From assembly GCA_035317825.1 (NCBI GenBank), contig DATHGB010000011.1:1-64000 (forward strand): a stretch of 64,000 bases of DNA, read 5' to 3'. This stretch comes from Candidatus Saccharimonadales bacterium (GTDB lineage Bacteria; Patescibacteriota; Saccharimonadia; Saccharimonadales; Saccharimonadaceae). The notes below the pieces were generated by a model. It ran no database searches. It saw only the letters and a list, made by a program, of their open reading frames with translations, and was not told the origin of the DNA. The position numbers and the translations under genes are program-made. Positions 1 to 64,000 of this stretch are shown piece after piece (within the stretch, counting starts at the first letter, position 1; each line of letters starts with the position of its first letter).

Positions 1-132
1 GACTCCATCCGTCAGATAACTAAATCCAAATTGAACTCCCATCACGATTATCATCAAAATAACAAAGTCTGTACTGTAGGCTAGAAATCGATAACCTAAT
101 AGGCGCTTCGTAGATATTTTTTGTTTTTTCAT
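1..132 (-). CDS. N-terminal fragment of a membrane protein, RDD-like
   Basis: An open frame starts at an ATG at 130-132 and runs off the left edge, giving 44 residues beginning MKKQKISTKRLLGYRFLAYS. A basic N-terminus is followed by a hydrophobic stretch (FVILMIIVMGVQFGF), which is how RDD-family membrane proteins usually begin (R-L-x-A-x-x-x-D). The family call is inference from this short piece. No clear Shine-Dalgarno site is present. Confidence 0.5.
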   Translation of the reverse strand, partial: MKKQKISTKRLLGYRFLAYSTDFVILMIIVMGVQFGFSYLTDGV

Positions 133-396
133 ATGTCTTCAGTATGGCATAGCTATAATGGTCTGCCTAGCATGCACCTCTGCATATTTTGCTAAACATC
201 ACTGCTACCCTAGAGAAATATCAGCTTGCTATCAAAAAGTTTCATGAATCGGTTGTTTTTGATGATAAAAAGTTAGATTCAATAAGGCTTTAAGGCTACG
301 AAGCTATCCCGTTGTTTTCGTGAATCTATCAATAACGCTCTGGGCTACTACGTCAGGTTCTGGCTCAGCATCAATACTAACTCCACCAGCCGACAG

Positions 397-837
397 TCAG
401 TCTGCTTCCACTCTATGTTTCCAGCTCAGTACCCAATTTCTAACATCGTCTGTACCACCAAATTCATGAGCTTGACGAGTAGATAGCCTGGCAAGAGTCG
501 TTTCATCAGAAACCTGCAATACGGCCGTATGATCAAATATTGCCATCATTTCTTCCGTACGGCTTGTGCCTCCACAATAAAATGCTATTTCAGATTGCTG
601 CTTTGCAATAATCGACTTCAGTTTCTCTAGATCGCATACCCACTCACCGTCAGTATTACGGGCAAGATCTCCGATGTCTTTACCCGGAATTGGCTTTCCA
701 GTCTCTTCATCTACTAATGTGAATAGACCTGGAATACTTTCAATATCGTATGCTTCATAGCCAAGGTCAACCAAAGCTTTACATACGGTAGACTTACCAG
801 AGCCAGAAACGGCGGTGATCAATACTGATTTTTTCAT
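397..837 (-). CDS. P-loop kinase-like protein, probably truncated by an in-frame TGA
   Basis: The product begins MKKSVLITAVSGSGKST, a clear Walker A motif at residues 8-17, followed by features of small AAA/adenylate-kinase-like nucleotide kinases (YEAYDIESIPGLF near 28-40). The frame stops at TGA (397-399) after KHRVEAD. The same frame then continues with 30 sensible codons (LSAGGVSIDAEPEPDVVAQS and more) to TAG at 304-306. The tail has the DA-x-P-x-x-x-VV form usual at the C-terminus of such kinases. A TGG tryptophan codon changed to TGA is the simplest explanation. TGA is used as a true stop elsewhere (gatD/murT overlap), so recoding is unlikely. The gene is probably a recent pseudogene or encodes a slightly shortened enzyme. 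The substrate is unknown. Confidence 0.7.
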   Translation of the reverse strand: MKKSVLITAVSGSGKSTVCKALVDLGYEAYDIESIPGLFTLVDEETGKPIPGKDIGDLARNTDGEWVCDLEKLKSIIAKQQSEIAFYCGGTSRTEEMMAIFDHTAVLQVSDETTLARLSTRQAHEFGGTDDVRNWVLSWKHRVEAD

Positions 838-877
838 TCTCTAATGGTAGCATCTTTTCGTCAGTTGCCTTGAAATG

Positions 878-901
878 AAAAAAGCCGTCCAAACGAACGG
901 C
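878..901 (-). terminator. Rho-independent terminator next to the tRNA-Pro site copy
   Basis: On the minus strand the stem GCCGT/ACGGC is followed by six T. It lies 8 bases beyond the CCA end of the 30-bp site at 910-939, so it takes the same place as the hairpins that follow the site in the other tRNA-anchored units. Confidence 0.75.
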
Positions 902-909
902 ACTTTTCA

Positions 910-939
910 TGGTCGAGATGATCATCTACTCCTCAAACT
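910..939 (-). repeat. 30-bp tRNA-anchored site, tRNA-Pro version
   Basis: Read on the minus strand it starts AGTTTGAG and ends CTCGACCA, 30 bases in all. The final CGACCA equals the 3' end of tRNA-Pro (1895-1970), about 960 bases away on the same strand. It lies beyond the orphan gene 1177-1662, in the same arrangement as the sites of the two larger arrays. Confidence 0.6.
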
Positions 940-1053
940 ATTGGATTATATAATCACCAGCCCGACCGTGGGTAGAGAATTAGTAAAGGAGTTGTGGCTA
1001 AATGATTCCAGTCAACAGCCTAAAGCATATAGTGTAATATTTTAAGATAGCAA

Positions 1054-1091
1054 ACACCCCGCCTAGCACCGTGAGGCACTACGCGGGGTGT
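1054..1091 (-). terminator. Strong hairpin downstream of the GC-rich orphan gene
   Basis: A 9-bp perfect stem (ACACCCCGC at 1054-1062 with GCGGGGTGT at 1083-1091) encloses a 20-base loop. On the minus strand a short T-rich tract follows. It is GC-rich like the gene it follows and probably ends its transcript. Confidence 0.6.
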
Positions 1092-1176
1092 GCTCTCGAA
1101 CAGGTAAGACGGGGTTTAACCTAAAACGTCATGGGAAATCACACGGTGGAGATGCGGTCGTGCGACCAAGACTTCC

Positions 1177-1662
1177 TCAGGAGGCCTTGAGCGTACGCAC
1201 CACGATACCGTCGGAGTGGCTCTTCTGAACCTGCACACCGCGGGCGACGTCCACCCACTGGTCACTCAGGTGAACTAGGGTGGCCTCCGCCCAGTGCGTG
1301 TTGCAGGAGCAGTTCTCGCACCTGACATGCACCAGAATGTGGTTCGAGTTCGCGCAGCAGAAGTCGTAGCCCTCAGGGCGCTTCATCTGCACCTTGGGCA
1401 CGGCGTTGTAAGCTGTGCCGTCGATGGTGTTCCAGAACTTGGTGGGCAGGAAGAACCGTCCCGAACCCCAGATGGGCTCCGCGAGCAGCGCCTTGGTAGC
1501 TTCCGCCACCTTGATCAGCAACTCGGGGTTGTCAAGCAACTTCTTCACGTCATCGCCGGTCAGACCCGCGTTGTTGAGACGGGTGACGAACTGCGTCATC
1601 TGTCCCCACGGGAGGTCGGCGATACGGGTGTTGGAGTTACGGAACTGGTTGAACCTGGTCAT
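1177..1662 (-). CDS. GC-rich orphan protein with a cysteine cluster
   Basis: A 161-residue product starts at ATG 1660-1662 behind a Shine-Dalgarno site (GAGAGGAG). The N-terminal half contains a short helical segment (LTGDDVKKLLDNPELLIKV, about residues 34-52). I believe similar segments occur in orphan proteins common in CPR genomes, but I cannot check that here. The C-terminal half has cysteines in the order CC, then C-x2-C-x-C (DFCCANSN and VRCENCSC), which could bind zinc. Its base composition is clearly more GC-rich than that of all neighbours, so recent transfer is likely. Function unknown. It is the only gene of the unit at tRNA-Pro. Confidence 0.75.
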   Translation of the reverse strand: MTRFNQFRNSNTRIADLPWGQMTQFVTRLNNAGLTGDDVKKLLDNPELLIKVAEATKALLAEPIWGSGRFFLPTKFWNTIDGTAYNAVPKVQMKRPEGYDFCCANSNHILVHVRCENCSCNTHWAEATLVHLSDQWVDVARGVQVQKSHSDGIVVRTLKAS

Positions 1663-1850
1663 AATGACTGGGCTCCTCTCGAGGTTTACCGTTGGCTGGC
1701 CGGAGCGGCTGGCCTATAGGTGCGGCATTTTATCTCTAAGTTATTAGAAACAAGATGCCGTACCTATGTGTGATTTTCCATTTGTTAAAGAACATATATT
1801 ATAATATACTAATATGTGAATAATGTCAATAGATAGGTTAGTCAATATAT

Positions 1851-1877
1851 TAAAATAGTATGTAAAATACATACTAT
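1851..1877 (-). terminator. Hairpin directly after tRNA-Pro
   Basis: AGTATGTA pairs with TACATACT around a 3-base loop. On the minus strand it is followed by ATTTTA, about 20 bases after the tRNA CCA. It probably ends the tRNA transcript or insulates the adjacent unit. Confidence 0.6.
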
Positions 1878-1894
1878 AACATAATAAATTCAAT

Positions 1895-1970
1895 TGGTCG
1901 GGGTGAAAGGACTCAAACCTTCGACCTCTCGGTCCCAAACCGAGCGCGCTATCAACTGCGCCACACCCCG
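1895..1970 (-). tRNA. tRNA-Pro (TGG)
   Basis: A complete cloverleaf on the minus strand: acceptor CGGGGTG with CACCCCG, anticodon loop TTTGGGA with anticodon TGG, T-loop TTTGAGT, discriminator A and an encoded CCA. Confidence 0.97.
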
Positions 1971-2069
1971 ATAGGTGTTACTTAGGTGATTATAGACTAA
2001 ACCGTGTAACATTTCCAGTAGTTTTCTACTGGTGGCTTTTTTAGTTCAAAGGCGCTACCATAAATCTAT

Positions 2070-3590
2070 ATGATACAAAAGATTCTTGAACGGGTTTTCC
2101 ATGTCAGGCGTACTAGCTGGGCAGAGCGACATTTTACGGCAATACTTATAGTTGGAGCGGCTGTGGCTATGCTTGTCAGCTTAGCAATTGGTCTGGCGCA
2201 GAGTGTGTGGTTTGACGAAGCGTATTCAATTATGGTTGCTAAGCAGCCTATCGAACAGCTATTGCATTTAACAGCGGTAGATACTCATCCGCCACTTTAT
2301 TATCTGCTGCTAAAAGGTTGGGCTGGACTATTCGGGTGGAGCGAATTTGCGCTTCGAAGCTTAAGCGTCCTTGCGCTTGGCGGGTCACTAGTTATTGGAG
2401 GCTTACTTGTGAAGCGAATGTTTGGCGTACGGACAGCGCTTATAACCCTTCCGTTCATTTTGTTTGCGCCATTTCTCCTCCGATACGGATTCGAGATTCG
2501 CATGTACGCGCTCGCATCGCTAATCGGTATTGCAGCCACATATGTGCTCGTGTCGGCAGTCGATGCTAAAACGAAAAGGCAGCTCTGGATTCGTTACGGA
2601 CTATATGCCGTGCTGGTTGCTATCGGAGTCTATACGTTGTACTACACGGCACTGTTGTGGGTGGCTCATCTAGTGTGGCTAGGTTGGATTACGTACCGTG
2701 AAAAGAAGCCGGTCCTTAGAGCTCCTTGGTTATTCGCATTCGCTGGCAGTGTGATCTTGTTCTTGCCGTGGTTACCAACGTTCGTAAGGCAAATAAGTAA
2801 CGGGGCATTAGCACCAATTTCACAGGCAATGACACTTGAAAACTTGCTGGGAATTATATCATTCAACTTTGTGTATCAGCCGGTTTGGCAGTTGAATGCG
2901 CTACTATCCCTTCTGGTGGTATTTGTCATTGGAACGCTTGGTTACGTCACCGTACAAGCGTTTAAGGTTGTGTCAAATGATAAAAAGAAGTACCTTTTGC
3001 TGCTGGCATTTTACGTTTTGATTCCCATTATTGTGCTGACGCTCGTATCACTTTTCCGACCGATGTATGTTGAGCGCTATCTAGCGCATATTGCAATTGG
3101 CGGGATGCTATTTGTGGGTGTCGCTGTAGCACTTGTAACGAAAAAAACGACGACCGTTACCGTTCAGGCCGCTGCGCTTTTGGTCGTAGTTCTTGTGGTT
3201 GGTGTTGCTCATTTGATACAAGTTGGAAACTACAACTTCCAGCGTTTGCAAAAACCTGATGTTGCCCGTGCGGCAGCCCTTTTAGAGCTATGCGAAACAG
3301 GTGCTACTATTATGGCTGCCGATCCGTATGTTGCTATTGAACTTGCCTACTACGTTCCAAAAGATTGTGATATTCATTTTTACAGTAAGGATGCAAAACT
3401 AGGCGGTGGGTATGCGCTACTTTCCGAAAGTCCCCTCCGTATTAGTGATCCAGCCAGCCAACTTGCAGATAAAAAGACCGTTTACTATGCTTACTACGAT
3501 CAGCCTAGCCTGGAAATTCCACTGCTTCTCAACCAGACAGGCGATGAAAAGTTTGGTTCTCTTACGGTCGCAACCTTTAGCGCGGAATAA
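2070..3590 (+). CDS. Membrane glycosyltransferase of the GT39/PMT-ArnT superfamily
   Basis: A 506-residue protein with about ten or more hydrophobic segments. The first extracytoplasmic loop has WFDEAYS (near residue 48) with the acidic residue typical of GT-C enzymes, followed by DTHPPLYYLLLKGW (near 70-83), the hallmark of the dolichyl-phosphate-mannose mannosyltransferase/ArnT group. Such enzymes move sugars from polyprenyl-phosphate donors to proteins or envelope lipids outside the membrane. The donor and acceptor cannot be told from sequence. There is no Shine-Dalgarno site. Its end overlaps the convergent gene 3577-4647 by 14 bases. Confidence 0.88.
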   Translation: MIQKILERVFHVRRTSWAERHFTAILIVGAAVAMLVSLAIGLAQSVWFDEAYSIMVAKQPIEQLLHLTAVDTHPPLYYLLLKGWAGLFGWSEFALRSLSVLALGGSLVIGGLLVKRMFGVRTALITLPFILFAPFLLRYGFEIRMYALASLIGIAATYVLVSAVDAKTKRQLWIRYGLYAVLVAIGVYTLYYTALLWVAHLVWLGWITYREKKPVLRAPWLFAFAGSVILFLPWLPTFVRQISNGALAPISQAMTLENLLGIISFNFVYQPVWQLNALLSLLVVFVIGTLGYVTVQAFKVVSNDKKKYLLLLAFYVLIPIIVLTLVSLFRPMYVERYLAHIAIGGMLFVGVAVALVTKKTTTVTVQAAALLVVVLVVGVAHLIQVGNYNFQRLQKPDVARAAALLELCETGATIMAADPYVAIELAYYVPKDCDIHFYSKDAKLGGGYALLSESPLRISDPASQLADKKTVYYAYYDQPSLEIPLLLNQTGDEKFGSLTVATFSAE

Positions 3591-4647
3591 GCTTATTTAT
3601 GTGGGGGATTTTCAAAAGTCCCCAAGTAAATAGTATACAACCGATACCGAGTAGGGTGTTTAGCCATATGTTATTAAACTGCACGAATAGTAGCTGGCAT
3701 AGTACGAGCGGTATTGTATGAAGAATATATGCAGTCAGTGACCGCTCTCCAAAGGCAATCAACAACCAGCCAAGCCAGCGTTTTAGGAATGGCAATATCA
3801 GCTGAAAAAGACTAAGCAGCCCGATAAACCAAATGAATGATGTCAGTATGGTGGCGAGCGTGATGGGATCACGTCCGAATAATGAGCTCTCGTATTCGCC
3901 TGGTGACATCGGAAGAACTACTAATGCAGCTGCAAGAACTGTTACGGCCATCAGCCCTATAGTTCCGAAGCGAATGACCTGCTGCTGCTTTTTAGCCAGG
4001 CTGTAATATTTGGCAAAGATCGAATCAAGGTAAAATCCGGCGATTGCAGGCAGGAAGAAGAGAAGTTGCCACTGCATCCATTCAATAGAGTTGACGACGC
4101 CTAGAATCCACATGGCAGCTGAAATGCAGGCTACTATCCATGCTTTCTTGCGGCGCAAAAGCCAAATCGCAAGGGGCGAAAGAATGAGGAAGATGGCGTA
4201 AAGATACAAGAAGTGTGTGAGTGTGTGAACGTAATCGAACCGGAGCGCACTCATGACTAGTTCATTCCAGTGCCCGATAGGAATAGGAATATATGCCATG
4301 TCTCCCTTAAAATTAAGTGCCCACGAAGCTGCAACTAACGCAACGGTAGTGATAAGCATCCAAATATAAAGGAGTAGGCCGCGTTTGATGAGCTTCTGGC
4401 TGACCTCTAATAGGGGTTTGTTACGGTTCTTGTATCCTCTGACATACCCCACTAATAACCCAGAGATAATGACAAAACCTTCGGCCGCGGATGCCCATAG
4501 TTCCCCGCGTCCGCTCACGACTTCAAATAAACTTGGCCAGCGCCATAAATGATCAACGATAATCACTATAATAAAAAAACCGCGGAGGTAGTCGAGAGCC
4601 AGTATACGGGAAGGGGCTGTCTTTAACAGGCTGGATTTAGCAATCAT
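3577..4647 (-). CDS. OpgC/acyltransferase-3-like membrane protein
   Basis: A 356-residue protein with about ten membrane segments. The N-terminal region ALDYLRGFFIIVIIVDHL followed by GFVIISGLLVGY matches the OpgC and acyltransferase-3 families, which transfer acyl groups to glycans or other envelope molecules. Substrate unknown. A TATACT box lies 7 bases before the ATG, predicting a leaderless transcript. It is divergent from the peroxiredoxin gene, so the two promoters share a short region. Confidence 0.8.
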   Translation of the reverse strand: MIAKSSLLKTAPSRILALDYLRGFFIIVIIVDHLWRWPSLFEVVSGRGELWASAAEGFVIISGLLVGYVRGYKNRNKPLLEVSQKLIKRGLLLYIWMLITTVALVAASWALNFKGDMAYIPIPIGHWNELVMSALRFDYVHTLTHFLYLYAIFLILSPLAIWLLRRKKAWIVACISAAMWILGVVNSIEWMQWQLLFFLPAIAGFYLDSIFAKYYSLAKKQQQVIRFGTIGLMAVTVLAAALVVLPMSPGEYESSLFGRDPITLATILTSFIWFIGLLSLFQLILPFLKRWLGWLLIAFGERSLTAYILHTIPLVLCQLLFVQFNNIWLNTLLGIGCILFTWGLLKIPHINKLIPR

Positions 4648-4703
4648 TGTATCTAGTATATCAAAGCATTCGTGAAGGTTTCCTGAAAAGGTATACTAAA
4701 TAT

Positions 4704-5168
4704 ATGACGATAAACACCACTCCCTATCCAGCACCAGAATTCTCACTTAAAGATGACGAAGGTGCTATGCATAACCTCACTGATTACAAAGGGAAGTGGT
4801 TGGTGCTCTATTTCTATCCTAAGGATGATACTCCTGGCTGTACGGTCGAGGCCTGTAGTCTTCGTGATGCACGCGATGACATTACCGCGCTTGATGCCGA
4901 GGTAGTTGGCGTTAGCAGCGACGATGCTACGAGCCACGAAAAGTTTAAAGCTAGACACACATTAAACTTTACGCTTTTAAGTGATCCTGACCGAACGGCA
5001 ATGAATGCTTACGGCGCATGGGGTAAAAAGATGTTTGGTAAAGAAGGAATTCTTCGCAAGACATTTATTATTGATCCCAAAGGGATGGTTGTAAAAGTCT
5101 ACGGACGAGTAACACCGCTTGGCCACGGCGAGCAGGTGGTTGAAGCGTTAAAATCTTTGCAAAAATAA
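4704..5168 (+). CDS. bcp: Thiol peroxidase of the Bcp/PrxQ family
   Basis: A 154-residue peroxiredoxin. The motif YPKDDTPGCTVEACSL carries the peroxidatic cysteine and, five residues on, the resolving cysteine typical of Bcp/PrxQ. The enzyme reduces hydrogen peroxide and organic peroxides in the cytoplasm using thioredoxin. An upstream start at 4647 is possible in frame, but ATG 4704 is chosen because the homologous region begins there and a TATACT box sits 6 bases before it, predicting a leaderless mRNA. Confidence 0.93.
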   Translation: MTINTTPYPAPEFSLKDDEGAMHNLTDYKGKWLVLYFYPKDDTPGCTVEACSLRDARDDITALDAEVVGVSSDDATSHEKFKARHTLNFTLLSDPDRTAMNAYGAWGKKMFGKEGILRKTFIIDPKGMVVKVYGRVTPLGHGEQVVEALKSLQK

Positions 5169-5234
5169 ATACACTTATCTTTATATAATAAACCTGATAA
5201 AATGCTGATATAAACCATATCTTAAGGGGGAACA

Positions 5235-5849
5235 ATGGAAGCAGCAAATCAGCGCGGAGGAAAAAGTTTTCTAGTTACGTGGATTCTTAGCATTTTAGTA
5301 GGTGTATTTGGGGTTGATCGTTTCTATCTGGGCAAAGTGGGCACGGGGCTTTTAAAGTTATTTACGTTTGGCGGGCTTGGCATTTGGTGGTTCGTTGACC
5401 TGATCATTTTATTATGCGACGGAACACGGGACAAACAAGGTAATAAGTTAGCGGATTATGAAAAGAATAAGGTACTTGCAATCATACTTACTGTCGTCGT
5501 CCTTGCACTTAGTGGAGTATACGGCGCAACTCAGCGCGGGACTACTACGGTAATTGACAATACTAATACAAGCACAACTCCAGCTACGGATGAATCTTCA
5601 AGTGATGCTCCAAAAAGTGATGCCAAATGGGATGTCGAGGCTTCGTATGCCAAAATTGAAAATGGTATGACTAAAGCTCAAGTTGAAGACGCAACAGGTA
5701 AGAAAGCAGAAAATTGTACAGAAAGCCAAATCGAAGGGTACGGCAAGACCGAATCTTGTTCTTACGGTAATGTATTTACGGACAAAGCCTCGATAATGGT
5801 AATCTTCACGCAAGACGTCGTTAGTAGCAAAACGAAATCAACCTACTAA
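5235..5849 (+). CDS. TM2-domain membrane protein with extracytoplasmic tail
   Basis: 204 residues with a good ribosome site (AAGGGGG) before the ATG. Residues 9-60 form a TM2 domain: two membrane helices joined by the turn GVDRFYLGKVGTGLLKL. A third hydrophobic helix (VLAIILTVVVLALSGV) is followed by a Thr/Ser-rich linker and a C-terminal region with MTKAQVEDATGKKAENC, like the small SmpA/OmlA-type repeats found in exported proteins. The tail has two cysteines (ENC and SCS). Role unknown. Confidence 0.82.
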   Translation: MEAANQRGGKSFLVTWILSILVGVFGVDRFYLGKVGTGLLKLFTFGGLGIWWFVDLIILLCDGTRDKQGNKLADYEKNKVLAIILTVVVLALSGVYGATQRGTTTVIDNTNTSTTPATDESSSDAPKSDAKWDVEASYAKIENGMTKAQVEDATGKKAENCTESQIEGYGKTESCSYGNVFTDKASIMVIFTQDVVSSKTKSTY

Positions 5850-5873
5850 TATTTTTCTAGATTTAGATAAAAT

Positions 5874-5899
5874 CGCGCCTCGTAATGGGGCGTGTTTTT
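5874..5899 (+). terminator. Terminator after the TM2 gene
   Basis: GCGCC and GGGGCG form a stem around TCGTAAT, followed by GTTTTTG. It separates the TM2 gene from the convergent gatD gene. Confidence 0.7.
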
Positions 5900-5901
5900 G
5901 T

Positions 5902-6624
5902 TTAACGGGGACGTTTTAGCGCAGCTTCCCTAGCCAGATCTGCAAAACGATCATCAATAACGGTTGGAATAAATTCACCATACTTTTTGATAATTGCTTT
6001 TTCAACGAGGAAATCTGCAAGATGAGGGTTTTTGGGCAAAAGTGACCCATGCAGATAGCTAGCCACGACATTTCGATAGCGTGCGCCCTCGGTGTCATCC
6101 TGTCCATTGTTACCCGCGCCTTTTATAACGTGACCAAGTGGCTGGACGCCCTGGCCAAGAAAAGTAAGTCCGCTATGGTTTTCATACCCGATAATTTCAC
6201 CAAATTCACTACTTTTTGTCGTAATGTTCCCTATGAGCCGCTCTGGTCCGGCGTGCGTCTCAATATCTAAAAGGCCAATTCCTTCAATAGTGTGTCCATC
6301 GCTCGCCTTAAAGAATTTACCGAATAACTGGTATAGTCCGCAAATCATAAGCATGGGGACATCGTCGTTTGCTAGATCATGAAGCTTTGTACTGATTGAG
6401 AGTAAGTCCGTCTGGATATTATCTTGTCCCGAATCTTGACCGCCACCGCCAATAACTAAGTCGACATTATCAGGGAATTTGTCCCCTTGGTTGTATTCAA
6501 GCAGATTCACCGTATACCCATGCCATTCAAGACGTCGTTTTAGTACCAGGACATTTCCCCAGTCGCCATAAATATTCATGTCATGAGGATATAACTGCAA
6601 AATCGTAATCTGTTTTTCGTTCAT
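5902..6624 (-). CDS. gatD: Lipid II isoglutaminyl synthase, glutaminase subunit GatD
   Basis: A 240-residue class I glutamine amidotransferase of the CobB/CobQ type. The N-terminus (ITILQLYPHDMNIYGDWGNV) and the catalytic region MLMICGLYQLFGKFF with its cysteine, plus the late histidine in SYLHGSLLPKNP, match GatD. It frees ammonia from glutamine for MurT, which amidates D-Glu in the peptidoglycan stem. Its start overlaps the murT stop by 4 bases (ATGA), so the two are translated together, as in other bacteria with this pair. Confidence 0.92.
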   Translation of the reverse strand: MNEKQITILQLYPHDMNIYGDWGNVLVLKRRLEWHGYTVNLLEYNQGDKFPDNVDLVIGGGGQDSGQDNIQTDLLSISTKLHDLANDDVPMLMICGLYQLFGKFFKASDGHTIEGIGLLDIETHAGPERLIGNITTKSSEFGEIIGYENHSGLTFLGQGVQPLGHVIKGAGNNGQDDTEGARYRNVVASYLHGSLLPKNPHLADFLVEKAIIKKYGEFIPTVIDDRFADLAREAALKRPR

Positions 6625-7898
6625 GAAATAACCTCAACTTCTGTCATCTTGCTTAGCTCCCGCCGAAGGGCGAGCATAGAGGTGTAGGTACAGAAAATCC
6701 GTTTAGGGCTGTCAGCATTCGACGTAATAAAGTGACGAAGTGCTTCCGTGAGATCCGGCTCGACATGAGATATCAGTACTTCGTCGTATTGCAATCGAAG
6801 AGCCATATCGTATGCACGCATTCCGGTCACCTCGGCGACGCCGGCTTCTTTTAGACTGTCAAATTCAACATCCCAGAGCCATGACATGTCCCGTCCGTCG
6901 GCATAATTATCGTTAATAGCGATCATTGTGGCGTAGCCTTCGGGCTTGAACGACGAGAGACTTAGACGAAACCCACTCGGGTTTTTAACAAGCACTAATT
7001 CTAACGGCTGGCCGCCAATGACGACTGTTTCACCGCGTCCAAAAGCGGGGGTGATTTCTGCGAGCGCTGCAACGAGCTTTTCTTTGTCCATTGTTTCGCC
7101 GACAATTACCCCTGCAAGAGCAAGTGCGGCCGCTGCATTGTAAACGTTATAAATACCCTGTAGTTTGAGCGCTGTCGAAACGGAATGCCCGTCCATGGTA
7201 AAACTCGCGACGCCTTCTTTTAGCGATTCAAGAACGACGCCAGCCTGGAGCGTTTGACGTTTGCCCGTCTGTGCGGATTTACCACGCATTTCGTCGTCAT
7301 TTGGAAAAAGATGGGCAAGTTTTGGGGATAGGCCAAAGTAATTAATCTTTTGATACGTAAGAACACCTGCAATTGCCGCTACCCGGGGATCTTCGCGGTT
7401 CAGCACCACCGTTTCAGTCGTGCTTTTAGCAATAATGGCGAGCATTTTAGCGGTTGCATCAATTTCGCCAAAACGATCTAGTTGGTCGCGCATAACGTTC
7501 AAAAGCAGACTGTAGCGAGGTGGGACATTTTTAACGAATGACACGGCATGTGCTTCGTCTAGTTCCAGAATGGCAATATCGGCGTCAATGACCCCTTTAT
7601 TATCGACTTCGCCTAGAAGTGCTGCGGCAACACCACGAGTAAAGTTACTACCTGTGCGATTGGTAAAAACCTTTAGGCCCTGGCTTTCCAGTAATTCAAC
7701 GACCATTTTCGTCGTGGTAGTTTTGCCGTTAGTGCCGCTAATAACCACAACCCCTTGTGGCAACGTGGAAAGCGTACGTTTAATAAAATCAGGATCAATC
7801 TTTTCGACAAACAGGCCGGGAAGGGCAGATCCGCCTCCGCGTAGACGAGTAATATAGCGGACAGCTTTGCCGAGCAGCGTCACATATGGTTTTGACAT
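6621..7898 (-). CDS. murT: Lipid II isoglutaminyl synthase, ligase subunit MurT
   Basis: A 425-residue Mur-ligase-like enzyme. It has the ATP-binding motif VVISGTNGKTTTTKMV near residues 50-65, RTGSNFTRGV shortly after, and a C-terminal DUF1727-type region (NPSGFRLSLSSF, DGRDMSWLWDVEF). MurT activates the alpha-carboxyl of D-Glu in lipid II for amidation with ammonia from GatD. The four-cysteine zinc ribbon known from Gram-positive MurT is absent: the insertion between DPRVAAIAG and FTMDGH has no Cys. A TATAAT box lies 6 bases before the ATG. Confidence 0.93.
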   Translation of the reverse strand: MSKPYVTLLGKAVRYITRLRGGGSALPGLFVEKIDPDFIKRTLSTLPQGVVVISGTNGKTTTTKMVVELLESQGLKVFTNRTGSNFTRGVAAALLGEVDNKGVIDADIAILELDEAHAVSFVKNVPPRYSLLLNVMRDQLDRFGEIDATAKMLAIIAKSTTETVVLNREDPRVAAIAGVLTYQKINYFGLSPKLAHLFPNDDEMRGKSAQTGKRQTLQAGVVLESLKEGVASFTMDGHSVSTALKLQGIYNVYNAAAALALAGVIVGETMDKEKLVAALAEITPAFGRGETVVIGGQPLELVLVKNPSGFRLSLSSFKPEGYATMIAINDNYADGRDMSWLWDVEFDSLKEAGVAEVTGMRAYDMALRLQYDEVLISHVEPDLTEALRHFITSNADSPKRIFCTYTSMLALRRELSKMTEVEVIS

Positions 7899-7943
7899 AC
7901 ATCTATTATAGCGTAACCGAAGGGTGTGCGTTACAATAAGATT

Positions 7944-8327
7944 ATGTTTATAGTGGGGATTCTTTCATGGTGGTACGGCCCGGGGTGGCGCGAGCGTATT
8001 TCGATTATGCGTGAACATGTCGATTCAACTATGGATTTCTTTTCGATCGGACTTTTACTCAAAACACTATTCTCACCCTTTCGTCAGATTTCTGCTGGTA
8101 AAGTGAACGGGCCGCTAGCCGTACAGATGCGAGCGTTCTTTGACGGCCTTATTTCACGTATGATCGGCGGGATGATCCGCTCCTTCATGGTAATCATAGG
8201 TATCTGTGCCATTATCCTAACGGGACTTATCGGGTGTATTGGTTTGATTCTCTGGGCGTTCGTGCCGCTTCTGCCGATATTCGGCATCATATTGTGGTTG
8301 TCAGGATGGATGCCGTGGATACGGTAA
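7944..8327 (+). CDS. Small membrane protein upstream of the Clp-like ATPase
   Basis: 127 residues from ATG 7944, chosen because a TACAAT box lies 6 bases before it (leaderless). The sequence starts MFIVGILSWWYGPGWRERI and has two strong C-terminal hydrophobic segments (MVIIGICAIILTGLIGCIGL and FVPLLPIFGIILWL). Its end overlaps the start of the next gene by 22 bases, so it may work with the membrane-bound ATPase. No known family recognised. Confidence 0.75.
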   Translation: MFIVGILSWWYGPGWRERISIMREHVDSTMDFFSIGLLLKTLFSPFRQISAGKVNGPLAVQMRAFFDGLISRMIGGMIRSFMVIIGICAIILTGLIGCIGLILWAFVPLLPIFGIILWLSGWMPWIR

Positions 8328-10780
8328 CATTTCAATACAGCAGCCCAAGAGCGCAAAAAGCGCGTATCGGCCATGCTCTTAGTGGAATTTGGCAGCAACT
8401 TCTACCTGTTTTTGTCGTTCTTTTGCTCATTTCAGGAGTCGCGCTTCTTGCCATTGGGATAGCGATTGGATGGCTGCTGGTCGGACTTGCGGCGCTTCCG
8501 TTTATTATTAGGGTTTGGTATACGCATGAATTAAAAGAACTGCCAGTCAAAAGTAAAGATCCAAAAACAATTGACGATCTTTTAGCGGGCGATGTTTTAG
8601 GCCAACTTCCGAATAATCCTACTCCTCATGACATTGCGCTTGCCGTCGGTCGAGTATCGGGCGGGCAGTTCTTTGGAGCAAGATTTGGTATTGGGGCTGG
8701 ACTCTTGCAAAATATTGCGTCGAACGAGGTCAGCCAAACTGCAGCCGTATGGCAAGCTGCAATGCTCGTAAAAGAACAAACGGAAGCAAAGCAAATTTCA
8801 GGAAGCGTTCTTGTCGTTGCCCTTGTGCGATCCTTTCCGGATTACGAAGGGCTACTTGCTCGTCTGCAATTGGACGAGGATGATTTACTGCATGGCGTCC
8901 ACTGGCAGCAGCATATCCATGATTTGTTTGCAAAACACTCAAGTCCTAAACGGACTGGCGGTCTTGCGCGTGACTGGTCATTCGGGTATATCCCCCTCCT
9001 GACGCGTTTTGGCCAAAATATTAGCGATCAAATTGCACGAGGCGGGCTTCTTTCGGTTGAGCTAGAGGCGCACACGCAGGCGCTTGACCAGCTTATTAAT
9101 ACATTTGGTAATGCTGGCCGACAAAATGTCGCCCTTGTAGGGCCTGCAGGCGTCGGTAAGACGACGCTTATCCATGCATTTGCCGAACGGCTTTTGGACG
9201 CAACAATGAAATTACCTGAAAGCCTTAAATTTCGTCAAGTCTTTATCCTCGATGCGTCCAGCCTGATTTCGGCGGCTCCAGGTCGTGGCGAGCTAGAGAA
9301 TCTTATTATGCAGGTGCTGGGTGAGGCCTATAACGCTAAAAACATCATTATCTGCCTTGATAACGCGCAGTTGTTTTTCGAAGAAGGAGTTGGCTCGGTC
9401 GACCTTAGCAATGTCCTATTGCCTATTCTTGAAGCAGGACGCCTTCGTATGATCTTAACCATGGATGAACAGCGATTCCTGCAAATTGGCCAGCGTAATC
9501 CGGCACTCGTAAATGCGCTTAACCGTATCAGTATTAGCGCGGCAAACGAACAAGAAACACTTGCGGTAATGCAAGATCAGCTGATTATGACTGAATTCCA
9601 GCGTAAGGTAACCTATATGTATCAGGCGCTTGAAGAGGCCTATCGTTTAAGCGAACGCTACGTACATGACCTCGCAATGCCAGGCAGAGCTATCAAATTA
9701 ATGGAATCGGCTGCGGGATATAGCGAAGACGGGCTGGTGACGGCCGCATCAGTTCAAAAAACGATCGAACAAACGATGGATATCAAAGTTGGCGTCGCAA
9801 GCGGTGAGGATGAACGTGATAAACTCCTTCACCTTGAAGATTTAATCCACAAACGAATGATCAACCAGACCAGGGCTGTGGGCGTGGTGAGTGATGCGCT
9901 TCGTAGGGCGAGGGCAGGGGTACGCAATCAAAATCGCCCAATCGGTACGTTCTTATTCTTAGGTCCGACCGGTGTTGGTAAAACAGAGTTAGCCAAAGCG
10001 CTAGCTGACGTGTACTTTGGCGGCGAAGCCCGCATGATACGGCTTGATCTTAACGAATATGTACGGCCAGAAGATGTCACGCGCCTTATTGCGGATGGTG
10101 CGGATGACCCAACCAGTCTTACCGCCCAGGCAATGAAGCAACCTTTTAGTGTCGTGCTGCTTGATGAAATTGAAAAAGCTCACCCGAATGTGTTAACGAC
10201 ACTTCTACAGCTGTTGGACGAAGGAATTCTGCGCGATATCAAAAACCGCGAGATTAGTTTTCGCGATACGATCGTCATCGCGACATCTAACGCAGGAGCC
10301 GATAGAATCCGCGAATATATCGAACGCGGTTACCAGCTGGAACAATTCGAAAGCCAGTTTATTGACGAACTAATCAGTAGTAATCAATTCAGACCTGAAT
10401 TCTTGAACCGTTTTGACGAAATCGTTACCTTCCGTCCGCTTGGCAAAGAAGAATTATTGCAAGTGATCGATCTGATATTGGCTGGTATCAACAAGACCTT
10501 AGCTTTGCAAAAAGTGAAGGTAGCTGTTGCCCAGGACGCAAAACTATTCCTTGTAGATAAAGGATATGACCCTCGCCTGGGCGCTCGCCCAATGCGCCGT
10601 GTCGTTCAACGTGCAGTCGAAAACACCGTGGCCAAACAAATGCTTTCTGGGAATGTTGCCCCAGGCAGCACAGTCGAAATTAGCCTTGAGCAAGTTCAGC
10701 AAGTATTAGGAAGTGAACTGCAGGCGAATAAGATTGTCGCTGATAGTAGACCGCCAGAATCTCCTATTCCGACGGCGTAG
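8306..10780 (+). CDS. Membrane-anchored Clp-type ATPase with two AAA+ modules
   Basis: About 824 residues from ATG 8306, overlapping the previous gene by 22 bases. Two membrane helices near residues 30-75 (LLPVFVVLLLISGVALLAIG and following) precede a Clp-N-like helical region. The first ATPase module has GPAGVGKTT near 279, and the second has GPTGVGKTE near 553 with VVLLDEIEKAHPN near 617. The C-terminus has the Clp D2 small domain (LGARPMRRVVQRAVENTVA). This is the ClpA/B/C layout, but soluble Clp ATPases have no membrane anchor. It may unfold or disaggregate proteins at the membrane. I see no clear ClpP-binding loop and no peptidase gene nearby. Confidence 0.9.
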   Translation: MDAVDTVTFQYSSPRAQKARIGHALSGIWQQLLPVFVVLLLISGVALLAIGIAIGWLLVGLAALPFIIRVWYTHELKELPVKSKDPKTIDDLLAGDVLGQLPNNPTPHDIALAVGRVSGGQFFGARFGIGAGLLQNIASNEVSQTAAVWQAAMLVKEQTEAKQISGSVLVVALVRSFPDYEGLLARLQLDEDDLLHGVHWQQHIHDLFAKHSSPKRTGGLARDWSFGYIPLLTRFGQNISDQIARGGLLSVELEAHTQALDQLINTFGNAGRQNVALVGPAGVGKTTLIHAFAERLLDATMKLPESLKFRQVFILDASSLISAAPGRGELENLIMQVLGEAYNAKNIIICLDNAQLFFEEGVGSVDLSNVLLPILEAGRLRMILTMDEQRFLQIGQRNPALVNALNRISISAANEQETLAVMQDQLIMTEFQRKVTYMYQALEEAYRLSERYVHDLAMPGRAIKLMESAAGYSEDGLVTAASVQKTIEQTMDIKVGVASGEDERDKLLHLEDLIHKRMINQTRAVGVVSDALRRARAGVRNQNRPIGTFLFLGPTGVGKTELAKALADVYFGGEARMIRLDLNEYVRPEDVTRLIADGADDPTSLTAQAMKQPFSVVLLDEIEKAHPNVLTTLLQLLDEGILRDIKNREISFRDTIVIATSNAGADRIREYIERGYQLEQFESQFIDELISSNQFRPEFLNRFDEIVTFRPLGKEELLQVIDLILAGINKTLALQKVKVAVAQDAKLFLVDKGYDPRLGARPMRRVVQRAVENTVAKQMLSGNVAPGSTVEISLEQVQQVLGSELQANKIVADSRPPESPIPTA

Positions 10781-10815
10781 GCCTTCACAATGCATATCTT
10801 GATATAATGATGACC

Positions 10816-11421
10816 ATGCATCTCCCTACCTTTCAAGAAATAGAATCTCTTCATGAAAAGTATGCGCCTAGTGAGAAAGTATTTGACCTGATCTTTACTC
10901 ACTGTAAGATAGTCGCGGATATAGCCGATCAGCTAATTGCGACAAATAACATTGTCATTGATGCAGATTTAGTAAGAGTCGGCTGTTTGCTGCACGACAT
11001 TGGGGTTCACCCTATTCTTGACGAAGAAGGCAGGAGACGCGACGGCCTACATTTCATTACGCATGGAAATCGCGGCGAAGCAATTTTAAAAGCCGAAGGT
11101 TTTCCGGAAGTAATTCGGCGGTTTGCATCCCACCATACGGGTGTTGGGCTAACAAAAGCCGACATTATAGAGCAGAATTTCCCTTTGCCACAGCAAGATT
11201 ACTTAGCTGAAACCAAAGAAGAGCGGCTTGTTATGTATGCGGACAAATTTCATTCAAAAATGCCCTCACCACCGCATTTTAACTCATACGAACAGTACAA
11301 AGAATTTATTAGGCAATTCGGTGAACATAAAACAGTCCAGTTTGAAAAAATGGGGCAAGAGTTCGGCATTCCGAATTTGTTACCCCTTAGTGAAACGTAT
11401 GGCCATCCAATAGGAGCGTAA
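10816..11421 (+). CDS. HD-domain hydrolase (HDIG type)
   Basis: 201 residues from ATG 10816. Two earlier ATGs (10807, 10810) overlap a TATAAT box at 10803-10808, which lies 7 bases before 10816. The metal-binding motif is LLHDIGVHPI with later H-residues (FITHGNRGEAIL and SHHTGVGL), as in HD phosphohydrolases acting on nucleotides or phosphates. Substrate unknown. The gene ends 6 bases before the convergent VOC gene. Confidence 0.82.
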   Translation: MHLPTFQEIESLHEKYAPSEKVFDLIFTHCKIVADIADQLIATNNIVIDADLVRVGCLLHDIGVHPILDEEGRRRDGLHFITHGNRGEAILKAEGFPEVIRRFASHHTGVGLTKADIIEQNFPLPQQDYLAETKEERLVMYADKFHSKMPSPPHFNSYEQYKEFIRQFGEHKTVQFEKMGQEFGIPNLLPLSETYGHPIGA

Positions 11422-11427
11422 ATGCTC

Positions 11428-11817
11428 TTACGCGTCGTGTAGAACAGAAAGAATATTGCCAGACGGGTCTTTGAACCAGGCAATATCTGGTCCCATATTC
11501 TGCGAAATACCTCGGGCGATACCCTTTTCGTCGGTCATGCCTTCGTATTTTTCAAAAGTAACACCTTTAGCAACAAGATCATCAACCGCTTTGTCAGTAT
11601 CCTCGACAGGGAAGTTGAGTACCGTATAGGTTGCTGGTGTGTGGTCCTCCTTGGGGTAAATAAGGACTTCACCACCTGTTGCAAGATGAAGTGTCAACAT
11701 ATCCATTGGCGCCGGCTCTTGCTCGACGTTCAGACCTAGCACGTTACCATAAAATTCTTTTGCAGCAGCTAGATCGTTAACCGAAAAACCGCTGAATGCT
11801 GGTGTGTCTTTGAACAT
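11428..11817 (-). CDS. VOC/glyoxalase-fold protein
   Basis: 129 residues with a strong ribosome site (AAGGAGG). The fold shows two beta-alpha-beta repeats: [21 protein letters not shown] near the start and [19 protein letters not shown] in the middle, ending [16 protein letters not shown]. These are usual for small VOC proteins related to antibiotic-resistance or glyoxalase enzymes. Specific activity unknown. Confidence 0.82.
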
Positions 11818-11949
11818 ATTTCCTCCTTGATTATATCTTTATTGTACTCCTTTCGAGCGCCCTTATCACGCTTACGTTCTATCATAATATTGACAAATAA
11901 GCACTAATATGATAATATGAAAGATGAGAGTAATATTTGAGAGGTGTTT

Positions 11950-12636
11950 ATGAACATTGTATTTAAGAGTTTTATCGCGTTAGCCGCTTTAACAGGAGTG
12001 CTTACATTTGTAGCTCCATCGGCAAACGCAACCAATACGTCAACATGTGTTGATGGTAGCGTACGAAGTAACCTCGTGGTTACCTGGAAAAGTAATAGTA
12101 ATGTGACCGTAGCTACGGCAAATAACAAGCCGCTTTGTAACGACGTAACATTGTTCTTTTCGTCATATACGATGCCTGACAACTATAACGGTCAGCCATT
12201 CACGCATAACCCAACCGCATCACCACAAACAATTTTTGGTAACGCAACTGCCGTTTTGAAAAAAGGTGAAGCTAAAGCAACTACTATGGCAATTGAACTA
12301 CCCGAAAGCTGTAAAAACATCCAGGTAGACGTTTATTATGCGCCGAAGATCGAAACCGTTGGTTCAAATGGCCACGGTAACCAATATATTAGTGGCAAGA
12401 TCATCAAAAAGGCTCAGAACGAATGTACGCCTGTGACCCCACCTGTAACTCCAGAAGTTCCAACTCCTGAAGCTCAGACTCCGGAAACTCCAGCTCCTGT
12501 TGTGGTTCTTCCCGAAGAAGTACCAGCAGAATTGCCACACACTGGCTCTAGCCTAGCTGGTACAATGACCATCGGTACTGTTTTGTCTACGGCAACGTAT
12601 GCTGGACTTTACTTCCGAAACAAACGTCGTTCATAA
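11950..12636 (+). CDS. Secreted protein with LPXTG-type sorting signal
   Basis: 228 residues from ATG 11950 behind GAGAGG; an upstream GTG at 11944 is less likely. An N-terminal signal peptide ends near SANA-TNT. The C-terminus has a Pro/Thr/Glu-rich linker (PEVPTPEAQTPETPAP), then LPHTG near residue 195, a hydrophobic segment and the tail RNKRRS. That is a complete sortase substrate signal, so the protein is probably fixed to the cell wall. The central domain has four cysteines and no family I recognise. No sortase gene is in the window. Confidence 0.85.
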   Translation: MNIVFKSFIALAALTGVLTFVAPSANATNTSTCVDGSVRSNLVVTWKSNSNVTVATANNKPLCNDVTLFFSSYTMPDNYNGQPFTHNPTASPQTIFGNATAVLKKGEAKATTMAIELPESCKNIQVDVYYAPKIETVGSNGHGNQYISGKIIKKAQNECTPVTPPVTPEVPTPEAQTPETPAPVVVLPEEVPAELPHTGSSLAGTMTIGTVLSTATYAGLYFRNKRRS

Positions 12637-12652
12637 TTAATTAAAACGATAT

Positions 12653-12681
12653 AAAATAAGCCGCGAGATGCGGCTTATTTT
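12653..12681. terminator. Bidirectional terminator
   Basis: A perfect 12-bp stem (AAAATAAGCCGC with GCGGCTTATTTT) around GAGAT, with T-runs on both strands, between two convergent genes. Confidence 0.9.
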
Positions 12682-14269
12682 ATATGAGTTCGTCTTTTTT
12701 ATTGTTGAGGAATATCGTCCACTGCCTGATAAGTTTTAGAACTGTCTTTAGTGGTAGCTCTACGACGATATCAAGAATTTGGGCAATAATATTCATTCGT
12801 GCGAATCGGTATGAGATCCTTTGGCCGACAAAAATAAATGGCGAGTACAAGAAGTCACGTATGAGAGCGATGATACCTTGGTTGGTGTTGACGATTTCTA
12901 GCTCCTTAATCTGAACGGTCAAACGATATCCCAAAAAGCTTGCTGTTGAAAGAAAGACAAAGAAAATAACGCCTTGGACGATATTAAACTCAAGTGCTGC
13001 AAGCCTTGATGCTACCAGGTAAAATGCGGCCAAAAACATGATGACATACACGGTATTGAAAACATAGTTCCTGCCCTGTGATGAGGCGTATCGGATTGGT
13101 GCCTGTACGGTATTTGATTCGTAGACCATCGTTTTAGCGTAGTCGAGGATCGCTGCTTTATTAACGTCGGACGGATGTTTGAATGTTAGTGCAGTAATCG
13201 CAATAAAGAGCGGTGGAAAAAGAAGGTTAATGATGAGCGGAAGAATAACAATAGACCCCGTAACAATAATGTCATATGGAATTTCAATAACTAGGCCGAT
13301 GAGTGCTTTGGTGATCAGTAGGAAAAAGATACTCTTTATAACACCAGCTTTAATAGTTCTTTTGACCTGCTTGTAATCCTCGTCAACTTGAAAGTCAATC
13401 ATGTTGAGTGTCTTTGACTCATTTTTGATATCAATACTGCTGAGGCTGCTTGGGGTGGTAAAGAATGTAGAACGAAGGATACGAAGTGGCGCGCCATTTT
13501 TACTAACTAGCCTTGAAACCCGTGCAGTTGTTTTTAGTTCGGCGAGTGCGTCATACTTCTTATTAAATTCTATGAACTCTGGAATGTTAGACGTTGATAT
13601 CGAATATAGATCAAGAAGCGCATTACGAATATTCGCATCGTCAGATTTTAACAATGCTTTATGAAGGCTGATATAAAGTAGCATTTGATAGTCGGCTTTT
13701 TCAACCGACTCATCATCAACGATATTGTCACCAATATCAATCAATTTTACAAAATGTGCATGCGCTAAATGTGCAAATGATAATATTCGGATCGGATTAT
13801 TGAATAATTGTTCCGATTTAACCGATAGTAGGTCTAATACCCATTTCTGGGCTGTTTCGTTTGGTATCTTGTATTCATTTTTTAGCGTCCAGTAGGCAGC
13901 ATATAGTTCTTGAATAAGTTTATCTAGCTCTTCGGCGGTTGACGTAGGTATGCTGTTGTTTTTAAGATATTCGGCTTGGGTTAGTTCAATAACAAGTTCG
14001 TGTCCAAGTCGTGTAGGCAATTTATTAACGCCAAAAGGTAGGTTTCGCTTATAAAAACGTAAGATAGCTCGTTGGAACAAAAGGTGATCTTGTATGTTTT
14101 CGGATGCATTGCGTAGCTGCTCGTAGGCAAATAATAGCGTATTTCCTACGTTTGGAACATGAATAGTAGGAGTGTGCGCGGCATCCTCCTGATGCTGATC
14201 GTATTGCTTGATGTTGCTGGTCGCTTGTTCAAGCATCACCCCTAGATCAGTTAATTTCTGGCTGTTCAT
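12680..14269 (-). CDS. Large helical protein with C-terminal membrane helices
   Basis: About 529 residues from ATG 14269; an in-frame start at 14287 is possible. The first 300 or so residues look alpha-helical and soluble. They are followed by hydrophobic segments near IFFLLITKALIGLVIEIPYD, ILPLIINLLFPPLFIAITAL, VFNTVYVIMFLAAFYLVA and VQGVIFFVFLSTASFLG. No known family recognised. It may be a membrane-bound scaffold. A TATAAT box lies about 9 bases before the ATG. Confidence 0.78.
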   Translation of the reverse strand: MNSQKLTDLGVMLEQATSNIKQYDQHQEDAAHTPTIHVPNVGNTLLFAYEQLRNASENIQDHLLFQRAILRFYKRNLPFGVNKLPTRLGHELVIELTQAEYLKNNSIPTSTAEELDKLIQELYAAYWTLKNEYKIPNETAQKWVLDLLSVKSEQLFNNPIRILSFAHLAHAHFVKLIDIGDNIVDDESVEKADYQMLLYISLHKALLKSDDANIRNALLDLYSISTSNIPEFIEFNKKYDALAELKTTARVSRLVSKNGAPLRILRSTFFTTPSSLSSIDIKNESKTLNMIDFQVDEDYKQVKRTIKAGVIKSIFFLLITKALIGLVIEIPYDIIVTGSIVILPLIINLLFPPLFIAITALTFKHPSDVNKAAILDYAKTMVYESNTVQAPIRYASSQGRNYVFNTVYVIMFLAAFYLVASRLAALEFNIVQGVIFFVFLSTASFLGYRLTVQIKELEIVNTNQGIIALIRDFLYSPFIFVGQRISYRFARMNIIAQILDIVVELPLKTVLKLIRQWTIFLNNKKDELI

Positions 14270-14317
14270 AACTAGCTTATTATACACCTATCAGACAAGT
14301 TATTCTTAGAGATAAGG

Positions 14318-14749
14318 CTAATACCCAAGCTCAAGGTATTGTTTGTCGCCTAAAATTGATTCTTCAATGGCATGACGAAAGTCATCAATGATGTCATCCG
14401 GTAGATTGTGGATATCAACCCAGACTAATTCGCTGCACTTTTCCGGTTCGGCATTTTGAAAGTCGTATTCTTTATCTTTTATGATAAATTCGCAGGCAAA
14501 ATATTCATAAGGATCATCGTTACGGGCATAGGCGCATAAAAACTCTAGATCATCTGGCTTTACGTCAACACCTAACTCCTCTTTGATTTCCCGAAGTATA
14601 GCGACAGAAGGCGTTTCACCTTTTTCGACATGGCCACCAGGAGCACAAAGCCAGCCGTCTTTCCACCCAGTATTAATTCGTCGTCCTAAAAGGACTTTTG
14701 AATCCTTTATGATAAAAACGTTCGTAGATGGTTTTATGAGATGAGTCAT
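14318..14749 (-). CDS. Nudix hydrolase
   Basis: 143 residues. The Nudix box GGHVEKGETPSVAILREIKE followed by ELGV is complete, with all catalytic glutamates. It hydrolyses a nucleoside diphosphate linked to another group; the substrate is not evident. Its ATG overlaps the stop of the phosphoribosyltransferase gene (ATGA), so the two genes form a unit for nucleotide salvage or cleaning. Confidence 0.9.
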   Translation of the reverse strand: MTHLIKPSTNVFIIKDSKVLLGRRINTGWKDGWLCAPGGHVEKGETPSVAILREIKEELGVDVKPDDLEFLCAYARNDDPYEYFACEFIIKDKEYDFQNAEPEKCSELVWVDIHNLPDDIIDDFRHAIEESILGDKQYLELGY

Positions 14750-15336
14750 AGATCAGAAGGCGAATTAGCAATTGCTACGTAATCAGTCCATCGATGAGCC
14801 TCTGTACCCAGACGAGTGTCGTCCATTCCCATGCCAACAAACCATTCTTCCGACTTGACACTAATGCAATAAAAGTCAGCATCAAATCCGCGTGGTTTTT
14901 CAAGTTCACGCTGGACTAGGACGGCAAGATACACCTCGCTCGCACCTTTGTTTTCTAGATGTTTTTTGGTAAATAAATATGTGCCACCTTTATCGATCAG
15001 GTCGTCCAGAATGATAATAGTACGATCAGTCGTGGTAGATTTATGACTTAGATCCATAACGATTCTTGGTTCAGATGCTATTTGACTATTGCCATAGCGA
15101 CTGACGGTTATGTAGTCAAGCTCTGGATTAAAGTAAGGATCTTGGCGTGCGATAGCAAACATCAGCTGGGTAGCAAACGGCATGCCTCCTCGGAGTAGGC
15201 ACACGAAAAGCGGATCTTTATCTTTGAACTCACGAATGATTGTAGTGGCAAGTTCATCAATCTTATCATAGACTTCTTGTGGTGAGGCTACTATCTCTTT
15301 ATATAAAGCAGGTTGGTCTTGGGTGTGATTTGACAT
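14746..15336 (-). CDS. Phosphoribosyltransferase, hypoxanthine-type
   Basis: 196 residues with the PRPP-binding loop IIILDDLIDKGGTYLFTKKH near the middle and an N-terminal LFVCLLRGGMPFATQLM. This is the type I phosphoribosyltransferase pattern of purine salvage enzymes (Hpt/Gpt group). It would make nucleotides from free bases and PRPP, with PRPP supplied by Prs encoded at 18947-19960. A TACAAT box sits 7 bases before the ATG. Confidence 0.85.
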   Translation of the reverse strand: MSNHTQDQPALYKEIVASPQEVYDKIDELATTIIREFKDKDPLFVCLLRGGMPFATQLMFAIARQDPYFNPELDYITVSRYGNSQIASEPRIVMDLSHKSTTTDRTIIILDDLIDKGGTYLFTKKHLENKGASEVYLAVLVQRELEKPRGFDADFYCISVKSEEWFVGMGMDDTRLGTEAHRWTDYVAIANSPSDL

Positions 15337-15399
15337 TGGTACTATTGTACACGTTTATGGCAAGAGATATAGAGGGTGCACCTATGATATTATGACATC

Positions 15400-16287
15400 A
15401 TGTTAGAACACAGCAAAAACCCAACATTTTTACTTAATAAAATAGCTATGGAATTTCCTGACCTTCCTTGGGGCGCATATAGATATATAGATGAAGGTTG
15501 GGATCACGAAGTTATTATTCTGGATGAGAAAATAGTTTTCCGTTTTCCGACTGACAAGGAATATACCGATATGCTGAAAGACGAAATAAAGATTTTAAAA
15601 GCTATTTCGCCAAATGTCAGCATCACTATTCCAAAATATACGTATATATCGAAGAATGGTGATTTTGCAGGGTATGATATTGTTCCGGGTGAATCAATCA
15701 CGAAAACTTACTTTGACCAACTTGAACCAACTGAACGCACAAGTATTATTAAACAACTTGCAGATTTCCTCTCGACGATACACACACTTGATGTAAAGAA
15801 AGGGGATCTAAAGTTAGTGAATCCATCATTTCTTCCGGCTGATCAGGCCGAAATAAGGCAGCAAATGCCCCAGTTGCAAAAAATGCTAGATGGTGAAGAT
15901 TATATAGTAGTGCAAAAGACTCTATCTGAGATCGATACCCTATTACAACAGTCACTCCCTAGTACATTTATTCATAATGACATTTATGACCGTCATTTGT
16001 TTTGGGATCAACACGACCAACGGGTAGGGTTAATAGATTTTAGTGATATGTCTATGGGTGATCCAGCGGCCGATTTTGGGCAGCTGTATGAATATGGCAT
16101 AGATTTTATACATGAACTCTATAGGTACTATACAGGGCCAAAAGACGACACATTTTTAGATAGAGCGTGGTCATACCAAAAATGGACGGGCGTATATATG
16201 ATGACAGACTACTTTGAAAATCATAAAACGTCGTTTGAGGTGGCACGCGAAACGTTTGACCGCGTTAAGGACAATATACCAAAGTAA
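15400..16287 (+). CDS. APH-family phosphotransferase (macrolide kinase-like)
   Basis: 295 residues of the aminoglycoside/macrolide phosphotransferase fold. The catalytic loop HNDIYDRHLFW has Asp plus His in place of the usual Asn, as in Mph-type kinases, followed by the metal motif GLIDFSDMSMGDPAADF. It may inactivate an antibiotic or phosphorylate a small metabolite. TATTAT at 15388-15393 lies 6 bases before the ATG. It abuts the next Nudix gene end to end. Confidence 0.85.
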   Translation: MLEHSKNPTFLLNKIAMEFPDLPWGAYRYIDEGWDHEVIILDEKIVFRFPTDKEYTDMLKDEIKILKAISPNVSITIPKYTYISKNGDFAGYDIVPGESITKTYFDQLEPTERTSIIKQLADFLSTIHTLDVKKGDLKLVNPSFLPADQAEIRQQMPQLQKMLDGEDYIVVQKTLSEIDTLLQQSLPSTFIHNDIYDRHLFWDQHDQRVGLIDFSDMSMGDPAADFGQLYEYGIDFIHELYRYYTGPKDDTFLDRAWSYQKWTGVYMMTDYFENHKTSFEVARETFDRVKDNIPK

Positions 16288-16728
16288 TTACCAGCCCACT
16301 TCAGAGAATCGCTTCCCTGATTTATAGGACATGATCACATCACGCACAAAAGGTATCATATTTTCAGGTAAATTGTCTAGAGAGAACCATTTTACCTCGT
16401 CACATTTGTCGGGCTCGTTCACTTTTGGTTCACCCTTCCATTCGCGCGCTACAAAAAAGGAATCAATATATTCATGCATTGTTTCCGGGTGCATACGGTG
16501 CATGACATGGACAAATTCTAGATCTTTTGGCCGAACAGTAACGTCAACTTCTTCTTTCGCTTCACGCGCTGCGGCGACGGTCAAAGATTCGTTACCATCA
16601 ATATGACCCGAAGGTACCGTATAACTTCCGTCTGCCCAGCCGGTGTTAAATCGACGAATCAACAAAATGGAGTCGTCTTTAATAAGAAAAAGGAGTACTG
16701 CTGCGTATGGTTTAAATCGATCACTCAT
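16288..16728 (-). CDS. Nudix hydrolase
   Basis: 146 residues. The Nudix box is GHIDGNESLTVAAAREAKEE followed by VDV, complete. Related to the Nudix protein at 14318 (both start with a strand ending LLIRRFNTGW or LLGRRINTGW). Substrate unknown. TATAGT lies 6 bases before the ATG. Confidence 0.9.
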   Translation of the reverse strand: MSDRFKPYAAVLLFLIKDDSILLIRRFNTGWADGSYTVPSGHIDGNESLTVAAAREAKEEVDVTVRPKDLEFVHVMHRMHPETMHEYIDSFFVAREWKGEPKVNEPDKCDEVKWFSLDNLPENMIPFVRDVIMSYKSGKRFSEVGW

Positions 16729-16748
16729 GAATTAACTATAACAAAAAT

Positions 16749-16853
16749 TTACTTGTCGTTGTTTGGCATTAGGAGTCGTTTATCAAACCTGCCACGTTTG
16801 GCGCGTTTCTCAGCTTGGACAGGAAGATTAGTATCGGTGTGTTGATGTTTCAT
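16749..16853 (-). CDS. Small basic protein of 34 residues
   Basis: The ATG at 16851-16853 lies four bases after the stop of the glycosyltransferase gene, and the stop codon region AAGGAGTAA supplies a ribosome site. The product begins MKHQHTDTNLPVQAEKRAKR and is very basic. It has no known family. Translational coupling makes it plausible, but its short length leaves doubt. Confidence 0.45.
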   Translation of the reverse strand: MKHQHTDTNLPVQAEKRAKRGRFDKRLLMPNNDK

Positions 16854-16857
16854 AATT

Positions 16858-17595
16858 TTACTCCTTTTTAAACTTTCCAAACTCATAATTAAATTTATTT
16901 ACGTCAGTAATGACGCCATGTTTAATAGTTTCTACGTACCATTTATGCCATGTGATACCTAGTTTTATTCTGCCTGTTTTGTTAAGTCGTCTGGCGGATC
17001 CTCTGACGAGTGTACCAAATAGCATATAGTATCTTGCACCATTTTTATGTGCTCGCAGGCCATATTCTATATCTTCGGCTATGATGGCTTTTTCATTAAA
17101 GCCGCCCATATGGTTGTGAACTTGTTTGGTCGTGATGATGCACATACCCGTAAGGATCGGATTCTTATAACGTACAACGACAAAATAAAGAGTAGAAAGT
17201 ATAAATAGAAATATATCCACAAACTTCCAGTCGTAAGGAAAGAGTGCTGGTATGGCAATGAAATTATCTTTGGTTTGAAAATGTCTTTCTAATTTTAACA
17301 ATGTCTTTTTAGGAAGCTCCATATCACCATCTAAAAAAATAAGGCTGTCGTATTTGGCTTTTTTAGCGCCGTAGTTCCGCTGTTTGGAAATACCTGTGTC
17401 GCATTGATATATAGACAGGGTGGGGAGTATTTTTTGATATTCTTTAACAACTTCTGCGGTTTTGTCAGTAGAATGACCGTCAATCACGAGTACTTCATAG
17501 ATACCTTTAAAATCCTGATTTACAAACGACCGTAGCAAACGAGGTAGGTAATGTTCTTCGTTGAGCGTTGGAATAATGATAGAAATTGGTTTCAT
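16858..17595 (-). CDS. Family 2 glycosyltransferase
   Basis: 245 residues. The N-terminus ISIIIPTLNEEHYLPRLLRS, VLVIDGHSTDKT, and the DxD-type LIFLDGDMELP (near 90-100) define a GT2 enzyme. A hydrophobic stretch (VDIFLFILSTLYFVVV) in the middle suggests membrane contact. It probably adds a sugar to a lipid carrier or envelope glycan. Confidence 0.88.
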   Translation of the reverse strand: MKPISIIIPTLNEEHYLPRLLRSFVNQDFKGIYEVLVIDGHSTDKTAEVVKEYQKILPTLSIYQCDTGISKQRNYGAKKAKYDSLIFLDGDMELPKKTLLKLERHFQTKDNFIAIPALFPYDWKFVDIFLFILSTLYFVVVRYKNPILTGMCIITTKQVHNHMGGFNEKAIIAEDIEYGLRAHKNGARYYMLFGTLVRGSARRLNKTGRIKLGITWHKWYVETIKHGVITDVNKFNYEFGKFKKE

Positions 17596-17622
17596 AATTG
17601 TGACTAATATAACAATATACTG

Positions 17623-18285
17623 TCAACGAGTCGAATTAACGAGTAATATACAGACCGTACCCATTACTTTATCGGGTCGACGAATCATTGATGTTAACGC
17701 AGAGCACTCTTCAACTGATGGATGCAAACGTGCAAAAAGATCAAGCCATTCTTGGTGGGTGAAGCGAGTAATATGGGTAGGGTCTTGTTCGTAAGGTTTG
17801 AAAATAAATTCTCCTGTTTCATCTACGGTAGGGATGATAATGAGCAGCTTTCGTGCGACCCGCAAAAGTTCACGACTCAGGTCTGGAATTTCGGCTATAG
17901 GTACATGTTCAAGGACATCTTTTGCAACAGCCAAGTCGAAAGAACTATTTTCTAAATTGCTAAGGGTGTTGCTATTAAGAACTTCGACATACGGTCTTGC
18001 TTCTGGCACTGCATTGGCAATTGCCCATTCCGAAGGGTCCAATCCTTTTATCCTAAACCCCAAGTTATTGAAAGCAGCAGTCATGCCTCCTTGCGCACAG
18101 GCAAAATCAAGCACCGCAGCACCAGGCGTGATATCGGCAGCTTCGGCCATTGCCTGGGCTCGAGAGGGCGTCTGGTTAGGGTTAAAACTAAACGTTGTTT
18201 GCGGTGTTCCATCTGGATTAAGGTAATAGGACTCATTGTAATAAGCTTGGTTGACTATATTCGGTCCAGTAGATAATTTGGTCAT
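17623..18285 (-). CDS. SAM-dependent methyltransferase
   Basis: 220 residues, class I fold. Motif I is AAVLDFACAQGGMTAAFNNL, then GLDPSEWAI, and LAVAKDVLEHVP as motif IV. The pattern fits small-molecule or lipid methyltransferases such as the Methyltransf_11/23 families. Target unknown. Confidence 0.85.
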   Translation of the reverse strand: MTKLSTGPNIVNQAYYNESYYLNPDGTPQTTFSFNPNQTPSRAQAMAEAADITPGAAVLDFACAQGGMTAAFNNLGFRIKGLDPSEWAIANAVPEARPYVEVLNSNTLSNLENSSFDLAVAKDVLEHVPIAEIPDLSRELLRVARKLLIIIPTVDETGEFIFKPYEQDPTHITRFTHQEWLDLFARLHPSVEECSALTSMIRRPDKVMGTVCILLVNSTR

Positions 18286-18380
18286 AACTAGAAAAACTTC
18301 AAAATAAAACTAACACAGTCCAGACGAAAGGCTTTTACTATTGTTGTGATATTAACAAAAGGAAGATGGGTTTACAAGTT

Positions 18381-18884
18381 TTATTGGATCTGTCGCCATT
18401 TTATTAAATCCTCCTGAGCTTTTACCTGCCAATCCCATGCTAGCTCATCGGCTGTCGGTAAATTATCGAATGTACGCCAAACAGGATCTCCGCCGCTCAT
18501 ATCATCACCTGGCGTAATATCGCCACCTCGATACTCTGCAATAAATGTTATACAAAGCACGGGCTTGTGAATATTTGCATAATCTACCGCATACGATCCG
18601 AGATGGTCAATAAGGACAACATCGATTCCAAATTCTTCCCGAACTTCTCGAAGTGCAGCATCTTCGGCAGTCTCCCCGATATTAATAAAGCCACCAGCTG
18701 TATTTAAACCACCTTTGTTTGGCTCTATACTTCGGTATCCAAATAAGACTTTATTGTCATGAAGAATATATATGACCGCTGCTGGTGCTGGATCAAGGAA
18801 ATTCTCGTGACCATTCTCGCATATAAAAAGATTATCTCTTTTTTGCATGGTAAGTTTGCCGCATTCTGTGCAATATCGGTCCAT
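18381..18884 (-). CDS. Nudix hydrolase with N-terminal zinc ribbon
   Basis: 167 residues. It starts MDRYCTECGKLT and has CENGHEN about 20 residues later, the zinc ribbon seen in NudC-like proteins. The Nudix box is GGFINIGETAEDAALREVRE followed by EFGI. It lacks the SQPWPFPxS stretch that marks true NADH pyrophosphatases, so the substrate is open. TATATT lies 6 bases before the ATG. Confidence 0.88.
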   Translation of the reverse strand: MDRYCTECGKLTMQKRDNLFICENGHENFLDPAPAAVIYILHDNKVLFGYRSIEPNKGGLNTAGGFINIGETAEDAALREVREEFGIDVVLIDHLGSYAVDYANIHKPVLCITFIAEYRGGDITPGDDMSGGDPVWRTFDNLPTADELAWDWQVKAQEDLIKWRQIQ

Positions 18885-18946
18885 TGCTCTAATATACCAT
18901 GTTGCTATTGACTCGACATGGTAGCAAATTCTTGGACGAGGTATCT

Positions 18947-19960
18947 TTATTGATGATTACGGTCTTTGAATATTTTCGAAACAGAACCATGGATCGCGAT
19001 TTCAATAAGTGCCTCAGCAATAAGCGGTGCGCTTGAGAGCACATGTAATTTATCGCCAAGCGCTTCTCGCGCATCATCAAGCGGAACAGTGTCAGTAACG
19101 ATTATTTCATCAATCGGTGCATCTTTTAGGCGATCTAGTGCGGGGTACGAAAATAAACCATGAGTTGCCGCTACGATAATACGCTTGGCACCCGATTTTT
19201 TTAGTGCTTCCGCTGCGGATACGAGTGTTCCTGCGGTATCGATCATATCGTCAACCAGTAGGCTGGTTCGTCCGTCTACACCATCTATACGGCTGGGACG
19301 GGTTATCTTGCTTGAATCGTGTCGATCTCTTGATTTTGGCATATGCACGACGTCAACTTCAAGCACCTCAGCATAATCTTCTGCGACTTTTGCCCTGCCT
19401 CCGTCTGGCGAGACAATGACGTATTCTTCGTTATTAGTCCCCACCTCTGACTTTAATGCAGCCTGTATGAGACCTTCTGCGGTAAGGTGATCAAACGGTC
19501 CGTTAAACGTTGCCTGTGTCTGTGGAGAGTGCATGTCTATGCTCACAAGTCGGTCAGCTCCAGCGCTTTGCAGCATCCTAATGACAGCCGCTGCAGATAT
19601 AGGTTCACGTCCTCGGGCCTTTCTGTCTTGTCTTGAATAGGCCAGATAGGGCGCAACAACTGTTATGTCGGAAGCTGATGCGCGCTTTGCGGCATCGACC
19701 ATTAAGACGAGCTCCATTAACGAGTCGTTTACGGAACGTCCGTCCATCGCTGCGAGGGTCTGAATGGCAAAGACATGATCACCTCGGACAGACTCCTCGT
19801 ATCGTATATATAGTTCTGAATTAGGAAATCGTTTTCCTTCAACGGGCCCCAATTTAAGATTCATAAACTCTGCTATTTCGCTGGCTAATTCAGGGTGGGT
19901 GCTACCGCTTGCAATATATATATGGTTGCGTTGGTCGGGGCTTAGTTCGGGGTGTGCCAT
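18947..19960 (-). CDS. prs: Ribose-phosphate pyrophosphokinase
   Basis: 337 residues. Family hallmarks: IASGSTHPELASEIAEFM at the N-terminus, KRFPNSELYIRYEESVRG, DRLVSIDMHSPQTQATFN, and the PRPP loop SLLVDDMIDTAGTLVSAAEA. The enzyme makes PRPP from ribose 5-phosphate and ATP, feeding the salvage phosphoribosyltransferase and other uses. Its upstream region contains inverted repeats that may regulate it. Confidence 0.96.
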   Translation of the reverse strand: MAHPELSPDQRNHIYIASGSTHPELASEIAEFMNLKLGPVEGKRFPNSELYIRYEESVRGDHVFAIQTLAAMDGRSVNDSLMELVLMVDAAKRASASDITVVAPYLAYSRQDRKARGREPISAAAVIRMLQSAGADRLVSIDMHSPQTQATFNGPFDHLTAEGLIQAALKSEVGTNNEEYVIVSPDGGRAKVAEDYAEVLEVDVVHMPKSRDRHDSSKITRPSRIDGVDGRTSLLVDDMIDTAGTLVSAAEALKKSGAKRIIVAATHGLFSYPALDRLKDAPIDEIIVTDTVPLDDAREALGDKLHVLSSAPLIAEALIEIAIHGSVSKIFKDRNHQ

Positions 19961-19977
19961 AAGTGTCTTGGTTTTCC

Positions 19978-20038
19978 GGAGATTATCTCCCTAGTCCTTA
20001 ATGTAAGCCCGTCCGCTTGCTATCTAGGACTAACTATA
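19978..20038 (-). promoter_or_regulatory. Structured upstream region of prs
   Basis: A TATAGT box (20033-20038 on the minus strand) is followed by an inverted repeat TAGTCCT/AGGACTA (20026-20032 with 19992-19998) enclosing a small AAGC/GCTT stem (20015-20018 with 20005-20008). Next comes GGAGA-TTA-TCTCC (19978-19990). It could be an operator or a leader RNA. I cannot match it to a known riboswitch. Confidence 0.4.
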
Positions 20039-20065
20039 CATCCAGGAGACGAGAAACACAAAAAC

Positions 20066-20515
20066 TCAGCTTTTAAAAGTCTGAACAAGTGCTACGAACT
20101 CATGTTTTAACGAATTTGTATCATTGCTAATCGAGGCTATGAAACCATTTTCCCGGGGGGCTGCAATGTCACGCACGATCTGAAACAAGAGTATGAATTT
20201 AGGCGTCTGAGCCGTTTCGGAAAGTCGCTGTAGTTTATCGACAAATGCTTTGGTTTGCTTTTTTTGAAGATGAGATAGGGATGGTCGAACGGATCTAATA
20301 ATGAGTTTAACAATAACTAATACTCCAACGACTACCGAAACCACGATAATCAAGATGGCAACAAGCAGCCACCACCAGTCGCTGAATGTCGTAAGCCAGA
20401 TACTTAGCCCCAAAAGGCCGGCCGAAATGATACCTGCAACTATCGCGACAATAAGATATACTCTATTTGCGAATTCGGCACCGATTGATCGTATTGCGAG
20501 TATTGATGGTTTCAT
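20066..20515 (-). CDS. Membrane protein of unknown function
   Basis: 149 residues with two membrane helices near residues 18-40 and 47-72 (VYLIVAIVAGIISAGLLGLS and WWWLLVAILIIVVSVVVGVL) and a soluble C-terminal half. It starts 6 bases after the stop of the RdgB-like gene, so the two are probably cotranscribed. No family recognised. Confidence 0.72.
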   Translation of the reverse strand: MKPSILAIRSIGAEFANRVYLIVAIVAGIISAGLLGLSIWLTTFSDWWWLLVAILIIVVSVVVGVLVIVKLIIRSVRPSLSHLQKKQTKAFVDKLQRLSETAQTPKFILLFQIVRDIAAPRENGFIASISNDTNSLKHEFVALVQTFKS

Positions 20516-20520
20516 AATCC

Positions 20521-21135
20521 CTACGATTCACTCTCTAGATAATATTTAGTAATAAACTTTGCCAGTGGCGCACCGAGTGTTTCACGCCATGAAGCAGCCT
20601 GTTCTTCCGGTGAAAGTTCTGTGATGTATTTACTACTTTGAGGGTCAATCTGTATTGATTCTAGTGGATAGCCAGGAAGTGTATTCGAATCTGGCGTGCC
20701 GACAAATTTACGATGAGTCTGCGATACAAAAGCATCTGATGTGCCATCGGGGCGACCTAATGCAAAACTGAATTCCCAATAACCGTCCAGACTACCCCCA
20801 TGATCATTAATAAGATTTGTGTAATACGTAATCAGTTCATCATCAGTAGCTGAAGTATTACGTGGAATACGACGTACATATAACCCAGGCTGTAATGTTT
20901 TATCAAGGTCATTGAAATATAAGGCAGCGTCCATTGAAAGAACTGTCTTTTTGGTGGCCTGGGCATATTCAACGGCTTTTTTGCGTGCGTTCTCTTCTGG
21001 TGTCGCACCATCTTCTTCGACATCGACTTGAATGTCGCCCAGTCCTACGACATGGATATTAGTACCACGCAGAGCATCTTGCACTTGTGCAATTTTAGAC
21101 GGGTTTCGAGTACCATATATTAATTCATGTGACAT
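20521..21135 (-). CDS. RdgB/Ham1-like non-canonical purine NTP pyrophosphatase
   Basis: 204 residues. The N-terminus LIYGTRNPSKIAQVQDALRG, EEDGATPEENARKKAVEYAQ and VLSMDAALYF correspond to the Ham1 motifs (substrate loop and the catalytic Asp in SMDAAL in place of the usual DDSGL). It cleaves ITP, XTP or related nucleotides to limit mutation. The catalytic loop differs from classic RdgB, so substrate range is uncertain. TATACT lies 7 bases before the ATG. Confidence 0.82.
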   Translation of the reverse strand: MSHELIYGTRNPSKIAQVQDALRGTNIHVVGLGDIQVDVEEDGATPEENARKKAVEYAQATKKTVLSMDAALYFNDLDKTLQPGLYVRRIPRNTSATDDELITYYTNLINDHGGSLDGYWEFSFALGRPDGTSDAFVSQTHRKFVGTPDSNTLPGYPLESIQIDPQSSKYITELSPEEQAASWRETLGAPLAKFITKYYLESES

Positions 21136-21206
21136 TACAGTAAGTATAGCAAATTATAACTGCCCAAACTCAACGAGGCTTTTATCGTAGAACTGGTGCT
21201 AAGGTA

Positions 21207-22034
21207 TTACTTAACAACTTTGCGTGCTTGCCATAGAAGAATACCCGTAAGGAGTATAGCGAGTGCTATAACTATGCTGCTGAAGATATTTGTTGCTTCC
21301 TCCGATGCGTCTATTCGAAACTCCCATAAAACAGAAACAAACGTACTGTAAAGCACCCCTATAAGTGCGGCGAAGAAGAGCCGATCGAATCGTTTCTTTA
21401 CGTTATTAAGAACTAGGTAAGATATGAATGCTATGACGAGAGGAATAACGAGGTAACTGACAATTATGAGCCATATAGATGTGTTTGGGCTGTATGTCGA
21501 AGTTCCTGTAATAAGAAAGTAGACCCCGCTAATGAGTGTATAAACCTCATAGACGACAAACGAGGATATCATTGCTACCTTGGCGAGAGTACTTACACCG
21601 GAACTGTTCGATTTGTTCTGTGAAAAGTAGGTGATGATCACGACGATAATAATAGACAGCAAGGGCAAGCCCATAAACAGAATTTTTCCCCACGGATAAG
21701 AAGGTTCTCCAAATAGGTTCTGAAGTCCTGAGCGTGCTGGAAAAAGCAGCCAGAATATCGCCATGGCAAGGACAGCGTAGAATACTCCTGCGAACAGTCG
21801 GCTGTAGCGTGTAGATTTTTTTCTAGCAAGCATATACCCTACGGCAAACCCACCACCAAGCAGGATGATGTAGCGCAAATAATATATATAATCGACTGGA
21901 TCGTGAATAAAACGTTGGTTAGTGTACGCACTGTACAGATTAGCTATGCATCCTACTGTGATAACCGCGAGACCTGCTAATGTAACTATTTTTTCCAAGT
22001 GAGCACGGGTGTTTTTTTGCTTCATTGCATTCAT
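21207..22034 (-). CDS. Polytopic membrane protein
   Basis: 275 residues with about eight membrane segments and a short basic N-terminus. No conserved catalytic motif is evident. The start may be ATG 22034 or ATG 22025. It lies at the left edge of the first cassette array, and the outermost 30-bp site begins 50 bases beyond its start. Function unknown. Confidence 0.72.
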   Translation of the reverse strand: MNAMKQKNTRAHLEKIVTLAGLAVITVGCIANLYSAYTNQRFIHDPVDYIYYLRYIILLGGGFAVGYMLARKKSTRYSRLFAGVFYAVLAMAIFWLLFPARSGLQNLFGEPSYPWGKILFMGLPLLSIIIVVIITYFSQNKSNSSGVSTLAKVAMISSFVVYEVYTLISGVYFLITGTSTYSPNTSIWLIIVSYLVIPLVIAFISYLVLNNVKKRFDRLFFAALIGVLYSTFVSVLWEFRIDASEEATNIFSSIVIALAILLTGILLWQARKVVK

Positions 22035-22084
22035 ATCAGTACTTTAGCACTAATATAGTGTAGCAACAATAAACATGAACATTA

Positions 22085-22114
22085 TGGTACGGCACTATGT
22101 ATGAAATTAGAACT
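22085..22114 (-). repeat. Array 1 site, copy 1 (outermost)
   Basis: Full 30-base copy: TGGTACGGCACTATG at the left and AATTAGAACT at the right. It contains an ATG that opens a false upstream extension of the DUF84 gene. Confidence 0.8.
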
Positions 22115-22145
22115 GAGATATTATCTATGCCATAATCAAATAACA

Positions 22146-22685
22146 ATGAAAGTTATTATTGGAACGAAGAATCAAAAAAAGATTGATGTCGTCTCTTCGA
22201 TATTCAGAAGCGTATTTGATGTTAAAGATATTACCGTAATGGGTTTTCCTGCAGAATCGAAAGTGCCAGAAGCTCCTCATGATCGTGAGACATATGAAGG
22301 TGCATTTAATCGAGCAAAAGAGTGTTTTTGTCTAGGTTCGGCAGACTATTATGTTGGTATTGAAAGTGGACTTGTCGAAAGATACGACAATATGTTCGAG
22401 GAGGCATGGGCAATTGTTATTTCTAGTGACAAAACGAAGTACATAGGTTATTCAAGTGGATTACTACTTCCTGCCGTAGTAACTGATAGGATGAAAAAAG
22501 GCGAAAAGCATAATGAAATAATGGCCTACTTTGACAAAGAGTTTAATCTTCCGGACGACAATCGGGACACTTGGTCGCGCTATACAGACGGCAATATCAG
22601 CCGACAGGTCAGCTTAGAAGAAGCACTCAGAAATGCCCTCATACAAATTGGGATATCTGAGAAAAACTTATATAATTACAAATAA
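22146..22685 (+). CDS. DUF84-family inosine/xanthosine triphosphatase
   Basis: 179 residues from ATG 22146. A 45-base in-frame extension to 22101 begins inside the 30-bp site and is rejected. The N-terminus MKVIIGTKNQKKIDVVSSIF, the stretch ETYEGAFNRAKEC, and DYYVGIESGLVERYDNMFEE match DUF84 proteins (YjjX type), which hydrolyse ITP and XTP. A second NTP-cleaning enzyme besides the one at 20521. The gene faces right, against the usual direction of array 1. Confidence 0.85.
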   Translation: MKVIIGTKNQKKIDVVSSIFRSVFDVKDITVMGFPAESKVPEAPHDRETYEGAFNRAKECFCLGSADYYVGIESGLVERYDNMFEEAWAIVISSDKTKYIGYSSGLLLPAVVTDRMKKGEKHNEIMAYFDKEFNLPDDNRDTWSRYTDGNISRQVSLEEALRNALIQIGISEKNLYNYK

Positions 22686-22734
22686 TTTCTATGCACCACA
22701 GAAATGGTACAGCACTATGTATGAAATTAGAACT
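22684..22734 (-). repeat. Array 1 site, copy 2, with adjoining hairpin
   Basis: The 30-base core is 22705-22734. To its left, 22684-22704 holds the conserved flank (TTTCTATGC...AGAAA), which on the minus strand folds as a short hairpin before TTATT. Confidence 0.85.
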
Positions 22735-22737
22735 AAA

Positions 22738-23379
22738 CTATCTTTTTCTGAGTAGTAGAGACTGAAAGTGAAGCTGAAGCCCACTTTCAGTCTCGCCTAC
22801 GTCTAAAACATCCGCATTAATTATTTCGAACAAAGGCAACACTGCTTGTTGTAGCTTAGCATCGTCAAGAAACGAAAAAAAGCGAGGGAGGTTCATGCGT
22901 CTAGAATCAGTAAAAACAGTTTCTTTATTGATTCCACCGTAAACACCGTAGAAGAATATGCCATTTGGCGTAAGAGCCTCATGTATGGTTGCTAAAACTT
23001 GTCCCAAGTCTTTCTTTGGAACATGAAGCAATACGTTCATTGAGTATATTGCGTCAAATTGTCGTTGTAGCGTCCCAAGATCGTACAGATCAAGGGTGAC
23101 TGCGTTCAACGCTTTATATTTACAAGTGTCTACCATTTTAGGTGAGATGTCGGTCGCTAGGATATCGAAGCCTCGATCTTGAAAATAGACTGAATCAAGG
23201 CCGGCTCCCGCTCCAATTTCGAGGACAGTTGTTTTATGTTCTGCTTGAATGAAGTCGGCGAAGTTCTTTCGGGTAGCGACTTTCCATGAGTTTCTTGAGT
23301 CGGCATTGTCATTACGTCGCTGGGCATCATTATCGTACGCGGCCACAAGCTCTACTTTAAGGTCTTTTTTATTCATCAT
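22738..23379 (-). CDS. SAM-dependent methyltransferase
   Basis: 213 residues. Motif I is VLEIGAGAGLDSVYFQDRGF, then ILATDISPKMVDTCK, and FDAIYSMNVLLHVPKKDL as motif IV. Likely a small-molecule methyltransferase. TACAAT lies 6 bases before the ATG. It stops 3 bases before the site copy 2, as expected for a cassette gene. Confidence 0.87.
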   Translation of the reverse strand: MMNKKDLKVELVAAYDNDAQRRNDNADSRNSWKVATRKNFADFIQAEHKTTVLEIGAGAGLDSVYFQDRGFDILATDISPKMVDTCKYKALNAVTLDLYDLGTLQRQFDAIYSMNVLLHVPKKDLGQVLATIHEALTPNGIFFYGVYGGINKETVFTDSRRMNLPRFFSFLDDAKLQQAVLPLFEIINADVLDVGETESGLQLHFQSLLLRKR

Positions 23380-23406
23380 TTTTTAATTGTAGCAAATAGA
23401 TATGAA

Positions 23407-23458
23407 TAATTTCTATGCACCATAGAAATAGTACGGCGTATTGTACGAAGTTAGAACT
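23407..23458 (-). repeat. Array 1 site, copy 3, with adjoining hairpin
   Basis: Core 23429-23458 begins TAGTACGGCG and ends GTTAGAACT, with several changes from the consensus. The flank on the left pairs TTTCTATG with CATAGAAA perfectly. Confidence 0.8.
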
Positions 23459-24269
23459 ATAATTTGCTTAAGAACCGGATGACTGTCTCGTTAAAAAACT
23501 GAAAGTTATCTTGGTTTGCGTTATGGCCGGCGTCAGGGATGACGATCAATTCAGCGTTGGGTTCGTAAACTTTCCATCGCTGATTATTTTTCATAACGGT
23601 TCCGGTAGTGTCTTTCTCCCCGTAGGTTATAAGTAGAGGAACGGTAATGTGCATACCGACAATGCCTTTATTTGAAAGAGAATTAGTTACGCTATCCCAT
23701 ATGTTCAGAAAATCTTTCTTTGAGATGTTCTTTACTGTTCGCATAGCGTACACCTGTACATCCTTTTTGATGGCAGTTTTTAAAGCGAGAGCCTTCATGA
23801 AACTTTCATATGGCCATAACTTTATAATCTTTGTCGAGAATTTTAATAACCAAATATCAAATTTAGTGTAAGTAAGCATAATAGGGGAAGCACCAACCGT
23901 AATAATCGCTCTGACGCGATCTGGCTGTAGTCGGTATACTTCTTGAGCTATCATGCCTCCTTCTGATTGTCCTAGGAGTGTTGCTTGGGATGTTTGTAGG
24001 TCGTCCAATATATCGAGGCAATCCTTTGCAAGATCGTTTAAGCTAAAACTTCCTTTCACTGGACGAGATTCGCCATGTCCTCGCGCATCCCACGTGATAA
24101 TGTGATAATCTTCGTTAAGCGCGGTATATTGACTATCAAACATCATATGATCCATTGCTGCTCCATGCAAGAAAAATATGGCAGGCTTGCCCGTATTCTT
24201 ATTTGTCCAGTATTGAATTGTCGTACCGTTCGCTATAAGATTTTTTTGTATTAAGGCTGAATTATCCAT
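23457..24269 (-). CDS. Alpha/beta-fold hydrolase
   Basis: 270 residues from ATG 24269, chosen because TATGAT lies 6 bases before it; a longer frame to 24320 would run through a terminator hairpin. The nucleophile elbow is LLGQSEGGMIAQE (G-x-S-x-G), the oxyanion region is FFLHGAAMDHMM, and the catalytic His is in DAGHNANQDN. Substrate unknown. The stop codon TAG shares two bases with site copy 3. Confidence 0.88.
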   Translation of the reverse strand: MDNSALIQKNLIANGTTIQYWTNKNTGKPAIFFLHGAAMDHMMFDSQYTALNEDYHIITWDARGHGESRPVKGSFSLNDLAKDCLDILDDLQTSQATLLGQSEGGMIAQEVYRLQPDRVRAIITVGASPIMLTYTKFDIWLLKFSTKIIKLWPYESFMKALALKTAIKKDVQVYAMRTVKNISKKDFLNIWDSVTNSLSNKGIVGMHITVPLLITYGEKDTTGTVMKNNQRWKVYEPNAELIVIPDAGHNANQDNFQFFNETVIRFLSKL

Positions 24270-24286
24270 ACGACCATCATACCAAA

Positions 24287-24313
24287 CAAAAAGACTTCTA
24301 CAATGAAGTCCTT
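24287..24313 (-). terminator. Terminator at the front of a cassette
   Basis: Minus strand GACTTC/GAAGTC stem followed by TTTTTG. It lies between site copy 4 and the promoter of the hydrolase gene, so it insulates the gene from upstream transcription. Confidence 0.75.
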
Positions 24314-24329
24314 TAAGCATAAAGAACTA

Positions 24330-24353
24330 TGGTACAGCGTTATATATAGAACT
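24330..24353 (-). repeat. Array 1 site, copy 4 (6-base deletion)
   Basis: TGGTACAGCG at the left and TAGAACT at the right are kept, but six central bases are missing. Confidence 0.65.
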
Positions 24354-24373
24354 AAGTTGAGCAGTTTTGTGTG

Positions 24374-25066
24374 TCAGCTTACTGGAATATCTTTTAATCC
24401 TGCGATTTGAGCTGGCGTTAAGGCAATATTGTACATGCGTACATCATCTATTTGACCATCAAGCACGCCACCACCACCGCCTGCTCCGAGCAGCCAGTTA
24501 TCGGTTGCATCCAAAGTCAGGATTCCGTCCGCTAGGCGTGATCCGGTCTGAATTCCATCCACATACAATGCCATGGTTACCCCATCATATGTTCCAGCTA
24601 AGTGATGCCATCCAGTTGCAAGTACTGTTTGGTTAGGTTGTAGCACGAGGCTGTTTGTGTTGGTCGTTGTGATCACAACCATTGGACCTGCGCTGCTTCC
24701 ACGGGAAGCGCCTAATATGAAACCCTCATCCACATGACCAGGCGCCCATATGCCGACGGCACGCTTATTGGTCTGTCCCCAGTTTGTACGAAAGACCCAT
24801 GCCATAACGGTTATCGCCGTTGTCGGCAACCACCCTGCCGAAGGAACAGAAGCACTGGTAGAGAGGGCGACATTGCTCAAACAGTTACCGGTATGCCCAC
24901 TGGCTGACCATAAGCTGGTGCTCCCGAGTGTCGCCGTATGGCCATTACCCGAGTTATCAATAGTCGTCGTACCACTTCCTTCGGTAAAACTATAGCTTGC
25001 AATGGGGTTGGGATAAGTAATAGCAGTACCCTTGACCATTAACGCCGAACGAACAGAACCGAGCAT
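24374..25066 (-). CDS. LamG-domain lectin-like protein
   Basis: 230 residues behind an AGGAG ribosome site. The sequence is a concanavalin-A-like/LamG jelly roll: IASYSFTEGSGTTTIDNSGN near the start, TVLATGWHHLAGTYDGVTMA and LYVDGIQTGSRLADGILTLD later, ending IDDVRMYNIALTPAQIAGL. No signal peptide is evident, so export is uncertain. It may bind sugars or be a detached domain of a larger surface protein. Confidence 0.83.
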   Translation of the reverse strand: MLGSVRSALMVKGTAITYPNPIASYSFTEGSGTTTIDNSGNGHTATLGSTSLWSASGHTGNCLSNVALSTSASVPSAGWLPTTAITVMAWVFRTNWGQTNKRAVGIWAPGHVDEGFILGASRGSSAGPMVVITTTNTNSLVLQPNQTVLATGWHHLAGTYDGVTMALYVDGIQTGSRLADGILTLDATDNWLLGAGGGGGVLDGQIDDVRMYNIALTPAQIAGLKDIPVS

Positions 25067-25157
25067 GCATTCTCCTAAATATTAATAATAGCCGTTAGCT
25101 TTATAGTAAGCTTTCGCCAGGAGACGAGTCAAGTTTTTAGATGCTCCATGGTCTGTA

Positions 25158-25562
25158 TTATTGGTTATTTTTAACTACATCGTGAACCATATGCATGTAC
25201 GTATCGTTAGCTCCAAGAGCTTGTTTCAAGAATTCTTCACGGTCTACCCAAGCAAAAGATGCGTGTTCCCAACTAATTGTTACGGTTGGACGTTCTGTCG
25301 TGTGAGCTACGTAAAGGCTATACTCTGTCCCATGTGTAGAATATTCGCTGCCGGTATATGTCGGTTTGACATCCGTGGGATTGAGCGATATGTTAGCTTC
25401 TTCTATTACCTCACGGAGTGCGGCTTCGAGTGCTTCCTCGCCTTTTTCAATTGTTCCTCCAGGCAAATCCGGGTCATTTAAGAAAGTTGGATGATTAGCC
25501 CTTTCCATTAAGAGATAATAGCCGTCATTATCAATAATTAATACTTTTGCAACTTGTTTCAT
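25158..25562 (-). CDS. Nudix hydrolase
   Basis: 134 residues. Nudix box GGTIEKGEEALEAALREVIE followed by EANI, complete. Substrate unknown. TATAGT lies 6 bases before the ATG, so a leaderless mRNA is likely. No clear site separates it from the LamG gene. Confidence 0.9.
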   Translation of the reverse strand: MKQVAKVLIIDNDGYYLLMERANHPTFLNDPDLPGGTIEKGEEALEAALREVIEEANISLNPTDVKPTYTGSEYSTHGTEYSLYVAHTTERPTVTISWEHASFAWVDREEFLKQALGANDTYMHMVHDVVKNNQ

Positions 25563-25584
25563 ATTGTGACTATAACAGGAAAAA

Positions 25585-25640
25585 ATAATTTCTATATATC
25601 AAATAAATAGATGCCGTAATCTCGTCGTAAAGATCATAGG
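25585..25640 (-). repeat. Probable relic of an array 1 site
   Basis: AATAATTTCTAT matches the left flank of copies 2, 3 and 13, followed by GATGCCGTAATC where TGGTACGGCACT is expected. The rest of the core is not recognisable. Confidence 0.3.
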
Positions 25641-25673
25641 TGAGTATAGTTCTGTTTGTTATAATTATGACCA

Positions 25674-26918
25674 ATGGGTGACGAATTAAATTCTTTACAA
25701 CCCAAGCGCGGTAGAATACTACTCGTTGCTCTTGTCGTGATTGCAATTGTTGCCGGCCTATCGGTAACGGCTTGGTTTGTCTGGTTTAATCCCCAAAAGC
25801 AATCTCCTTCAACCACGCCAATTACCACACTGAATACCCCACTGATCCAGCCAGAACTAATAACAACAGGATTAAAGTCTCCAACGAGTATTTTAGCAAC
25901 GCCTGATTCGATAGATTCACGATTATTTATAGTCGAACAAGATGGTCTTATACGTATTATTGATAAGTCGAGAAAACTAAACGAAAAACCGTTTCTCGAT
26001 ATATCTTCTAAGATTCTTCAAGGAGGTGAAATGGGACTCCTTGGAATGGCATTTCATCCTCCGTATAAGCAGAACGGATATTTCTATATTAACTATATTG
26101 ATAAAAACCAAAACACTGTCATTGCTCGGTACGCTGTGACGCCCAACGCGGATACCGCCGATCCTACGAGCGAAAAAATCCTCTTCACACTCAAGCAACC
26201 CTACACGAATCATAATGGCGGTGCTCTTGTATTTGGGCCTGATAGCTACTTATATATAGCACTGGGTGATGGCGGCAGCGCGGGAGATCCAGAAAATCGT
26301 GCCCAAAACAAGGCCGAGTATTTCGGTAAGATTTTACGAATAGACGTTGATCACGGTGATCCTTATGTAATTCCGCCTAATAATCCATTTGTTAACGAAG
26401 CGAATAGTAAGCCGGAAATTTGGGCATACGGCCTACGCAATCCTTGGCGAATCAGTTTTGATAAAGAGACGGGTGATCTCTACATTGCGGATGTTGGACA
26501 AGGCGAATTGGAGGAAGTAAACATTCAAAAATCATCCAGTAAAGGCGGCGAGAATTATGGCTGGCGTTGCTACGAAGGTAAACAGGCGTACAAATTAGAC
26601 GGCTGTGGAGACAGTAGTAAGTATGTCATGCCGGTATTGGAATATGATCACAAAGGAGACCGCTGTTCTATTACCGGAGGGTACGTCTATCGCGGAGAGA
26701 GGTATCCAGCATTAAGCGGCAAGTATTTCTATGGTGATTACTGCAACGGTCAGTTATTCTATGCTGGAAATGAAAATAACACTTGGACAAATGTTCTTGC
26801 CGCCCAAACTCCTTATTCGATCAGCACCTTTGGGCAAGATAGCAACGGCGAGCTTTACTTTGCCGATTTTAAAACGGGTAGTATTTACCATATACAAGAC
26901 AGAGCGAATGAGCAGTGA
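25674..26918 (+). CDS. Membrane-anchored PQQ-type sugar dehydrogenase
   Basis: 414 residues. One N-terminal membrane helix (ILLVALVVIAIVAGLSVTAW) is followed by a six-bladed propeller of the glucose/sorbosone dehydrogenase family: GEMGLLGMAFHPPYKQNGYF, HNGGALVFGPDSYLYIALGD, GLRNPWRISFD and DVGQGELEEVN. Related enzymes oxidise sugars with PQQ. No PQQ genes are in the window, so the cofactor might come from outside or the protein may serve another role. The gene reads against the usual direction of the array. Confidence 0.87.
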   Translation: MGDELNSLQPKRGRILLVALVVIAIVAGLSVTAWFVWFNPQKQSPSTTPITTLNTPLIQPELITTGLKSPTSILATPDSIDSRLFIVEQDGLIRIIDKSRKLNEKPFLDISSKILQGGEMGLLGMAFHPPYKQNGYFYINYIDKNQNTVIARYAVTPNADTADPTSEKILFTLKQPYTNHNGGALVFGPDSYLYIALGDGGSAGDPENRAQNKAEYFGKILRIDVDHGDPYVIPPNNPFVNEANSKPEIWAYGLRNPWRISFDKETGDLYIADVGQGELEEVNIQKSSSKGGENYGWRCYEGKQAYKLDGCGDSSKYVMPVLEYDHKGDRCSITGGYVYRGERYPALSGKYFYGDYCNGQLFYAGNENNTWTNVLAAQTPYSISTFGQDSNGELYFADFKTGSIYHIQDRANEQ

Positions 26919-27030
26919 TAGCAAACTTTTACGTCTTTGGTTAGCATCAAAAGCAGTTTCTAGCCCCCTATAGTCTGCACATTAGTGAGATTTCTGATGT
27001 GTAACTTGCTTAAAAGGATAGGTTTGAATA

Positions 27031-27060
27031 TGGCACAGCTTGTCGTACGAAATTAGAACG
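27031..27060 (-). repeat. Array 1 site, copy 5
   Basis: 30 bases beginning TGGCACAGCT and ending AATTAGAACG. Confidence 0.7.
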
Positions 27061-27085
27061 ACCTTGAATACGGGATGAGAGCGTA

Positions 27086-27952
27086 TTATTTGTGAAATTC
27101 TTCTTGATAGAGTAGGCGAGCTTTATCGGAAATTCGTTGTGCACCTTCTCGTTCTCCTGTGGCTTGCTTTCCGAACGCTTCGCCGATACTTCCGAGTAAT
27201 CTTGTACGTATGATGAGCTTTTGTTCAGGTAACACCATGCCCATGTCACGTGCTGCTAGTGCCGCCATTACTCTTTTTAATGAAAATGTGTCTGGCCGCA
27301 TAAGAGCCACTTTTACTATGTCGTGGGTGTCGTCCGGCATCTGATTAATTATTTGTCCGAAGCCTTTATACCAAGGTAAGTCCGCGTCTCCGCCTGTCGG
27401 AAAGATGGTAACGGAGCCGGTCTGCGCTATTTCAGAAGCATGTGTAAGCGCGGCGCTATTGACGACTCTTAACGTCTCTCTAGGAAGTTTTAAAGCCTGA
27501 GGATGACGGTTACGTCGCATGAAATCACGAGGGTGTCGCAGTGACGGTTTATTCTCTGCAGCGTAGCTGCCTGGGATAACAGGTATGACCAATTCTTTTC
27601 CAGCATCTCCCGAAGCCTGCATTAATCGCCCGGCAAATGAGGTGGGCATCGCAAGTACATATGAAGCATTGCGGTCTGATAGAGACATGGCGGCCTGTAC
27701 TAGTAGAGGCTCTATTCTTTGTCGATGATCACTGGCAATTATAAGACCTTCCCCTTCTTCGGGTAAGTCGTCTCCTTCGATCTCTATTTCGATTCCGGCT
27801 GAGCTAAATGTATCAATGGTTGCACTTGCAAAACCAGTTTCCACTGCTAATGCGCCCATTCTATGGACAAACCTCGGAACTATGGGTAAGGAGAGGTGTG
27901 GAATGTCAAATGATTGCTGCAGCTTACTATGATTTTCAAGTGAACGTGGCAT
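27086..27952 (-). CDS. PlsC-like acyltransferase, divergent
   Basis: 288 residues. LIIASDHRQRIEPLLVQAAM resembles the H-x4-D block of glycerolipid acyltransferases, with Glu in place of Asp, and SVTIFPTGGDADLPWYKGFG resembles the later F-P-E-G block with T in place of E. The fold is probably PlsC-like, but activity is doubtful because of these changes. It stops 25 bases before site copy 5. Confidence 0.6.
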   Translation of the reverse strand: MPRSLENHSKLQQSFDIPHLSLPIVPRFVHRMGALAVETGFASATIDTFSSAGIEIEIEGDDLPEEGEGLIIASDHRQRIEPLLVQAAMSLSDRNASYVLAMPTSFAGRLMQASGDAGKELVIPVIPGSYAAENKPSLRHPRDFMRRNRHPQALKLPRETLRVVNSAALTHASEIAQTGSVTIFPTGGDADLPWYKGFGQIINQMPDDTHDIVKVALMRPDTFSLKRVMAALAARDMGMVLPEQKLIIRTRLLGSIGEAFGKQATGEREGAQRISDKARLLYQEEFHK

Positions 27953-28019
27953 AATTTATGTTATAATAGCATAATATGTTTAAATATGCAAATTTAATGA
28001 TATGTCAATTACCATAGCA

Positions 28020-28101
28020 AACAAGTACGAGCTGCTAATTCTAACTTGGCCTATGCGATATCAGGACTAAAATTACCGATCAAACTAATGAGTTCGAGGT
28101 T
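28020..28101 (-). repeat. Long flank repeat next to copy 6
   Basis: About 80 bases that resemble the sequence adjoining copies 9 and 14 and the tRNA-Arg itself. On the minus strand it carries a GGCCAA-GTTAGAA motif. The likeness is partial. Confidence 0.4.
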
Positions 28102-28131
28102 TGGTACTGCGCTTTGTACGAAATTAGAACT
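28102..28131 (-). repeat. Array 1 site, copy 6
   Basis: 30 bases beginning TGGTACTGCG and ending AATTAGAACT. Confidence 0.8.
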
Positions 28132-28207
28132 AAACTAAATATTATCGTATGATTTACCTAACTAGGTTGCTCTAAAAATATTTCTGCTCTCCAGTTTAGT
28201 TTGCTGA

Positions 28208-28699
28208 TTAATACCTTACTCTCAAGATTAGAAAACGAAATAAGAGAAACAGTATAAGTAAAATTGCACCAACTATAACAATAAACCGGTCCAGCTTTTC
28301 ATTATCAATGTACTTTTTGCTGAAGTCGTATAGTGCCAGCCCAAAAAGACCACCAAGAGTATTCGTGATTATATCCGTTATATCTGTTGTTCCAATCGCG
28401 AGTACGAATTGAATTACCTCGGCAGCAAGACTAAAAACAAATACAAACGTGAGCTTTCGCCAAAAATTAGTTTGTTTGAGATTAACGCTTAAAAGCAGGC
28501 CAAAAGGAATAAAAACGACAAAGTTGTCAATCAACTCTCTCGAATTGTCTCCTGAAGCAGCTACAAATGGAATCAAGTTAAGACTTCTCGTTTGATGATC
28601 TAATAATACCGAGGGTAAATCAAATGAAAATTTGAACAAAACTAACCATAGTAGGGTGAACAGGTATAAGACAAATACTGTTTTGGATAATGATTTCAC
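28208..28699 (-). CDS. VanZ-like membrane protein
   Basis: 163 residues with about five membrane helices. SLNLIPFVAASGDNSRELID, NFVVFIPFGLLLSVN and DITDIITNTLGGLFGLALYD are the three VanZ motifs. VanZ proteins confer low-level glycopeptide resistance in some bacteria; the normal role is unknown. The start is GTG 28699. Confidence 0.88.
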   Translation of the reverse strand: MKSLSKTVFVLYLFTLLWLVLFKFSFDLPSVLLDHQTRSLNLIPFVAASGDNSRELIDNFVVFIPFGLLLSVNLKQTNFWRKLTFVFVFSLAAEVIQFVLAIGTTDITDIITNTLGGLFGLALYDFSKKYIDNEKLDRFIVIVGAILLILFLLFRFLILRVRY

Positions 28700-28763
28700 T
28701 TGCGATAGCTCTAGATCTTTTGGCGACTATAGCATGGTTTCGCTGTGAATGGGCTGAAAAGAA

Positions 28764-28793
28764 CAAAAAGCCATTATGCACGAAATTAGAACC
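28764..28793 (-). repeat. Array 1 site, copy 7 (left half degraded)
   Basis: The right half (TATGCACGAAATTAGAACC) is intact; the TGGTAC end is lost. Confidence 0.6.
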
Positions 28794-28818
28794 GAGCTGG
28801 TGAATTTGAGAGTTTAAG

Positions 28819-29379
28819 TTATCGTAAGTAGGCTGCGCTTAAAATAATAATGAAAAAGCCCCAGTAAAAAATCATCTGATAAAGGAGACTATGTTCTCGG
28901 GTGCTACGTACGAAGAAATAAAGGAATATGAATAGCAGTGATAGGCCAAGGTAAACAAGTGCCGAATATTTTAAGACTACAGAGACGGCTGGGGATAGTG
29001 CTATAAATACGGTAATCGGTATAATCATAGCCCCGGCAATAAATGCGAGTACGTTATGAATACGGCTCAATTTGCCAGGCCTATCAGGAATCCATCCAAT
29101 AAGAATTTGGCATATAGCAGCCACACCAATACACCAACCGAATAAAGGAGGTAGTTGTAGCGTGGGCATAAACCACCAAAAAAAGAATGGGTAGATGAAT
29201 AGTGCCGTAACCGTCGCCCCGATCCCCATAGTGATGTATGCACTGGGATGTGCGGCAGCATGAAGACTTAACGTCATTGATTTATCGCCACGCCACTTAT
29301 AGAGCATCACGATAACGGCTATCGTGCCAAAAAGTAGACCATATAGCCCAAAGTAGTGCAGATCTTCATTCGGTTGCAT
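28819..29379 (-). CDS. Six-helix membrane protein
   Basis: 186 residues, about six membrane segments, no catalytic motif seen and no family recognised. TATGAT lies 6 bases before the ATG. It forms one cassette between copies 8 and 7. Confidence 0.72.
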   Translation of the reverse strand: MQPNEDLHYFGLYGLLFGTIAVIVMLYKWRGDKSMTLSLHAAAHPSAYITMGIGATVTALFIYPFFFWWFMPTLQLPPLFGWCIGVAAICQILIGWIPDRPGKLSRIHNVLAFIAGAMIIPITVFIALSPAVSVVLKYSALVYLGLSLLFIFLYFFVRSTREHSLLYQMIFYWGFFIIILSAAYLR

Positions 29380-29396
29380 GACCTAATCATACCAAA

Positions 29397-29420
29397 CAAA
29401 AAAGACTTCCGAAGAAGTCC
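29397..29420 (-). terminator. Terminator at the front of a cassette
   Basis: Minus strand GACTTC-TTCG-GAAGTC followed by TTTTTTG, closely alike to the terminator at 24287-24313 and in the same position relative to a site. Confidence 0.75.
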
Positions 29421-29438
29421 ATCCATAATGTCTATGCT

Positions 29439-29468
29439 CGGTACGGCTCAAGTCAGCTATACTGAAGT
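29439..29468 (-). repeat. Array 1 site, copy 8 (degraded)
   Basis: Only the left end CGGTACGGCT is kept, preceded by a TCTATGC flank; the right half no longer matches. Confidence 0.4.
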
Positions 29469-29470
29469 AC

Positions 29471-29989
29471 ATGGAAAAGTTTGTAGATGTACTAAGGGTT
29501 GGTGGAAAAACAAATTCACTTGGCAGGGCGAATGAGGTAATAAGTGCTGTTTTGGAGGATAAGTCTTTATTGGAAGAGTTGTACGAATCTCTATTTGATG
29601 ACGACGCTTGGGTGCGAATGCGAGCAGCGGATTGTCTTGAGAAGATTTGTAGGGCTCATCCGGATTGGATTGAATCCTACATAGATAGAATGCTAGATGG
29701 CTTGACGACGAGTAGTCAGCCGTCTATCCAATGGCACTTAGCACAGATATTCGCAGAGGTAAATTTAATGGACAACCAAAAGAAGCGGGCTGTTGTCTGG
29801 TTGAAAGGGCTACTCTCGACGAAAGATGTCGATTGGATTGTTTCCGCCAATACAATGAAAACCTTAGTCCAATTTCATCATGACGGACTAGTTATGAAAG
29901 ATGAACTCGTACCATTGTTTGGACTTCAGCAACAGCATAAATCAAATACGGTACGAAAAAAAGCATCACAATTTCTACAGGATTTGTAG
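29471..29989 (+). CDS. HEAT-repeat-like protein
   Basis: 172 residues, all helical. DDDAWVRMRAADCLEKICRA and later NTVRKKASQFLQDL have the pattern of HEAT/armadillo repeats, which bind proteins or nucleic acids. No enzyme motif. TATACT lies 7 bases before the ATG. It faces right, against the array direction. Confidence 0.72.
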   Translation: MEKFVDVLRVGGKTNSLGRANEVISAVLEDKSLLEELYESLFDDDAWVRMRAADCLEKICRAHPDWIESYIDRMLDGLTTSSQPSIQWHLAQIFAEVNLMDNQKKRAVVWLKGLLSTKDVDWIVSANTMKTLVQFHHDGLVMKDELVPLFGLQQQHKSNTVRKKASQFLQDL

Positions 29990-29999
29990 ATTTTCCAAC

Positions 30000-30075
30000 A
30001 AAAGCCAAACAACTACGTCGGAATCAATAAATTGGCCTATAAAGTTCTAACTAAACCATATTTATTATCAAGATT
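30000..30075 (-). repeat. Long flank repeat next to copy 9
   Basis: Contains AATTGGCCTATAAAGTTCTA and ATTATCAAGATT, alike to the regions at 33964-34040 and 35510-35585. Confidence 0.45.
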
Positions 30076-30105
30076 CGGTACGGCGCTATGTATGAAATTA
30101 GAACC
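30076..30105 (-). repeat. Array 1 site, copy 9
   Basis: 30 bases beginning CGGTACGGCG and ending AATTAGAACC. A chance ORF (30032-30241) runs across it. Confidence 0.8.
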
Positions 30106-30124
30106 AATCTTGCGGCATATTACG

Positions 30125-30988
30125 CTATGTACCCAAGAGCATAATACTCACGATGGATATGTAGATAAAAAATATAAAACGCGCCAAATTACCATTGCGC
30201 TTGCGAATAGCACTCACTACTCTCACTTCTTTTGGCCATAACAAAAATAAATTTAGAAACACTGCGGCTATAGAGACGTAAAAAAGAATACCTCTTCCAT
30301 TGCTAATGTGGATTCCTACTATGATCGCTAGATACGCTAGACAGGTCAATGTAATTATTAATTTATGGGTGATACCCGGGCCGTACTGGACGAGCAATGT
30401 TCTTTTATTGTGCAAGGAATCTCCTTTTATATCCTTGAAATCTTTTAGAGATACAATACCTGCTGAGAAAAGAAAGGAAGCTACTAATAATAGGCATCCC
30501 TGTGCGCTCAGGGTTTCATTTGCGATAATATATCCTAATAACAAAGGCATGATGCCATAGCAAATACCCAGTGTGATAAGTGCGAGTGCTCCCCGACCCT
30601 TAAAATTAGCAGGCCCGGAATAAAGCCAACCCAAGAGAAAATACATGCTTAACCATAATAATGCTAAATTACTAAGTAGTGCTGCCGTGATACACCCTAT
30701 AATCATTAAGCCGAGTAAAAGATCTCGTAGATCCTTTCGGGAGACCCGACTATCTGCAAGAGGAATATCTTTCCTCCGATTTGCTGTATCGATCTTGTAG
30801 TCAGATAGATCATTATAAATTGTTACAAATCCGTAACTGGTCACAATAAGTAGTGAGCATAATATAAATGCCGCTACATTCGTGACATTATATGCGACAA
30901 GAATAGAACTGCATAATAGCCAAGGTAATAAAGTGGAAGATATTCTTAGTGACTGAGCGAGAGAATGTGTTCGACTGATCTGCTGCAT
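30125..30988 (-). CDS. UbiA-family prenyltransferase
   Basis: 287 residues, eight to nine membrane helices. The two Asp-rich motifs are IYNDLSDYKIDTANRRKD and SLKDFKDIKGDSLHNKRT. Such enzymes attach a polyprenyl chain to an aromatic or other acceptor. The acceptor is unknown. The ATG follows directly after the stop of the gene at 30989-31360, so they are one operon in one cassette. Confidence 0.88.
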   Translation of the reverse strand: MQQISRTHSLAQSLRISSTLLPWLLCSSILVAYNVTNVAAFILCSLLIVTSYGFVTIYNDLSDYKIDTANRRKDIPLADSRVSRKDLRDLLLGLMIIGCITAALLSNLALLWLSMYFLLGWLYSGPANFKGRGALALITLGICYGIMPLLLGYIIANETLSAQGCLLLVASFLFSAGIVSLKDFKDIKGDSLHNKRTLLVQYGPGITHKLIITLTCLAYLAIIVGIHISNGRGILFYVSIAAVFLNLFLLWPKEVRVVSAIRKRNGNLARFIFFIYISIVSIMLLGT

Positions 30989-31360
30989 CTACGCGGCGAA
31001 CTCTTTTTCTTCTGCCGAGACTGTTAATTGAAAAATGTATGCTGAATAAATGACGCTGAGTGTCAGGAGAACTATGGCTATTGATCTTGCGGAAGCTTTT
31101 TTAAGGCCAAGATAGATGCCAATCCAAAGAATGAGTAGTAAGGTAATTGGCCAGTAGAAAGGTATGAGCAGCGCAGGCAGAGTGATTACTATAGAGGGCT
31201 CATGTGACGCCCATCCTGAGGGGTTAAATAGACTAGCAACGAACCAGCTTATGAACGGCAAAATAATTGCTGCAATTGCTAGAGTGCCCTCTTTTGGCAT
31301 TTTATTAGGCTGATCACGAATAGGACTTACTTTTATGTTGGCTGATTTTTTTGTTGTCAT
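30989..31360 (-). CDS. Small membrane protein paired with UbiA-like gene
   Basis: 123 residues with three membrane helices and a Lys-rich N-terminus. No family recognised. TATTAT lies 6 bases before the ATG. It is translated just before the UbiA gene (TAG-ATG junction) and may assist it. Confidence 0.72.
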   Translation of the reverse strand: MTTKKSANIKVSPIRDQPNKMPKEGTLAIAAIILPFISWFVASLFNPSGWASHEPSIVITLPALLIPFYWPITLLLILWIGIYLGLKKASARSIAIVLLTLSVIYSAYIFQLTVSAEEKEFAA

Positions 31361-31455
31361 GAATATATAATAGCTTATTACAGCTAATGTCGAACAGAAT
31401 GAAAAGTTGATCTTGTTTGTTTAATCCTGTGCCTAATTTTTATACACCACGGAAA

Positions 31456-31485
31456 TGGTACGGTACTATGTATGAAATTAGAACC
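31456..31485 (-). repeat. Array 1 site, copy 10
   Basis: 30 bases beginning TGGTACGGTA and ending AATTAGAACC, with the hairpin flank (TATACACCACGGAAA) on the left. Confidence 0.82.
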
Positions 31486-31515
31486 GAGTTAGCGAACGCT
31501 AATATATCAATTCTC

Positions 31516-31956
31516 TCAATGCAAATACTCCAAGGGAGGTTGGATCCAACCTGACAGTAGCAAAATAACAATCAAAATAGTATACAGTACCGACCAAACT
31601 AGACTCGATTTTAGCTCTTTTTTAAAATTGATGGGCTTCGAGGAACGAATAGCGTGTTTCATTCCATACTGTAGCAACACCAAGCCTAAAATGTTTGTAA
31701 GTAAGTATCCGACTACAAAAGCTACATTAAACCATACCGGCTGCATCCAAGTAACTGTCCCTGCAAACAGATAGGCTAGGGGTATATTGATTAAAAGATC
31801 ATTCCACCAGGATATAGGCGAAAGCAAAAAACCAATTATAGCTAACGCTCCACCGCCGGCTCGCTTAACGATACGACGAGCCCGTTTTTTATCAGGTATC
31901 ACTGACGGTATTGATTCAATAGGACTTAAAGCATTCTCGGTATCAGTATCTGGCAT
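31516..31956 (-). CDS. Four-helix membrane protein
   Basis: 146 residues with a charged N-terminus (DKKRARRIVKRAGGG) and about four membrane helices. No family recognised. TACACT lies 6 bases before the ATG. Single gene of its cassette. Confidence 0.72.
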   Translation of the reverse strand: MPDTDTENALSPIESIPSVIPDKKRARRIVKRAGGGALAIIGFLLSPISWWNDLLINIPLAYLFAGTVTWMQPVWFNVAFVVGYLLTNILGLVLLQYGMKHAIRSSKPINFKKELKSSLVWSVLYTILIVILLLSGWIQPPLEYLH

Positions 31957-32000
31957 ATCTTAAGTGTACCATCGCGTAGGGGTATCATGTGCAACAGATT

Positions 32001-32030
32001 TGTTTTGACGTTATGTACGAAATTAGAGCT
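32001..32030 (-). repeat. Array 1 site, copy 11 (left end degraded)
   Basis: The right half TTATGTACGAAATTAGAGCT is kept; the left end has lost TGGTAC. Confidence 0.6.
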
Positions 32031-32050
32031 AAACTGATTGTATGTAACGA

Positions 32051-32596
32051 CTAGTATTGTTGTATTGACTGAGCAAGCTCAACGAGTTTATCGTTCGCAC
32101 CTGCAGGATAAATACTACATTTACGATTGTTTTGATAGATATAACGTAGGCCGTCTTTGGTAGGTGTAATTTCGCTAATGTATTTTTCAGCCGTGTGCAC
32201 ATCTTTTGAAGTACTTATCTGAACCATTTTGTCACACGAAGGATCGTCATTGCTTTTCTGGTTACCAACAACATCGGTAGTGCTTAAGTATAAGTTCGCT
32301 TTGAAGTTGGGTGATGTAGAATATTGTAGCTTACGACTTATATCGGTTAAGGGAATGAAGATGCGGAATTCAGGAATATACACTCTATTCTCGCTTACGC
32401 TAATAATTGGTGTCATATATCGTTTGGATTCACTTTCATTTATTAATCGTGCTAAAGATGAAGACGTACTATGCTCATTGTTTGTGTGAAACTTTACGAT
32501 ATAACCTATAGTTATAATCTGTATCGAAAGTAGGACTATAAAAGCAAACCATAACTTATTGATCTTTGGCTTTTTAGTGGACGATTTTTTAACCAT
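32051..32596 (-). CDS. Single-pass membrane protein
   Basis: 181 residues. A basic start (MVKKSSTKKPKINK) is followed by one membrane helix (LWFAFIVLLSIQIITIGYIV), then an outward domain of about 140 residues with two Cys (DPSCDK and NRKCSI) that may form a disulfide. No family recognised. TATTAT lies 6 bases before the ATG. Confidence 0.72.
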   Translation of the reverse strand: MVKKSSTKKPKINKLWFAFIVLLSIQIITIGYIVKFHTNNEHSTSSSLARLINESESKRYMTPIISVSENRVYIPEFRIFIPLTDISRKLQYSTSPNFKANLYLSTTDVVGNQKSNDDPSCDKMVQISTSKDVHTAEKYISEITPTKDGLRYIYQNNRKCSIYPAGANDKLVELAQSIQQY

Positions 32597-32650
32597 GAGT
32601 ATATAATAACAAAATATCTCCTAAGCGGAAGTATTTGATGTGTGCGGATA

Positions 32651-32671
32651 TAGTACCGTGTTAGAAAATTG
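32651..32671 (-). repeat. Possible relic of an array 1 site
   Basis: TAGTACCGTG-TTAGAAAATT keeps the left end and a shifted TTAGAA. Weak match. Confidence 0.3.
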
Positions 32672-32722
32672 GATCGCATCAGCTAGTTAAGGTTACGAGT
32701 ATGAGACTGGTATACTATGATA

Positions 32723-33064
32723 ATGGATGTTATAACTCTTGTTACGGTGTTTGTTTTTGTCGGTGTTATTCAATTATCTGCACGATTTAAGTTTCATCCT
32801 GTTTTGAGTAGTAGCCTGGTGGTTTTTTCACCTTTCTTACTCACACTACTGCTTAGATCGATATTCTTCAGCCAAGATGGATTTTCTTTATACAATCTTT
32901 TATCGTGGAGAGATATTGTCGTTGTTATTTTGCAGTTTCTTGCATCATTACTGCTATTTTATAAGATACGATATGAAGAAGACTCACTGGCTGCTTGGTT
33001 TGGATGGTCGCTTGCAGGTATGATAATTATCTTTTTGGCAATTCCATTTTTAGTACGAGGTTAG
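32723..33064 (+). CDS. Small four-helix membrane protein
   Basis: 113 residues from ATG 32723, chosen over ATG 32717 because TATACT lies 6 bases before it. Four hydrophobic segments; no family recognised. It reads against the array direction. Confidence 0.68.
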   Translation: MDVITLVTVFVFVGVIQLSARFKFHPVLSSSLVVFSPFLLTLLLRSIFFSQDGFSLYNLLSWRDIVVVILQFLASLLLFYKIRYEEDSLAAWFGWSLAGMIIIFLAIPFLVRG

Positions 33065-33073
33065 TATGAAAAT

Positions 33074-33124
33074 AATTTCTATGCACCACAGAAATAGTAC
33101 AGCACTATGTATGAAATTAGAACT
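33074..33124 (-). repeat. Array 1 site, copy 13, with hairpin flank
   Basis: Core 33095-33124 begins TAGTACAGCA and ends AATTAGAACT. The flank 33074-33094 is nearly identical to that of copies 2 and 15. Confidence 0.85.
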
Positions 33125-33134
33125 GCGCTACGAC

Positions 33135-33539
33135 TTAAATTAACGTACCGGTTCTGCCACACTGAGAGCAGAGGGCATATTTTAAGATAGAATCCTCGTC
33201 GGTAATGTAGTCAGTGTATATGTCGCTAAGACGATCATCTTCACGTTCGTTTCGTAAGATACTTTCATATAAAGCCGGGTCAGTATCTCGTAATTTGTCG
33301 TAGTCAATTATTTCTCTTCCATGAACCTCAGTAAGGTATTTTTCATAATTTGCTCCGGCATGCCGGCGACCGACAATTTGAAAAGTTGACGAATCGTCGC
33401 TTGCCGATTCTGTGTGTGGCTGCGAATTGTGATTGTCGGTTTTATTAAAAAGCTTTTGTGCGGTCTTTTGAATCATTTCATTAGCGGCAAACGAAGCTTT
33501 ACAATTACTACATACGATTTGACCCGGTTCCCTATTCAT
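33135..33539 (-). CDS. Protein with a split CxxC pair
   Basis: 134 residues from ATG 33539, which overlaps the stop of the upstream PPC gene (33532). One CSNC near the N-terminus and one CSQC near the C-terminus could form a single zinc ribbon that closes the chain on itself. The middle is acidic and charged. No family recognised. Confidence 0.7.
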   Translation of the reverse strand: MNREPGQIVCSNCKASFAANEMIQKTAQKLFNKTDNHNSQPHTESASDDSSTFQIVGRRHAGANYEKYLTEVHGREIIDYDKLRDTDPALYESILRNEREDDRLSDIYTDYITDEDSILKYALCSQCGRTGTLI

Positions 33540-33945
33540 CAGGCCCACTCACAACCAACTCGGTGAAGCCGGTTTCCTTGTCCATTTCACGCTTTATCTC
33601 TACATCGTTATTAATACCGATAACAATCTCTGCTGTCGGATGGATAATCGTACCTTCTTTAAGATGTCCGCCATGAACGTTACCTTCATTGTCGGAAAAT
33701 GATATATGCAGGTGAGTGCCATTTGTAGAGACAGTGCCTACAAGTGAAACGATTTCAAAGTCATCTTTGAATGTCCTTATGTCTTGCGCATCCGGCTTAG
33801 CTCCGGCCATGCGTACAGTTGCCTGCTCAAGACCTCCTACGCATGTAACGATAAAGCCAGCTTTGATGGTGTTCTGTTTGATTACTTCTTCGATTGAGCT
33901 TTTAAGATCAGCGCCAGGCTTTAGCCGGAAGATTATTGTTTTCAT
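33532..33945 (-). CDS. PPC/DUF296-domain protein
   Basis: 137 residues. TIIFRLKPGADLKSSIEEVI, AGFIVTCVGGLEQATVRMAG, and GTHLHISFSDNEGNVHGGHL match the PPC (DUF296) domain, whose G-x-H-x-H part can bind metal. In bacteria these stand-alone proteins form trimers of unknown role. TATGAT lies 6 bases before the ATG. Confidence 0.87.
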   Translation of the reverse strand: MKTIIFRLKPGADLKSSIEEVIKQNTIKAGFIVTCVGGLEQATVRMAGAKPDAQDIRTFKDDFEIVSLVGTVSTNGTHLHISFSDNEGNVHGGHLKEGTIIHPTAEIVIGINNDVEIKREMDKETGFTELVVSGPDE

Positions 33946-33963
33946 ATATCCATCATAACAAAC

Positions 33964-34040
33964 AAAGGTTAGAACTGATTAACAGGTAGGGCGATAAAGT
34001 GGTCTACAAGTTCGAACTAAATCGTATCTGTATCGAGATT
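33964..34040 (-). repeat. Long flank repeat next to copy 14
   Basis: Shares its order of motifs (TTAGAAC, TGGTCTA, GTTCGAA, GAGATT) with 35507-35585, the sequence directly after tRNA-Arg(TCT). This suggests the tRNA-proximal DNA was copied along with the site. Confidence 0.6.
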
Positions 34041-34070
34041 TGGTACAGCACTATGTATGAAATTAGAACT
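34041..34070 (-). repeat. Array 1 site, copy 14
   Basis: Consensus 30-base copy. The upstream gene (34063-34848) uses TAA inside this site as its stop codon. Confidence 0.85.
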
Positions 34071-34848
34071 CAATTGGCTTAAGCTCTGCACCAATAGCAA
34101 GGTGATCTGATCCATTAAGCTCAACAAACTGATTCTCGGCTTTATAAAATCTTGGCTGATAGAGGATATGATCTAGCTGCTCATCGTATCCGATTACTGT
34201 GCTTTGGGCTTGAACAGCCTCGGCAAGTAGATTATCAGTGAAGAGTTCGGGAAATGCTATGTCAAGCTTAATATTTTTATTATTAAAGTCCCCCGTGATG
34301 ATGGTAGAAGCTGCTTCATTTTTGCCAAGGAGTATTTTAATAAGCTGTTGACGTACGTCACTAAATTCGGGGTCATCTAGACGACGATTGAAGTGATGAA
34401 AAGGGAAGTATGAAAAATTTATGATTGATATAATTTTATTATCTATCTGTAGATTAACTCGCTGTCCACCTTTATCTAACATTTTCCAGTGTTCGCCGTT
34501 TGGCCGTACAACTTCGATACCTGGGCTAGGGATTATCAATTCTTCCTGATCGATGATAGGATAGCGACTAATAATTGCCATCCCCATCCGCTTGTTTGTA
34601 TCGAGATGTGAAGAATCGAGGGCAAGTGATGAATGATAAGGCATGTCAAGTTCTTTTGCCATATACTCAACCATCTGACTATTCGTCTTATCTTCAAGAT
34701 GAACTTCACTCAAGCTAATAATATCGGCGTCTTTTTCGCGAAAATATTCTATATAATTTTCTAGCGAGACTTTACTAAAAAGCATCTCACCATACGTTTG
34801 CCCAGCAAATATAAAACCACCACTTATATTAGAATAAATAATCTTCAT
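34063..34848 (-). CDS. Endonuclease/exonuclease/phosphatase-fold protein
   Basis: 261 residues from ATG 34848, chosen because TATACT lies 6 bases before it; the longer frame to 34878 is unlikely. ADIISLSEVHLED, KRMGMAIISRYPIID, TIITGDFNNKN, and ELNGSDHLAIGAEL are the catalytic blocks of the EEP family. It may cut nucleic acid or a phospholipid head group. The last codons and stop (EF-TAA) come from the 30-bp site. Confidence 0.85.
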   Translation of the reverse strand: MKIIYSNISGGFIFAGQTYGEMLFSKVSLENYIEYFREKDADIISLSEVHLEDKTNSQMVEYMAKELDMPYHSSLALDSSHLDTNKRMGMAIISRYPIIDQEELIIPSPGIEVVRPNGEHWKMLDKGGQRVNLQIDNKIISIINFSYFPFHHFNRRLDDPEFSDVRQQLIKILLGKNEAASTIITGDFNNKNIKLDIAFPELFTDNLLAEAVQAQSTVIGYDEQLDHILYQPRFYKAENQFVELNGSDHLAIGAELKPIEF

Positions 34849-34891
34849 TGTATAAGTATAGCAGTAGAGAGTCGTCAAATAATCAATGCTT

Positions 34892-34942
34892 AATTTCTAT
34901 GCACCACAGAAATGGTACAGCACGATGTATGAAATTAGAACT
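34892..34942 (-). repeat. Array 1 site, copy 15 (nearest to the tRNA)
   Basis: Core 34913-34942 differs from the consensus by one base (CACGATG). The hairpin flank lies on the left. Confidence 0.85.
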
Positions 34943-35489
34943 AAATTAATTCAAACTCGATAGCTTTAATAACGGTCTGGTAGTAAACCTCACCATGAGG
35001 CACAAATTCCTCCGTATGATAGTTTGTCTTAAATTCGTCTAAGGGTAGCCATTTTAGAGAAGCCACTTCCTCAGTCTGTAATGCAAATGATACGTCATTA
35101 GATAATTTTAATGCGTAGAGCCATTGGAGTTCATTCTCAATTGATCCATTCTCAGCAGTTAAGTGTGCTCTATGAATAGAGAATAATTTCAGTGCAGAGA
35201 GTTCTATGTCTAGGTTAATCTCTTCTTTTGTTTCTCGTAGTGCGGCAGTTAGCGGCTCTTCACCAAGATCAATATGCCCAGCAGCTGATATGTCATATCT
35301 ATTTGGCCATGTTCTTTTAGAGGCGGCTCTTTTCTGAACAAGAATTTCAGGATTATTTTCATTATTACGCCAAATCCATACATGAGAGGCTCCATGTAAT
35401 AGCCCTTTACTGAAAATATCTGTCTTATTCGCTCCTCTATCCTCAAGAGGCAGACCCTGTTCACTGTATAGCTGACATAATTCTTCCAT
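34941..35489 (-). CDS. Nudix hydrolase, isopentenyl-diphosphate isomerase-like
   Basis: 182 residues. The N-terminal region (LPLEDRGANKTDIFSKGLLH) and VQKRAASKRTWPNRYDISAA followed by the Nudix box GHIDLGEEPLTAALRETKEE resemble IDI-like Nudix proteins such as YfcD. The IDI catalytic Cys is absent, so it is probably a hydrolase. The stop codon TAG overlaps site copy 15. TATGAT lies 6 bases before the ATG. Confidence 0.87.
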   Translation of the reverse strand: MEELCQLYSEQGLPLEDRGANKTDIFSKGLLHGASHVWIWRNNENNPEILVQKRAASKRTWPNRYDISAAGHIDLGEEPLTAALRETKEEINLDIELSALKLFSIHRAHLTAENGSIENELQWLYALKLSNDVSFALQTEEVASLKWLPLDEFKTNYHTEEFVPHGEVYYQTVIKAIEFELI

Positions 35490-35506
35490 TCCTTAATCAT
35501 AGCAAA

Positions 35507-35585
35507 TAAAAGTTAGAACCAGCCAACAGATAAGTAGATAAAATGGTCTAAAGGTTCGAATTAAATCACATCTATTAACGAGATT
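35507..35585 (-). repeat. Flank adjoining the 3' end of tRNA-Arg(TCT)
   Basis: Carries TTAGAAC, TGGTCTA, GTTCGAA and GAGATT in the same order as 33964-34040. Confidence 0.55.
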
Positions 35586-35661
35586 TGGTACCCCGGGTTG
35601 GAATCGAACCAACGACCAAAAGCTTAGAAGTCTCTTGCTCTATCCACTGAGCTACCGGGGC
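35586..35661 (-). tRNA. tRNA-Arg (TCT)
   Basis: Acceptor GCCCCGG with CCGGGGT, anticodon loop CTTCTAA (TCT), T-loop TTCGATT, encoded CCA at 35586-35588. The stem base pair next to the anticodon loop is mismatched. It is the anchor of array 1. Confidence 0.96.
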
Positions 35662-35691
35662 ATGGGGGTATTATAGCATAATTTATAGGGG

Positions 35692-36966
35692 TTACGTACG
35701 GCGTTTTTGTTTATGCACCGCAATAAATCGAAGGTAAAACAGGCCAATCATTGCGCTGATAATTGATGCGGAGAATATACTCATTTTGGCTGCGCTAATA
35801 AGTGTATCGTTCGTGCCGAATGCTAGCTTGGCAATAAATATAGATAGCGTAAATCCAACTCCGGCAATCATGGCGACGCCAATAATATGATGCATCGTCA
35901 CATTTTTAGGCAGGCTGGTTAATCGAAGTTTTGTGGCGATCCAAACGGCCACTACAATTCCGATGACTTTTCCAACAACCAGCCCTAGAAATATTCCTAA
36001 CCCGGCGCGCATGGCATTTTCTTCGTTAAATACATGCCAGTCCAAAACGACCCCGGCATTTGCAAGCGCGAAAAGAGGAATAATAAGAAAGGTAGAGAAG
36101 GGAATAAGCGACCTTTCAAGACGCTCGGCAATCGACAATTTATTGGCATAATGTCGGACACTGATTGGTGCGGCGAGCCCTAAGATAACCCCCGCAATAC
36201 TTGCGTGGACTCCCGATAAAAATACAGTGACCCAAAGTGCAATTCCTAAAGCGACGAATAGGCGCATACGTAAAAAACCAAGCCAATGGAGAACGAGAAT
36301 AACGGCATATAGTCCACCAGCCCATCCTAGGGCAACAAAATCTACCGAATCGGTATAGAACACGGCAATTGCACCAATCGCTGCTACGTCATCGACAACC
36401 ATGCTAGTGAGAAGAAATATTTTTAATGATGTAGGAATTCGCCTGCCAAGTAGTGCCAATAGTCCAATAGCAAACGCAGTATCGGTAGTCATCGGAATTC
36501 CCCAGCCATGTGCGCCGCTAAATCCATTGTTAATGAAAAAGTAGATAGCAATTGGGGCGGCTATTCCACCTAGTGCAGCGACAATAGGTAGGATGGCGGC
36601 GCGAGGTTTACGAAGTTCTCCGCGTACTAGTTCGCGCTTAATTTCGAGGCTGATAACTAAAAAGAATATAGCCATCAGGCCATCGTTAATCCAGTGGCGT
36701 AAATCAGTACCTAACGTAAAGTTTGCGATGTTGATAGAAAAATCATGTTCCCAAAACGTATTAAAAGCTGGGGATACTGGGGAATTAACGATAATAATTG
36801 CGGCAACAGCGGCTAAAAGAAGGAATTTGCCACTAATAGCTTCGTCTTTTAGCAATAACTGGACGACACGCGAAACATGTCCATGGACTTTTTTGGCCGA
36901 CTTTTGTAATTTGTGTTTAAACAAATGCCCCCTAATTTTTGTTTTTGTTTGGTAGAATAATTTCAA
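35692..36966 (-). CDS. nhaA: Na+/H+ antiporter NhaA
   Basis: 424 residues from a TTG at 36966; a second TTG after an AGGGGG ribosome site at about residue 15 is also possible. LRHWINDGLMAIFFLVISLE, ELVRGELRKPRAAILPIVAA and the ion-binding pair in SMVVDDVAAIGAIAVFYT are diagnostic. It exports sodium in exchange for protons across the inner membrane. It starts two bases after the tRNA-Gly gene on the same strand. Confidence 0.94.
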   Translation of the reverse strand: MKLFYQTKTKIRGHLFKHKLQKSAKKVHGHVSRVVQLLLKDEAISGKFLLLAAVAAIIIVNSPVSPAFNTFWEHDFSINIANFTLGTDLRHWINDGLMAIFFLVISLEIKRELVRGELRKPRAAILPIVAALGGIAAPIAIYFFINNGFSGAHGWGIPMTTDTAFAIGLLALLGRRIPTSLKIFLLTSMVVDDVAAIGAIAVFYTDSVDFVALGWAGGLYAVILVLHWLGFLRMRLFVALGIALWVTVFLSGVHASIAGVILGLAAPISVRHYANKLSIAERLERSLIPFSTFLIIPLFALANAGVVLDWHVFNEENAMRAGLGIFLGLVVGKVIGIVVAVWIATKLRLTSLPKNVTMHHIIGVAMIAGVGFTLSIFIAKLAFGTNDTLISAAKMSIFSASIISAMIGLFYLRFIAVHKQKRRT

Positions 36967-36967
36967 A

Positions 36968-37042
36968 TGGTGCGGGCGGAGAGAATCGAACTCTCATCGC
37001 TTGCTTGGAAGGCAGGCATATTAGCCATTATACGACGCCCGC
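36968..37042 (-). tRNA. tRNA-Gly (TCC)
   Basis: Acceptor GCGGGCG with CGCCCGC, anticodon loop CTTCCAA (TCC), T-loop TTCGATT, encoded CCA. Unlike the other tRNA genes here it is followed at once by a core gene (nhaA) and has no site copy. Confidence 0.96.
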
Positions 37043-37084
37043 GCGCTCTCAAATTATAACAGCATTTACGGTATAATAAAAAGC

Positions 37085-37429
37085 ATGGGCATTAATAAAT
37101 TTGCTAACCAACCAGACGACAGGCCTTTTTTCCATAGTACGGGCTATGCAGACGCTGCACATGGGACGAATCTTGGTTCGACAAGCACTCAATCATTTGC
37201 CGATAGACACCATATGGAAAGAAACCGTAGTTCGGTAGGTAGATACCGAGACTCTATGATTGCTGGTGGTCCTGGCCAGCAGGAGAGGGAATCACAAATT
37301 ACAGATAATCCAATGCCAGGACGTAGTAGACTGAAAGTTCAGTCACGAAATCCTAGATCAAGCATACCCCCAGTCGCAAGATCTACATTTATTGAGCCTC
37401 CTGCTCGTAAATATAATCCATACGGCTAG
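37085..37429 (+). CDS. Disordered orphan protein
   Basis: 114 residues rich in Arg, Ser, Pro, Asn and Gly, with no membrane helix and no known domain (MGINKFANQPDDRPFFHSTG at the start, PPARKYNPYG at the end). TATAAT lies 7 bases before the ATG, a very clean promoter, which supports it being a real gene. Confidence 0.7.
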   Translation: MGINKFANQPDDRPFFHSTGYADAAHGTNLGSTSTQSFADRHHMERNRSSVGRYRDSMIAGGPGQQERESQITDNPMPGRSRLKVQSRNPRSSIPPVARSTFIEPPARKYNPYG

Positions 37430-37477
37430 TTAAAACTTTTTTTACTCTGTTAACTATGCTACAATTGCATAGTATTT

Positions 37478-37555
37478 GGCGAATGTAGCTCATCTGGTTA
37501 GAGCGCCGGGTTGTGGTTCCGGAGGTAGTGGGTTCAATCCCCATCATTCGCCCCA
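37478..37555 (+). tRNA. tRNA-His (GTG)
   Basis: Acceptor GCGAATG with CATTCGC, extra G at -1 paired with C73, anticodon loop TTGTGGT (GTG), T-loop TTCAATC, encoded CCA at 37553-37555. It is the anchor of array 2. Confidence 0.97.
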
Positions 37556-37572
37556 AGCATAAGCATAATGAA

Positions 37573-37602
37573 GCAGACTTTTTCGGAAGTCTGTTTTTTT
37601 AT
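37573..37602 (+). terminator. Terminator after tRNA-His
   Basis: CAGACTT/AAGTCTG stem with TTTTTTT. Confidence 0.88.
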
Positions 37603-37656
37603 TTGCTGCTTTTCTATCACAAGCCTTCAAAGCCAGAAAGCTGATATACTGCTCTT

Positions 37657-38172
37657 ATGGCAATTAATCATGAACCTGATATCCATCACCTTGTTATGTG
37701 TGCGAACATCTTTATCCGTAAAGATGACAAGTATCTCGTCCTAAGGCGCTCTACCCTCAAACGCTGGGCGGCGGGCGTCGTTCATCCTGTTGGTGGAAAA
37801 ATAGACTTGAATGAAGACCCTTTAACAGCAGCCAAACGTGAAGCGTTTGAGGAAACTGGCGTAACCGTCAGAAATCTTAAATTAGAAGCTGTTATTTTCG
37901 AAGTTGAGCCAGTTAAGGCCGAGCCTGGCAACTGGATGATCTTCCATTTTAGTGGTGAATATGATTCTGGTGAAGTTATGCAGACAGAAGAAGGTGAATT
38001 AGTTTGGTTGACAGAAAATGAAATCAAGCAAGAAAAGCTATTTCCATCAGTCCGCGCTATTGTCGATAGAATCTTTGATCCCAATACGAGTACTATTTTT
38101 GCTCGATTCGAGTATAAATCAGATCGCGAACTTGATCCAGAGACTATGGCGATTGAAGCGATGACTCGATAA
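37657..38172 (+). CDS. Nudix hydrolase
   Basis: 171 residues. Nudix box GGKIDLNEDPLTAAKREAFE followed by ETGV, complete, preceded by YLVLRRSTLKRWAAGVVHPV. Substrate unknown. First gene of array 2. TATACT lies 6 bases before the ATG. Confidence 0.9.
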   Translation: MAINHEPDIHHLVMCANIFIRKDDKYLVLRRSTLKRWAAGVVHPVGGKIDLNEDPLTAAKREAFEETGVTVRNLKLEAVIFEVEPVKAEPGNWMIFHFSGEYDSGEVMQTEEGELVWLTENEIKQEKLFPSVRAIVDRIFDPNTSTIFARFEYKSDRELDPETMAIEAMTR

Positions 38173-38176
38173 AATA

Positions 38177-38206
38177 AGTTCGAACATCCCTCACTATCTC
38201 GCCCCA
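38177..38206 (+). repeat. Array 2 site, copy 1
   Basis: Full copy from AGTTCGAACATCCC to TCGCCCCA; the last eight bases equal the end of tRNA-His. Confidence 0.88.
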
Positions 38207-38217
38207 GGGCATAATTA

Positions 38218-38245
38218 AAAAGATCTCTTCGGGGTCTTTTTGTTA
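38218..38245 (+). terminator. Cassette-front terminator
   Basis: AAAAAGATC-TCTTC-GGGGTC with TTTTTG, 12 bases after site copy 1. Confidence 0.75.
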
Positions 38246-38255
38246 TTATAAATAC

Positions 38256-38516
38256 ATGCCTAAGTCGAAGCCCCTCGAAGAAATACTAGATAACTGGAAA
38301 GAGTTTGCGCGCCCTAGAAACGGTCAGCGTTTTCAACACTACAAAGGCGGGATCTACGAAGTGGTAGCGACGGGATTCATAGAGAACAGTGAATTACCGT
38401 GCGTAGTTTATCGTTCGCTGAAGAAGAATATCGTTTGGGTAAGGACAGCAGAAGATTTTCTTGAACTAATAGAGGACAACGGCGTCACGAAACCGCGCTT
38501 CAAGCCTTTGGCCTAA
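38256..38516 (+). CDS. DUF1653-like small protein
   Basis: 86 residues. The central part FQHYKGGIYEVVATGFIENS and CVVYRSLKKNIVWVRTAEDF fits the DUF1653 pattern (H-x-K-G-x-x-Y, then V-V-Y-R-x-L, then W-V-R). Function unknown; such small domains often accompany nucleotide enzymes. TATTAT lies 6 bases before the ATG. Confidence 0.78.
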   Translation: MPKSKPLEEILDNWKEFARPRNGQRFQHYKGGIYEVVATGFIENSELPCVVYRSLKKNIVWVRTAEDFLELIEDNGVTKPRFKPLA

Positions 38517-38535
38517 CGTTATAATCAATAGTAAC

Positions 38536-38572
38536 AGTTCGAACATGAACAATCTTTCACTATCCCAGCCCA
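38536..38572 (+). repeat. Array 2 site, copy 2 (7-base insertion)
   Basis: AGTTCGAACAT and CACTATCCC are kept but separated by extra bases; the end is CAGCCCA, followed by AGCATAATGA as after tRNA-His itself. Confidence 0.78.
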
Positions 38573-38581
38573 AGCATAATG

Positions 38582-38617
38582 AGAAGGGACTTCTATTTGG
38601 AAGTCTCTTTATTTTGA
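38582..38617. terminator. Bidirectional cassette-front terminator
   Basis: GGGACTTC-TATTT-GGAAGTCTC followed by TTTATTTT. It also ends the reverse HD gene. Confidence 0.75.
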
Positions 38618-39216
38618 TGAAAGAAGCCAGGATGAGCATCAAGTAAATCTCTCACTTCATTATAGTACTTCCCAACCGCAGGATAACTCTGTGCTTTTGC
38701 GCGGTGAGTTTCAAGACTCTTGTTGTAATCCTCGAGTGTGACTTTTCGCTCACGGAACAACTTGCCTTCGTCGATATAATCATAAGTAACCGCAATGTAC
38801 TTATCTAAGGCATACACAAATCTAGCTTCATCTGTGTCTTTACGCTCATACGCTTCAATGGTTCGAATAATCCATGGAAAATGAGCAAATTCTTCAGCGA
38901 TGGTAAGCATTGCTTGTTCTTCACGCTGATCTTTCGTCGCTAGTTCGGCTTCACTTGCAAAAGCAGACGTGTCATTGGCATAGACCTCCACGACATCGTG
39001 GGCAACCGCAAATTGACAAATCTTACCTACATCTAAAGTCGGGTCTATTTCATGAGCTAGACTGCACGCTAACATAGCTACAGACCAAGAATGTTCTGCA
39101 TCATTTTCCCATCGACGCTCTCCGATAGGTAGGGGCATATCGCGCTTTATATGGTAAAAAGGCAGAACTATATTTTTCAGCAGGTGTTCGATTTGGCTAT
39201 GGGTAGGCTTGGGCAT
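38593..39216 (-). CDS. HD-domain phosphohydrolase, YfbR-like
   Basis: 207 residues from ATG 39216, chosen because TATACT lies 6 bases before it. The metal-binding pattern is RRWENDAEHSWSVAMLACSL, then VAHDVVEVYANDT. This arrangement fits the HD_3 group, which includes 5'-deoxynucleotidases. It is the one reversed gene of array 2. Confidence 0.83.
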   Translation of the reverse strand: MPKPTHSQIEHLLKNIVLPFYHIKRDMPLPIGERRWENDAEHSWSVAMLACSLAHEIDPTLDVGKICQFAVAHDVVEVYANDTSAFASEAELATKDQREEQAMLTIAEEFAHFPWIIRTIEAYERKDTDEARFVYALDKYIAVTYDYIDEGKLFRERKVTLEDYNKSLETHRAKAQSYPAVGKYYNEVRDLLDAHPGFFHQNKETSK

Positions 39217-39264
39217 GTGTATAGTATATAAGCTCAATACTTTTTAATGAAGATTAATGAGAAT

Positions 39265-39294
39265 AGTTCGAACATCTGTTACTATCCCGCCCCA
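39265..39294 (+). repeat. Array 2 site, copy 3
   Basis: 30 bases from AGTTCGAACATC to CCGCCCCA. Confidence 0.86.
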
Positions 39295-39307
39295 TAGAGG
39301 TTATGCC

Positions 39308-39335
39308 TAAAAGACACCGTTTGGTGTCTTTTAGT
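39308..39335 (+). terminator. Cassette-front terminator
   Basis: AAAAGACACC-GTTT-GGTGTCTTTT, 14 bases after site copy 3. Confidence 0.85.
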
Positions 39336-39352
39336 TTGCTATACTATTACTT

Positions 39353-39745
39353 ATGATTAATGTGCCTGATACTACTACTGTAAATATGTCTGAATTTAAG
39401 CCAGATGCACATAGCATCGCGTTCGCTCCTGAGCTTATACAATTCATTAAAGACAATCAAAAACTCACAACGTATCGTTTTGGCAAAAAATACGATCATT
39501 TTAAAGTTGGCGATGTAGTAAATTACCAAAATTCCGAAACAGGAGAAATAGTTGGCAAGCTTCGTATCGCTAATAAAAAAGAAGAGACATTTGCAACATT
39601 ACCACTAGACAACCCTACACACGAAGCGTATCGAGATAAAGAGCATCAGCGCCAAGTCCTTTCTGGTTATTACGCGTACATCGGTCGGGAGGTTACTGAT
39701 GATGATTCTTTTCTCATTTTCGACTTTACTCTCGCCACTAATTAA
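39353..39745 (+). CDS. ASCH-domain-like protein
   Basis: 130 residues. FAPELIQFIKDNQKLTTYRF followed by DHFKVGDVVNYQNSETGEIV resembles the ASCH fold (start helix, K-x-x-T-x-R, then a G-D turn). ASCH proteins bind RNA or modified nucleosides. The family call is tentative. TATACT lies 7 bases before the ATG. Confidence 0.68.
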   Translation: MINVPDTTTVNMSEFKPDAHSIAFAPELIQFIKDNQKLTTYRFGKKYDHFKVGDVVNYQNSETGEIVGKLRIANKKEETFATLPLDNPTHEAYRDKEHQRQVLSGYYAYIGREVTDDDSFLIFDFTLATN

Positions 39746-39780
39746 CGACTTTCTGTGTTAAAACTTGAGTCGATCAGTGT

Positions 39781-39810
39781 AGTTCGAACATCCCTTACTA
39801 TCCTATATAG
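39781..39810 (+). repeat. Array 2 site, copy 4 (end lost)
   Basis: AGTTCGAACATCCCTTACTA is intact but the CGCCCCA end is replaced by TATATAG. Confidence 0.75.
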
Positions 39811-39856
39811 GCAAAGATATTGACCCTACTTCAAAGAGGCGCATAATGGATAGTAT

Positions 39857-40081
39857 ATGAGCGAAGATCAATTTACAAAACTATTCAAGTATATGCAGAC
39901 CGAGTTTGAAAGTACTCGTAGTGATCTTCAAAAGGTGCGTCAAGACGTACAGCGTGTTTATGAGGTTGTTGACGGCGATACCCATCAAAGAGAAAAAGAT
40001 GATCACGAACGTGCTGCACTTAGTTTACAAATTGATCGACTTGAAAAACGAATTGCTACGCTCGAGAAGAAACTCGCCTAA
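39857..40081 (+). CDS. Short coiled-coil protein
   Basis: 74 residues, highly charged, with heptad-like repeats (LQIDRLEKRIATLEKKLA at the C-terminus) predicting a coiled coil. No known family. A TAATGG box lies 7 bases before the ATG. Single gene of its cassette. Confidence 0.72.
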   Translation: MSEDQFTKLFKYMQTEFESTRSDLQKVRQDVQRVYEVVDGDTHQREKDDHERAALSLQIDRLEKRIATLEKKLA

Positions 40082-40085
40082 TACT

Positions 40086-40115
40086 GGTTCGAACATCCCT
40101 CACTATCCTGCCTCA
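40086..40115 (+). repeat. Array 2 site, copy 5
   Basis: Begins GGTTCGAACATCCCTCACTA and ends CTGCCTCA. Confidence 0.82.
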
Positions 40116-40128
40116 TAGAGGTTATGCT

Positions 40129-40157
40129 TAAAAAGACACTGTTACAGTGTCTTTTTA
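40129..40157 (+). terminator. Cassette-front terminator
   Basis: AAAAAGACACTG-TTA-CAGTGTCTTTTT, 14 bases after site copy 5; its layout equals that after copy 3. Confidence 0.85.
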
Positions 40158-40176
40158 ATTTTGGTATGATAGCTAC

Positions 40177-40680
40177 ATGAAATGGATCGGAATAACTGGC
40201 TCATGGCGAAAATCAAGCCCAGAAATGGAGGCAGATTTAAAACGTGAAGTTACCGCCGTTTTGCAAAACGGTGCGGGTATTGTGGCTGGTGGAGCACTAG
40301 GCGTAGACTACCTCGCAACGGAGTTAGCATTAATACACGCTCCTGATGGGTCGCGATTGAAGATATTCTTGCCAACCTCCCTTGACATGTACATAGCTCA
40401 TTATCGTAAGCGAGCCAAAGAGGGCGTCATAACGGTAGATCAGTCGGAAGCATTAATTCAACAACTTATGACAGTAGACAAACTTGGATCTCTAATTTCT
40501 AATCTCGACCAAACTGAACCCAATGAAAAAACATACTTCCTACGAAATACCGAAGTGATAAATGCAAGCGACGAAATACTTGCGTTCCAAATCAACGCCA
40601 GTGCAGGCACGCAAGACACAATAGATAAGGCGCGACAACGTGGAATTCCTGTCGAAGTATTCACCTATACAGTAGAGTAG
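40177..40680 (+). CDS. SLOG/DprA-like Rossmann protein
   Basis: 167 residues. KWIGITGSWRKSS at the start, then GAGIVAGGALGVDYLATELA and the late RNTEVINASDEILAFQINAS plus GTQDTIDKARQRGIPVEV. The G-G-x-x-G-x-D pattern and end motif are those of the SLOG superfamily (DprA, LOG), whose members bind nucleotides or DNA. TATGAT lies 6 bases before the ATG. Confidence 0.8.
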   Translation: MKWIGITGSWRKSSPEMEADLKREVTAVLQNGAGIVAGGALGVDYLATELALIHAPDGSRLKIFLPTSLDMYIAHYRKRAKEGVITVDQSEALIQQLMTVDKLGSLISNLDQTEPNEKTYFLRNTEVINASDEILAFQINASAGTQDTIDKARQRGIPVEVFTYTVE

Positions 40681-40681
40681 C

Positions 40682-40711
40682 AGTTCGAACATCCCTCACT
40701 ATCCGGCTCTA
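40682..40711 (+). repeat. Array 2 site, copy 6 (outermost, end diverged)
   Basis: AGTTCGAACATCCCTCACTA is perfect; the end is CGGCTCTA rather than CGCCCCA. Confidence 0.8.
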
Positions 40712-40720
40712 AGGTATCAT

Positions 40721-40752
40721 AAAAAGGAATGCTTTATACATTTCTTTTATTT
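40721..40752. terminator. Terminator at the outer edge of array 2
   Basis: AAAGGAATG-CTTTATA-CATTTCTTTT with T-rich flanks on both strands; it also serves the convergent VOC gene. Confidence 0.65.
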
Positions 40753-41133
40753 TTCATAAACCTCAATCGGCAAATCATCCGGATCAAAGAAGAAAATAGT
40801 CTTCTTATTCGTGTATGGATCGTTTTGAAGCCTAGTCGTTTTTATATTTTTGCTTTGTAATTCCTTTAGGACTGCTTCAACATCATCAACTTCAAAGGCT
40901 ATATGGCGAAGACCAGTTGCTTCGGGATAAGTAGGACGCAAGGGCGGATTTGGGAATGAGAAAAGCTCTAATAGGTATTCGCCGTTGATAGCAAGATCAA
41001 GCTTATATGAGTCTCGTTCTTTTCTGTAATATTCGTCCAAGATCGTAGCGCCTACAATATCTGTATAGAAGGCTTTTGACTTCTCGTAATCCGATGCAAT
41101 GATCGCAATATGATGAACTTTATTAATTTTCAC
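40747..41133 (-). CDS. VOC-family lyase-like protein
   Basis: 128 residues from GTG 41133, two bases after the murA stop. VHHIAIIASDYEKSKAFYTD, TGLRHIAFEVDDVEAVLKEL and FFFDPDDLPIEVYEK carry the metal ligands of glyoxalase-like VOC proteins (SMU-type lactoylglutathione lyase relatives). It is probably cotranscribed with murA. Confidence 0.85.
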   Translation of the reverse strand: MKINKVHHIAIIASDYEKSKAFYTDIVGATILDEYYRKERDSYKLDLAINGEYLLELFSFPNPPLRPTYPEATGLRHIAFEVDDVEAVLKELQSKNIKTTRLQNDPYTNKKTIFFFDPDDLPIEVYEK

Positions 41134-41135
41134 CG

Positions 41136-42668
41136 TTAGATTTCTCGAATAGTTTCGATTTCAGCACCAAGTGCGTTGAGCCGATTTGCAAAATCTTCGT
41201 ATCCGCGGTTGATCGAATAAACGTCACGCAGGATCGATCGGCCAGGCGCGGCAAGCATGGCAAGCAAAATAACGACCGATGGACGAAGTGCGGGCGGGGC
41301 AACCACATCTGCGGGTTTCCATTTTGTTGGGCCGTGAATAAATACACGGTGCGGGTCGACAAGTTCAATATGCGCGTTTAGCTTTGTGAGTTCGGTAAAG
41401 TAAATCGCGCGGTTTTCGTATGACCAGTCGTGCACTAGCGTGCGGCCATGAGCTTTGGTTGCGATCAAACCCAGGAAAGGAAGGTTATCCATATTCACAC
41501 CAGGAAAGGGCATGCTGTGGAGCTTATCTTTTGGAGCATGAAGGACAGAACGTTTGATGCTGATATCAACGAGACGAGACTGTCCGTTTCGGGCTTTGTA
41601 CTCATCAGTTAATTCAAACTGCAAGCCCATGCCGGAAAGTATTGCCAACTCCAGTTCGATGAATTCGATTGGTGCGCGCTGGATAGTAATTTCAGAATCA
41701 GTGACAACGGCTGCAGCTACAAGGCTCATTGCTTCGATAGGGTCTTCGCTTGGGCAGTACTCGACGTCTTTATTGATGCTTTTGACACCCTTAATCTTTA
41801 GAATTGTCGTGCCGATTCCTTCAATCTTGACACCGAGTTTTTCTAGGAAGAAACAAACGTCCTGCACCATATAGTTTGGGCTGGCGTTACGGATAGTGGT
41901 TATACCATCGTATAGCGCAGCAGCCATAATGACATTTTCGGTAACCGTGTCACCACGTTCGGTAAGGAGGATCGTCTTCTCGATCTTTTTTTCATGAACA
42001 GTAGCATGGTAGTAGTCGGTGTTTGGCTTTGCTTCAACACTTAGTCCAAATGGCGCTAAACCGACCATGTGGGGTTCGACCGTACGTGTGCCAAGGTTAC
42101 ATCCGCCGGCAAACGGTAGCTTAAAATCGTCGTATTGATGCAAGAGCGGGCCAAGGAACATGATAACGGTACGAGTTCGCTTCGCGGCTTTGATGTCCAT
42201 TTTATCTAACTGAAGTCGCTTTGGCGGAATAATTTCTAGATCGTTATTTTTAAGCCAGCGAACTTTTACGCCAATACTTTGAAGTACTTCGATAATGCGG
42301 TTAACTTCTTCAATACGTGCAACTCGGCGAAGGGTCGTTTTGCCTTTGTTTAAAAGCGCGGCACATAGTAAACCGACAGCCGCGTTCTTGCTCGTTTTAA
42401 CTTCAATACTACCCGATAGCTTTTTGCCACCGTGTATGCGAAGGTTAATTTTACCTGACTTATTAAGGCTGACGATCTCACTAGAGAGGACTTCGCTGAT
42501 TCTGGCTATCATCTCAAGGCTGATATTTTGTCCACCCTTTTCGATACGGTTAATAGCACTTTGGCTGGTGCCAAGCGCTTCGGCCAGCTGGGCTTGGGTG
42601 TAACCCCTTGACTGACGTATTTCTTGAATTAAATCACCGATTTTGTCTAGGTAGGTGTCAGTTTGCAT
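41136..42668 (-). CDS. murA: MurA with fused N-terminal HTH domain
   Basis: 510 residues. Residues 10-70 form an XRE-type helix-turn-helix (IRQSRGYTQAQLAEALGTSQ, SAINRIEKGGQNISLEM). The rest is a UDP-GlcNAc 1-carboxyvinyltransferase: GSIEVKTSKNAAVGLLCAAL, and the active-site Cys in FAGGCNLGTRTVEPHM. It performs the first committed step of peptidoglycan synthesis. Normal MurA is about 420 residues, so the DNA-binding part is an addition. A palindrome lies just upstream, so it may regulate itself. TATACT lies 7 bases before the ATG. Confidence 0.93.
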   Translation of the reverse strand: MQTDTYLDKIGDLIQEIRQSRGYTQAQLAEALGTSQSAINRIEKGGQNISLEMIARISEVLSSEIVSLNKSGKINLRIHGGKKLSGSIEVKTSKNAAVGLLCAALLNKGKTTLRRVARIEEVNRIIEVLQSIGVKVRWLKNNDLEIIPPKRLQLDKMDIKAAKRTRTVIMFLGPLLHQYDDFKLPFAGGCNLGTRTVEPHMVGLAPFGLSVEAKPNTDYYHATVHEKKIEKTILLTERGDTVTENVIMAAALYDGITTIRNASPNYMVQDVCFFLEKLGVKIEGIGTTILKIKGVKSINKDVEYCPSEDPIEAMSLVAAAVVTDSEITIQRAPIEFIELELAILSGMGLQFELTDEYKARNGQSRLVDISIKRSVLHAPKDKLHSMPFPGVNMDNLPFLGLIATKAHGRTLVHDWSYENRAIYFTELTKLNAHIELVDPHRVFIHGPTKWKPADVVAPPALRPSVVILLAMLAAPGRSILRDVYSINRGYEDFANRLNALGAEIETIREI

Positions 42669-42679
42669 GAATTTTAGTA

Positions 42680-42697
42680 TATATCATGTATGATATA
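42680..42697. promoter_or_regulatory. Palindromic operator between murA and glyA
   Basis: Perfect inverted repeat TATATCAT-GT-ATGATATA. It overlaps the murA -10 box (42676-42681, minus) and covers the expected -35 place of glyA (its -10 TATAAT is at 42710-42715). A regulator bound here would affect both genes; the MurA HTH domain is the obvious candidate. Confidence 0.6.
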
Positions 42698-42741
42698 CGG
42701 TCAAGCTGCTATAATAAGACGTAAATAGGAGAGGTACAGCC

Positions 42742-44019
42742 ATGCAGGATACACAAATTGCCGATTTAATTACAGGTGAAGAACAACGAGAACGTGACGG
42801 ACTAGAGCTTATTCCAAGCGAAAACTATGTAAGCCGTGAAGTACTGAACGCGCTAGGAAGCATATTTACGAATAAGTATTCCGAAGGGTATCCAGGCAGG
42901 CGCTACTACGGCGGACAAGAATTTACCGACCAAGTCGAACAGCTAGCTATCGATAGGGCTAAGAAGCTATTTAATGCCGATCATGCCAACGTACAGCCAC
43001 ATTCGGGCGCACCAGCAAACGAAGCGGTATACAGCGCATGGTTAGAACCAGGCGACACAGTGCTTGCAATGGACCTATCTCACGGAGGACATCTAACGCA
43101 CGGAGCACCCGTGACGCGTAGTGCGCATCTATATAACTTTATTCGTTATAAGATGAAAGATCCTGCGACTGGTGAGATTGACTATGATGAGCTGCGACAG
43201 CTAGCACTGACGCATAAGCCAAAAATTATCCTTGCAGGATTTAGTGCGTACCCACGCGAACTGGACTACGCTAAGTTTGCTGCAATTGGTAACGAAGTCG
43301 GCGCGCTACTAATGGCTGACATGGCACACATTGCAGGCCTCATCGCCGGCGGCGTTGCCCGTAACCCATTCGATGACGGATTCCATGTTATTACGACTAC
43401 AACCCACAAAACACTTCGTGGTCCACGTGGCGGTCTGATTCTATCAAAAGGAACTGTCGGTAACCCACTTAAAGCTCCTGAGAAGACTCTTGAAAACATT
43501 CCGACACTAATTGACCGTTCGATCTTCCCGGGTATGCAAGGCGGCCCTCACATGCACTCTATCGCAGCAAAAGCTGTCGCCTTTCATGAGGCATTGCAAC
43601 CAGAATTCAAAATATATGCTGCCCAAATTGTAAAAAACGCGTCTACGCTAGCTGACGCATTACAAGAACGGGGTTTCCAACTAATCACTGGAGGTACAAG
43701 CAACCACCTGATCCTTGCTGATGTATACAAAAGTTTTGGAATTGATGGTAAAGTTGCCGAAAAAGCATTAGACAAGATTGGCCTGACTTTGAACGCTAAC
43801 AGTGTTGCCGACGATCCACTACCACCATTTCGTCCAAGCGGCATTCGCTTAGGTACTCCAGCCCTTACGACACGCGGCTTAAAGGAAGAGCATATGGTGC
43901 AGATCGCAGAATGGATGAAACAGGCAATTGACGCTCGTGAAGATGAAGAAACACTTGCAAAACTCCGCGCCGAAGTAAAGAAGTTCGTCGCAAAATTCCC
44001 ACTGCCTAGCGATAAATAA
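42742..44019 (+). CDS. glyA: Serine hydroxymethyltransferase
   Basis: 425 residues behind AGGAGAGG. The N-terminal LIPSENYVSREVLNALGSIF, YPGRRYYGGQEFTDQVEQLA and the PLP lysine in HVITTTTHKTLRGPRGGLIL are diagnostic. It turns serine into glycine and loads one carbon on tetrahydrofolate. FolD, also in this window (60028), uses that carbon unit. Confidence 0.97.
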   Translation: MQDTQIADLITGEEQRERDGLELIPSENYVSREVLNALGSIFTNKYSEGYPGRRYYGGQEFTDQVEQLAIDRAKKLFNADHANVQPHSGAPANEAVYSAWLEPGDTVLAMDLSHGGHLTHGAPVTRSAHLYNFIRYKMKDPATGEIDYDELRQLALTHKPKIILAGFSAYPRELDYAKFAAIGNEVGALLMADMAHIAGLIAGGVARNPFDDGFHVITTTTHKTLRGPRGGLILSKGTVGNPLKAPEKTLENIPTLIDRSIFPGMQGGPHMHSIAAKAVAFHEALQPEFKIYAAQIVKNASTLADALQERGFQLITGGTSNHLILADVYKSFGIDGKVAEKALDKIGLTLNANSVADDPLPPFRPSGIRLGTPALTTRGLKEEHMVQIAEWMKQAIDAREDEETLAKLRAEVKKFVAKFPLPSDK

Positions 44020-44047
44020 TATCTATAGAGAAAGCTGAGAATGATAA

Positions 44048-44251
44048 TCCACTAGATATCAATTATCTCAGGTTGATTATTCTCACGGAGTAAACGGCAG
44101 TCCCGATGACCATGATGATTGGCTTGCGGTTTCGTTAGGAATGAATGATTTTATAACTTCACCATTTGAGTACTATAATACTCAAAACAAATCTTCTAAA
44201 TCTAAAAATCAAATTGATCGCTCACATATGACTAACGCCATCCAACGGTAA
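44048..44251 (+). pseudogene. Phage-like gene fragment, possibly terminase C-terminus
   Basis: An open frame of 67 codons without a start codon, between stops. It reads QVDYSHGVNGSPDDHDDWLA and later NQIDRSHMTNAIQR. The H-G-x-x-G-S-x-D-D-H-D-D part resembles the C-terminal nuclease part of phage large terminases, which is inference. It lies directly after glyA and is not continued in any frame upstream. Confidence 0.4.
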
Positions 44252-44261
44252 GCGGTAAATA

Positions 44262-44294
44262 AATAATACCCTGATGATCTCAGGGTATTATTTT
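44262..44294. terminator. Bidirectional terminator
   Basis: AATAATACCCTGA-TGATC-TCAGGGTATTATT with T-rich ends. It ends the pilin gene and the rightward transcript. Confidence 0.88.
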
Positions 44295-44331
44295 AATATC
44301 TATATCCTTAAAGGCGGGTAACGTGCTTAAG

Positions 44332-44826
44332 CTAGCAGCCCGGACCAACTTTAACGGAGGTAACTGTACTTGAAGTATAGTCGTAATAGAATACATTTGC
44401 GCCGAGTGCTGCACCACAGAGATAGTAGCCAACAATTTGATTGTTGTTATTGTTGCTCGTTGAATAGCCAGTACCCGCGGCAGCAGATGCGTATACGACA
44501 TCCGTAGGATCATCCAACTTCGCTTCTGCACCTGCACTAATAGTACCTGTTGCACCACAGGTGCCGGTTGTTTGAGAAGTGTCTGTTTTATTCGTAGTTA
44601 ACTGACACCAAGTAGGATAGGATGAGTTAATTGTATTGTATGCTTGTGTTTTTTTTACTATTGAAGTTGCAAGGCTTTGACCGGCACTTGTTTTTGCTCG
44701 GTTCTGAATTCCGTTATAAGCCACAATCGTAATAGCCGCAAGAATAGCGATCACGACGATCACGATCAAAAGCTCGACGAGAGTGAAGCCACGATCAGAC
44801 TTTAAAGATTTAACACTACGAAACAT
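44332..44826 (-). CDS. Type IV pilin-like protein
   Basis: 164 residues. After the leader SLKSDRG comes FTLVELLIVIVVIAILAAIT, the processed N-terminus with Glu5 of type IV pilins. The tail has Cys pairs (WCQL, TGTC, LCGA) and ends VGPGC. A ribosome site AGGAGG precedes the ATG. It is a paralogue of 45377-45856 and shares a near-identical 75-base stretch coding the first helix. Secreted to the cell surface as a pilus subunit. Confidence 0.9.
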   Translation of the reverse strand: MFRSVKSLKSDRGFTLVELLIVIVVIAILAAITIVAYNGIQNRAKTSAGQSLATSIVKKTQAYNTINSSYPTWCQLTTNKTDTSQTTGTCGATGTISAGAEAKLDDPTDVVYASAAAGTGYSTSNNNNNQIVGYYLCGAALGANVFYYDYTSSTVTSVKVGPGC

Positions 44827-44988
44827 GTTATGTTCGCCTCCTAATTATACTTATCTTTAATAAGAATACTCTTAATATGCTTATGCTGCAATATTATCCT
44901 AAAAGTTCTTATCCACACCTACCATCATCTTGCACACATTTACTCACAGCCGTTAGGCTGGAAAGGAATGCAAATGAGGTATCGTTCC

Positions 44989-45272
44989 ATGACAGACAAG
45001 CAACTCCATGTCTACGAAGCCCGTATCCGTTTGGGCTGGTTTCGGGCCGCCGAAGAACTCGGCAGCGTCACTAAAGCATGTGCTGCGACCTGAAGCGAGC
45101 GGATCTGCTTCATACCACCAAGAAGCATGTGTCCATGTCCAGCGCCGTCTCAGTGATCGTCAATACGTCCCTGGTGAGGTTGGCCAGATGGACATCAAGC
45201 ACTGGAAGAAAACCGTCTAACCAGTACGGCATTGTCGACTGTGCCACCAGGATTAAATACAAGCGGGCATAA
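44989..45272 (+). pseudogene. Decayed IS481-type transposase
   Basis: Three reading frames each hold one piece of a transposase: an N-terminal HTH (YEARIRLGWFRAAEELGSVT), then YVPGEVGQMDIKHWKK, where the first Asp of the DDE core lies, then QYGIVDCATRIKYKRA. At least two frameshifts break it and the remainder of the catalytic core is gone. It is more GC-rich than its surroundings, as expected of an imported element. No inverted repeats seen. Confidence 0.72.
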
Positions 45273-45322
45273 GCGTATTATGCAATACCTTTGACTTTTA
45301 CAAGGTGTGCCCTTGTTTGCAT

Positions 45323-45362
45323 AAAAATAACCTGGATATTCTCCAGGTTATTTTTATTTTGC
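45323..45362. terminator. Terminator after pilin gene
   Basis: AAAAATAACCTGGA-TATTC-TCCAGGTTATTTTT, a 14-bp stem ending in T/A runs on both strands. Confidence 0.85.
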
Positions 45363-45376
45363 TAAGAGGTTAGCTA

Positions 45377-45856
45377 CTAACAGCCAGCACCAGCTTTAAT
45401 AAGAGTCGCAGCTGGGGTTCCTGCTGCATAGTCCCAGTACCAGATACTCGCCCCTCCGGGACATCCCCAAACGGCGACTGCATTGCCATTATTTGCATTA
45501 CTGGCAGTAAGACCACTTACTGTTCCACTTGTAGCGGTGCCAAGCATAGATCCAATATTGTCAACTACTGCTTCGCCTACGGTTGGTGCAGTATTAGCGT
45601 ACGAGTTCATGCTTGTGCCCGTTACGGCTCCTGCAGGAGAAAAGTAGGCAGATTTAATAGCGTTAAGTGCTTCGAACTTCTTGACGGTAGCATTTGCCAA
45701 GCTCTGTCCTGCACTTGTCTTAGCACGGTTCTGAATTCCGTTATAAGCCACAATCGTAATAGCCGCAAGAATAGCGATCACGACGATCACGATCAAAAGC
45801 TCAACAAGCGTAAAGCCGCGGTCCTTTTTCATAGTTTTAATGTTATTAAGAGTCAT
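45377..45856 (-). CDS. Type IV pilin-like protein
   Basis: 159 residues. TMKKDRG precedes FTLVELLIVIVVIAILAAIT with Glu5; the rest is Ala/Ser/Gly/Thr-rich and ends IKAGAGC, like its paralogue at 44332. Ribosome site AGGGGGC before the ATG. Probably another major or variant pilin. The two genes may exchange sequence by recombination across their shared N-terminal part. Confidence 0.9.
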   Translation of the reverse strand: MTLNNIKTMKKDRGFTLVELLIVIVVIAILAAITIVAYNGIQNRAKTSAGQSLANATVKKFEALNAIKSAYFSPAGAVTGTSMNSYANTAPTVGEAVVDNIGSMLGTATSGTVSGLTASNANNGNAVAVWGCPGGASIWYWDYAAGTPAATLIKAGAGC

Positions 45857-45926
45857 CTTAATTGCCCCCTAGTTAATTGCTTTTATGTGAGTATAATACT
45901 ACTCTCGATGGATAAGCGCAAGCATC

Positions 45927-46718
45927 TTAGTTAAGTTTATCCACACGCAGCACCCCGCTATTTGTGAATTGACGTCCGGCCGTTGTTTTCGCAGCATTTA
46001 TGGTAACTTCGATAGTTGACGCATTGCCCGCACTGGCGTCTCCCAGATCTGTCGCTGTGGTCGCATCGAGGTAATATTTCACATCAAAGGAGCTTACATC
46101 TTGCATGACCTCGACATCATTTGTCTGGCAACGAGCGCTTGCCGTATACGGAGGGACGCAGGTATTGCGTTGCCATGGAACGGCGCACACCGTGTTTGCA
46201 TCAACCGTTGCGTTGGTATTGTATGTAGGGACGACGGTTCGCCGCCACAAAGACCCGCTTTTTATAAAGTAGATTATCTGAACTGGCAGAATGACATTAA
46301 AATTTTGCGTTGCTGAGCCACAGGCTGCTGGCTGGTTTGCGCGGTACACTAGTTGACGAGTGGTATCTGAAGGGGTTTTATCTGTTGCATTTGTTGACAG
46401 AATGAGGTTACTCGTATTAGTAAATGCAGCTGTTCCTGCAAAATTACTGTCGCTTCCTTGAGGTGAGGCGAGCGTTCCTGTGGTTGTTAAAAATTGCGTA
46501 GCAAGACGGGTATCTTGCTCGATGCGATCAAGAGCCTCTTGGGTTTCAAAAGTGACTGTACTACGATCACGGGTGATTAATACGTCACCGACAATCGCAG
46601 TCATAACTGCGATGAAAGCCCCCAAGACAAGAATAACGACAGGGGCAACCACAAGCATTTCTACCAGTGTGAAACCCTTTGAGTGTTGGTTATTATTGTG
46701 GCGTAGCGAAAATCGCAT
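45927..46718 (-). CDS. Minor pseudopilin, PilW-like
   Basis: 263 residues from ATG 46718. QHSKG precedes FTLVEMLVVAPVVILVLGAF with Glu5, then an extended beta-rich domain with a Cys-x4-Cys-like CVPPYTASARC segment. The size and TRDRSTVTFETQEALDRIEQ region fit PilW/GspJ-type minor pilins. It overlaps the gene before it by 26 bases, so translation is coupled. Confidence 0.85.
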   Translation of the reverse strand: MRFSLRHNNNQHSKGFTLVEMLVVAPVVILVLGAFIAVMTAIVGDVLITRDRSTVTFETQEALDRIEQDTRLATQFLTTTGTLASPQGSDSNFAGTAAFTNTSNLILSTNATDKTPSDTTRQLVYRANQPAACGSATQNFNVILPVQIIYFIKSGSLWRRTVVPTYNTNATVDANTVCAVPWQRNTCVPPYTASARCQTNDVEVMQDVSSFDVKYYLDATTATDLGDASAGNASTIEVTINAAKTTAGRQFTNSGVLRVDKLN

Positions 46719-47085
46719 GGACAACTTGCTCCTGGGGCGCTGGCCCGTAGGTTACGGTAACTTGCACTTTAGACGTTGTGGTCGTGCCCGTCCCAGTCGG
46801 GCAGCTGATGTTGACGCTAATAGTAGGGTTGAGAAGTCCGCTGCCAGCTGGAATCGTCGCTGCGGGGTTTGAAGCCACACACGGCTTCACTACCTGAGGC
46901 GAATATTTACGGAGGGCTGCGTAAGCAATATTGCTGGCTTTGGCCTGTGTCCTTGCAGCCCCGCCGTCCTGAAGGATAACCGTATATAGTTGATACCCGG
47001 TAGCCAAAAAGGCCACCGCAACAAACAAGGTGACTAATAACTCAACGGCAGTGAATCCAGATTCGGTGTATGTAGGTAATTTCAT
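46693..47085 (-). CDS. Minor pseudopilin
   Basis: 130 residues with TESG then FTAVELLVTLFVAVAFLATG, keeping Glu5. Middle gene of a three-gene minor-pilin operon; its ATG overlaps the stop of the first (47082-47085). It likely helps prime pilus assembly. Confidence 0.85.
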   Translation of the reverse strand: MKLPTYTESGFTAVELLVTLFVAVAFLATGYQLYTVILQDGGAARTQAKASNIAYAALRKYSPQVVKPCVASNPAATIPAGSGLLNPTISVNISCPTGTGTTTTSKVQVTVTYGPAPQEQVVHAIFATPQ

Positions 47086-47633
47086 TGGTGTTTACTCATT
47101 ATTTTACGAACAACATTGTCTTTCTCGGTACGATAATAGAGGTTAAAACGTATACACCCTCCATTAAAACATACATTATTACTCGAATCGATCGGTTCGT
47201 ATACGTATTTACTGATTGTCGTCATGCTATTGACGGTTGCTGCTACTTCGGCGGCGCAGGCGCTCGCACACATAAAATCAAGGTTGCTGCCCGTGCCTAA
47301 TATTTTTTCGGTTCCAGGAAGAAGTTCTTGGAGATAGCCACCACTGACGGATGTGGGTACAAATCCTGCCTTTGTAAATCCTAACGCATGGAACATTTCA
47401 TTAATTCCAGGATATTCGCTTTTATTGATATAAGCCGAAGTCGCACGAGGGTTGCCATTGGCGTATCGAATTTCTAATCCCCTTGCGATAACTTCCGCAT
47501 CGGTTGCCCGTTTTTCGTCGCGGGCGTTAACCTGAACGGAACGCAAATTAAATACGACGAGGGTCATTAAGATCACCATAATGGTAATAGTAATGAGGAG
47601 CTCGACAAGCGTAAATCCAGCACGACGGTTCAT
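47082..47633 (-). CDS. Minor pseudopilin, GspH/PilE-like
   Basis: 183 residues with MNRRAG then FTLVELLITITIMVILMTLV. Residues 35-60 (NARDEKRATDAEVIARGLEI) form the usual alpha-helix after the anchor. Four Cys near the C-terminus (MCASACAAE and VCFNGGC) could form disulfides. First gene of the minor-pilin operon. Confidence 0.87.
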   Translation of the reverse strand: MNRRAGFTLVELLITITIMVILMTLVVFNLRSVQVNARDEKRATDAEVIARGLEIRYANGNPRATSAYINKSEYPGINEMFHALGFTKAGFVPTSVSGGYLQELLPGTEKILGTGSNLDFMCASACAAEVAATVNSMTTISKYVYEPIDSSNNVCFNGGCIRFNLYYRTEKDNVVRKIMSKHQ

Positions 47634-47674
47634 GTTATTAGCATAAGAGGTTTGGTGAATCTAAGCAAGCGTCT

Positions 47675-48694
47675 TTAAATTTCAAGAGGCTCTTGTTCGA
47701 TCATAATATGGAACTGATCGCGAACCGCACCTATAATTTCGTCGCGTGCCGCAGCTAGATCAGAATAGCTTTTTGCAGATTCGTTAATAAGGACAAGAGC
47801 ATTTTTATCGTGTATGTGCATTCCGTGAATGGTTTTGCCCTTTAGTCCGGTTCGCTCAATGAGCCACCCTGTCGGGACTTTAAAACGTCCATCGGACATG
47901 TCGTAGGTTGGAATATCGGGATATTCTTTCCGTAGTTCGTTTAACTGCCAATCTTCAACGATCGCGTTCTTAAAAAACGACCCCGTATTTGGAGTAAGCG
48001 CTGGGTCGGGGAGTTTATCACTGCGGATAACGGTGACTGCATCGCGGATTGCGTGAGGTGTAAAAATAGTAATGCCGTGAGATTCGAAATAATCTTGGAT
48101 TGCTTTATAAAATGGCGGTTGGGGTGCGGCTTTGTAAAGTTTAAGGGTAATCGAAGTAATTACGTAACGGCCAGACTCAGTTCCGCGAAAAATACTATGA
48201 CGGTATGAGAAGCCGCAATCTGCATTGGAAAGAAGCACGAATTGGTTGGTTTGAATGTCGTACGCTTCAACGGATACGAGTGTTTCGGCAATTTCTTGGC
48301 CGTACGCGCCCACATTCTGAACAGGGGCGGCGCCTGCGGTTCCTGGAATAGCCGACATCGCCTCTATACCTGAAAGGTTCATGCCGACTGCTCGTTTAAC
48401 AACTTCGTCCCAGTTTTCACCTGCACCGATTTTTATGGTTGTACCCATTGAATCGTCGGCAATAACTTCAAAACCCGGAATACGATTACGAATAATGATG
48501 CCTTGAAATCCTTCATCTCGAACGATAACGTTACTGCCACCGCCAAGTATAAAGATGGGAAGATTTTGCGTATGTGCATTATTGCAAACAACTGCAACAT
48601 CATCGGCAGTATGGACTTCTGTCATAAACCGAGCGTTGCCGCCTAGTCGCATCGTCGTATAGTTTTTTAGAGGTATATTTGTATGAATATCCAT
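47675..48694 (-). CDS. murB: UDP-N-acetylenolpyruvoylglucosamine reductase
   Basis: 339 residues, type I MurB. NYTTMRLGGNARFMTEVHTA, FILGGGSNVIVRDEGFQGII, the FAD and substrate region GIEAMSAIPGTAGAAPVQNV, and FSYRHSIFRG with the catalytic Ser region. It reduces the MurA product to UDP-MurNAc with NADPH, the step after MurA (41136). Confidence 0.95.
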   Translation of the reverse strand: MDIHTNIPLKNYTTMRLGGNARFMTEVHTADDVAVVCNNAHTQNLPIFILGGGSNVIVRDEGFQGIIIRNRIPGFEVIADDSMGTTIKIGAGENWDEVVKRAVGMNLSGIEAMSAIPGTAGAAPVQNVGAYGQEIAETLVSVEAYDIQTNQFVLLSNADCGFSYRHSIFRGTESGRYVITSITLKLYKAAPQPPFYKAIQDYFESHGITIFTPHAIRDAVTVIRSDKLPDPALTPNTGSFFKNAIVEDWQLNELRKEYPDIPTYDMSDGRFKVPTGWLIERTGLKGKTIHGMHIHDKNALVLINESAKSYSDLAAARDEIIGAVRDQFHIMIEQEPLEI

Positions 48695-48754
48695 TGGCTT
48701 TCATTATAGCCATACATGCGAAAACTTGCTAGGAAGGCACTGCTCTCAGGATTA

Positions 48755-50338
48755 TTACTCTTGTTCAGGGGTGGTTTTTCGTATACGTTCGTAAGCTTTG
48801 AGTTCAGTAAGGATGTCATCCATTGTCACTAACGAAGACTCAACCCCTGTAAGCCCTTCGTCGCGTACCTTCTTTTCTAATGTTCGCCGGATAATTTCGG
48901 CGATATCTGCGCCACTAAAATCTACTGCATCACTAGATATAGCGCCTATGTCAATATTTTCATCAAAAAGGTTACGTTCTGCAAGGCTGTTAGCTTTTGC
49001 TATGTGAATATCAAAAACCTGGTGGCGGCCTTGTTCGTCGGGGAGTTTAACTTCGATGATTCGATCAAGTCGTCCTGGTCGAAGCATAGCCGGGTCAATG
49101 CTATCTTTGCGGTTGGTTGATGCGACAATCATAACGTTGCCTTTGGTTTTCATGCCATCCATGTTCTGTAAGATAATGCTAATAACGCGCTGCGAAGCTT
49201 CGTGTGATCCGTTGCGGTTTGGAATGATGGCGTCGATTTCGTCAAGATAGATAATTGCGCTGTCGTCTTCGGCTGCTTTATCAAAAATCTTTTGGACGCG
49301 TTTTTCAGAGTGGCCGTACCATTTTGATGTAATATCATTTGCTGTAATCGAATAAAATGGCGCGTTTACTTCTGATGCCAATGCTTTTGCTAAGAGCGTT
49401 TTGCCAGTTCCAGGTTCGCCGTATAGCAATACGCCTTTCGGTGGCGTTGTACCCCATTTTTTGTAAAGGTCGGGATTTGAGAGGGCAAATGCTAGGCTTT
49501 TAATTTCGTTTTTCGCTTCATCCTGACCACCGATGTCGTCAAACGAAACTTCAGGCCGTTCGACGCCAAACTCGTTACTAATACTTTCCGGTGTTTTACC
49601 TTTTTCTTCTCCTGCCCCAGGAAAGGCATAACTAGTTTCTTTGCTTTGTGGCGGCGTAACTCTAATCTGTTGTTTGGGAATTGGTTTGCGTGCAGTGTCA
49701 TACGAGACATAGAGTGCCGTTGTCATAATACCAAGAATATCGCTTACGGCGCTGTCGAATGTTTCTCTGCTGAGTTTAAGTGGAGGTAGGATTTCGACGG
49801 AATCATCATAGCCCTCTTTTATTTCACCAGTAGATACGTTAATTTTATTTTCCTGAGAATAACCTCTGCCTCGTCCAACAACGATTTGCGTACCATTATC
49901 TCCTTGGACAATAATATTGCCTCCTCGTTCTATGATCTCATCGTTGGCCGCAAGTGCCCTCATAGCAAGGTGTTGAGAGATTTTGTCGAATGTTTGTTCG
50001 GCGATCTCTTTCCCGTCCTTGCTGCTAGGATATTCGATGGTCCCAAGAAGTTTGAAATGTTCTTCGTCAGAACTCATATGAAGCGTTACGCCGTCAACAG
50101 GTTGTTCGGTAAGCGTGCGTACGATATTGCCTTTTTCGCTGTTTCGCGCGCTTTCGTATAGCTCGTCGGGCTGGCTGTTAACGAATGTTAATGGGCCGTC
50201 AGTGAGCGTAGGTCGGTAGACCTCGGCACTATTTTTAGGAGTAGAGTTGTTATTTTCTGGATTTACCGTAAGAGAAAGAGAGGTCTCTTTTGACTGCGAA
50301 GTAGGTTTTTTGGGAGAACGAATTCTATCAAACATCAT
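48755..50338 (-). CDS. AAA+ ATPase of the FtsH/VCP type
   Basis: About 527 residues from ATG 50338, chosen because TAAAAT lies 5 bases before it. The N-terminal 230 residues are unlike known domains. Then one AAA module: VSFDDIGGQDEAKNEIKSLA, GVLLYGEPGTGKTLLAKALA, AIIYLDEIDAIIPNR and the second region of homology RPGRLDRIIEVKLPD. It has no membrane helix and no HExxH protease site, so it is not FtsH but more like a Cdc48/proteasomal-type unfoldase. Substrates unknown. Confidence 0.87.
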   Translation of the reverse strand: MMFDRIRSPKKPTSQSKETSLSLTVNPENNNSTPKNSAEVYRPTLTDGPLTFVNSQPDELYESARNSEKGNIVRTLTEQPVDGVTLHMSSDEEHFKLLGTIEYPSSKDGKEIAEQTFDKISQHLAMRALAANDEIIERGGNIIVQGDNGTQIVVGRGRGYSQENKINVSTGEIKEGYDDSVEILPPLKLSRETFDSAVSDILGIMTTALYVSYDTARKPIPKQQIRVTPPQSKETSYAFPGAGEEKGKTPESISNEFGVERPEVSFDDIGGQDEAKNEIKSLAFALSNPDLYKKWGTTPPKGVLLYGEPGTGKTLLAKALASEVNAPFYSITANDITSKWYGHSEKRVQKIFDKAAEDDSAIIYLDEIDAIIPNRNGSHEASQRVISIILQNMDGMKTKGNVMIVASTNRKDSIDPAMLRPGRLDRIIEVKLPDEQGRHQVFDIHIAKANSLAERNLFDENIDIGAISSDAVDFSGADIAEIIRRTLEKKVRDEGLTGVESSLVTMDDILTELKAYERIRKTTPEQE

Positions 50339-50448
50339 TAGATATTTTAACAGTTTTTTTAAAATATGCAATATATTTCATAATAAGGACTTATACGCCT
50401 GGCTACAGGTTGGCGTAGGGATAAAATCTGGTATAATTACAAAGTTAC

Positions 50449-50525
50449 GCACCCGTAGCTCAGCGGATTAGAGCACTGGTCTTCGGAACCAGGTGTCGCA
50501 AGTTCGAATCTTGCCGGGTGTACCA
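50449..50525 (+). tRNA. tRNA-Arg (TCG)
   Basis: Acceptor GCACCCG with CGGGTGT, anticodon loop CTTCGGA (TCG), T-loop TTCGAAT, encoded CCA at 50523-50525. Confidence 0.97.
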
Positions 50526-50564
50526 CGAAAAACAGGTTAGCGAAAGCTAGCCTGTTTTTCGTGG
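50523..50564 (+). terminator. Perfect hairpin starting at the tRNA CCA
   Basis: CCACGAAAAACAGGTTAGC pairs over 19 bases with the sequence ending CTGTTTTTCGTGG around a GAAA loop. It begins on the CCA itself. A second, nearly identical copy lies at 51180-51221. Confidence 0.9.
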
Positions 50565-50570
50565 TCTATC

Positions 50571-51077
50571 CTAAACAGGTTCTTGCTGAAGATAAGATTG
50601 AATGACCTGGCTGGCATCAATCGCAAGAGCTCGATGAGCAAGACTATTTTTCAGCACCTCATCCCTTCGTGACGAGTCGGATAAATAACTAAGTCTACTT
50701 TCAATATAGTTTTCGCTTTTTCTGCGGTTACTTTCCGTTGAATCGGTTGCGAGGAGATGGGTAGTTGCTAGATGAAGGAGGTCGAGGGGAATTTCACTTT
50801 GAAAAATGCCTTTTTCAAGATCTGGCTTTCTGGCCATCAGGAGTTCCTCGCGAAGGTTAAAAACTTGACTTGACGAGAGAGACTCTACCCCCTCATAGAT
50901 ATGATGAGGATCTGGATGGTTCTGGTTAATATTCATGACATCGCCTAAAGCTGACCAGAGCCAGGTTACCACTTCATGATCTATCTTTAAGGCGTCTAGT
51001 TGATCGTGCGGATTAACTATTGGTTCAATTCCAGATATGATTGCAGGGCCGTAAGGGAAGCCTTCTCTTGATTTCAT
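50571..51077 (-). CDS. Orphan cytoplasmic protein
   Basis: 168 residues, mainly helical, no membrane helix and no motif recognised (MKSREGFPYGPAIISGIEPI at the start). TAAAAT lies 6 bases before the ATG. It is the only gene of the unit after tRNA-Arg(TCG). Confidence 0.72.
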   Translation of the reverse strand: MKSREGFPYGPAIISGIEPIVNPHDQLDALKIDHEVVTWLWSALGDVMNINQNHPDPHHIYEGVESLSSSQVFNLREELLMARKPDLEKGIFQSEIPLDLLHLATTHLLATDSTESNRRKSENYIESRLSYLSDSSRRDEVLKNSLAHRALAIDASQVIQSYLQQEPV

Positions 51078-51152
51078 ACGTATATTTTAACATATATTAC
51101 ATATTTACGCAATAAGATATATTTATGCTTGATCATAGTGATCTGCGAGAAG

Positions 51153-51182
51153 GGTTTGAACTTCTCCGACTAATGTGTACCA
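51153..51182 (+). repeat. 30-bp tRNA-anchored site, tRNA-Arg(TCG) version
   Basis: Begins GGTTTGAACTTC and ends AATGTGTACCA; the last eight bases equal the tRNA end. Confidence 0.8.
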
Positions 51183-51221
51183 AGAAAAACAGGTTAGCGA
51201 AAGCTAGCCTGTTTTTCTTGG
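51180..51221 (+). terminator. Second copy of the tRNA-Arg hairpin
   Basis: Same 19-bp stem and GAAA loop as at 50523. One pair differs (C-G in the first copy, A-T here), so pairing has been kept. Confidence 0.9.
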
Positions 51222-51242
51222 GTCGATTCCTGACGAAGAAAA

Positions 51243-51737
51243 CTAGTTAGCGATCCAGGAATTCCAAACGCCATTGGTCGTAAATGCCAAGTAGGTTGAG
51301 GTCGACACACCACTATCCGTACAAAGCTGAGGCGCGGTTTGCGATCCTGAATAAGCTGAGATTTGACCAGTGATTGAGCTATACTGCACGACCATTTGCG
51401 ACTTTACCCGCGTTACGATGCTAAACTCTGATTCGTCAGTTTTGACACAATAAAATCCTGTGGCACCTGTCGGATTAACGCCATACGCAGCCTTGTTGAC
51501 CTTGATGTTTAGGGTGTCCATCTCTGCAATTGTCGGATATCGGCCAAGGCTTGTTTTGAAGTACTCTACTTGTTTAGCAATGTTACTTACATCAACTTTA
51601 ACGGATGCCTCATTAGCGCGATCCTGCACGCCGTCATACGCAATGACTGTGATAGCTGCAAGAATAGCAATCACGGCAATCACGATCAATAGTTCGACGA
51701 GTGTAAATCCTTTTTGGAGCGGTCGTATAATAAGCAT
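51243..51737 (-). CDS. Type IV pilin-like protein
   Basis: 164 residues: LQKG then FTLVELLIVIAVIAILAAIT with Glu5, AYDGVQDRANEASVKVDVSN helix, and two Cys in the C-terminal domain (FYCVK and QLCTD) in place for the D-region disulfide. Third complete pilin gene of the window, apart from the other cluster. Confidence 0.9.
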   Translation of the reverse strand: MLIIRPLQKGFTLVELLIVIAVIAILAAITVIAYDGVQDRANEASVKVDVSNIAKQVEYFKTSLGRYPTIAEMDTLNIKVNKAAYGVNPTGATGFYCVKTDESEFSIVTRVKSQMVVQYSSITGQISAYSGSQTAPQLCTDSGVSTSTYLAFTTNGVWNSWIAN

Positions 51738-51770
51738 TAACGCTATTATATCAGTTCGAGCATTTCTGTA

Positions 51771-52706
51771 TTATTTTATTTTGACAATAATTTTGCCAGT
51801 CGTTGTTCCTGACTCTCGGGTTTCAAATGCCTCCTTGACCTGATCAAGAGGGAATACGTTACTTACTTGAGGTTTTACCGTGCCATTCTCAACGAGGTCA
51901 CGGAGCGTATCAAGAACTTCGGTCGTTACTTTTGTAGATTGGTGTATTGCCGAAATTTCAAGTTCTTTGGCTTTTGCCTCGTTAGCAGTCGCAGCCATAG
52001 AAACGGCTATACCACCTTTTTTTAAGATGGCTAAAGACTTAGTAAAGTCGTCTCCTCCGACTGTATCGAATACTGCGTCGTAGCCGCTAAGCATTTCAGT
52101 GAAATCGTTTGTTTTATAGTCAATTACCTCGTCAGCACCGAGTTGCTTAACGGTTTCAATCGCGTTACCCGTAGCGGTCGTGGCGACATATGCTCCAATA
52201 TGCTTTGCAATTTGAACGGCGATTGTTCCGATTCCACCAGCACCACCGTGAATAAAGATCTTTTGACCGGGTTGCAGCGCGATATGCTGGTTAATCGCTT
52301 GAATTGCCGACGAACCGACGAGTGCAAGAGAAGCCGCTTCGATAAAATCTAATCCGCTCGGGCTTTTGGCGATATTTTTTGCGAAAACCGCTGTGAACTC
52401 ACCGAGCGCTCCGCTATTGCCGGCTGTTCCACCTGCTTGTCCGTATACTTTGTCACCAACGGTAAAACTGGTCACATCATCGCTTACTTCGGTTACGATT
52501 CCGGCGATGTCACCACCTAGCGTGAAGGGAAATTGAAGGGGGATATGCTCTTTCATGTATCCTTCGCGAAGCTTGGAGTCGAACGGGTTAAGGCTGGCGG
52601 CGTGAACCTCAACCAAAACCTGATTTTCTTTGAGCGTTGGTTTGTCGGTTTCGTTAATTTCGATAACAGACGGATCGCCGTATGTGCTAATTTGTGCTGC
52701 TTTCAT
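51771..52706 (-). CDS. Quinone oxidoreductase/zinc-free alcohol dehydrogenase
   Basis: 311 residues behind AGGGGG. MDR superfamily: LVEVHAASLNPFDSKLREGY near the start, then GGDIAGIVTEVSDDVTSF and the NADPH motif IFIHGGAGGIGTIAVQIAKH. The Zn-binding Cys residues are lacking, so it belongs to the quinone reductase group. Substrate unknown. Confidence 0.9.
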   Translation of the reverse strand: MKAAQISTYGDPSVIEINETDKPTLKENQVLVEVHAASLNPFDSKLREGYMKEHIPLQFPFTLGGDIAGIVTEVSDDVTSFTVGDKVYGQAGGTAGNSGALGEFTAVFAKNIAKSPSGLDFIEAASLALVGSSAIQAINQHIALQPGQKIFIHGGAGGIGTIAVQIAKHIGAYVATTATGNAIETVKQLGADEVIDYKTNDFTEMLSGYDAVFDTVGGDDFTKSLAILKKGGIAVSMAATANEAKAKELEISAIHQSTKVTTEVLDTLRDLVENGTVKPQVSNVFPLDQVKEAFETRESGTTTGKIIVKIK

Positions 52707-52832
52707 ATTCCCCCTACGATGTATTATTTCCAGTGTATCACGACACTATACTTATTATAGCAAGCATGTGCGAACCTTTAAATTTAAGTAGCGATCTTGT
52801 AATATAAAATCATCTAATAGGAGGGTGGCGTA

Positions 52833-53018
52833 GTGGCAACAAAAAAACAACAAGCGAATGATCAGGCAAATTCAGCGGGCGGGACAGTACTTGCTGGATG
52901 TGTTGTTATTGGAGCCGGACTTGGATTTTTAGCTGACGAACTTGTCGTAGGTGCGGTTCTTGGAACGGGTGTAGGTCTACTCGTTATGGGGCTTATGATG
53001 GTGGGTGCTAAAAAATAG
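52833..53018 (+). CDS. Small glycine-rich membrane protein
   Basis: 61 residues from GTG behind AGGAGG. Two hydrophobic glycine-rich helices (VLAGCVVIGAGLGFLADELV and GTGVGLLVMGLMMVG). No family recognised. It may be cotranscribed with 53051-53374. Confidence 0.72.
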   Translation: MATKKQQANDQANSAGGTVLAGCVVIGAGLGFLADELVVGAVLGTGVGLLVMGLMMVGAKK

Positions 53019-53050
53019 CCTGGCGTGGCTGTATATGGTAAAATTTTATT

Positions 53051-53374
53051 ATGGAAAATGAAGTCAAAACGGATGTAGTTCAACAGCAGAATACCACTAA
53101 AAAAAGCACAGAAGAGCGTAAAGCGCTTCTCGCCCAAACCCTTCAAACACAAGTTGTCGGGGGCGGTCGCATTGAGTCACAAAGTGACTTTCAAGCGGTT
53201 GTTATTAAAGGCCACAAGGTAAACCATGTCCTCCACTTTATTATTGGATTCTTTACTCTTTTCCTTTGGTGGATTGTGTGGGCGATTATTGCAATTACCG
53301 GTGGTGAAAAACGTTCGTTGCTGAGCGTTGACGAATTTGGTAACGTCCTTGTCCAGAAGATTTCCAAGTCTTAA
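53051..53374 (+). CDS. Small membrane protein
   Basis: 107 residues. GGGRIESQSDFQAVVIKGHK precedes one long hydrophobic hairpin (VLHFIIGFFTLFLWWIVWAI), then GGEKRSLLSVDEFGNV. I think comparable proteins occur in actinobacteria and phages, but no function is known to me. TAAAAT lies 6 bases before the ATG. Confidence 0.75.
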   Translation: MENEVKTDVVQQQNTTKKSTEERKALLAQTLQTQVVGGGRIESQSDFQAVVIKGHKVNHVLHFIIGFFTLFLWWIVWAIIAITGGEKRSLLSVDEFGNVLVQKISKS

Positions 53375-53437
53375 ATCCAATACCAGCCCATATTTACAGA
53401 TTAACCTCTATCTGCTATAGTTTTTAGAGTTAAATAT

Positions 53438-53514
53438 GGGCCAGTAGCTCAGCTGGTTAGAGCACCTGCCTCTTAAGCAGGGTGTCCGGGGTTCAAGTCC
53501 CCGCTGGCCCTCCA
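53438..53514 (+). tRNA. tRNA-Lys (CTT)
   Basis: Acceptor GGGCCAG with CTGGCCC, anticodon loop CTCTTAA (CTT), T-loop TTCAAGT, encoded CCA at 53512-53514. Confidence 0.97.
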
Positions 53515-53522
53515 AACAAAGA

Positions 53523-53557
53523 ACGTCGACATTTTCGCTACCGGTCGGCGTTTTTTG
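53523..53557 (+). terminator. Terminator after tRNA-Lys
   Basis: CGTCGAC and GGTCGGCG pair imperfectly around a loop and lead into TTTTTTG. Confidence 0.72.
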
Positions 53558-53577
53558 TTTGGGCTTATATCTTCTGG

Positions 53578-53979
53578 TTACTGTTGATTAGAGTAAAGTT
53601 TTAATATTGAAGTAATAACAAAAACAGCTACACCGAGTGTTGCGAGGAGGAGAAACCAAAGGCTGACTATATTGAAGGCGCGCCTTTTGTTGCTATATGT
53701 ATGATTGAGCTGGCTACCGGTCATTCTGATAAAGACGACAATAAAAAGTACAAACGCTTCTAGAAAACAGAAAGCTGTAAGACCCAAGACTATACCACTT
53801 TCAGTCTGATGTGTGAGGAAGTGCTCCTGAGATGATTTACCATAAATGAACAAAACTCCTGCTAAACACAGCAGCAGATTACTGAGGATTTTAAAAACTT
53901 TACCCATTCTGTCGTCATTGCTTGGTCGAGCGAAGCTTAAAATATTTTGATACTGTCTATTTTTAGGATCTGTAAGCAT
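53578..53979 (-). CDS. Four-helix membrane protein
   Basis: 133 residues from ATG 53979, chosen because TATAAT lies 7 bases before it. Four hydrophobic segments; no family recognised. It sits between tRNA-Lys with its terminator and a second copy of that terminator, so it may be another inserted unit. Confidence 0.72.
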   Translation of the reverse strand: MLTDPKNRQYQNILSFARPSNDDRMGKVFKILSNLLLCLAGVLFIYGKSSQEHFLTHQTESGIVLGLTAFCFLEAFVLFIVVFIRMTGSQLNHTYSNKRRAFNIVSLWFLLLATLGVAVFVITSILKLYSNQQ

Positions 53980-54029
53980 GAAGTACATTATATATTAACT
54001 TTATGCAGATGCGTTTTTATGATATAGCT

Positions 54030-54085
54030 TTCAGACAAGGATCGTCGATCTTCTCGCTATACCGTCGGTGTTTTTTTGTTTGGCC
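54030..54085 (+). repeat. Second copy of the tRNA-Lys terminator region
   Basis: TTCAGACAAGGATCGTCGAT to CGTCGGTGTTTTTTTG parallels the sequence after tRNA-Lys (CCAAACAAAGAACGTCGAC to TTTTTTG). The 30-bp site that should precede it is not recognisable. Confidence 0.5.
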
Positions 54086-54183
54086 GACAACCATATACTG
54101 CGCCATAAATACTATTTATTTCGACGGTAGACAACCATAAAGGTAGCGTTTATCATGGATCTATCAGTAAAAAAGGAGGGTGG

Positions 54184-55773
54184 ATGAAGTATAAATTAAG
54201 AGTTAAGCATATCGGTTTAGGCATAATGCTTGTGGCGATAACAGCCATGGCAATGATGATTCCTGTGAAACCAGTCAGTGCGCATGGCAATGAGCCGGTT
54301 GTCCATACTAATGACGGTAATATTCGTGGCAAAACGACCAGTCAGGGACGATCTTTTCTGGGAGTTCCTTTCGCGGCTTCCCCAGTAGGCGAACTACGAT
54401 GGAAGTCTCCCGCGAAGGTTGCTTCGTGGAATGGTGTTAAGAATACAACTGAATTTAAAAGTCCATGTGCCGCGTTGCCACTTCCGGCAAAAGTAGGTAT
54501 TCCTAGCCGAAATGGCAGTACGAATGAGGATTGTCTATATCTCAATGTCTACACGCCGCAAAAAACCCACAAAAACACGCCTGTCATGGTATTTATTCAC
54601 GGTGGCGGTTTTCAAAACGGTGCTGGTAGTGATCACGAAGGGGACGTGATGGCTGCAAAAAGTGGGGCTATCGTCGTAACGGTCAATTACCGTATGGGTC
54701 CGTTCGGCTTTTTGGCACTCCCTACGCTCACATCAGAAAGTTCTATGGGAACATCTGGTAACCTAGGGCTTCTTGATCAAGTCGCTGCATTAAAATGGGT
54801 GAAAAATAATATCGCAAACTTTGATGGAGATGCCAAAAACGTCACGGCATTTGGTATATCAGCAGGTGGCCGGAGCATCTGTTCGCATCTTATCTCACCA
54901 ATGGCCAAGGGGCTGTTCCAGCGTGCTGTTATCGAAAGTAGCCCATGCGTACGAAACGTAAAAACGCTTGCAACATCTGAAGGTCAGGGTATGAACATTG
55001 CCGCTCAAGCGGGATGTGCTAATGCTGCAACCCAGTTGACATGTCTTCGTTCTAAATCAACGACAGAAATTCTAAACGCAGGGGGCAATTCTATTGGCAC
55101 CTGGGCACCTAATGTTGACGGAGTGATCATACCGCAGCAATTTACAGACGCCGTTAATTCCGGAAAACTTAACAAAATGCCAGTCATGCAGGGAACGACA
55201 CATGACGAATATGGATGGCATGTTGCTATAGGCTTTGAGAATTCTCCTGTTACGGTAGCTCAGTATCCTCAGCTGATTCAATCTATGTTTGGTGCTACAG
55301 CGCAGCCGCAGATACTTTCTAAGTATCCAGTGGGCGATTATCCAACGCCAGGTGATGCACTTGCAAGAGTCGTCACGGATGCAAACTATTCTTGTCCTGC
55401 GCGAGCAACCGACCAATTACTTTCAGCACATGTGCCAACCTATGGCTATGAGTTTAACGACCAAAATGCCCCAGACTATCTATGGGTAGGTCTACGTGGT
55501 CCGGTTCATGCGGCTGAAACGCCTTACCTATTTCGGGCGGCTAATGCAGTTAGTTCAGGCTACTTTACGCCAGCTCAGGGAAAACTTTCTGACCAGATAA
55601 TTGATTACTGGAGTACTTTTGCTGATAAGGGTAATCCGAATGGCTATAACTTGCCTTACTGGCCTGCCTATATGAGTAATTCGGATAAGGTCCAATCTCT
55701 TCAACCGGGTAATACCCGTCCAATTGCGACTTTAGCTACTGACCACAAATGTGGTTTCTGGAATTCTCTGTAA
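54184..55773 (+). CDS. Secreted type B carboxylesterase
   Basis: 529 residues behind AAGGAGG. A signal peptide (LGIMLVAITAMAMMIPVKPV-SAHG) leads to a carboxylesterase/lipase domain: NEDCLYLNVYTP, VMVFIHGGGFQNGAG oxyanion hole, and the nucleophile in VTAFGISAGGRSI (Ser in G-I-S-A-G, where most have E in place of I). Catalytic His likely in GLRGPVHAAETPYL. It would cleave esters outside the cell, perhaps to gain nutrients from a host. Confidence 0.92.
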   Translation: MKYKLRVKHIGLGIMLVAITAMAMMIPVKPVSAHGNEPVVHTNDGNIRGKTTSQGRSFLGVPFAASPVGELRWKSPAKVASWNGVKNTTEFKSPCAALPLPAKVGIPSRNGSTNEDCLYLNVYTPQKTHKNTPVMVFIHGGGFQNGAGSDHEGDVMAAKSGAIVVTVNYRMGPFGFLALPTLTSESSMGTSGNLGLLDQVAALKWVKNNIANFDGDAKNVTAFGISAGGRSICSHLISPMAKGLFQRAVIESSPCVRNVKTLATSEGQGMNIAAQAGCANAATQLTCLRSKSTTEILNAGGNSIGTWAPNVDGVIIPQQFTDAVNSGKLNKMPVMQGTTHDEYGWHVAIGFENSPVTVAQYPQLIQSMFGATAQPQILSKYPVGDYPTPGDALARVVTDANYSCPARATDQLLSAHVPTYGYEFNDQNAPDYLWVGLRGPVHAAETPYLFRAANAVSSGYFTPAQGKLSDQIIDYWSTFADKGNPNGYNLPYWPAYMSNSDKVQSLQPGNTRPIATLATDHKCGFWNSL

Positions 55774-55790
55774 GTTAATTTCAGTCACTT

Positions 55791-55836
55791 TTGATACCAC
55801 CGGCCTCTCTGTTGCGGCCGGTGGTATCTTTTCTTT
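55791..55836 (+). terminator. Terminator after the esterase gene
   Basis: ATACCACCGGCC pairs over 12 bases with GGCCGGTGGTAT, followed by CTTTTCTTT. Confidence 0.9.
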
Positions 55837-55849
55837 GAAAGAAATAGAC

Positions 55850-55877
55850 TTGACGTGCATTCTGGTTATGGTATTAT
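55850..55877 (+). promoter_or_regulatory. Sigma-70-type promoter of the GDPD gene
   Basis: TTGACG and TATTAT with 16 bases between. The GDPD ATG is 26 bases after the -10 box and has a ribosome site, unlike the leaderless genes. Confidence 0.7.
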
Positions 55878-55902
55878 GGACTTGACTTAAACGGGGATTC
55901 TT

Positions 55903-56625
55903 ATGAAAATAATTGGCCATCGCGGTGCGGCTGGACATGAACCGGAAAATACTTTAATTTCATTTAAAAGAGCCTTAGAATTAAATGTAGACATGATAGA
56001 ACTTGACGTGTATGTTCTATCAACGGGTGAGCTAGTGGTTATGCACGACAACAAAGTCGACAGGACCACAAATGGCGCAGGGTATGTGATGGACTATACT
56101 TTTTCTGAGCTGCGTGAATTAGATGCGGGCCATGGCGAAATAGTTCCATTGCTCAGTGAGGTTCTTGACCTCATTGATAAAAAAGTGCCTGTCAATATCG
56201 AACTAAAAGGCCGAGCAACGGCAAAAAGTGTCGCCTCGTTGATTAAAATATATAAAGATGAAAAAGGTTGGACTGACGATCTATTTATCATATCTTCTTT
56301 TAACCACGTTGAACTAGCGGAATTCGCGGCACTAATGCCATTAATCAAAACGGGGGCATTAACAGAAGGTATATTACTTGGATATTCTGAATATGCTCAG
56401 CGTCTTGGTTCTTTTTCTGCAAATCTAAGCGCAGAATTCGTGACGGCAGAATTGGTTGACGATGCTCACAGGCGACACCTTGAAGTATTTGTCTATACGA
56501 TTAATGACGAAAGCGAAGTAACGCGCATGTGCGACCTGGGCGTTGACGGGATATTTACTAATTTTCCTGATCAAGCCCGGGCGTACCTGGGTGGGTTTTG
56601 TTTGGTTACCCCTGCAGTTTCTTAA
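55903..56625 (+). CDS. Glycerophosphodiester phosphodiesterase
   Basis: 240 residues. IIGHRGAAGHEPENTLISFK with the catalytic HR and E-N-T, IELDVYVLSTGELVVMHDNK with the metal E-x-D and catalytic H, and NIELKGRAT. It cleaves glycerophosphodiesters, freeing glycerol 3-phosphate from lipid head groups. No signal peptide, so cytoplasmic. It overlaps the convergent gene by 20 bases. Confidence 0.93.
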   Translation: MKIIGHRGAAGHEPENTLISFKRALELNVDMIELDVYVLSTGELVVMHDNKVDRTTNGAGYVMDYTFSELRELDAGHGEIVPLLSEVLDLIDKKVPVNIELKGRATAKSVASLIKIYKDEKGWTDDLFIISSFNHVELAEFAALMPLIKTGALTEGILLGYSEYAQRLGSFSANLSAEFVTAELVDDAHRRHLEVFVYTINDESEVTRMCDLGVDGIFTNFPDQARAYLGGFCLVTPAVS

Positions 56626-57445
56626 CCGCGTCAATTATTCTTGTGACGCCGATACCACCACCGACCCTAGGGAAGAAGTTGAGTTTAAGGAAATCATTCA
56701 GTTCTTTCTCGACCCGGTCTTTGCCGAATAGATCAAATAGTTTTTTTGCGTATCCACCGTCGCTTATGGTGTAAAAACTCTCTTGCATTTCTTTCACGTT
56801 CGAACTACGTTCGGCGCTACCGATTGTCTCGTGACCATATAAGATAACATCAATTTTATGTGCATGATTGTCGCCATTCTTTTTCATATTCCAAAATGGC
56901 GAAGTGTAGGTGGGGAAGTCCGTACAGAACATAACCGGCCCAAAATCTTTTTGCATTTTACCTTCATGCGCATGGGTTAGTTCGGATGTTTTATAGAATT
57001 CTTTTAGTTCATCATATTTTTTGTAGAAATATGAACTGCTATCGCCGAAGCCAAGATATTCAAGTAGCTCAGTTTCGAATGTTCGCAGATCATCAATTGT
57101 CCCTTTTAGTTCGAATTCGAACATCGGAAAGATCAGTTTATGACGGCCAGGAACAGGGTTTTGTTCGTTGCGGTAACTTGTGCTGACACAAAATACTCCA
57201 GGCAGGTTGGGTTTGGTGAGCAGCTCGTATTCTAGCCACATTTGGCCGGTTTGAGGCAGCGGCCAGACTTCGCCCATGTAGTTATAGGTAGCGACCGTGT
57301 CTGGGTCTTCACACGCAGCCAGGATGCTCAGTCTATCCTGCGTGCTGACTTCACAAAACCCTTTGTTCAGGCAAAAGCTACGTAGTTTATTAATAACTTC
57401 ACTAAATGCTTCGCTGTCTTCTACGCCCCTATAATTGTCTATCAC
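56606..57445 (-). CDS. Asparagine synthetase A-like enzyme (AsnRS-core paralogue)
   Basis: 279 residues from GTG behind GGAGGAAAA. It is the catalytic core of a class II Asp/Asn-tRNA synthetase without an anticodon domain: motif 2 YRNEQNPVPGRHKLIFPMFE and motif 3 GGGIGVTRIIDAV. Such shortened paralogues, best known in archaea, make asparagine from aspartate. A hairpin with a T-run lies 32 bases upstream of the start and might control it by attenuation. Another role, such as a different amino-acid activation, is possible. Confidence 0.75.
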   Translation of the reverse strand: MIDNYRGVEDSEAFSEVINKLRSFCLNKGFCEVSTQDRLSILAACEDPDTVATYNYMGEVWPLPQTGQMWLEYELLTKPNLPGVFCVSTSYRNEQNPVPGRHKLIFPMFEFELKGTIDDLRTFETELLEYLGFGDSSSYFYKKYDELKEFYKTSELTHAHEGKMQKDFGPVMFCTDFPTYTSPFWNMKKNGDNHAHKIDVILYGHETIGSAERSSNVKEMQESFYTISDGGYAKKLFDLFGKDRVEKELNDFLKLNFFPRVGGGIGVTRIIDAVKKLQG

Positions 57446-57476
57446 TTTTCCTCCTTTGGATTAATATTTTGATGTA

Positions 57477-57502
57477 TAAAAAAACAACCCCGAAGGGTCG
57501 TT
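57477..57502 (-). terminator. Terminator-like hairpin in the leader of the AsnA-like gene
   Basis: On the minus strand ACGACCC-TTC-GGGGTTGT is followed by seven T. It lies 32 bases upstream of the start codon, while the next gene upstream faces the other way, so it fits an attenuator. A 44-codon reading frame (57442-57576) crosses it. Confidence 0.6.
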
Positions 57503-57650
57503 CCAATTACATATATATTCTTGGGCAAATCATGCTTTCGAATACCTATGTTTATACATCCATATAAATTTACCATAAACAATTTATTAATACAAACAAC
57601 ACAACTCTTTTTCTTTCTACTAAAACCCTAGCTTGCTATACTTAATAGAT

Positions 57651-58406
57651 ATGAAACTATCTTACTACCGAATTTTTATTACAGCCCTTGCCGTTACCGG
57701 GCTTTTAATTGTATTTAAATACATCCTCCATCAATTACACCTGGAAATTATTGTTTTGGGGTCGCTTCACGGTAGTGCCGTGTCCGGCGTGATATTTGTA
57801 ATTGGTTTTTTGCTGTCTGCGACGATTGCCGACTATAAGGAAGCAGAACGTATTCCAGCAGAAGCAGCATCTGCTATCGAGAATATGCATGAAGACGTGA
57901 TTTCAATCCATGAAAATTACCCTAAATTTGATCTAAAGGGCTACCAAAAACAGCTTGAAAAAGTAGCAAGAAGTTTCGCGGCCGATCTTCGCAATAGCAG
58001 AAGTGATAGGGCTAAAAAAGAGCTTCACGAACTGAGCCGCCTAAGTGCCAGTATGGAGAAAGCAGGTGTGCCCGCCAACTTTATTGTCAAGCTAAAGCAG
58101 CAACAGTCGCAACTGGTTCGTCATCTGTTTCGCGTTAACTATATTCAGCGAATTACCTTTGTGCCATCGGCAACGATCTTGGCCTGGTCAATCGTATTTC
58201 TGGCAGTTGCGCTTTTGATGTTTACTGAAATCGAGCCTTTTGTTGGCGGTATGATGCTAACGGGAGCAATTACGTTTATCATGCTGTACGTTTTGCTTTT
58301 GATCCAAGTTCTGAAAACGCCGTTTCACCATGAGGGTCAGACAAAAGACGATGTCAGCCTATTCTTATTTGAACGCACTATTGATCATCTTAAGAAAGGA
58401 AAATAA
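57651..58406 (+). CDS. Membrane protein with helical cytoplasmic insert
   Basis: 251 residues from ATG 57651, TATACT 8 bases before it. Two N-terminal helices, a charged helical region (residues 65-160) and two C-terminal helices. The outline is like bestrophin-type channels or DUF4239 proteins, but no motif proves it. It is followed 3 bases later by the MORN gene, so they form an operon. Confidence 0.72.
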   Translation: MKLSYYRIFITALAVTGLLIVFKYILHQLHLEIIVLGSLHGSAVSGVIFVIGFLLSATIADYKEAERIPAEAASAIENMHEDVISIHENYPKFDLKGYQKQLEKVARSFAADLRNSRSDRAKKELHELSRLSASMEKAGVPANFIVKLKQQQSQLVRHLFRVNYIQRITFVPSATILAWSIVFLAVALLMFTEIEPFVGGMMLTGAITFIMLYVLLLIQVLKTPFHHEGQTKDDVSLFLFERTIDHLKKGK

Positions 58407-58409
58407 ACG

Positions 58410-58799
58410 GTGGAAGAAAATCAGCTTAATGAGCACGGTGAAAAAACTGGTGTTTGGAAAAACTTCTTTAAAGACGGCAAATTAGAAAGTATCATCGAAT
58501 ACAAGGCAGGTAAAAAGCATGGCCTCGCCAGGCATTATCTGTTAAATGGACAGCTGAAAGCCGAAGGTAGATTTGAAGAGGGTGAATTCGAAGGTCCATG
58601 GAAATGGTTTCGTGAAAATGGCAATTTATTGCAAGAGGGTAACTTTAAAGCAGGCAAACAAATAAGGCTATGGAAAAGGTATCACCCGAATGGTAATCTT
58701 TATGACATTGGTAACTATGATTCCAGGGGCAAAAAAACAGGTGAATGGAAAGTCTTTGGCAAAGACGGCGAGCTCGTTCGGGCAAAAACAATAAAATAA
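58410..58799 (+). CDS. MORN-repeat protein
   Basis: 129 residues from GTG behind AAGGA. About five repeats of the type G-x-W-x-x-F-x-x-x-G-x-L (GVWKNFFKDGKLESIIEYKA, GPWKWFRENGNLLQEGNF, RLWKRYHPNGNLYDIGNY). Such MORN_2 proteins are often annotated as YwqK-family antitoxins, but no toxin gene is next to it; its neighbour is the membrane protein before it. Confidence 0.87.
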   Translation: MEENQLNEHGEKTGVWKNFFKDGKLESIIEYKAGKKHGLARHYLLNGQLKAEGRFEEGEFEGPWKWFRENGNLLQEGNFKAGKQIRLWKRYHPNGNLYDIGNYDSRGKKTGEWKVFGKDGELVRAKTIK

Positions 58800-58892
58800 T
58801 AAGATAGAATAAGCATAATAGCTGGTTTTTCATGGGTGGGTCAATTGGCATTTCACGATCGTACACCTCTAAATAGTAGTAAGATAGATATC

Positions 58893-59969
58893 ATGACCCA
58901 CGACGAACGGCTGAAAACGTATAAAGACTTAATTGATAAAGACATTGCCGAATATTCTAAAGTACTTTTGGATAATACCGAAGATGAGTATGGTGCATAC
59001 TCGCGCGAAACGCTCGAATCTTTCGTGGCCATTCTTGGTCGTGGTGGCAAGCGCCTTCGGGGAGCTTTGACAATCGCAAGCTATGAAATGATGGGTGGTA
59101 CGGACCGCACCATGATCATCCAGGCGGCGCGAGCGATTGAAATGATTCATGCGTACGTACTCATAATCGACGACATTGCTGATCGTTCCGATATGCGTAG
59201 GGGCGGACCATCGGCGCATAAAATTATGCAGGAATATCATCATAAAAATCATTTAAAAAGTGACGATGCTCATTTTGGTGAATCGATGGCAGCGCAAGCC
59301 GCGCTAATTGGGGGGTATTTAGCCGAACTCATAATCGACGACCTTGGTATTTCTGCGGAAACGAAGCTCGCTGTGTTAAGAAATCTCCACAGTAACCTGG
59401 TTCGAACTGGTCATGGGCAGCTTCGTGATATCTTAAACGAAACTCTGCCAGAAGTTACCGAAGACGACGCGCTGTGGACGGCAAAATATAAAACCGCATA
59501 CTACACGGTCGTTAATCCACTGGAAATGGGCGGAATCCTTGCGGGCGCAACTAAAGAAGACCTTATGATCCTTCGCGAGTATGGTACGTATGCTGGAATA
59601 GGGTTTCAGATTACGGATGATATCATTGGGATATTTGGTGATTCTGCTGCGACCGGCAAATCATCGCTCGATGATCTTAAAGAGGGAAAGATCACTGTTC
59701 TTATGACCAAGGCATTGCAGATGGCTGGTAGTGTCCAGCGGCAACAATTGCTGGCTATGCTAGGGAACGCACACGTTAATGACGAAGATCTAAAGAAATG
59801 CCAGCAAATTCTTGCAGACACTCGTGCGCTAGAATACGCAAATCAAAAAGCCAAAGCCTTGGCAGGGCAAGCACGGGACGTACTCGCTCGTGCTCCTTCT
59901 ACGTGGAGTCCTGAGTTGGTTGGATTTTTGGATCATCTAACGGAAGTATTCGTAGAAAGAAAGACGTAA
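58893..59969 (+). CDS. Polyprenyl diphosphate synthase
   Basis: 358 residues from ATG 58893; an upstream in-frame start at 58836 lacks homology. First Asp-rich motif LIIDDIADRSDMRRGGPSAH, second GFQITDDIIGIFGD, with GRGGKRLRGALTIASYEMMG before. It builds the isoprenoid chain used for the lipid carrier of the cell wall or by the UbiA-like enzyme (30125). Confidence 0.93.
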   Translation: MTHDERLKTYKDLIDKDIAEYSKVLLDNTEDEYGAYSRETLESFVAILGRGGKRLRGALTIASYEMMGGTDRTMIIQAARAIEMIHAYVLIIDDIADRSDMRRGGPSAHKIMQEYHHKNHLKSDDAHFGESMAAQAALIGGYLAELIIDDLGISAETKLAVLRNLHSNLVRTGHGQLRDILNETLPEVTEDDALWTAKYKTAYYTVVNPLEMGGILAGATKEDLMILREYGTYAGIGFQITDDIIGIFGDSAATGKSSLDDLKEGKITVLMTKALQMAGSVQRQQLLAMLGNAHVNDEDLKKCQQILADTRALEYANQKAKALAGQARDVLARAPSTWSPELVGFLDHLTEVFVERKT

Positions 59970-60027
59970 ACAGATTTTGAACGCGGTTCTTTTTGTTTAT
60001 GTCCTACCTCTGGTACAATAAGGTGTA

Positions 60028-60849
60028 ATGCCAAAAATATTAGACGGAACCGAACTAGTCGGATATATCAAAGAGCGCCAAGCAAAACAGGTGCGCGCTT
60101 TGAGACAAGCGTCCAAGGTATTTCCACGCCTCGTGGTTATTAAAAGTACGTCTGCCACAGCGGTTATTGACACGTATGTGCGCATGAAACAGCGCTACGC
60201 CGAAGATATTCTAATTGAAACTGTCGTTGAAACAATAGATGAATCTGAAATGATAAGCGCGCTTCAGCGCCTCAACGCCGATCCCATGGTTCACGGGATT
60301 ATCGTGCAGCTGCCATTGAAGGATATTAGCAAAACTGACGAAATCGTTGATCAGATTGCACCCGAAAAAGATGTTGATGGACTTGGCAAAAATGCTGGTT
60401 TCGAAAGCGCAACAGCGGGTGCGGTTAGTTGGCTTTTGGCCGGATATGCAGTTGAATTAACCGGTAAAAAAATAGCCATAGTCGGTAATGGGCGTTTAGT
60501 CGGAGCTCCCCTTGCGAAAATGTGGCGCGACAGCGGCCATGACGTAACGGTTCTTGATAGTACCCATGCTGACATTCCAGGCGTACTTCGTCAAAGCGAT
60601 GTCATCGTCAGTGCTACGGGCGTGCCTAATCTTATTAAAAGCGACATGGTGGCAATTGGCGCAACGGTTGTTGATGCAGGCACCGCCAGCGAAAACGGCG
60701 TCATCGTCGGTGATGTTGACCCAAGCCTAAGAGACCGCGATGATCTAAAAATTACACCCGAAAAAGGTGGCGTAGGCCCGCTCACAATCGCGGCACTTTT
60801 TGATCACGTTATTCAAGCAGCGCAAACAGTGGCTAGTACTAAAAACTAA
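60028..60849 (+). CDS. folD: Methylene-THF dehydrogenase/cyclohydrolase
   Basis: 273 residues. The catalytic Y-x-x-x-K in TYVRMKQRYAEDI, VHGIIVQLPLKD, PEKDVDGLG, and the NADP motif AIVGNGRLVGAPLAKMW are diagnostic. It processes the one-carbon unit made by GlyA (42742). TACAAT lies 8 bases before the ATG. Its end overlaps the convergent receiver gene by 4 bases. Confidence 0.95.
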   Translation: MPKILDGTELVGYIKERQAKQVRALRQASKVFPRLVVIKSTSATAVIDTYVRMKQRYAEDILIETVVETIDESEMISALQRLNADPMVHGIIVQLPLKDISKTDEIVDQIAPEKDVDGLGKNAGFESATAGAVSWLLAGYAVELTGKKIAIVGNGRLVGAPLAKMWRDSGHDVTVLDSTHADIPGVLRQSDVIVSATGVPNLIKSDMVAIGATVVDAGTASENGVIVGDVDPSLRDRDDLKITPEKGGVGPLTIAALFDHVIQAAQTVASTKN

Positions 60850-61217
60850 GAAAGTCCGAGGGCTTCTTTGACTCGTCCAACAACCTGGCGTGGAGTTAGA
60901 TCTGCTTTGACGATGTAGCTGTGAATGGAAAGATTTTTTAGGCTCTTTGGAGCTTCTTCTTCACCTAGGTTTGTCAGGATGATAACTGGGATATCTTTAC
61001 CCCAGTCATGAGCACGCATTTCGGCTAATGCTTCGGCACCATCCATGTGGGGCATTTTCATATCAAGCAGGATAAGGTCGGGCTGAAATTCTTCAACTAA
61101 GGCAACCCCACGCTCGCCATTATCGGCAAGCTGTACTTCGAAACCGTCCGCCTCAAACTTCATACGGTACATCTGGCTAATTACTGGATCGTCTTCGATG
61201 ATTGCTATTCTTGTCAT
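60846..61217 (-). CDS. Stand-alone response regulator receiver domain
   Basis: 123 residues from ATG 61217. RIAIIEDDPVISQMYRMKFE acidic pair, phospho-acceptor Asp in PDLILLDMKMPHMDGAEALA, IILTNLG and the Lys in SYIVKADLTP. It has no output domain. It could control pili by protein contact, but no kinase is near. Confidence 0.92.
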   Translation of the reverse strand: MTRIAIIEDDPVISQMYRMKFEADGFEVQLADNGERGVALVEEFQPDLILLDMKMPHMDGAEALAEMRAHDWGKDIPVIILTNLGEEEAPKSLKNLSIHSYIVKADLTPRQVVGRVKEALGLS

Positions 61218-61342
61218 ATAGTTCAATGATACAATCTTTGCAAATTTCTAGCAAATAGATTAAAGTTGCTAATATCACATTATGTATTAATATATGGATA
61301 GTTAAGATTAATTTTAGACTATTTTAATATGGATAAACCAAA

Positions 61343-62476
61343 ATGACTGAAAACACAAGAAAAAATTGGCTAAAAAAAATTAAAGATCAAGGTGAAGTAC
61401 CAACTCCGTATATATTAACGGATCTTAGTATTGTAGAAGACAGCGCAAAACGACTAAAAAGTCTGCTCAATAATGTAAAAATATACTATGCCGTTAAGAG
61501 TAACTCCGACCCTAAGATCATAGAACGACTAAACCCTATCGTTGAAGGATACGACATTGCTTCACTAGGAGAATGGGAATTGTTACGTAAGAAGAAGGTC
61601 TCGCCTAAACGAGTCCTTTTTAGTAACCCCGTAAAAATACCGAGTCACATAGAAAAAACATATAAAGATGGGCTACGCTATTATGCACTGGATAGCACCG
61701 ACGAGATCAAGAAGCTGAGCCGGCTTGCTCCGGGTTCGAATGTCTATATTCGAGTTCAAGTATCTGACTACGGAAGTAAATTTCCGCTCTCGAAAAAAAC
61801 CGGACTACTACCTGCTCACGTTACAGAATACGCATCGTTTGCAGAGAGTATGGGATTAAAAGTGTGCGGACTCGCGTTTCATGTCGGATCGCAATCCGAA
61901 AACCCTCAGGTATGGGATCGTGCATTTGAAATTACAGGAGAACTCATCACCCGACTCCAGGAAATGGGCTGTAAGATGGAATTCCTGGATATTGGCGGTG
62001 GTTTTCCTGCGGATTATGGACAACCTATTCCGTCAATTTCAGTGATCTGCCGCCTTATTAACAAGGCGATTAAGAAATATATCCCCGCAGGAATTGAAGT
62101 CGTAGCAGAGCCAGGTAGGTTTCTTGTAGCAGAGTCGAGTGTTATTGTGACTGAAATTATTGCTCGTGAACACCGCAGCGGAACAGACTGGCTTCATCTT
62201 GATATGGGAGTTTTCCAGGGCATTATGGAGCCACTCGAGATGAGATCATGGAAATATCCTACGTTTACCGAGAAAAATCCTAGGGGGTATAAAAAGGATT
62301 TTGTTCTTACCGGGCCTACTTGTGATGCATACGACACTATCGGTACGGACTATTCGCTGCCCTCAGAAATGAACACAGGAGACAAGATCTATATAGGTTC
62401 TGCGGGTGCTTATACTTCTGTCTATGGTTCAAATTTTAATGGTTTCGAGAAGCCAGAAGTGAGATTTGTGAGATGA
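61343..62476 (+). CDS. PLP-dependent Orn/DAP/Arg-type decarboxylase
   Basis: 377 residues, type III fold. PLP lysine in KIYYAVKSNSDPKIIERL, FHVGSQSENPQVWDRA, EFLDIGGGFPADYGQP, VAEPGRFLVAESSV, and LTGPTCDAYDT with the catalytic Cys and Asp. It most resembles ornithine or lysine/ornithine decarboxylases and would make a diamine. Its stop overlaps the next start (ATGA), so the two proteins are coupled. Confidence 0.9.
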   Translation: MTENTRKNWLKKIKDQGEVPTPYILTDLSIVEDSAKRLKSLLNNVKIYYAVKSNSDPKIIERLNPIVEGYDIASLGEWELLRKKKVSPKRVLFSNPVKIPSHIEKTYKDGLRYYALDSTDEIKKLSRLAPGSNVYIRVQVSDYGSKFPLSKKTGLLPAHVTEYASFAESMGLKVCGLAFHVGSQSENPQVWDRAFEITGELITRLQEMGCKMEFLDIGGGFPADYGQPIPSISVICRLINKAIKKYIPAGIEVVAEPGRFLVAESSVIVTEIIAREHRSGTDWLHLDMGVFQGIMEPLEMRSWKYPTFTEKNPRGYKKDFVLTGPTCDAYDTIGTDYSLPSEMNTGDKIYIGSAGAYTSVYGSNFNGFEKPEVRFVR

Positions 62477-63711
62477 GTAACATAGAAGCAGCTCCAGGCC
62501 TAAGTAATGAATATGAATCAAAGCCATTTCTGGGTTATGACGAGTACCGAACATTATGCGAGGAATCACAACCGGATGTAGCGCGTAAGACATGTCTTCC
62601 AACCCCGGAGGATTATGAGGCAGCACAAGCGAATTCAAGAACTATCTATGTCGAGCTGGGTGATCGACGAGTACCCTTATTTACTCCCCTCGAAAGTGTC
62701 GGCGGTTACAATCCAGAAGCCAGTCAGCGAATGACCGAGAGTGAAGATATTTTTGTGCTTAGTTTGCCTTTTGAAGTAATTAACGAACAGGAGATAGATA
62801 TCTCATCTCAACTCGCGCGTCTTGATGGTAATGCGGCGGTAATTGTCGAAACATCATCTAATCGCACAGCTGAGATGCAAGCAAAGGTTGCCGAGATAAA
62901 CCCTGAGGGTGGTGTCTATGAATTTCTTGATCCACGGCTCAAAGGAGAACGCCAGAAGGCCAACGTCTCCTTTTACGTGGCCTACATGGAGGCGCGCGAC
63001 GATGAGGGCAACCTCATTCCGTTGCGAAGAGATAGAACTTTGCTTGAGGCATACAACCAAGAACACGAAACAACTGGCGGAGGGCCCGTTAAATTAATTG
63101 AGGCTCAAGACTTACGTGAAGATAGGAAACTTCGTGACGATCTTTGGCATCTTCACGAGGATAGATTTGATTGGCTAGGAAAGTATCATCCGGTTTCAAT
63201 GCAGGAAACTGAAGCTTATTTTAACTACATTCTCTCAAATGATCACACTCATTCATTTGCTAGTTTTGAGGAAAATGAGGAGAATAAAAAAGTCCCAAAC
63301 ATTCAAGGTATTATCATGGACGATGGGCTAAGTCAGGTAGGATGGGCTACTGATTCTTTTAAAGAGCAGATGCGGGCAAAACTAGATCCTGAAAATGATC
63401 GTATTCAGTTTTACTACGGTATTGCAGGCAAGAGCAGCGAAGATAAGATGGCGCATCTCTCTGAAGCCGTTATTGCGCAGTATGCTCGCTTACTGAAGCA
63501 AAACGGAGGAAGAACCTTAGTGATGTTTGAGTCTACAAATATGTCCAGTGGGTATATTCCTCGTATGATTGGCGCATACTCGGCTGCTGAGCCAAATGGG
63601 GTGAAGCTATCTCAGGATATCGTAAAACTAGCAACGCTTGACTACTGGTATCTTAAGCCTCAAGCTCAGAGTCAAGAATCATCGCATGACGACTTAGACT
63701 TAGCAGCATAG
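62473..63711 (+). CDS. Unknown protein coupled to the decarboxylase
   Basis: 412 residues, soluble, acidic at the end (SSHDDLDLAA). I recognise no firm family. The C-terminal half (FYYGIAGKSSEDKMAHLSEA, then TLVMFESTNMSSGYIPRMIG) has the look of an N-acyltransferase such as GNAT. Overlap of 4 bases with the decarboxylase gene suggests it acts on its product, perhaps by acylating the diamine. Confidence 0.78.
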   Translation: MSNIEAAPGLSNEYESKPFLGYDEYRTLCEESQPDVARKTCLPTPEDYEAAQANSRTIYVELGDRRVPLFTPLESVGGYNPEASQRMTESEDIFVLSLPFEVINEQEIDISSQLARLDGNAAVIVETSSNRTAEMQAKVAEINPEGGVYEFLDPRLKGERQKANVSFYVAYMEARDDEGNLIPLRRDRTLLEAYNQEHETTGGGPVKLIEAQDLREDRKLRDDLWHLHEDRFDWLGKYHPVSMQETEAYFNYILSNDHTHSFASFEENEENKKVPNIQGIIMDDGLSQVGWATDSFKEQMRAKLDPENDRIQFYYGIAGKSSEDKMAHLSEAVIAQYARLLKQNGGRTLVMFESTNMSSGYIPRMIGAYSAAEPNGVKLSQDIVKLATLDYWYLKPQAQSQESSHDDLDLAA

Positions 63712-63777
63712 TGGGTCGAAAGAGACTCTTAAGATGCGATTATGTGAAGAAATCGCAATAGAATCACTGTTGCTTGA

Positions 63778-64000
63778 CTACTGGTCCTTGACGGCTGATT
63801 CTAACCATACAGTGTAGCGTTGCAAAAACTTAGCAGGCCTAAGAATAGTCTTAATAAACTTAAGACCATCTTTACCTAGATCTTGTTCACAATTTAGCCA
63901 CTGAATACCTTCTGATTGAGCAACAATAGCAAGGTGATGCACGGTGAAGCCAAAAGCCCCTGGATAGTCGGTGTCGTATTTCAGGTGATTTCCGATTAAC
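63778..64000 (-). CDS. C-terminal part of a DUF2156-type protein
   Basis: An open frame enters from the right edge and ends at TAG 63778-63780, giving 73 residues. YPGAFGFTVHHLAIVAQSEG and WLNCEQDLGKDGLKFIKTIL, then RPKFLQRYTVWLES, match the end of DUF2156/LPG-synthase-like proteins (N-x-E-Q-D-x-G-x-x-G-L). Such proteins transfer amino acids to lipids or other small molecules. The rest lies outside the window. Confidence 0.72.
   Translation of the reverse strand, partial: LIGNHLKYDTDYPGAFGFTVHHLAIVAQSEGIQWLNCEQDLGKDGLKFIKTILRPAKFLQRYTVWLESAVKDQ

Follow-up and report, generated by a model that had tools for sequence, protein, structure and literature searches.

What assembled the succession of unrelated genes, separated by a recurring short site, that lies behind the tRNA-Arg(TCT) gene of a Candidatus Saccharimonadales genome? 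In the window analyzed here, i.e., the whole stretch of 64,000 nucleotides, this tRNA gene (35586 to 35661, minus strand; ARAGORN) anchors an array, designated array 1, that contains 13 recognizable copies of a 29-base half-site (P half-site) plus relics, as proposed in the initial annotation. All 13 copies are located on the minus strand, 3' of the tRNA gene, and are oriented away from it. Eight of them matched the 29-mer with at most 3 mismatches, whereas no match was obtained in any of 100 shuffles. These eight sites are located at 34913 to 34941 (GTTCTAATTTCATACATCGTGCTGTACCA), 34041 to 34069 (consensus, followed by a long type A right half), 33095 to 33123 (CCA replaced by CTA), 31456 to 31484, 30076 to 30104 (CCA replaced by CCG, type A right half), 28102 to 28130 (type D right half), 22705 to 22733 (consensus, type B right half), and 22085 to 22113. 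The sites at 22085, 22705, 31456, 34041, and 34913 had been described as full copies; all five match, but only those at 22705 and 34041 are identical; each of the other three carries one or two base differences. The remaining five half-sites are degenerate (32001 to 32029, GCTCTAATTTCGTACATAACGTCAAAACA; 28764 to 28792, with loss of the tRNA-side end; 27031 to 27059; 24330 to 24352, with a 6-base deletion and a type C right half; and 23429 to 23457). Type B sites contain an imperfect inverted repeat (TAATTTC/GAAATTA). Local repeats D6 to D16 were judged to be chance matches. Relics exist in four places (25584 to 25607, 29436 to 29446, near 32650, and 21175 to 21195) rather than the two initially reported. 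The array, said to start at the half-site at 22085, extends about 0.9 kb farther left, to the relic at 21175 to 21195 (CCAGTTCTACGATAAAAGCC, minus strand), which has an intact counterpart in L157 and marks the true left end of the recognizable array.

The cassettes of array 1, all assigned to the minus strand, have unrelated contents, as the Pfam identities confirmed for the hydrolases, UbiA, VanZ, Nudix, EEP, and LamG; DUF84, methyltransferase, GSDH, HEAT, and PCC identities were obtained in addition. The cassette adjoining the tRNA (34913 to 35585; type A right half) carries a Nudix gene (34941 to 35489). It is followed by an endonuclease/exonuclease/phosphatase (EEP) cassette (34041 to 34912; gene, 34063 to 34878) and by a cassette (33095 to 34040) encoding a PCC-domain protein (33532 to 33945) and a 137-aa open reading frame (ORF) (33135 to 33548). 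Farther from the tRNA are cassettes for a 146-aa protein (31456 to 32000; gene, 31516 to 31956), a 123-aa ORF together with a UbiA prenyltransferase (30076 to 31455; UbiA gene, 30125 to 30988), VanZ (28102 to 28773; gene, 28208 to 28699), a 288-aa protein (27031 to 28101; gene, 27086 to 27952), an alpha/beta hydrolase (23429 to 24329; gene, 23457 to 24320), a methyltransferase (22705 to 23428; gene, 22738 to 23379), and a reversed DUF84/NTPase_I-T gene (22085 to 22704; gene, 22101 to 22685, plus strand). One more cassette (21175 to 22084) lies beyond the range first given and encodes a 275-aa membrane protein (21207 to 22034), the gene of which is flanked by half-sites on both sides in L157. 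Three segments consist of fused units with relic junctions. The first (32001 to 33094; relic near 32650) combines a reversed 115-aa gene (32717 to 33064, plus strand) with a 181-aa gene (32051 to 32596), and the second (28774 to 30075; relic at 29436 to 29446) combines a reversed HEAT gene (29471 to 29989, plus strand) with a 186-aa gene (28819 to 29379). The third (24330 to 27030; relic at 25584 to 25607) contains a reversed GSDH gene (25674 to 26918, plus strand), a Nudix gene (25158 to 25562), and a LamG gene (24374 to 25066). Reversed genes are confirmed at 22101, 25674, 29471, and 32717. The stop codons of the forward genes are located 22 to 106 bases before the CCA end, i.e., at -7 to +77 from the half-site. 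No large serine recombinase (LSR) or tyrosine integrase gene was found within array 1.

Other tRNA genes of the genome anchor similar units. Array 2 (37556 to 40711, plus strand), which is of the same kind as array 1, follows a tRNA-His(GTG) gene (37479 to 37555, plus strand; ARAGORN) and contains Nudix, 214-aa, 130-aa, and DprA-like genes, with P half-sites beginning with GTTCGAAC at 38178, 39266, 39782, 40087, and 40683. Single cassettes are present at tRNA-Arg(TCG) (50526 to 51182, plus strand; 168-aa gene at 50571 to 51077 on the minus strand and P half-site at 51154 to 51182) and at tRNA-Pro(TGG) (910 to 1894, minus strand; 161-aa gene at 1177 to 1662 and P half-site at 910 to 938). At the tRNA-Gln(CTG) locus, the tRNA gene is followed by a HAD cassette, with which it shares the end CAGCCA, and then by a 23.7-kb element encoding an LSR. 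The P halves of this cassette and of this element are nearly identical and are the only two fits in 34 kb.

The half-site of array 1 terminates in GTACCA, the last bases of tRNA-Arg(TCT) itself, and identity between the tRNA and the half-sites at the shared end is limited to 6 to 10 bases rather than extending over a long tRNA-identical direct repeat. A T-loop-like motif, GTTCTAA, starts at -28 from the CCA end of the half-site, whereas the T-loop GTTC of the tRNA gene, the 3' end of which is the proposed attB half, starts at -23, i.e., 5 bp inward. In large serine recombinases, the zinc-ribbon motif is shifted by 5 bp between attB and attP and is located further out in attP (PMC3783163). The position of the motif in the P half and in the tRNA (-28 versus -23) reproduces this shift, and the GTTC motif would correspond to the zinc-ribbon motif. 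The offset rule, derived from three tRNAs in the window and then tested at others, held at the Pro, Phe, Gln, and Glu tRNAs of this genome and at LSR loci of other genomes (Gly, Trp, Arg(GCG/TCG), and Ala). Among copies of the last 6 bases of a tRNA in this genome, GTTY was present at -28 in 6 of the 13 on the same strand versus none of the 15 on the opposite strand. The exceptions were the Asp site, which fits at -29, and a second LSR group, at -27/-28; at several LSR loci, no P half was found within the stretch searched.

LSR genes were found at the CCA ends of tRNA genes across the family. In one relative (G099), an LSR gene split by a frameshift ends at tRNA-Arg(TCT), and the first P half is located 9.4 kb on; a second relative (G028) has an LSR remnant at the same tRNA. 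In both, the next junction after the LSR gene or remnant is the half-site of array 1. For the G099 LSR and its relatives, 28 of 30 loci had a tRNA within about 4 kb, in most cases overlapping the stop of the gene. The LSR encoded by the tRNA-Gln element has all three LSR Pfam domains (resolvase, recombinase, and zinc ribbon), and in the G099 element these domains are distributed over the two ORFs. A PDB search with the LSR returned resolvase-domain chains only. Since the G099 gene is frameshifted and the G028 copy is reduced to a remnant, an LSR for tRNA-Arg(TCT) was not observed in intact form in this clade. Because this genome has no LSR for tRNA-Arg(TCT), its single LSR being located at tRNA-Gln, array 1 may be orphaned.

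Comparison with other genomes supported the proposal that the array is a library of mobile genes, the units of which end precisely at the CCA. In other Saccharibacteria genera, arrays based on the same half-site are found behind tRNA-Arg(TCT) and start at the same CCA, with mostly different gene contents. Individual cassettes recur in L157 and L047, where homology stops at the sites, and the HEAT cargo gene is located behind Arg-TCT here and behind Gly-GCC in G022. The right half following tRNA-Arg varies among the types also present inside arrays, and right halves are common to different arrays. The same gene set in the same order without the sites was not seen in relatives. Few cassettes are common to related genera, and some of these are no closer than the core gene Xer (86.6% versus 85.5% identity). 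Such cassettes could therefore have been inherited. The identity of the 186-aa cassette to its match in a sister genus is at the level of core genes. The genus of the source genome is represented by one genome in the collection, and neither circular forms nor empty alleles or strain variants of the cassettes were observed. The NhaA gene adjoining the tRNA is not conserved in the family. A scan of IMG/VR with the Arg half-site gave no match.

Together, these results implicate LSRs as the enzymes behind the array. The junctions are laid out like the attachment sites of serine integrases, suggesting an integron-like gene-capture system that would dock on tRNA genes. We consider it likely that array 1 is a stack of nonautonomous, mostly one-gene cassettes that an LSR supplied in trans placed at the tRNA-Arg(TCT) 3' end. 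The observations behind this reading are the site layout, the offset rule, the tRNA-matched ends, the presence at tRNA ends of LSR genes with half-sites at their far end, and the shared and moved cassettes. According to this model, cassettes would be inserted one after another at this end by the LSR of an integrative element, each with a right half (X) facing the tRNA and a P half-site at the far end. The zinc-ribbon domain would read the T-loop motif at -23 in the tRNA gene (attB half) and at -28 in the cassette (attP half), and this 5-bp offset would distinguish attP from attB. The tRNA would be restored, since strand exchange would fall near the shared last 6 to 9 bases. We infer catalysis by an LSR, a helper acting in trans, circular intermediates, and reusable product sites. 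Because right halves vary and are common to several arrays, recombination should again yield one site that can serve as a tRNA target and one that can serve as a cassette site, which would allow stacking and cargo exchange. Recombination between attP and attL is not a reaction of textbook LSRs, and tandem stacking would therefore depend on a hypothetical lack of discrimination by the right halves.

The absence of an Arg(TCT) LSR from this genome, the degeneracy of several sites, and the core-gene identity of the 186-aa cassette would also fit ancient, immobile arrays produced by repeated insertion and decay and inherited while eroding, the single-gene cassettes never having been mobile alone. 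We regard this as unlikely, since near-identical half-sites persist, few cassettes are common to related genera, cargo is found behind different tRNAs, and, in this genome, a cassette with a near-identical half-site lies between tRNA-Gln and the LSR element. Islands inserted at the tRNA 3' end by a tyrosine recombinase (phage, tycheposon, or ICE type), with subsequent loss of the integrase, are less probable still. Such ends are the classic targets of tyrosine integrases, and the relative G104 has one adjoining tRNA-Arg(TCT), but Xer is the sole tyrosine recombinase here and in several array-bearing genomes, the shared identity falls short of a tRNA-length repeat, and this reading would explain neither the -23/-28 offset nor the location of LSR genes at tRNA ends.

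That Xer is the only tyrosine recombinase, together with a part of the site that by eye loosely resembles dif, might implicate this host enzyme in moving cassettes at dif-like sites, as for pdif modules or IMEX. We find this highly improbable, since half-sites specific to the tRNA of each array would be unneeded for Xer, which would account neither for the T-loop offset nor for the adjacency of LSRs. Equally improbable is a divergent integron, in which attC-like hairpin sites would be moved by an IntI-like enzyme. The array layout, with one gene per unit and a stop codon close to the site, and the inverted repeat of type B sites would be expected of it, but this genome encodes only Xer and no IntI-like enzyme, the junction is located at the CCA of the tRNA rather than at a G/TT of the site, and the half-sites match their own tRNA. 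The core of attC is GTTRRRY, which GTTCTAA, by eye, does not fit.

The layout resembles that of integrons but is closest to the accretion of CIMEs and SCC elements. According to a review, CIMEs are recombinase-less elements that keep their att sites and stack in tandem at the 3' end of a tRNA gene or another gene upon integration of a related element; the tRNA-targeting IMEs of its table use tyrosine integrases, and serine-recombinase IMEs are described as disrupting dispensable genes (PMC5704250). Here also, att-flanked units without a recombinase stand in tandem at one tRNA 3' end, and a related autonomous element with matching sites, the tRNA-Gln element, is present in the same genome, whereas Arg(TCT) elements are present only in relatives. 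The differences are a putative LSR instead of the tyrosine integrases of the review, units that are mostly single genes of 0.5 to 1.4 kb, with at least 15 in one array, and the use of several tRNAs within one genome. SCC elements use large serine recombinases (Ccr) and stack at the 3' end of rlmH, some units lacking a recombinase. Array 1 is similar in its putatively LSR-driven stacking at one chromosomal 3' end but differs by far smaller units and by targets that are many different tRNA genes, which would be read through the T-loop, rather than rlmH. Integrons are linear arrays in which promiscuous single-gene cassettes accumulate from a fixed site, with the 3' end of the gene adjoining the recombination site as in array 1; here, the fixed site is a tRNA gene, IntI and the attI/attC core are lacking, and the recombinase would be of the serine type. 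Prochlorococcus tycheposons are also tRNA-anchored cargo islands of streamlined genomes but are larger and use tyrosine recombinases. In the literature consulted, mostly titles and the beginnings of abstracts, no description of such arrays was found, and a prior description is possible.

Saccharibacteria, which live on other bacteria, acquire genes despite having genomes of only about 1 Mb. The location of their variable genes would be accounted for by a cassette system dedicated to this role and anchored at tRNA genes, and GTTY at -28 combined with a tRNA tail provides a sequence rule for finding cassettes. The balance appears even for a broader proposal, that gene capture of this kind is phylum wide in Patescibacteria, as a parallel to integrons built from serine recombinases, in which the T-loop of every tRNA gene would be an attB motif, any tRNA gene could dock a reusable array, and single genes would pass between species and between tRNA arrays. 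With its 5-bp T-loop offset, the system provides a natural test of attP/attB discrimination by serine integrases, and the offset suggests recombinases that might be retargetable among tRNA genes. As a separate observation, type A right halves appear similar to LSR genes at their 3' end (CTGTT...GTTCTAACC).

Array 1, the cassette stack lying 3' of tRNA-Arg(TCT) (35586-35661, minus strand) in the source genome (1.116 Mb in 30 contigs; the window is C11:1-64000), is punctuated by a 29-base half-site, GTTCTAATTTCATACATAGTGCTGTACCA, repeated on the minus strand between 22085 and 35586. Eight copies were detected with at most 3 mismatches versus none in 100 shuffles, and a further five degenerate copies and at least four relics are present. 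The 13 sites proposed in the initial annotation were recovered (8 plus 5); it listed two relics. Intact half-sites terminate in GTACCA, the last bases of tRNA-Arg(TCT) itself. The sequence just past the CCA (right half) belongs to one of a few types, one per junction: type A, which is long (ATCTCG...GTTCGAAC...GTTCTAACC), type B (TTCTRTGGTGCATAGAAATTA), type C (AGTGCTTATGTTTAAA followed by a terminator-like hairpin), and type D (CTCGAATTCATTA). Forward genes point away from the tRNA, with their stop codons 22 to 106 bases ahead of the CCA end, and gene identification bore out that the contents of the units are unrelated. The GC content is 40% in array 1 versus 44% outside. In some cassette genes (28819-29447, 33532-33960, and 34941-35510), the ATG is preceded at a distance of a few bases by a TATGAT-like box, a sequence feature that suggests promoters of their own.

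The array is longer leftward than the range of 22085-35661 initially assigned to it. The gene at 21207-22034 matches a stretch of bacterium UBA6025 (L157) over window positions 21206-22093; a half-site lies at either end of the counterpart block, and the window copy has a relic at its far end. A second array, with half-site GTTCGAACATCCCTCACTATCTCGCCCCA and cargo including Nudix and DprA-like genes, lies behind tRNA-His (37556-40711), and tRNA-Arg(TCG) and tRNA-Pro each carry a single cassette in the window. Homologs of the tRNA-His array gene at 38593-39237 were observed 3' of tRNA-Arg(TCT) in one relative (G139, L053) and in the interval separating tRNA-Gly from tRNA-Arg in another (G007, L052). 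In G000, two more Arg(TCT)-type half-sites flank a cassette on contig C25 (8919-9687 of L059, G000:C25:77001-96000); no tRNA gene was found within this 19-kb stretch, and we read the cassette as a secondary insertion site or a translocation.

The T-loop GTT motif begins at -23 from the CCA end in the tRNAs of the window (-24 for tRNA-Pro in the ARAGORN output, the pattern there starting one base earlier) and at -28 in the half-sites of Arg(TCT), His, and Arg(TCG). Relative to attP, the zinc-ribbon motifs of serine integrases are reported to be shifted 5 bp towards the centre in attB (Rutherford et al., PMC3783163). The -28 rule, derived from these three tRNAs, was tested on downstream copies of the last 6 bases of each of the 33 tRNA genes of the source genome. 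GTTY was found at -28 in 6 of 13 same-strand copies (Arg-TCG, Pro, Phe, Gln, Glu, and His) versus 0 of 15 opposite-strand copies. Pro, Phe, Gln, and Glu are independent of the derivation; with a chance of ~0.009 per position by our own arithmetic, 4 of the ~10 remaining copies have a probability of ~1e-6. Large serine recombinase (LSR) loci elsewhere also fit the rule, namely, Gly(TCC) twice, Trp three times, Arg(GCG/TCG), and Ala. The exceptions were Asp (-29), a second LSR group (-27/-28), and Arg(CCG), in which the motif is weaker; at several LSR loci elsewhere no half-site was found in the stretch searched.

The source genome encodes one tyrosine recombinase, an Xer, and a single LSR, located at tRNA-Gln(CTG) on contig C9; an LSR specific for Arg(TCT) that could act as a helper is absent from it. 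On C9, tRNA-Gln(CTG) precedes a HAD-hydrolase cassette that ends in GTTCTATTCCAGGACCTTAACCCCAGCCA; next come the LSR gene and, 23.7 kb on, GTTCTATTCCAGAACCTTCTCCCCAGCCA, these two sequences being the only pattern fits in 34 kb. That the cassette separates the tRNA from the LSR element would fit stacking at the tRNA side. The element (position 8034 of L121 to C9:67777 in L060) contains TraG-like, coupling-protein-like, pilin, and M23 genes and is possibly, from this gene content, a conjugative element of Saccharibacteria; as Saccharibacteria may often have genes of this kind, the ends of the element are better established than its content. LSRs (PF07508) are common, with matches in 136 of 198 family genomes; phylum-wide, 173 of 380 genomes have related LSRs. 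At tRNA-Arg(TCT) itself, a frameshift-split LSR gene ends at the CCA in G099, with the first half-site 9.4 kb beyond, and G028 retains an LSR remnant, the next half-site being 6.7 kb away (L051, 9713-16468); the Dcm-like DNA methylase, Vsr-like, and ATPase-like genes between them, identified by reading the sequences, are likely defence cargo. Relatives of the G099 LSR occur at many tRNAs (a tRNA in 28 of 30 loci, most overlapping the LSR stop codon), and many of 29 other LSR loci from the phylum likewise contain tRNA genes. A stricter test over both LSR sets (convergent, at most 400 bases) was passed by 33 of 57 loci; some of the others failed through a tRNA match slightly beyond the permitted overlap. 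In three genomes (L168, L169, and L170), an LSR element has the same length (~7,964 bp) and shares its far-end half-site, the tRNA occupied being tRNA-Arg(TCG) in one of them and tRNA-Arg(GCG) in the other two.

A 107-base site query matched 13 of the 198 sampled family genomes, in 9 genera (both counts including the source genome), the assemblies compared being drafts, largely metagenome-assembled where named. Wherever the tRNA fell inside the stretch examined, the sites were 3' of tRNA-Arg(TCT) and in the same direction. The tRNA-adjacent right half varies between genomes and in most is of a type also found within arrays, as expected if the newest cassette adjoins the tRNA. An exact-match scan of 84,980 species, in which absence says little on diverged sites, matched at least 7 stretches; the named genomes with the same half-site carry the label Candidatus Saccharibacteria, except for one titled only 'bacterium UBA6025'. 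Few cassettes are common to different genomes. A 186-amino-acid cassette product matches G022 (78% nucleotide identity; 86.6% at the protein level versus 85.5% for Xer), and a 115-amino-acid gene matches G104, both copies being flanked by sites or site relics. The VanZ gene matches G022 in a region past the sites found there, the Nudix gene at 25158 matches a gene near the G028 array, and a HEAT gene is located at tRNA-Arg(TCT) in the source genome versus behind tRNA-Gly(GCC) in G022.

We propose that the T-loop and acceptor end would let an LSR bind the tRNA 3' end, and that the LSR would bind the cassette site via a T-loop mimic placed 5 bp further out. Strand exchange close to the CCA would insert the cassette and leave the tRNA intact. 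Serine recombination without a directionality factor has a precedent in TndX of Tn4451 (PMC5704250). The tRNA would retain a usable site and each cassette its own, allowing integron-like growth; that these sites stay usable is argued from right halves that vary and are shared, and that presumably do not discriminate. We infer LSR catalysis, action in trans, and reuse of sites.

LSR-driven cassettes are known from SCC. Accretion of recombinase-less elements is also known, as CIMEs (PMC5704250). In the same work, the IMEs listed as targeting tRNA genes have tyrosine integrases, and those with serine recombinases are said to disrupt genes that are dispensable. Our literature search, of incomplete coverage, turned up no account of single-gene cassettes arrayed at LSR-read tRNA genes.

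An AATTAT/ATTATT-like motif, picked post hoc, occurs within 15 bases of the CCA in the 3' flanks of 10 of 33 tRNA genes of the source genome (L184-L213; control, 1.6%); it is possibly a right-half motif, in which case more tRNAs may carry cassettes. Finally, two 196-base copies, 79% alike and ~1 kb apart, lie at 44618-45840 of the window, with a 98-base portion again at 51613; the copies look like the starts of pilin-type genes.
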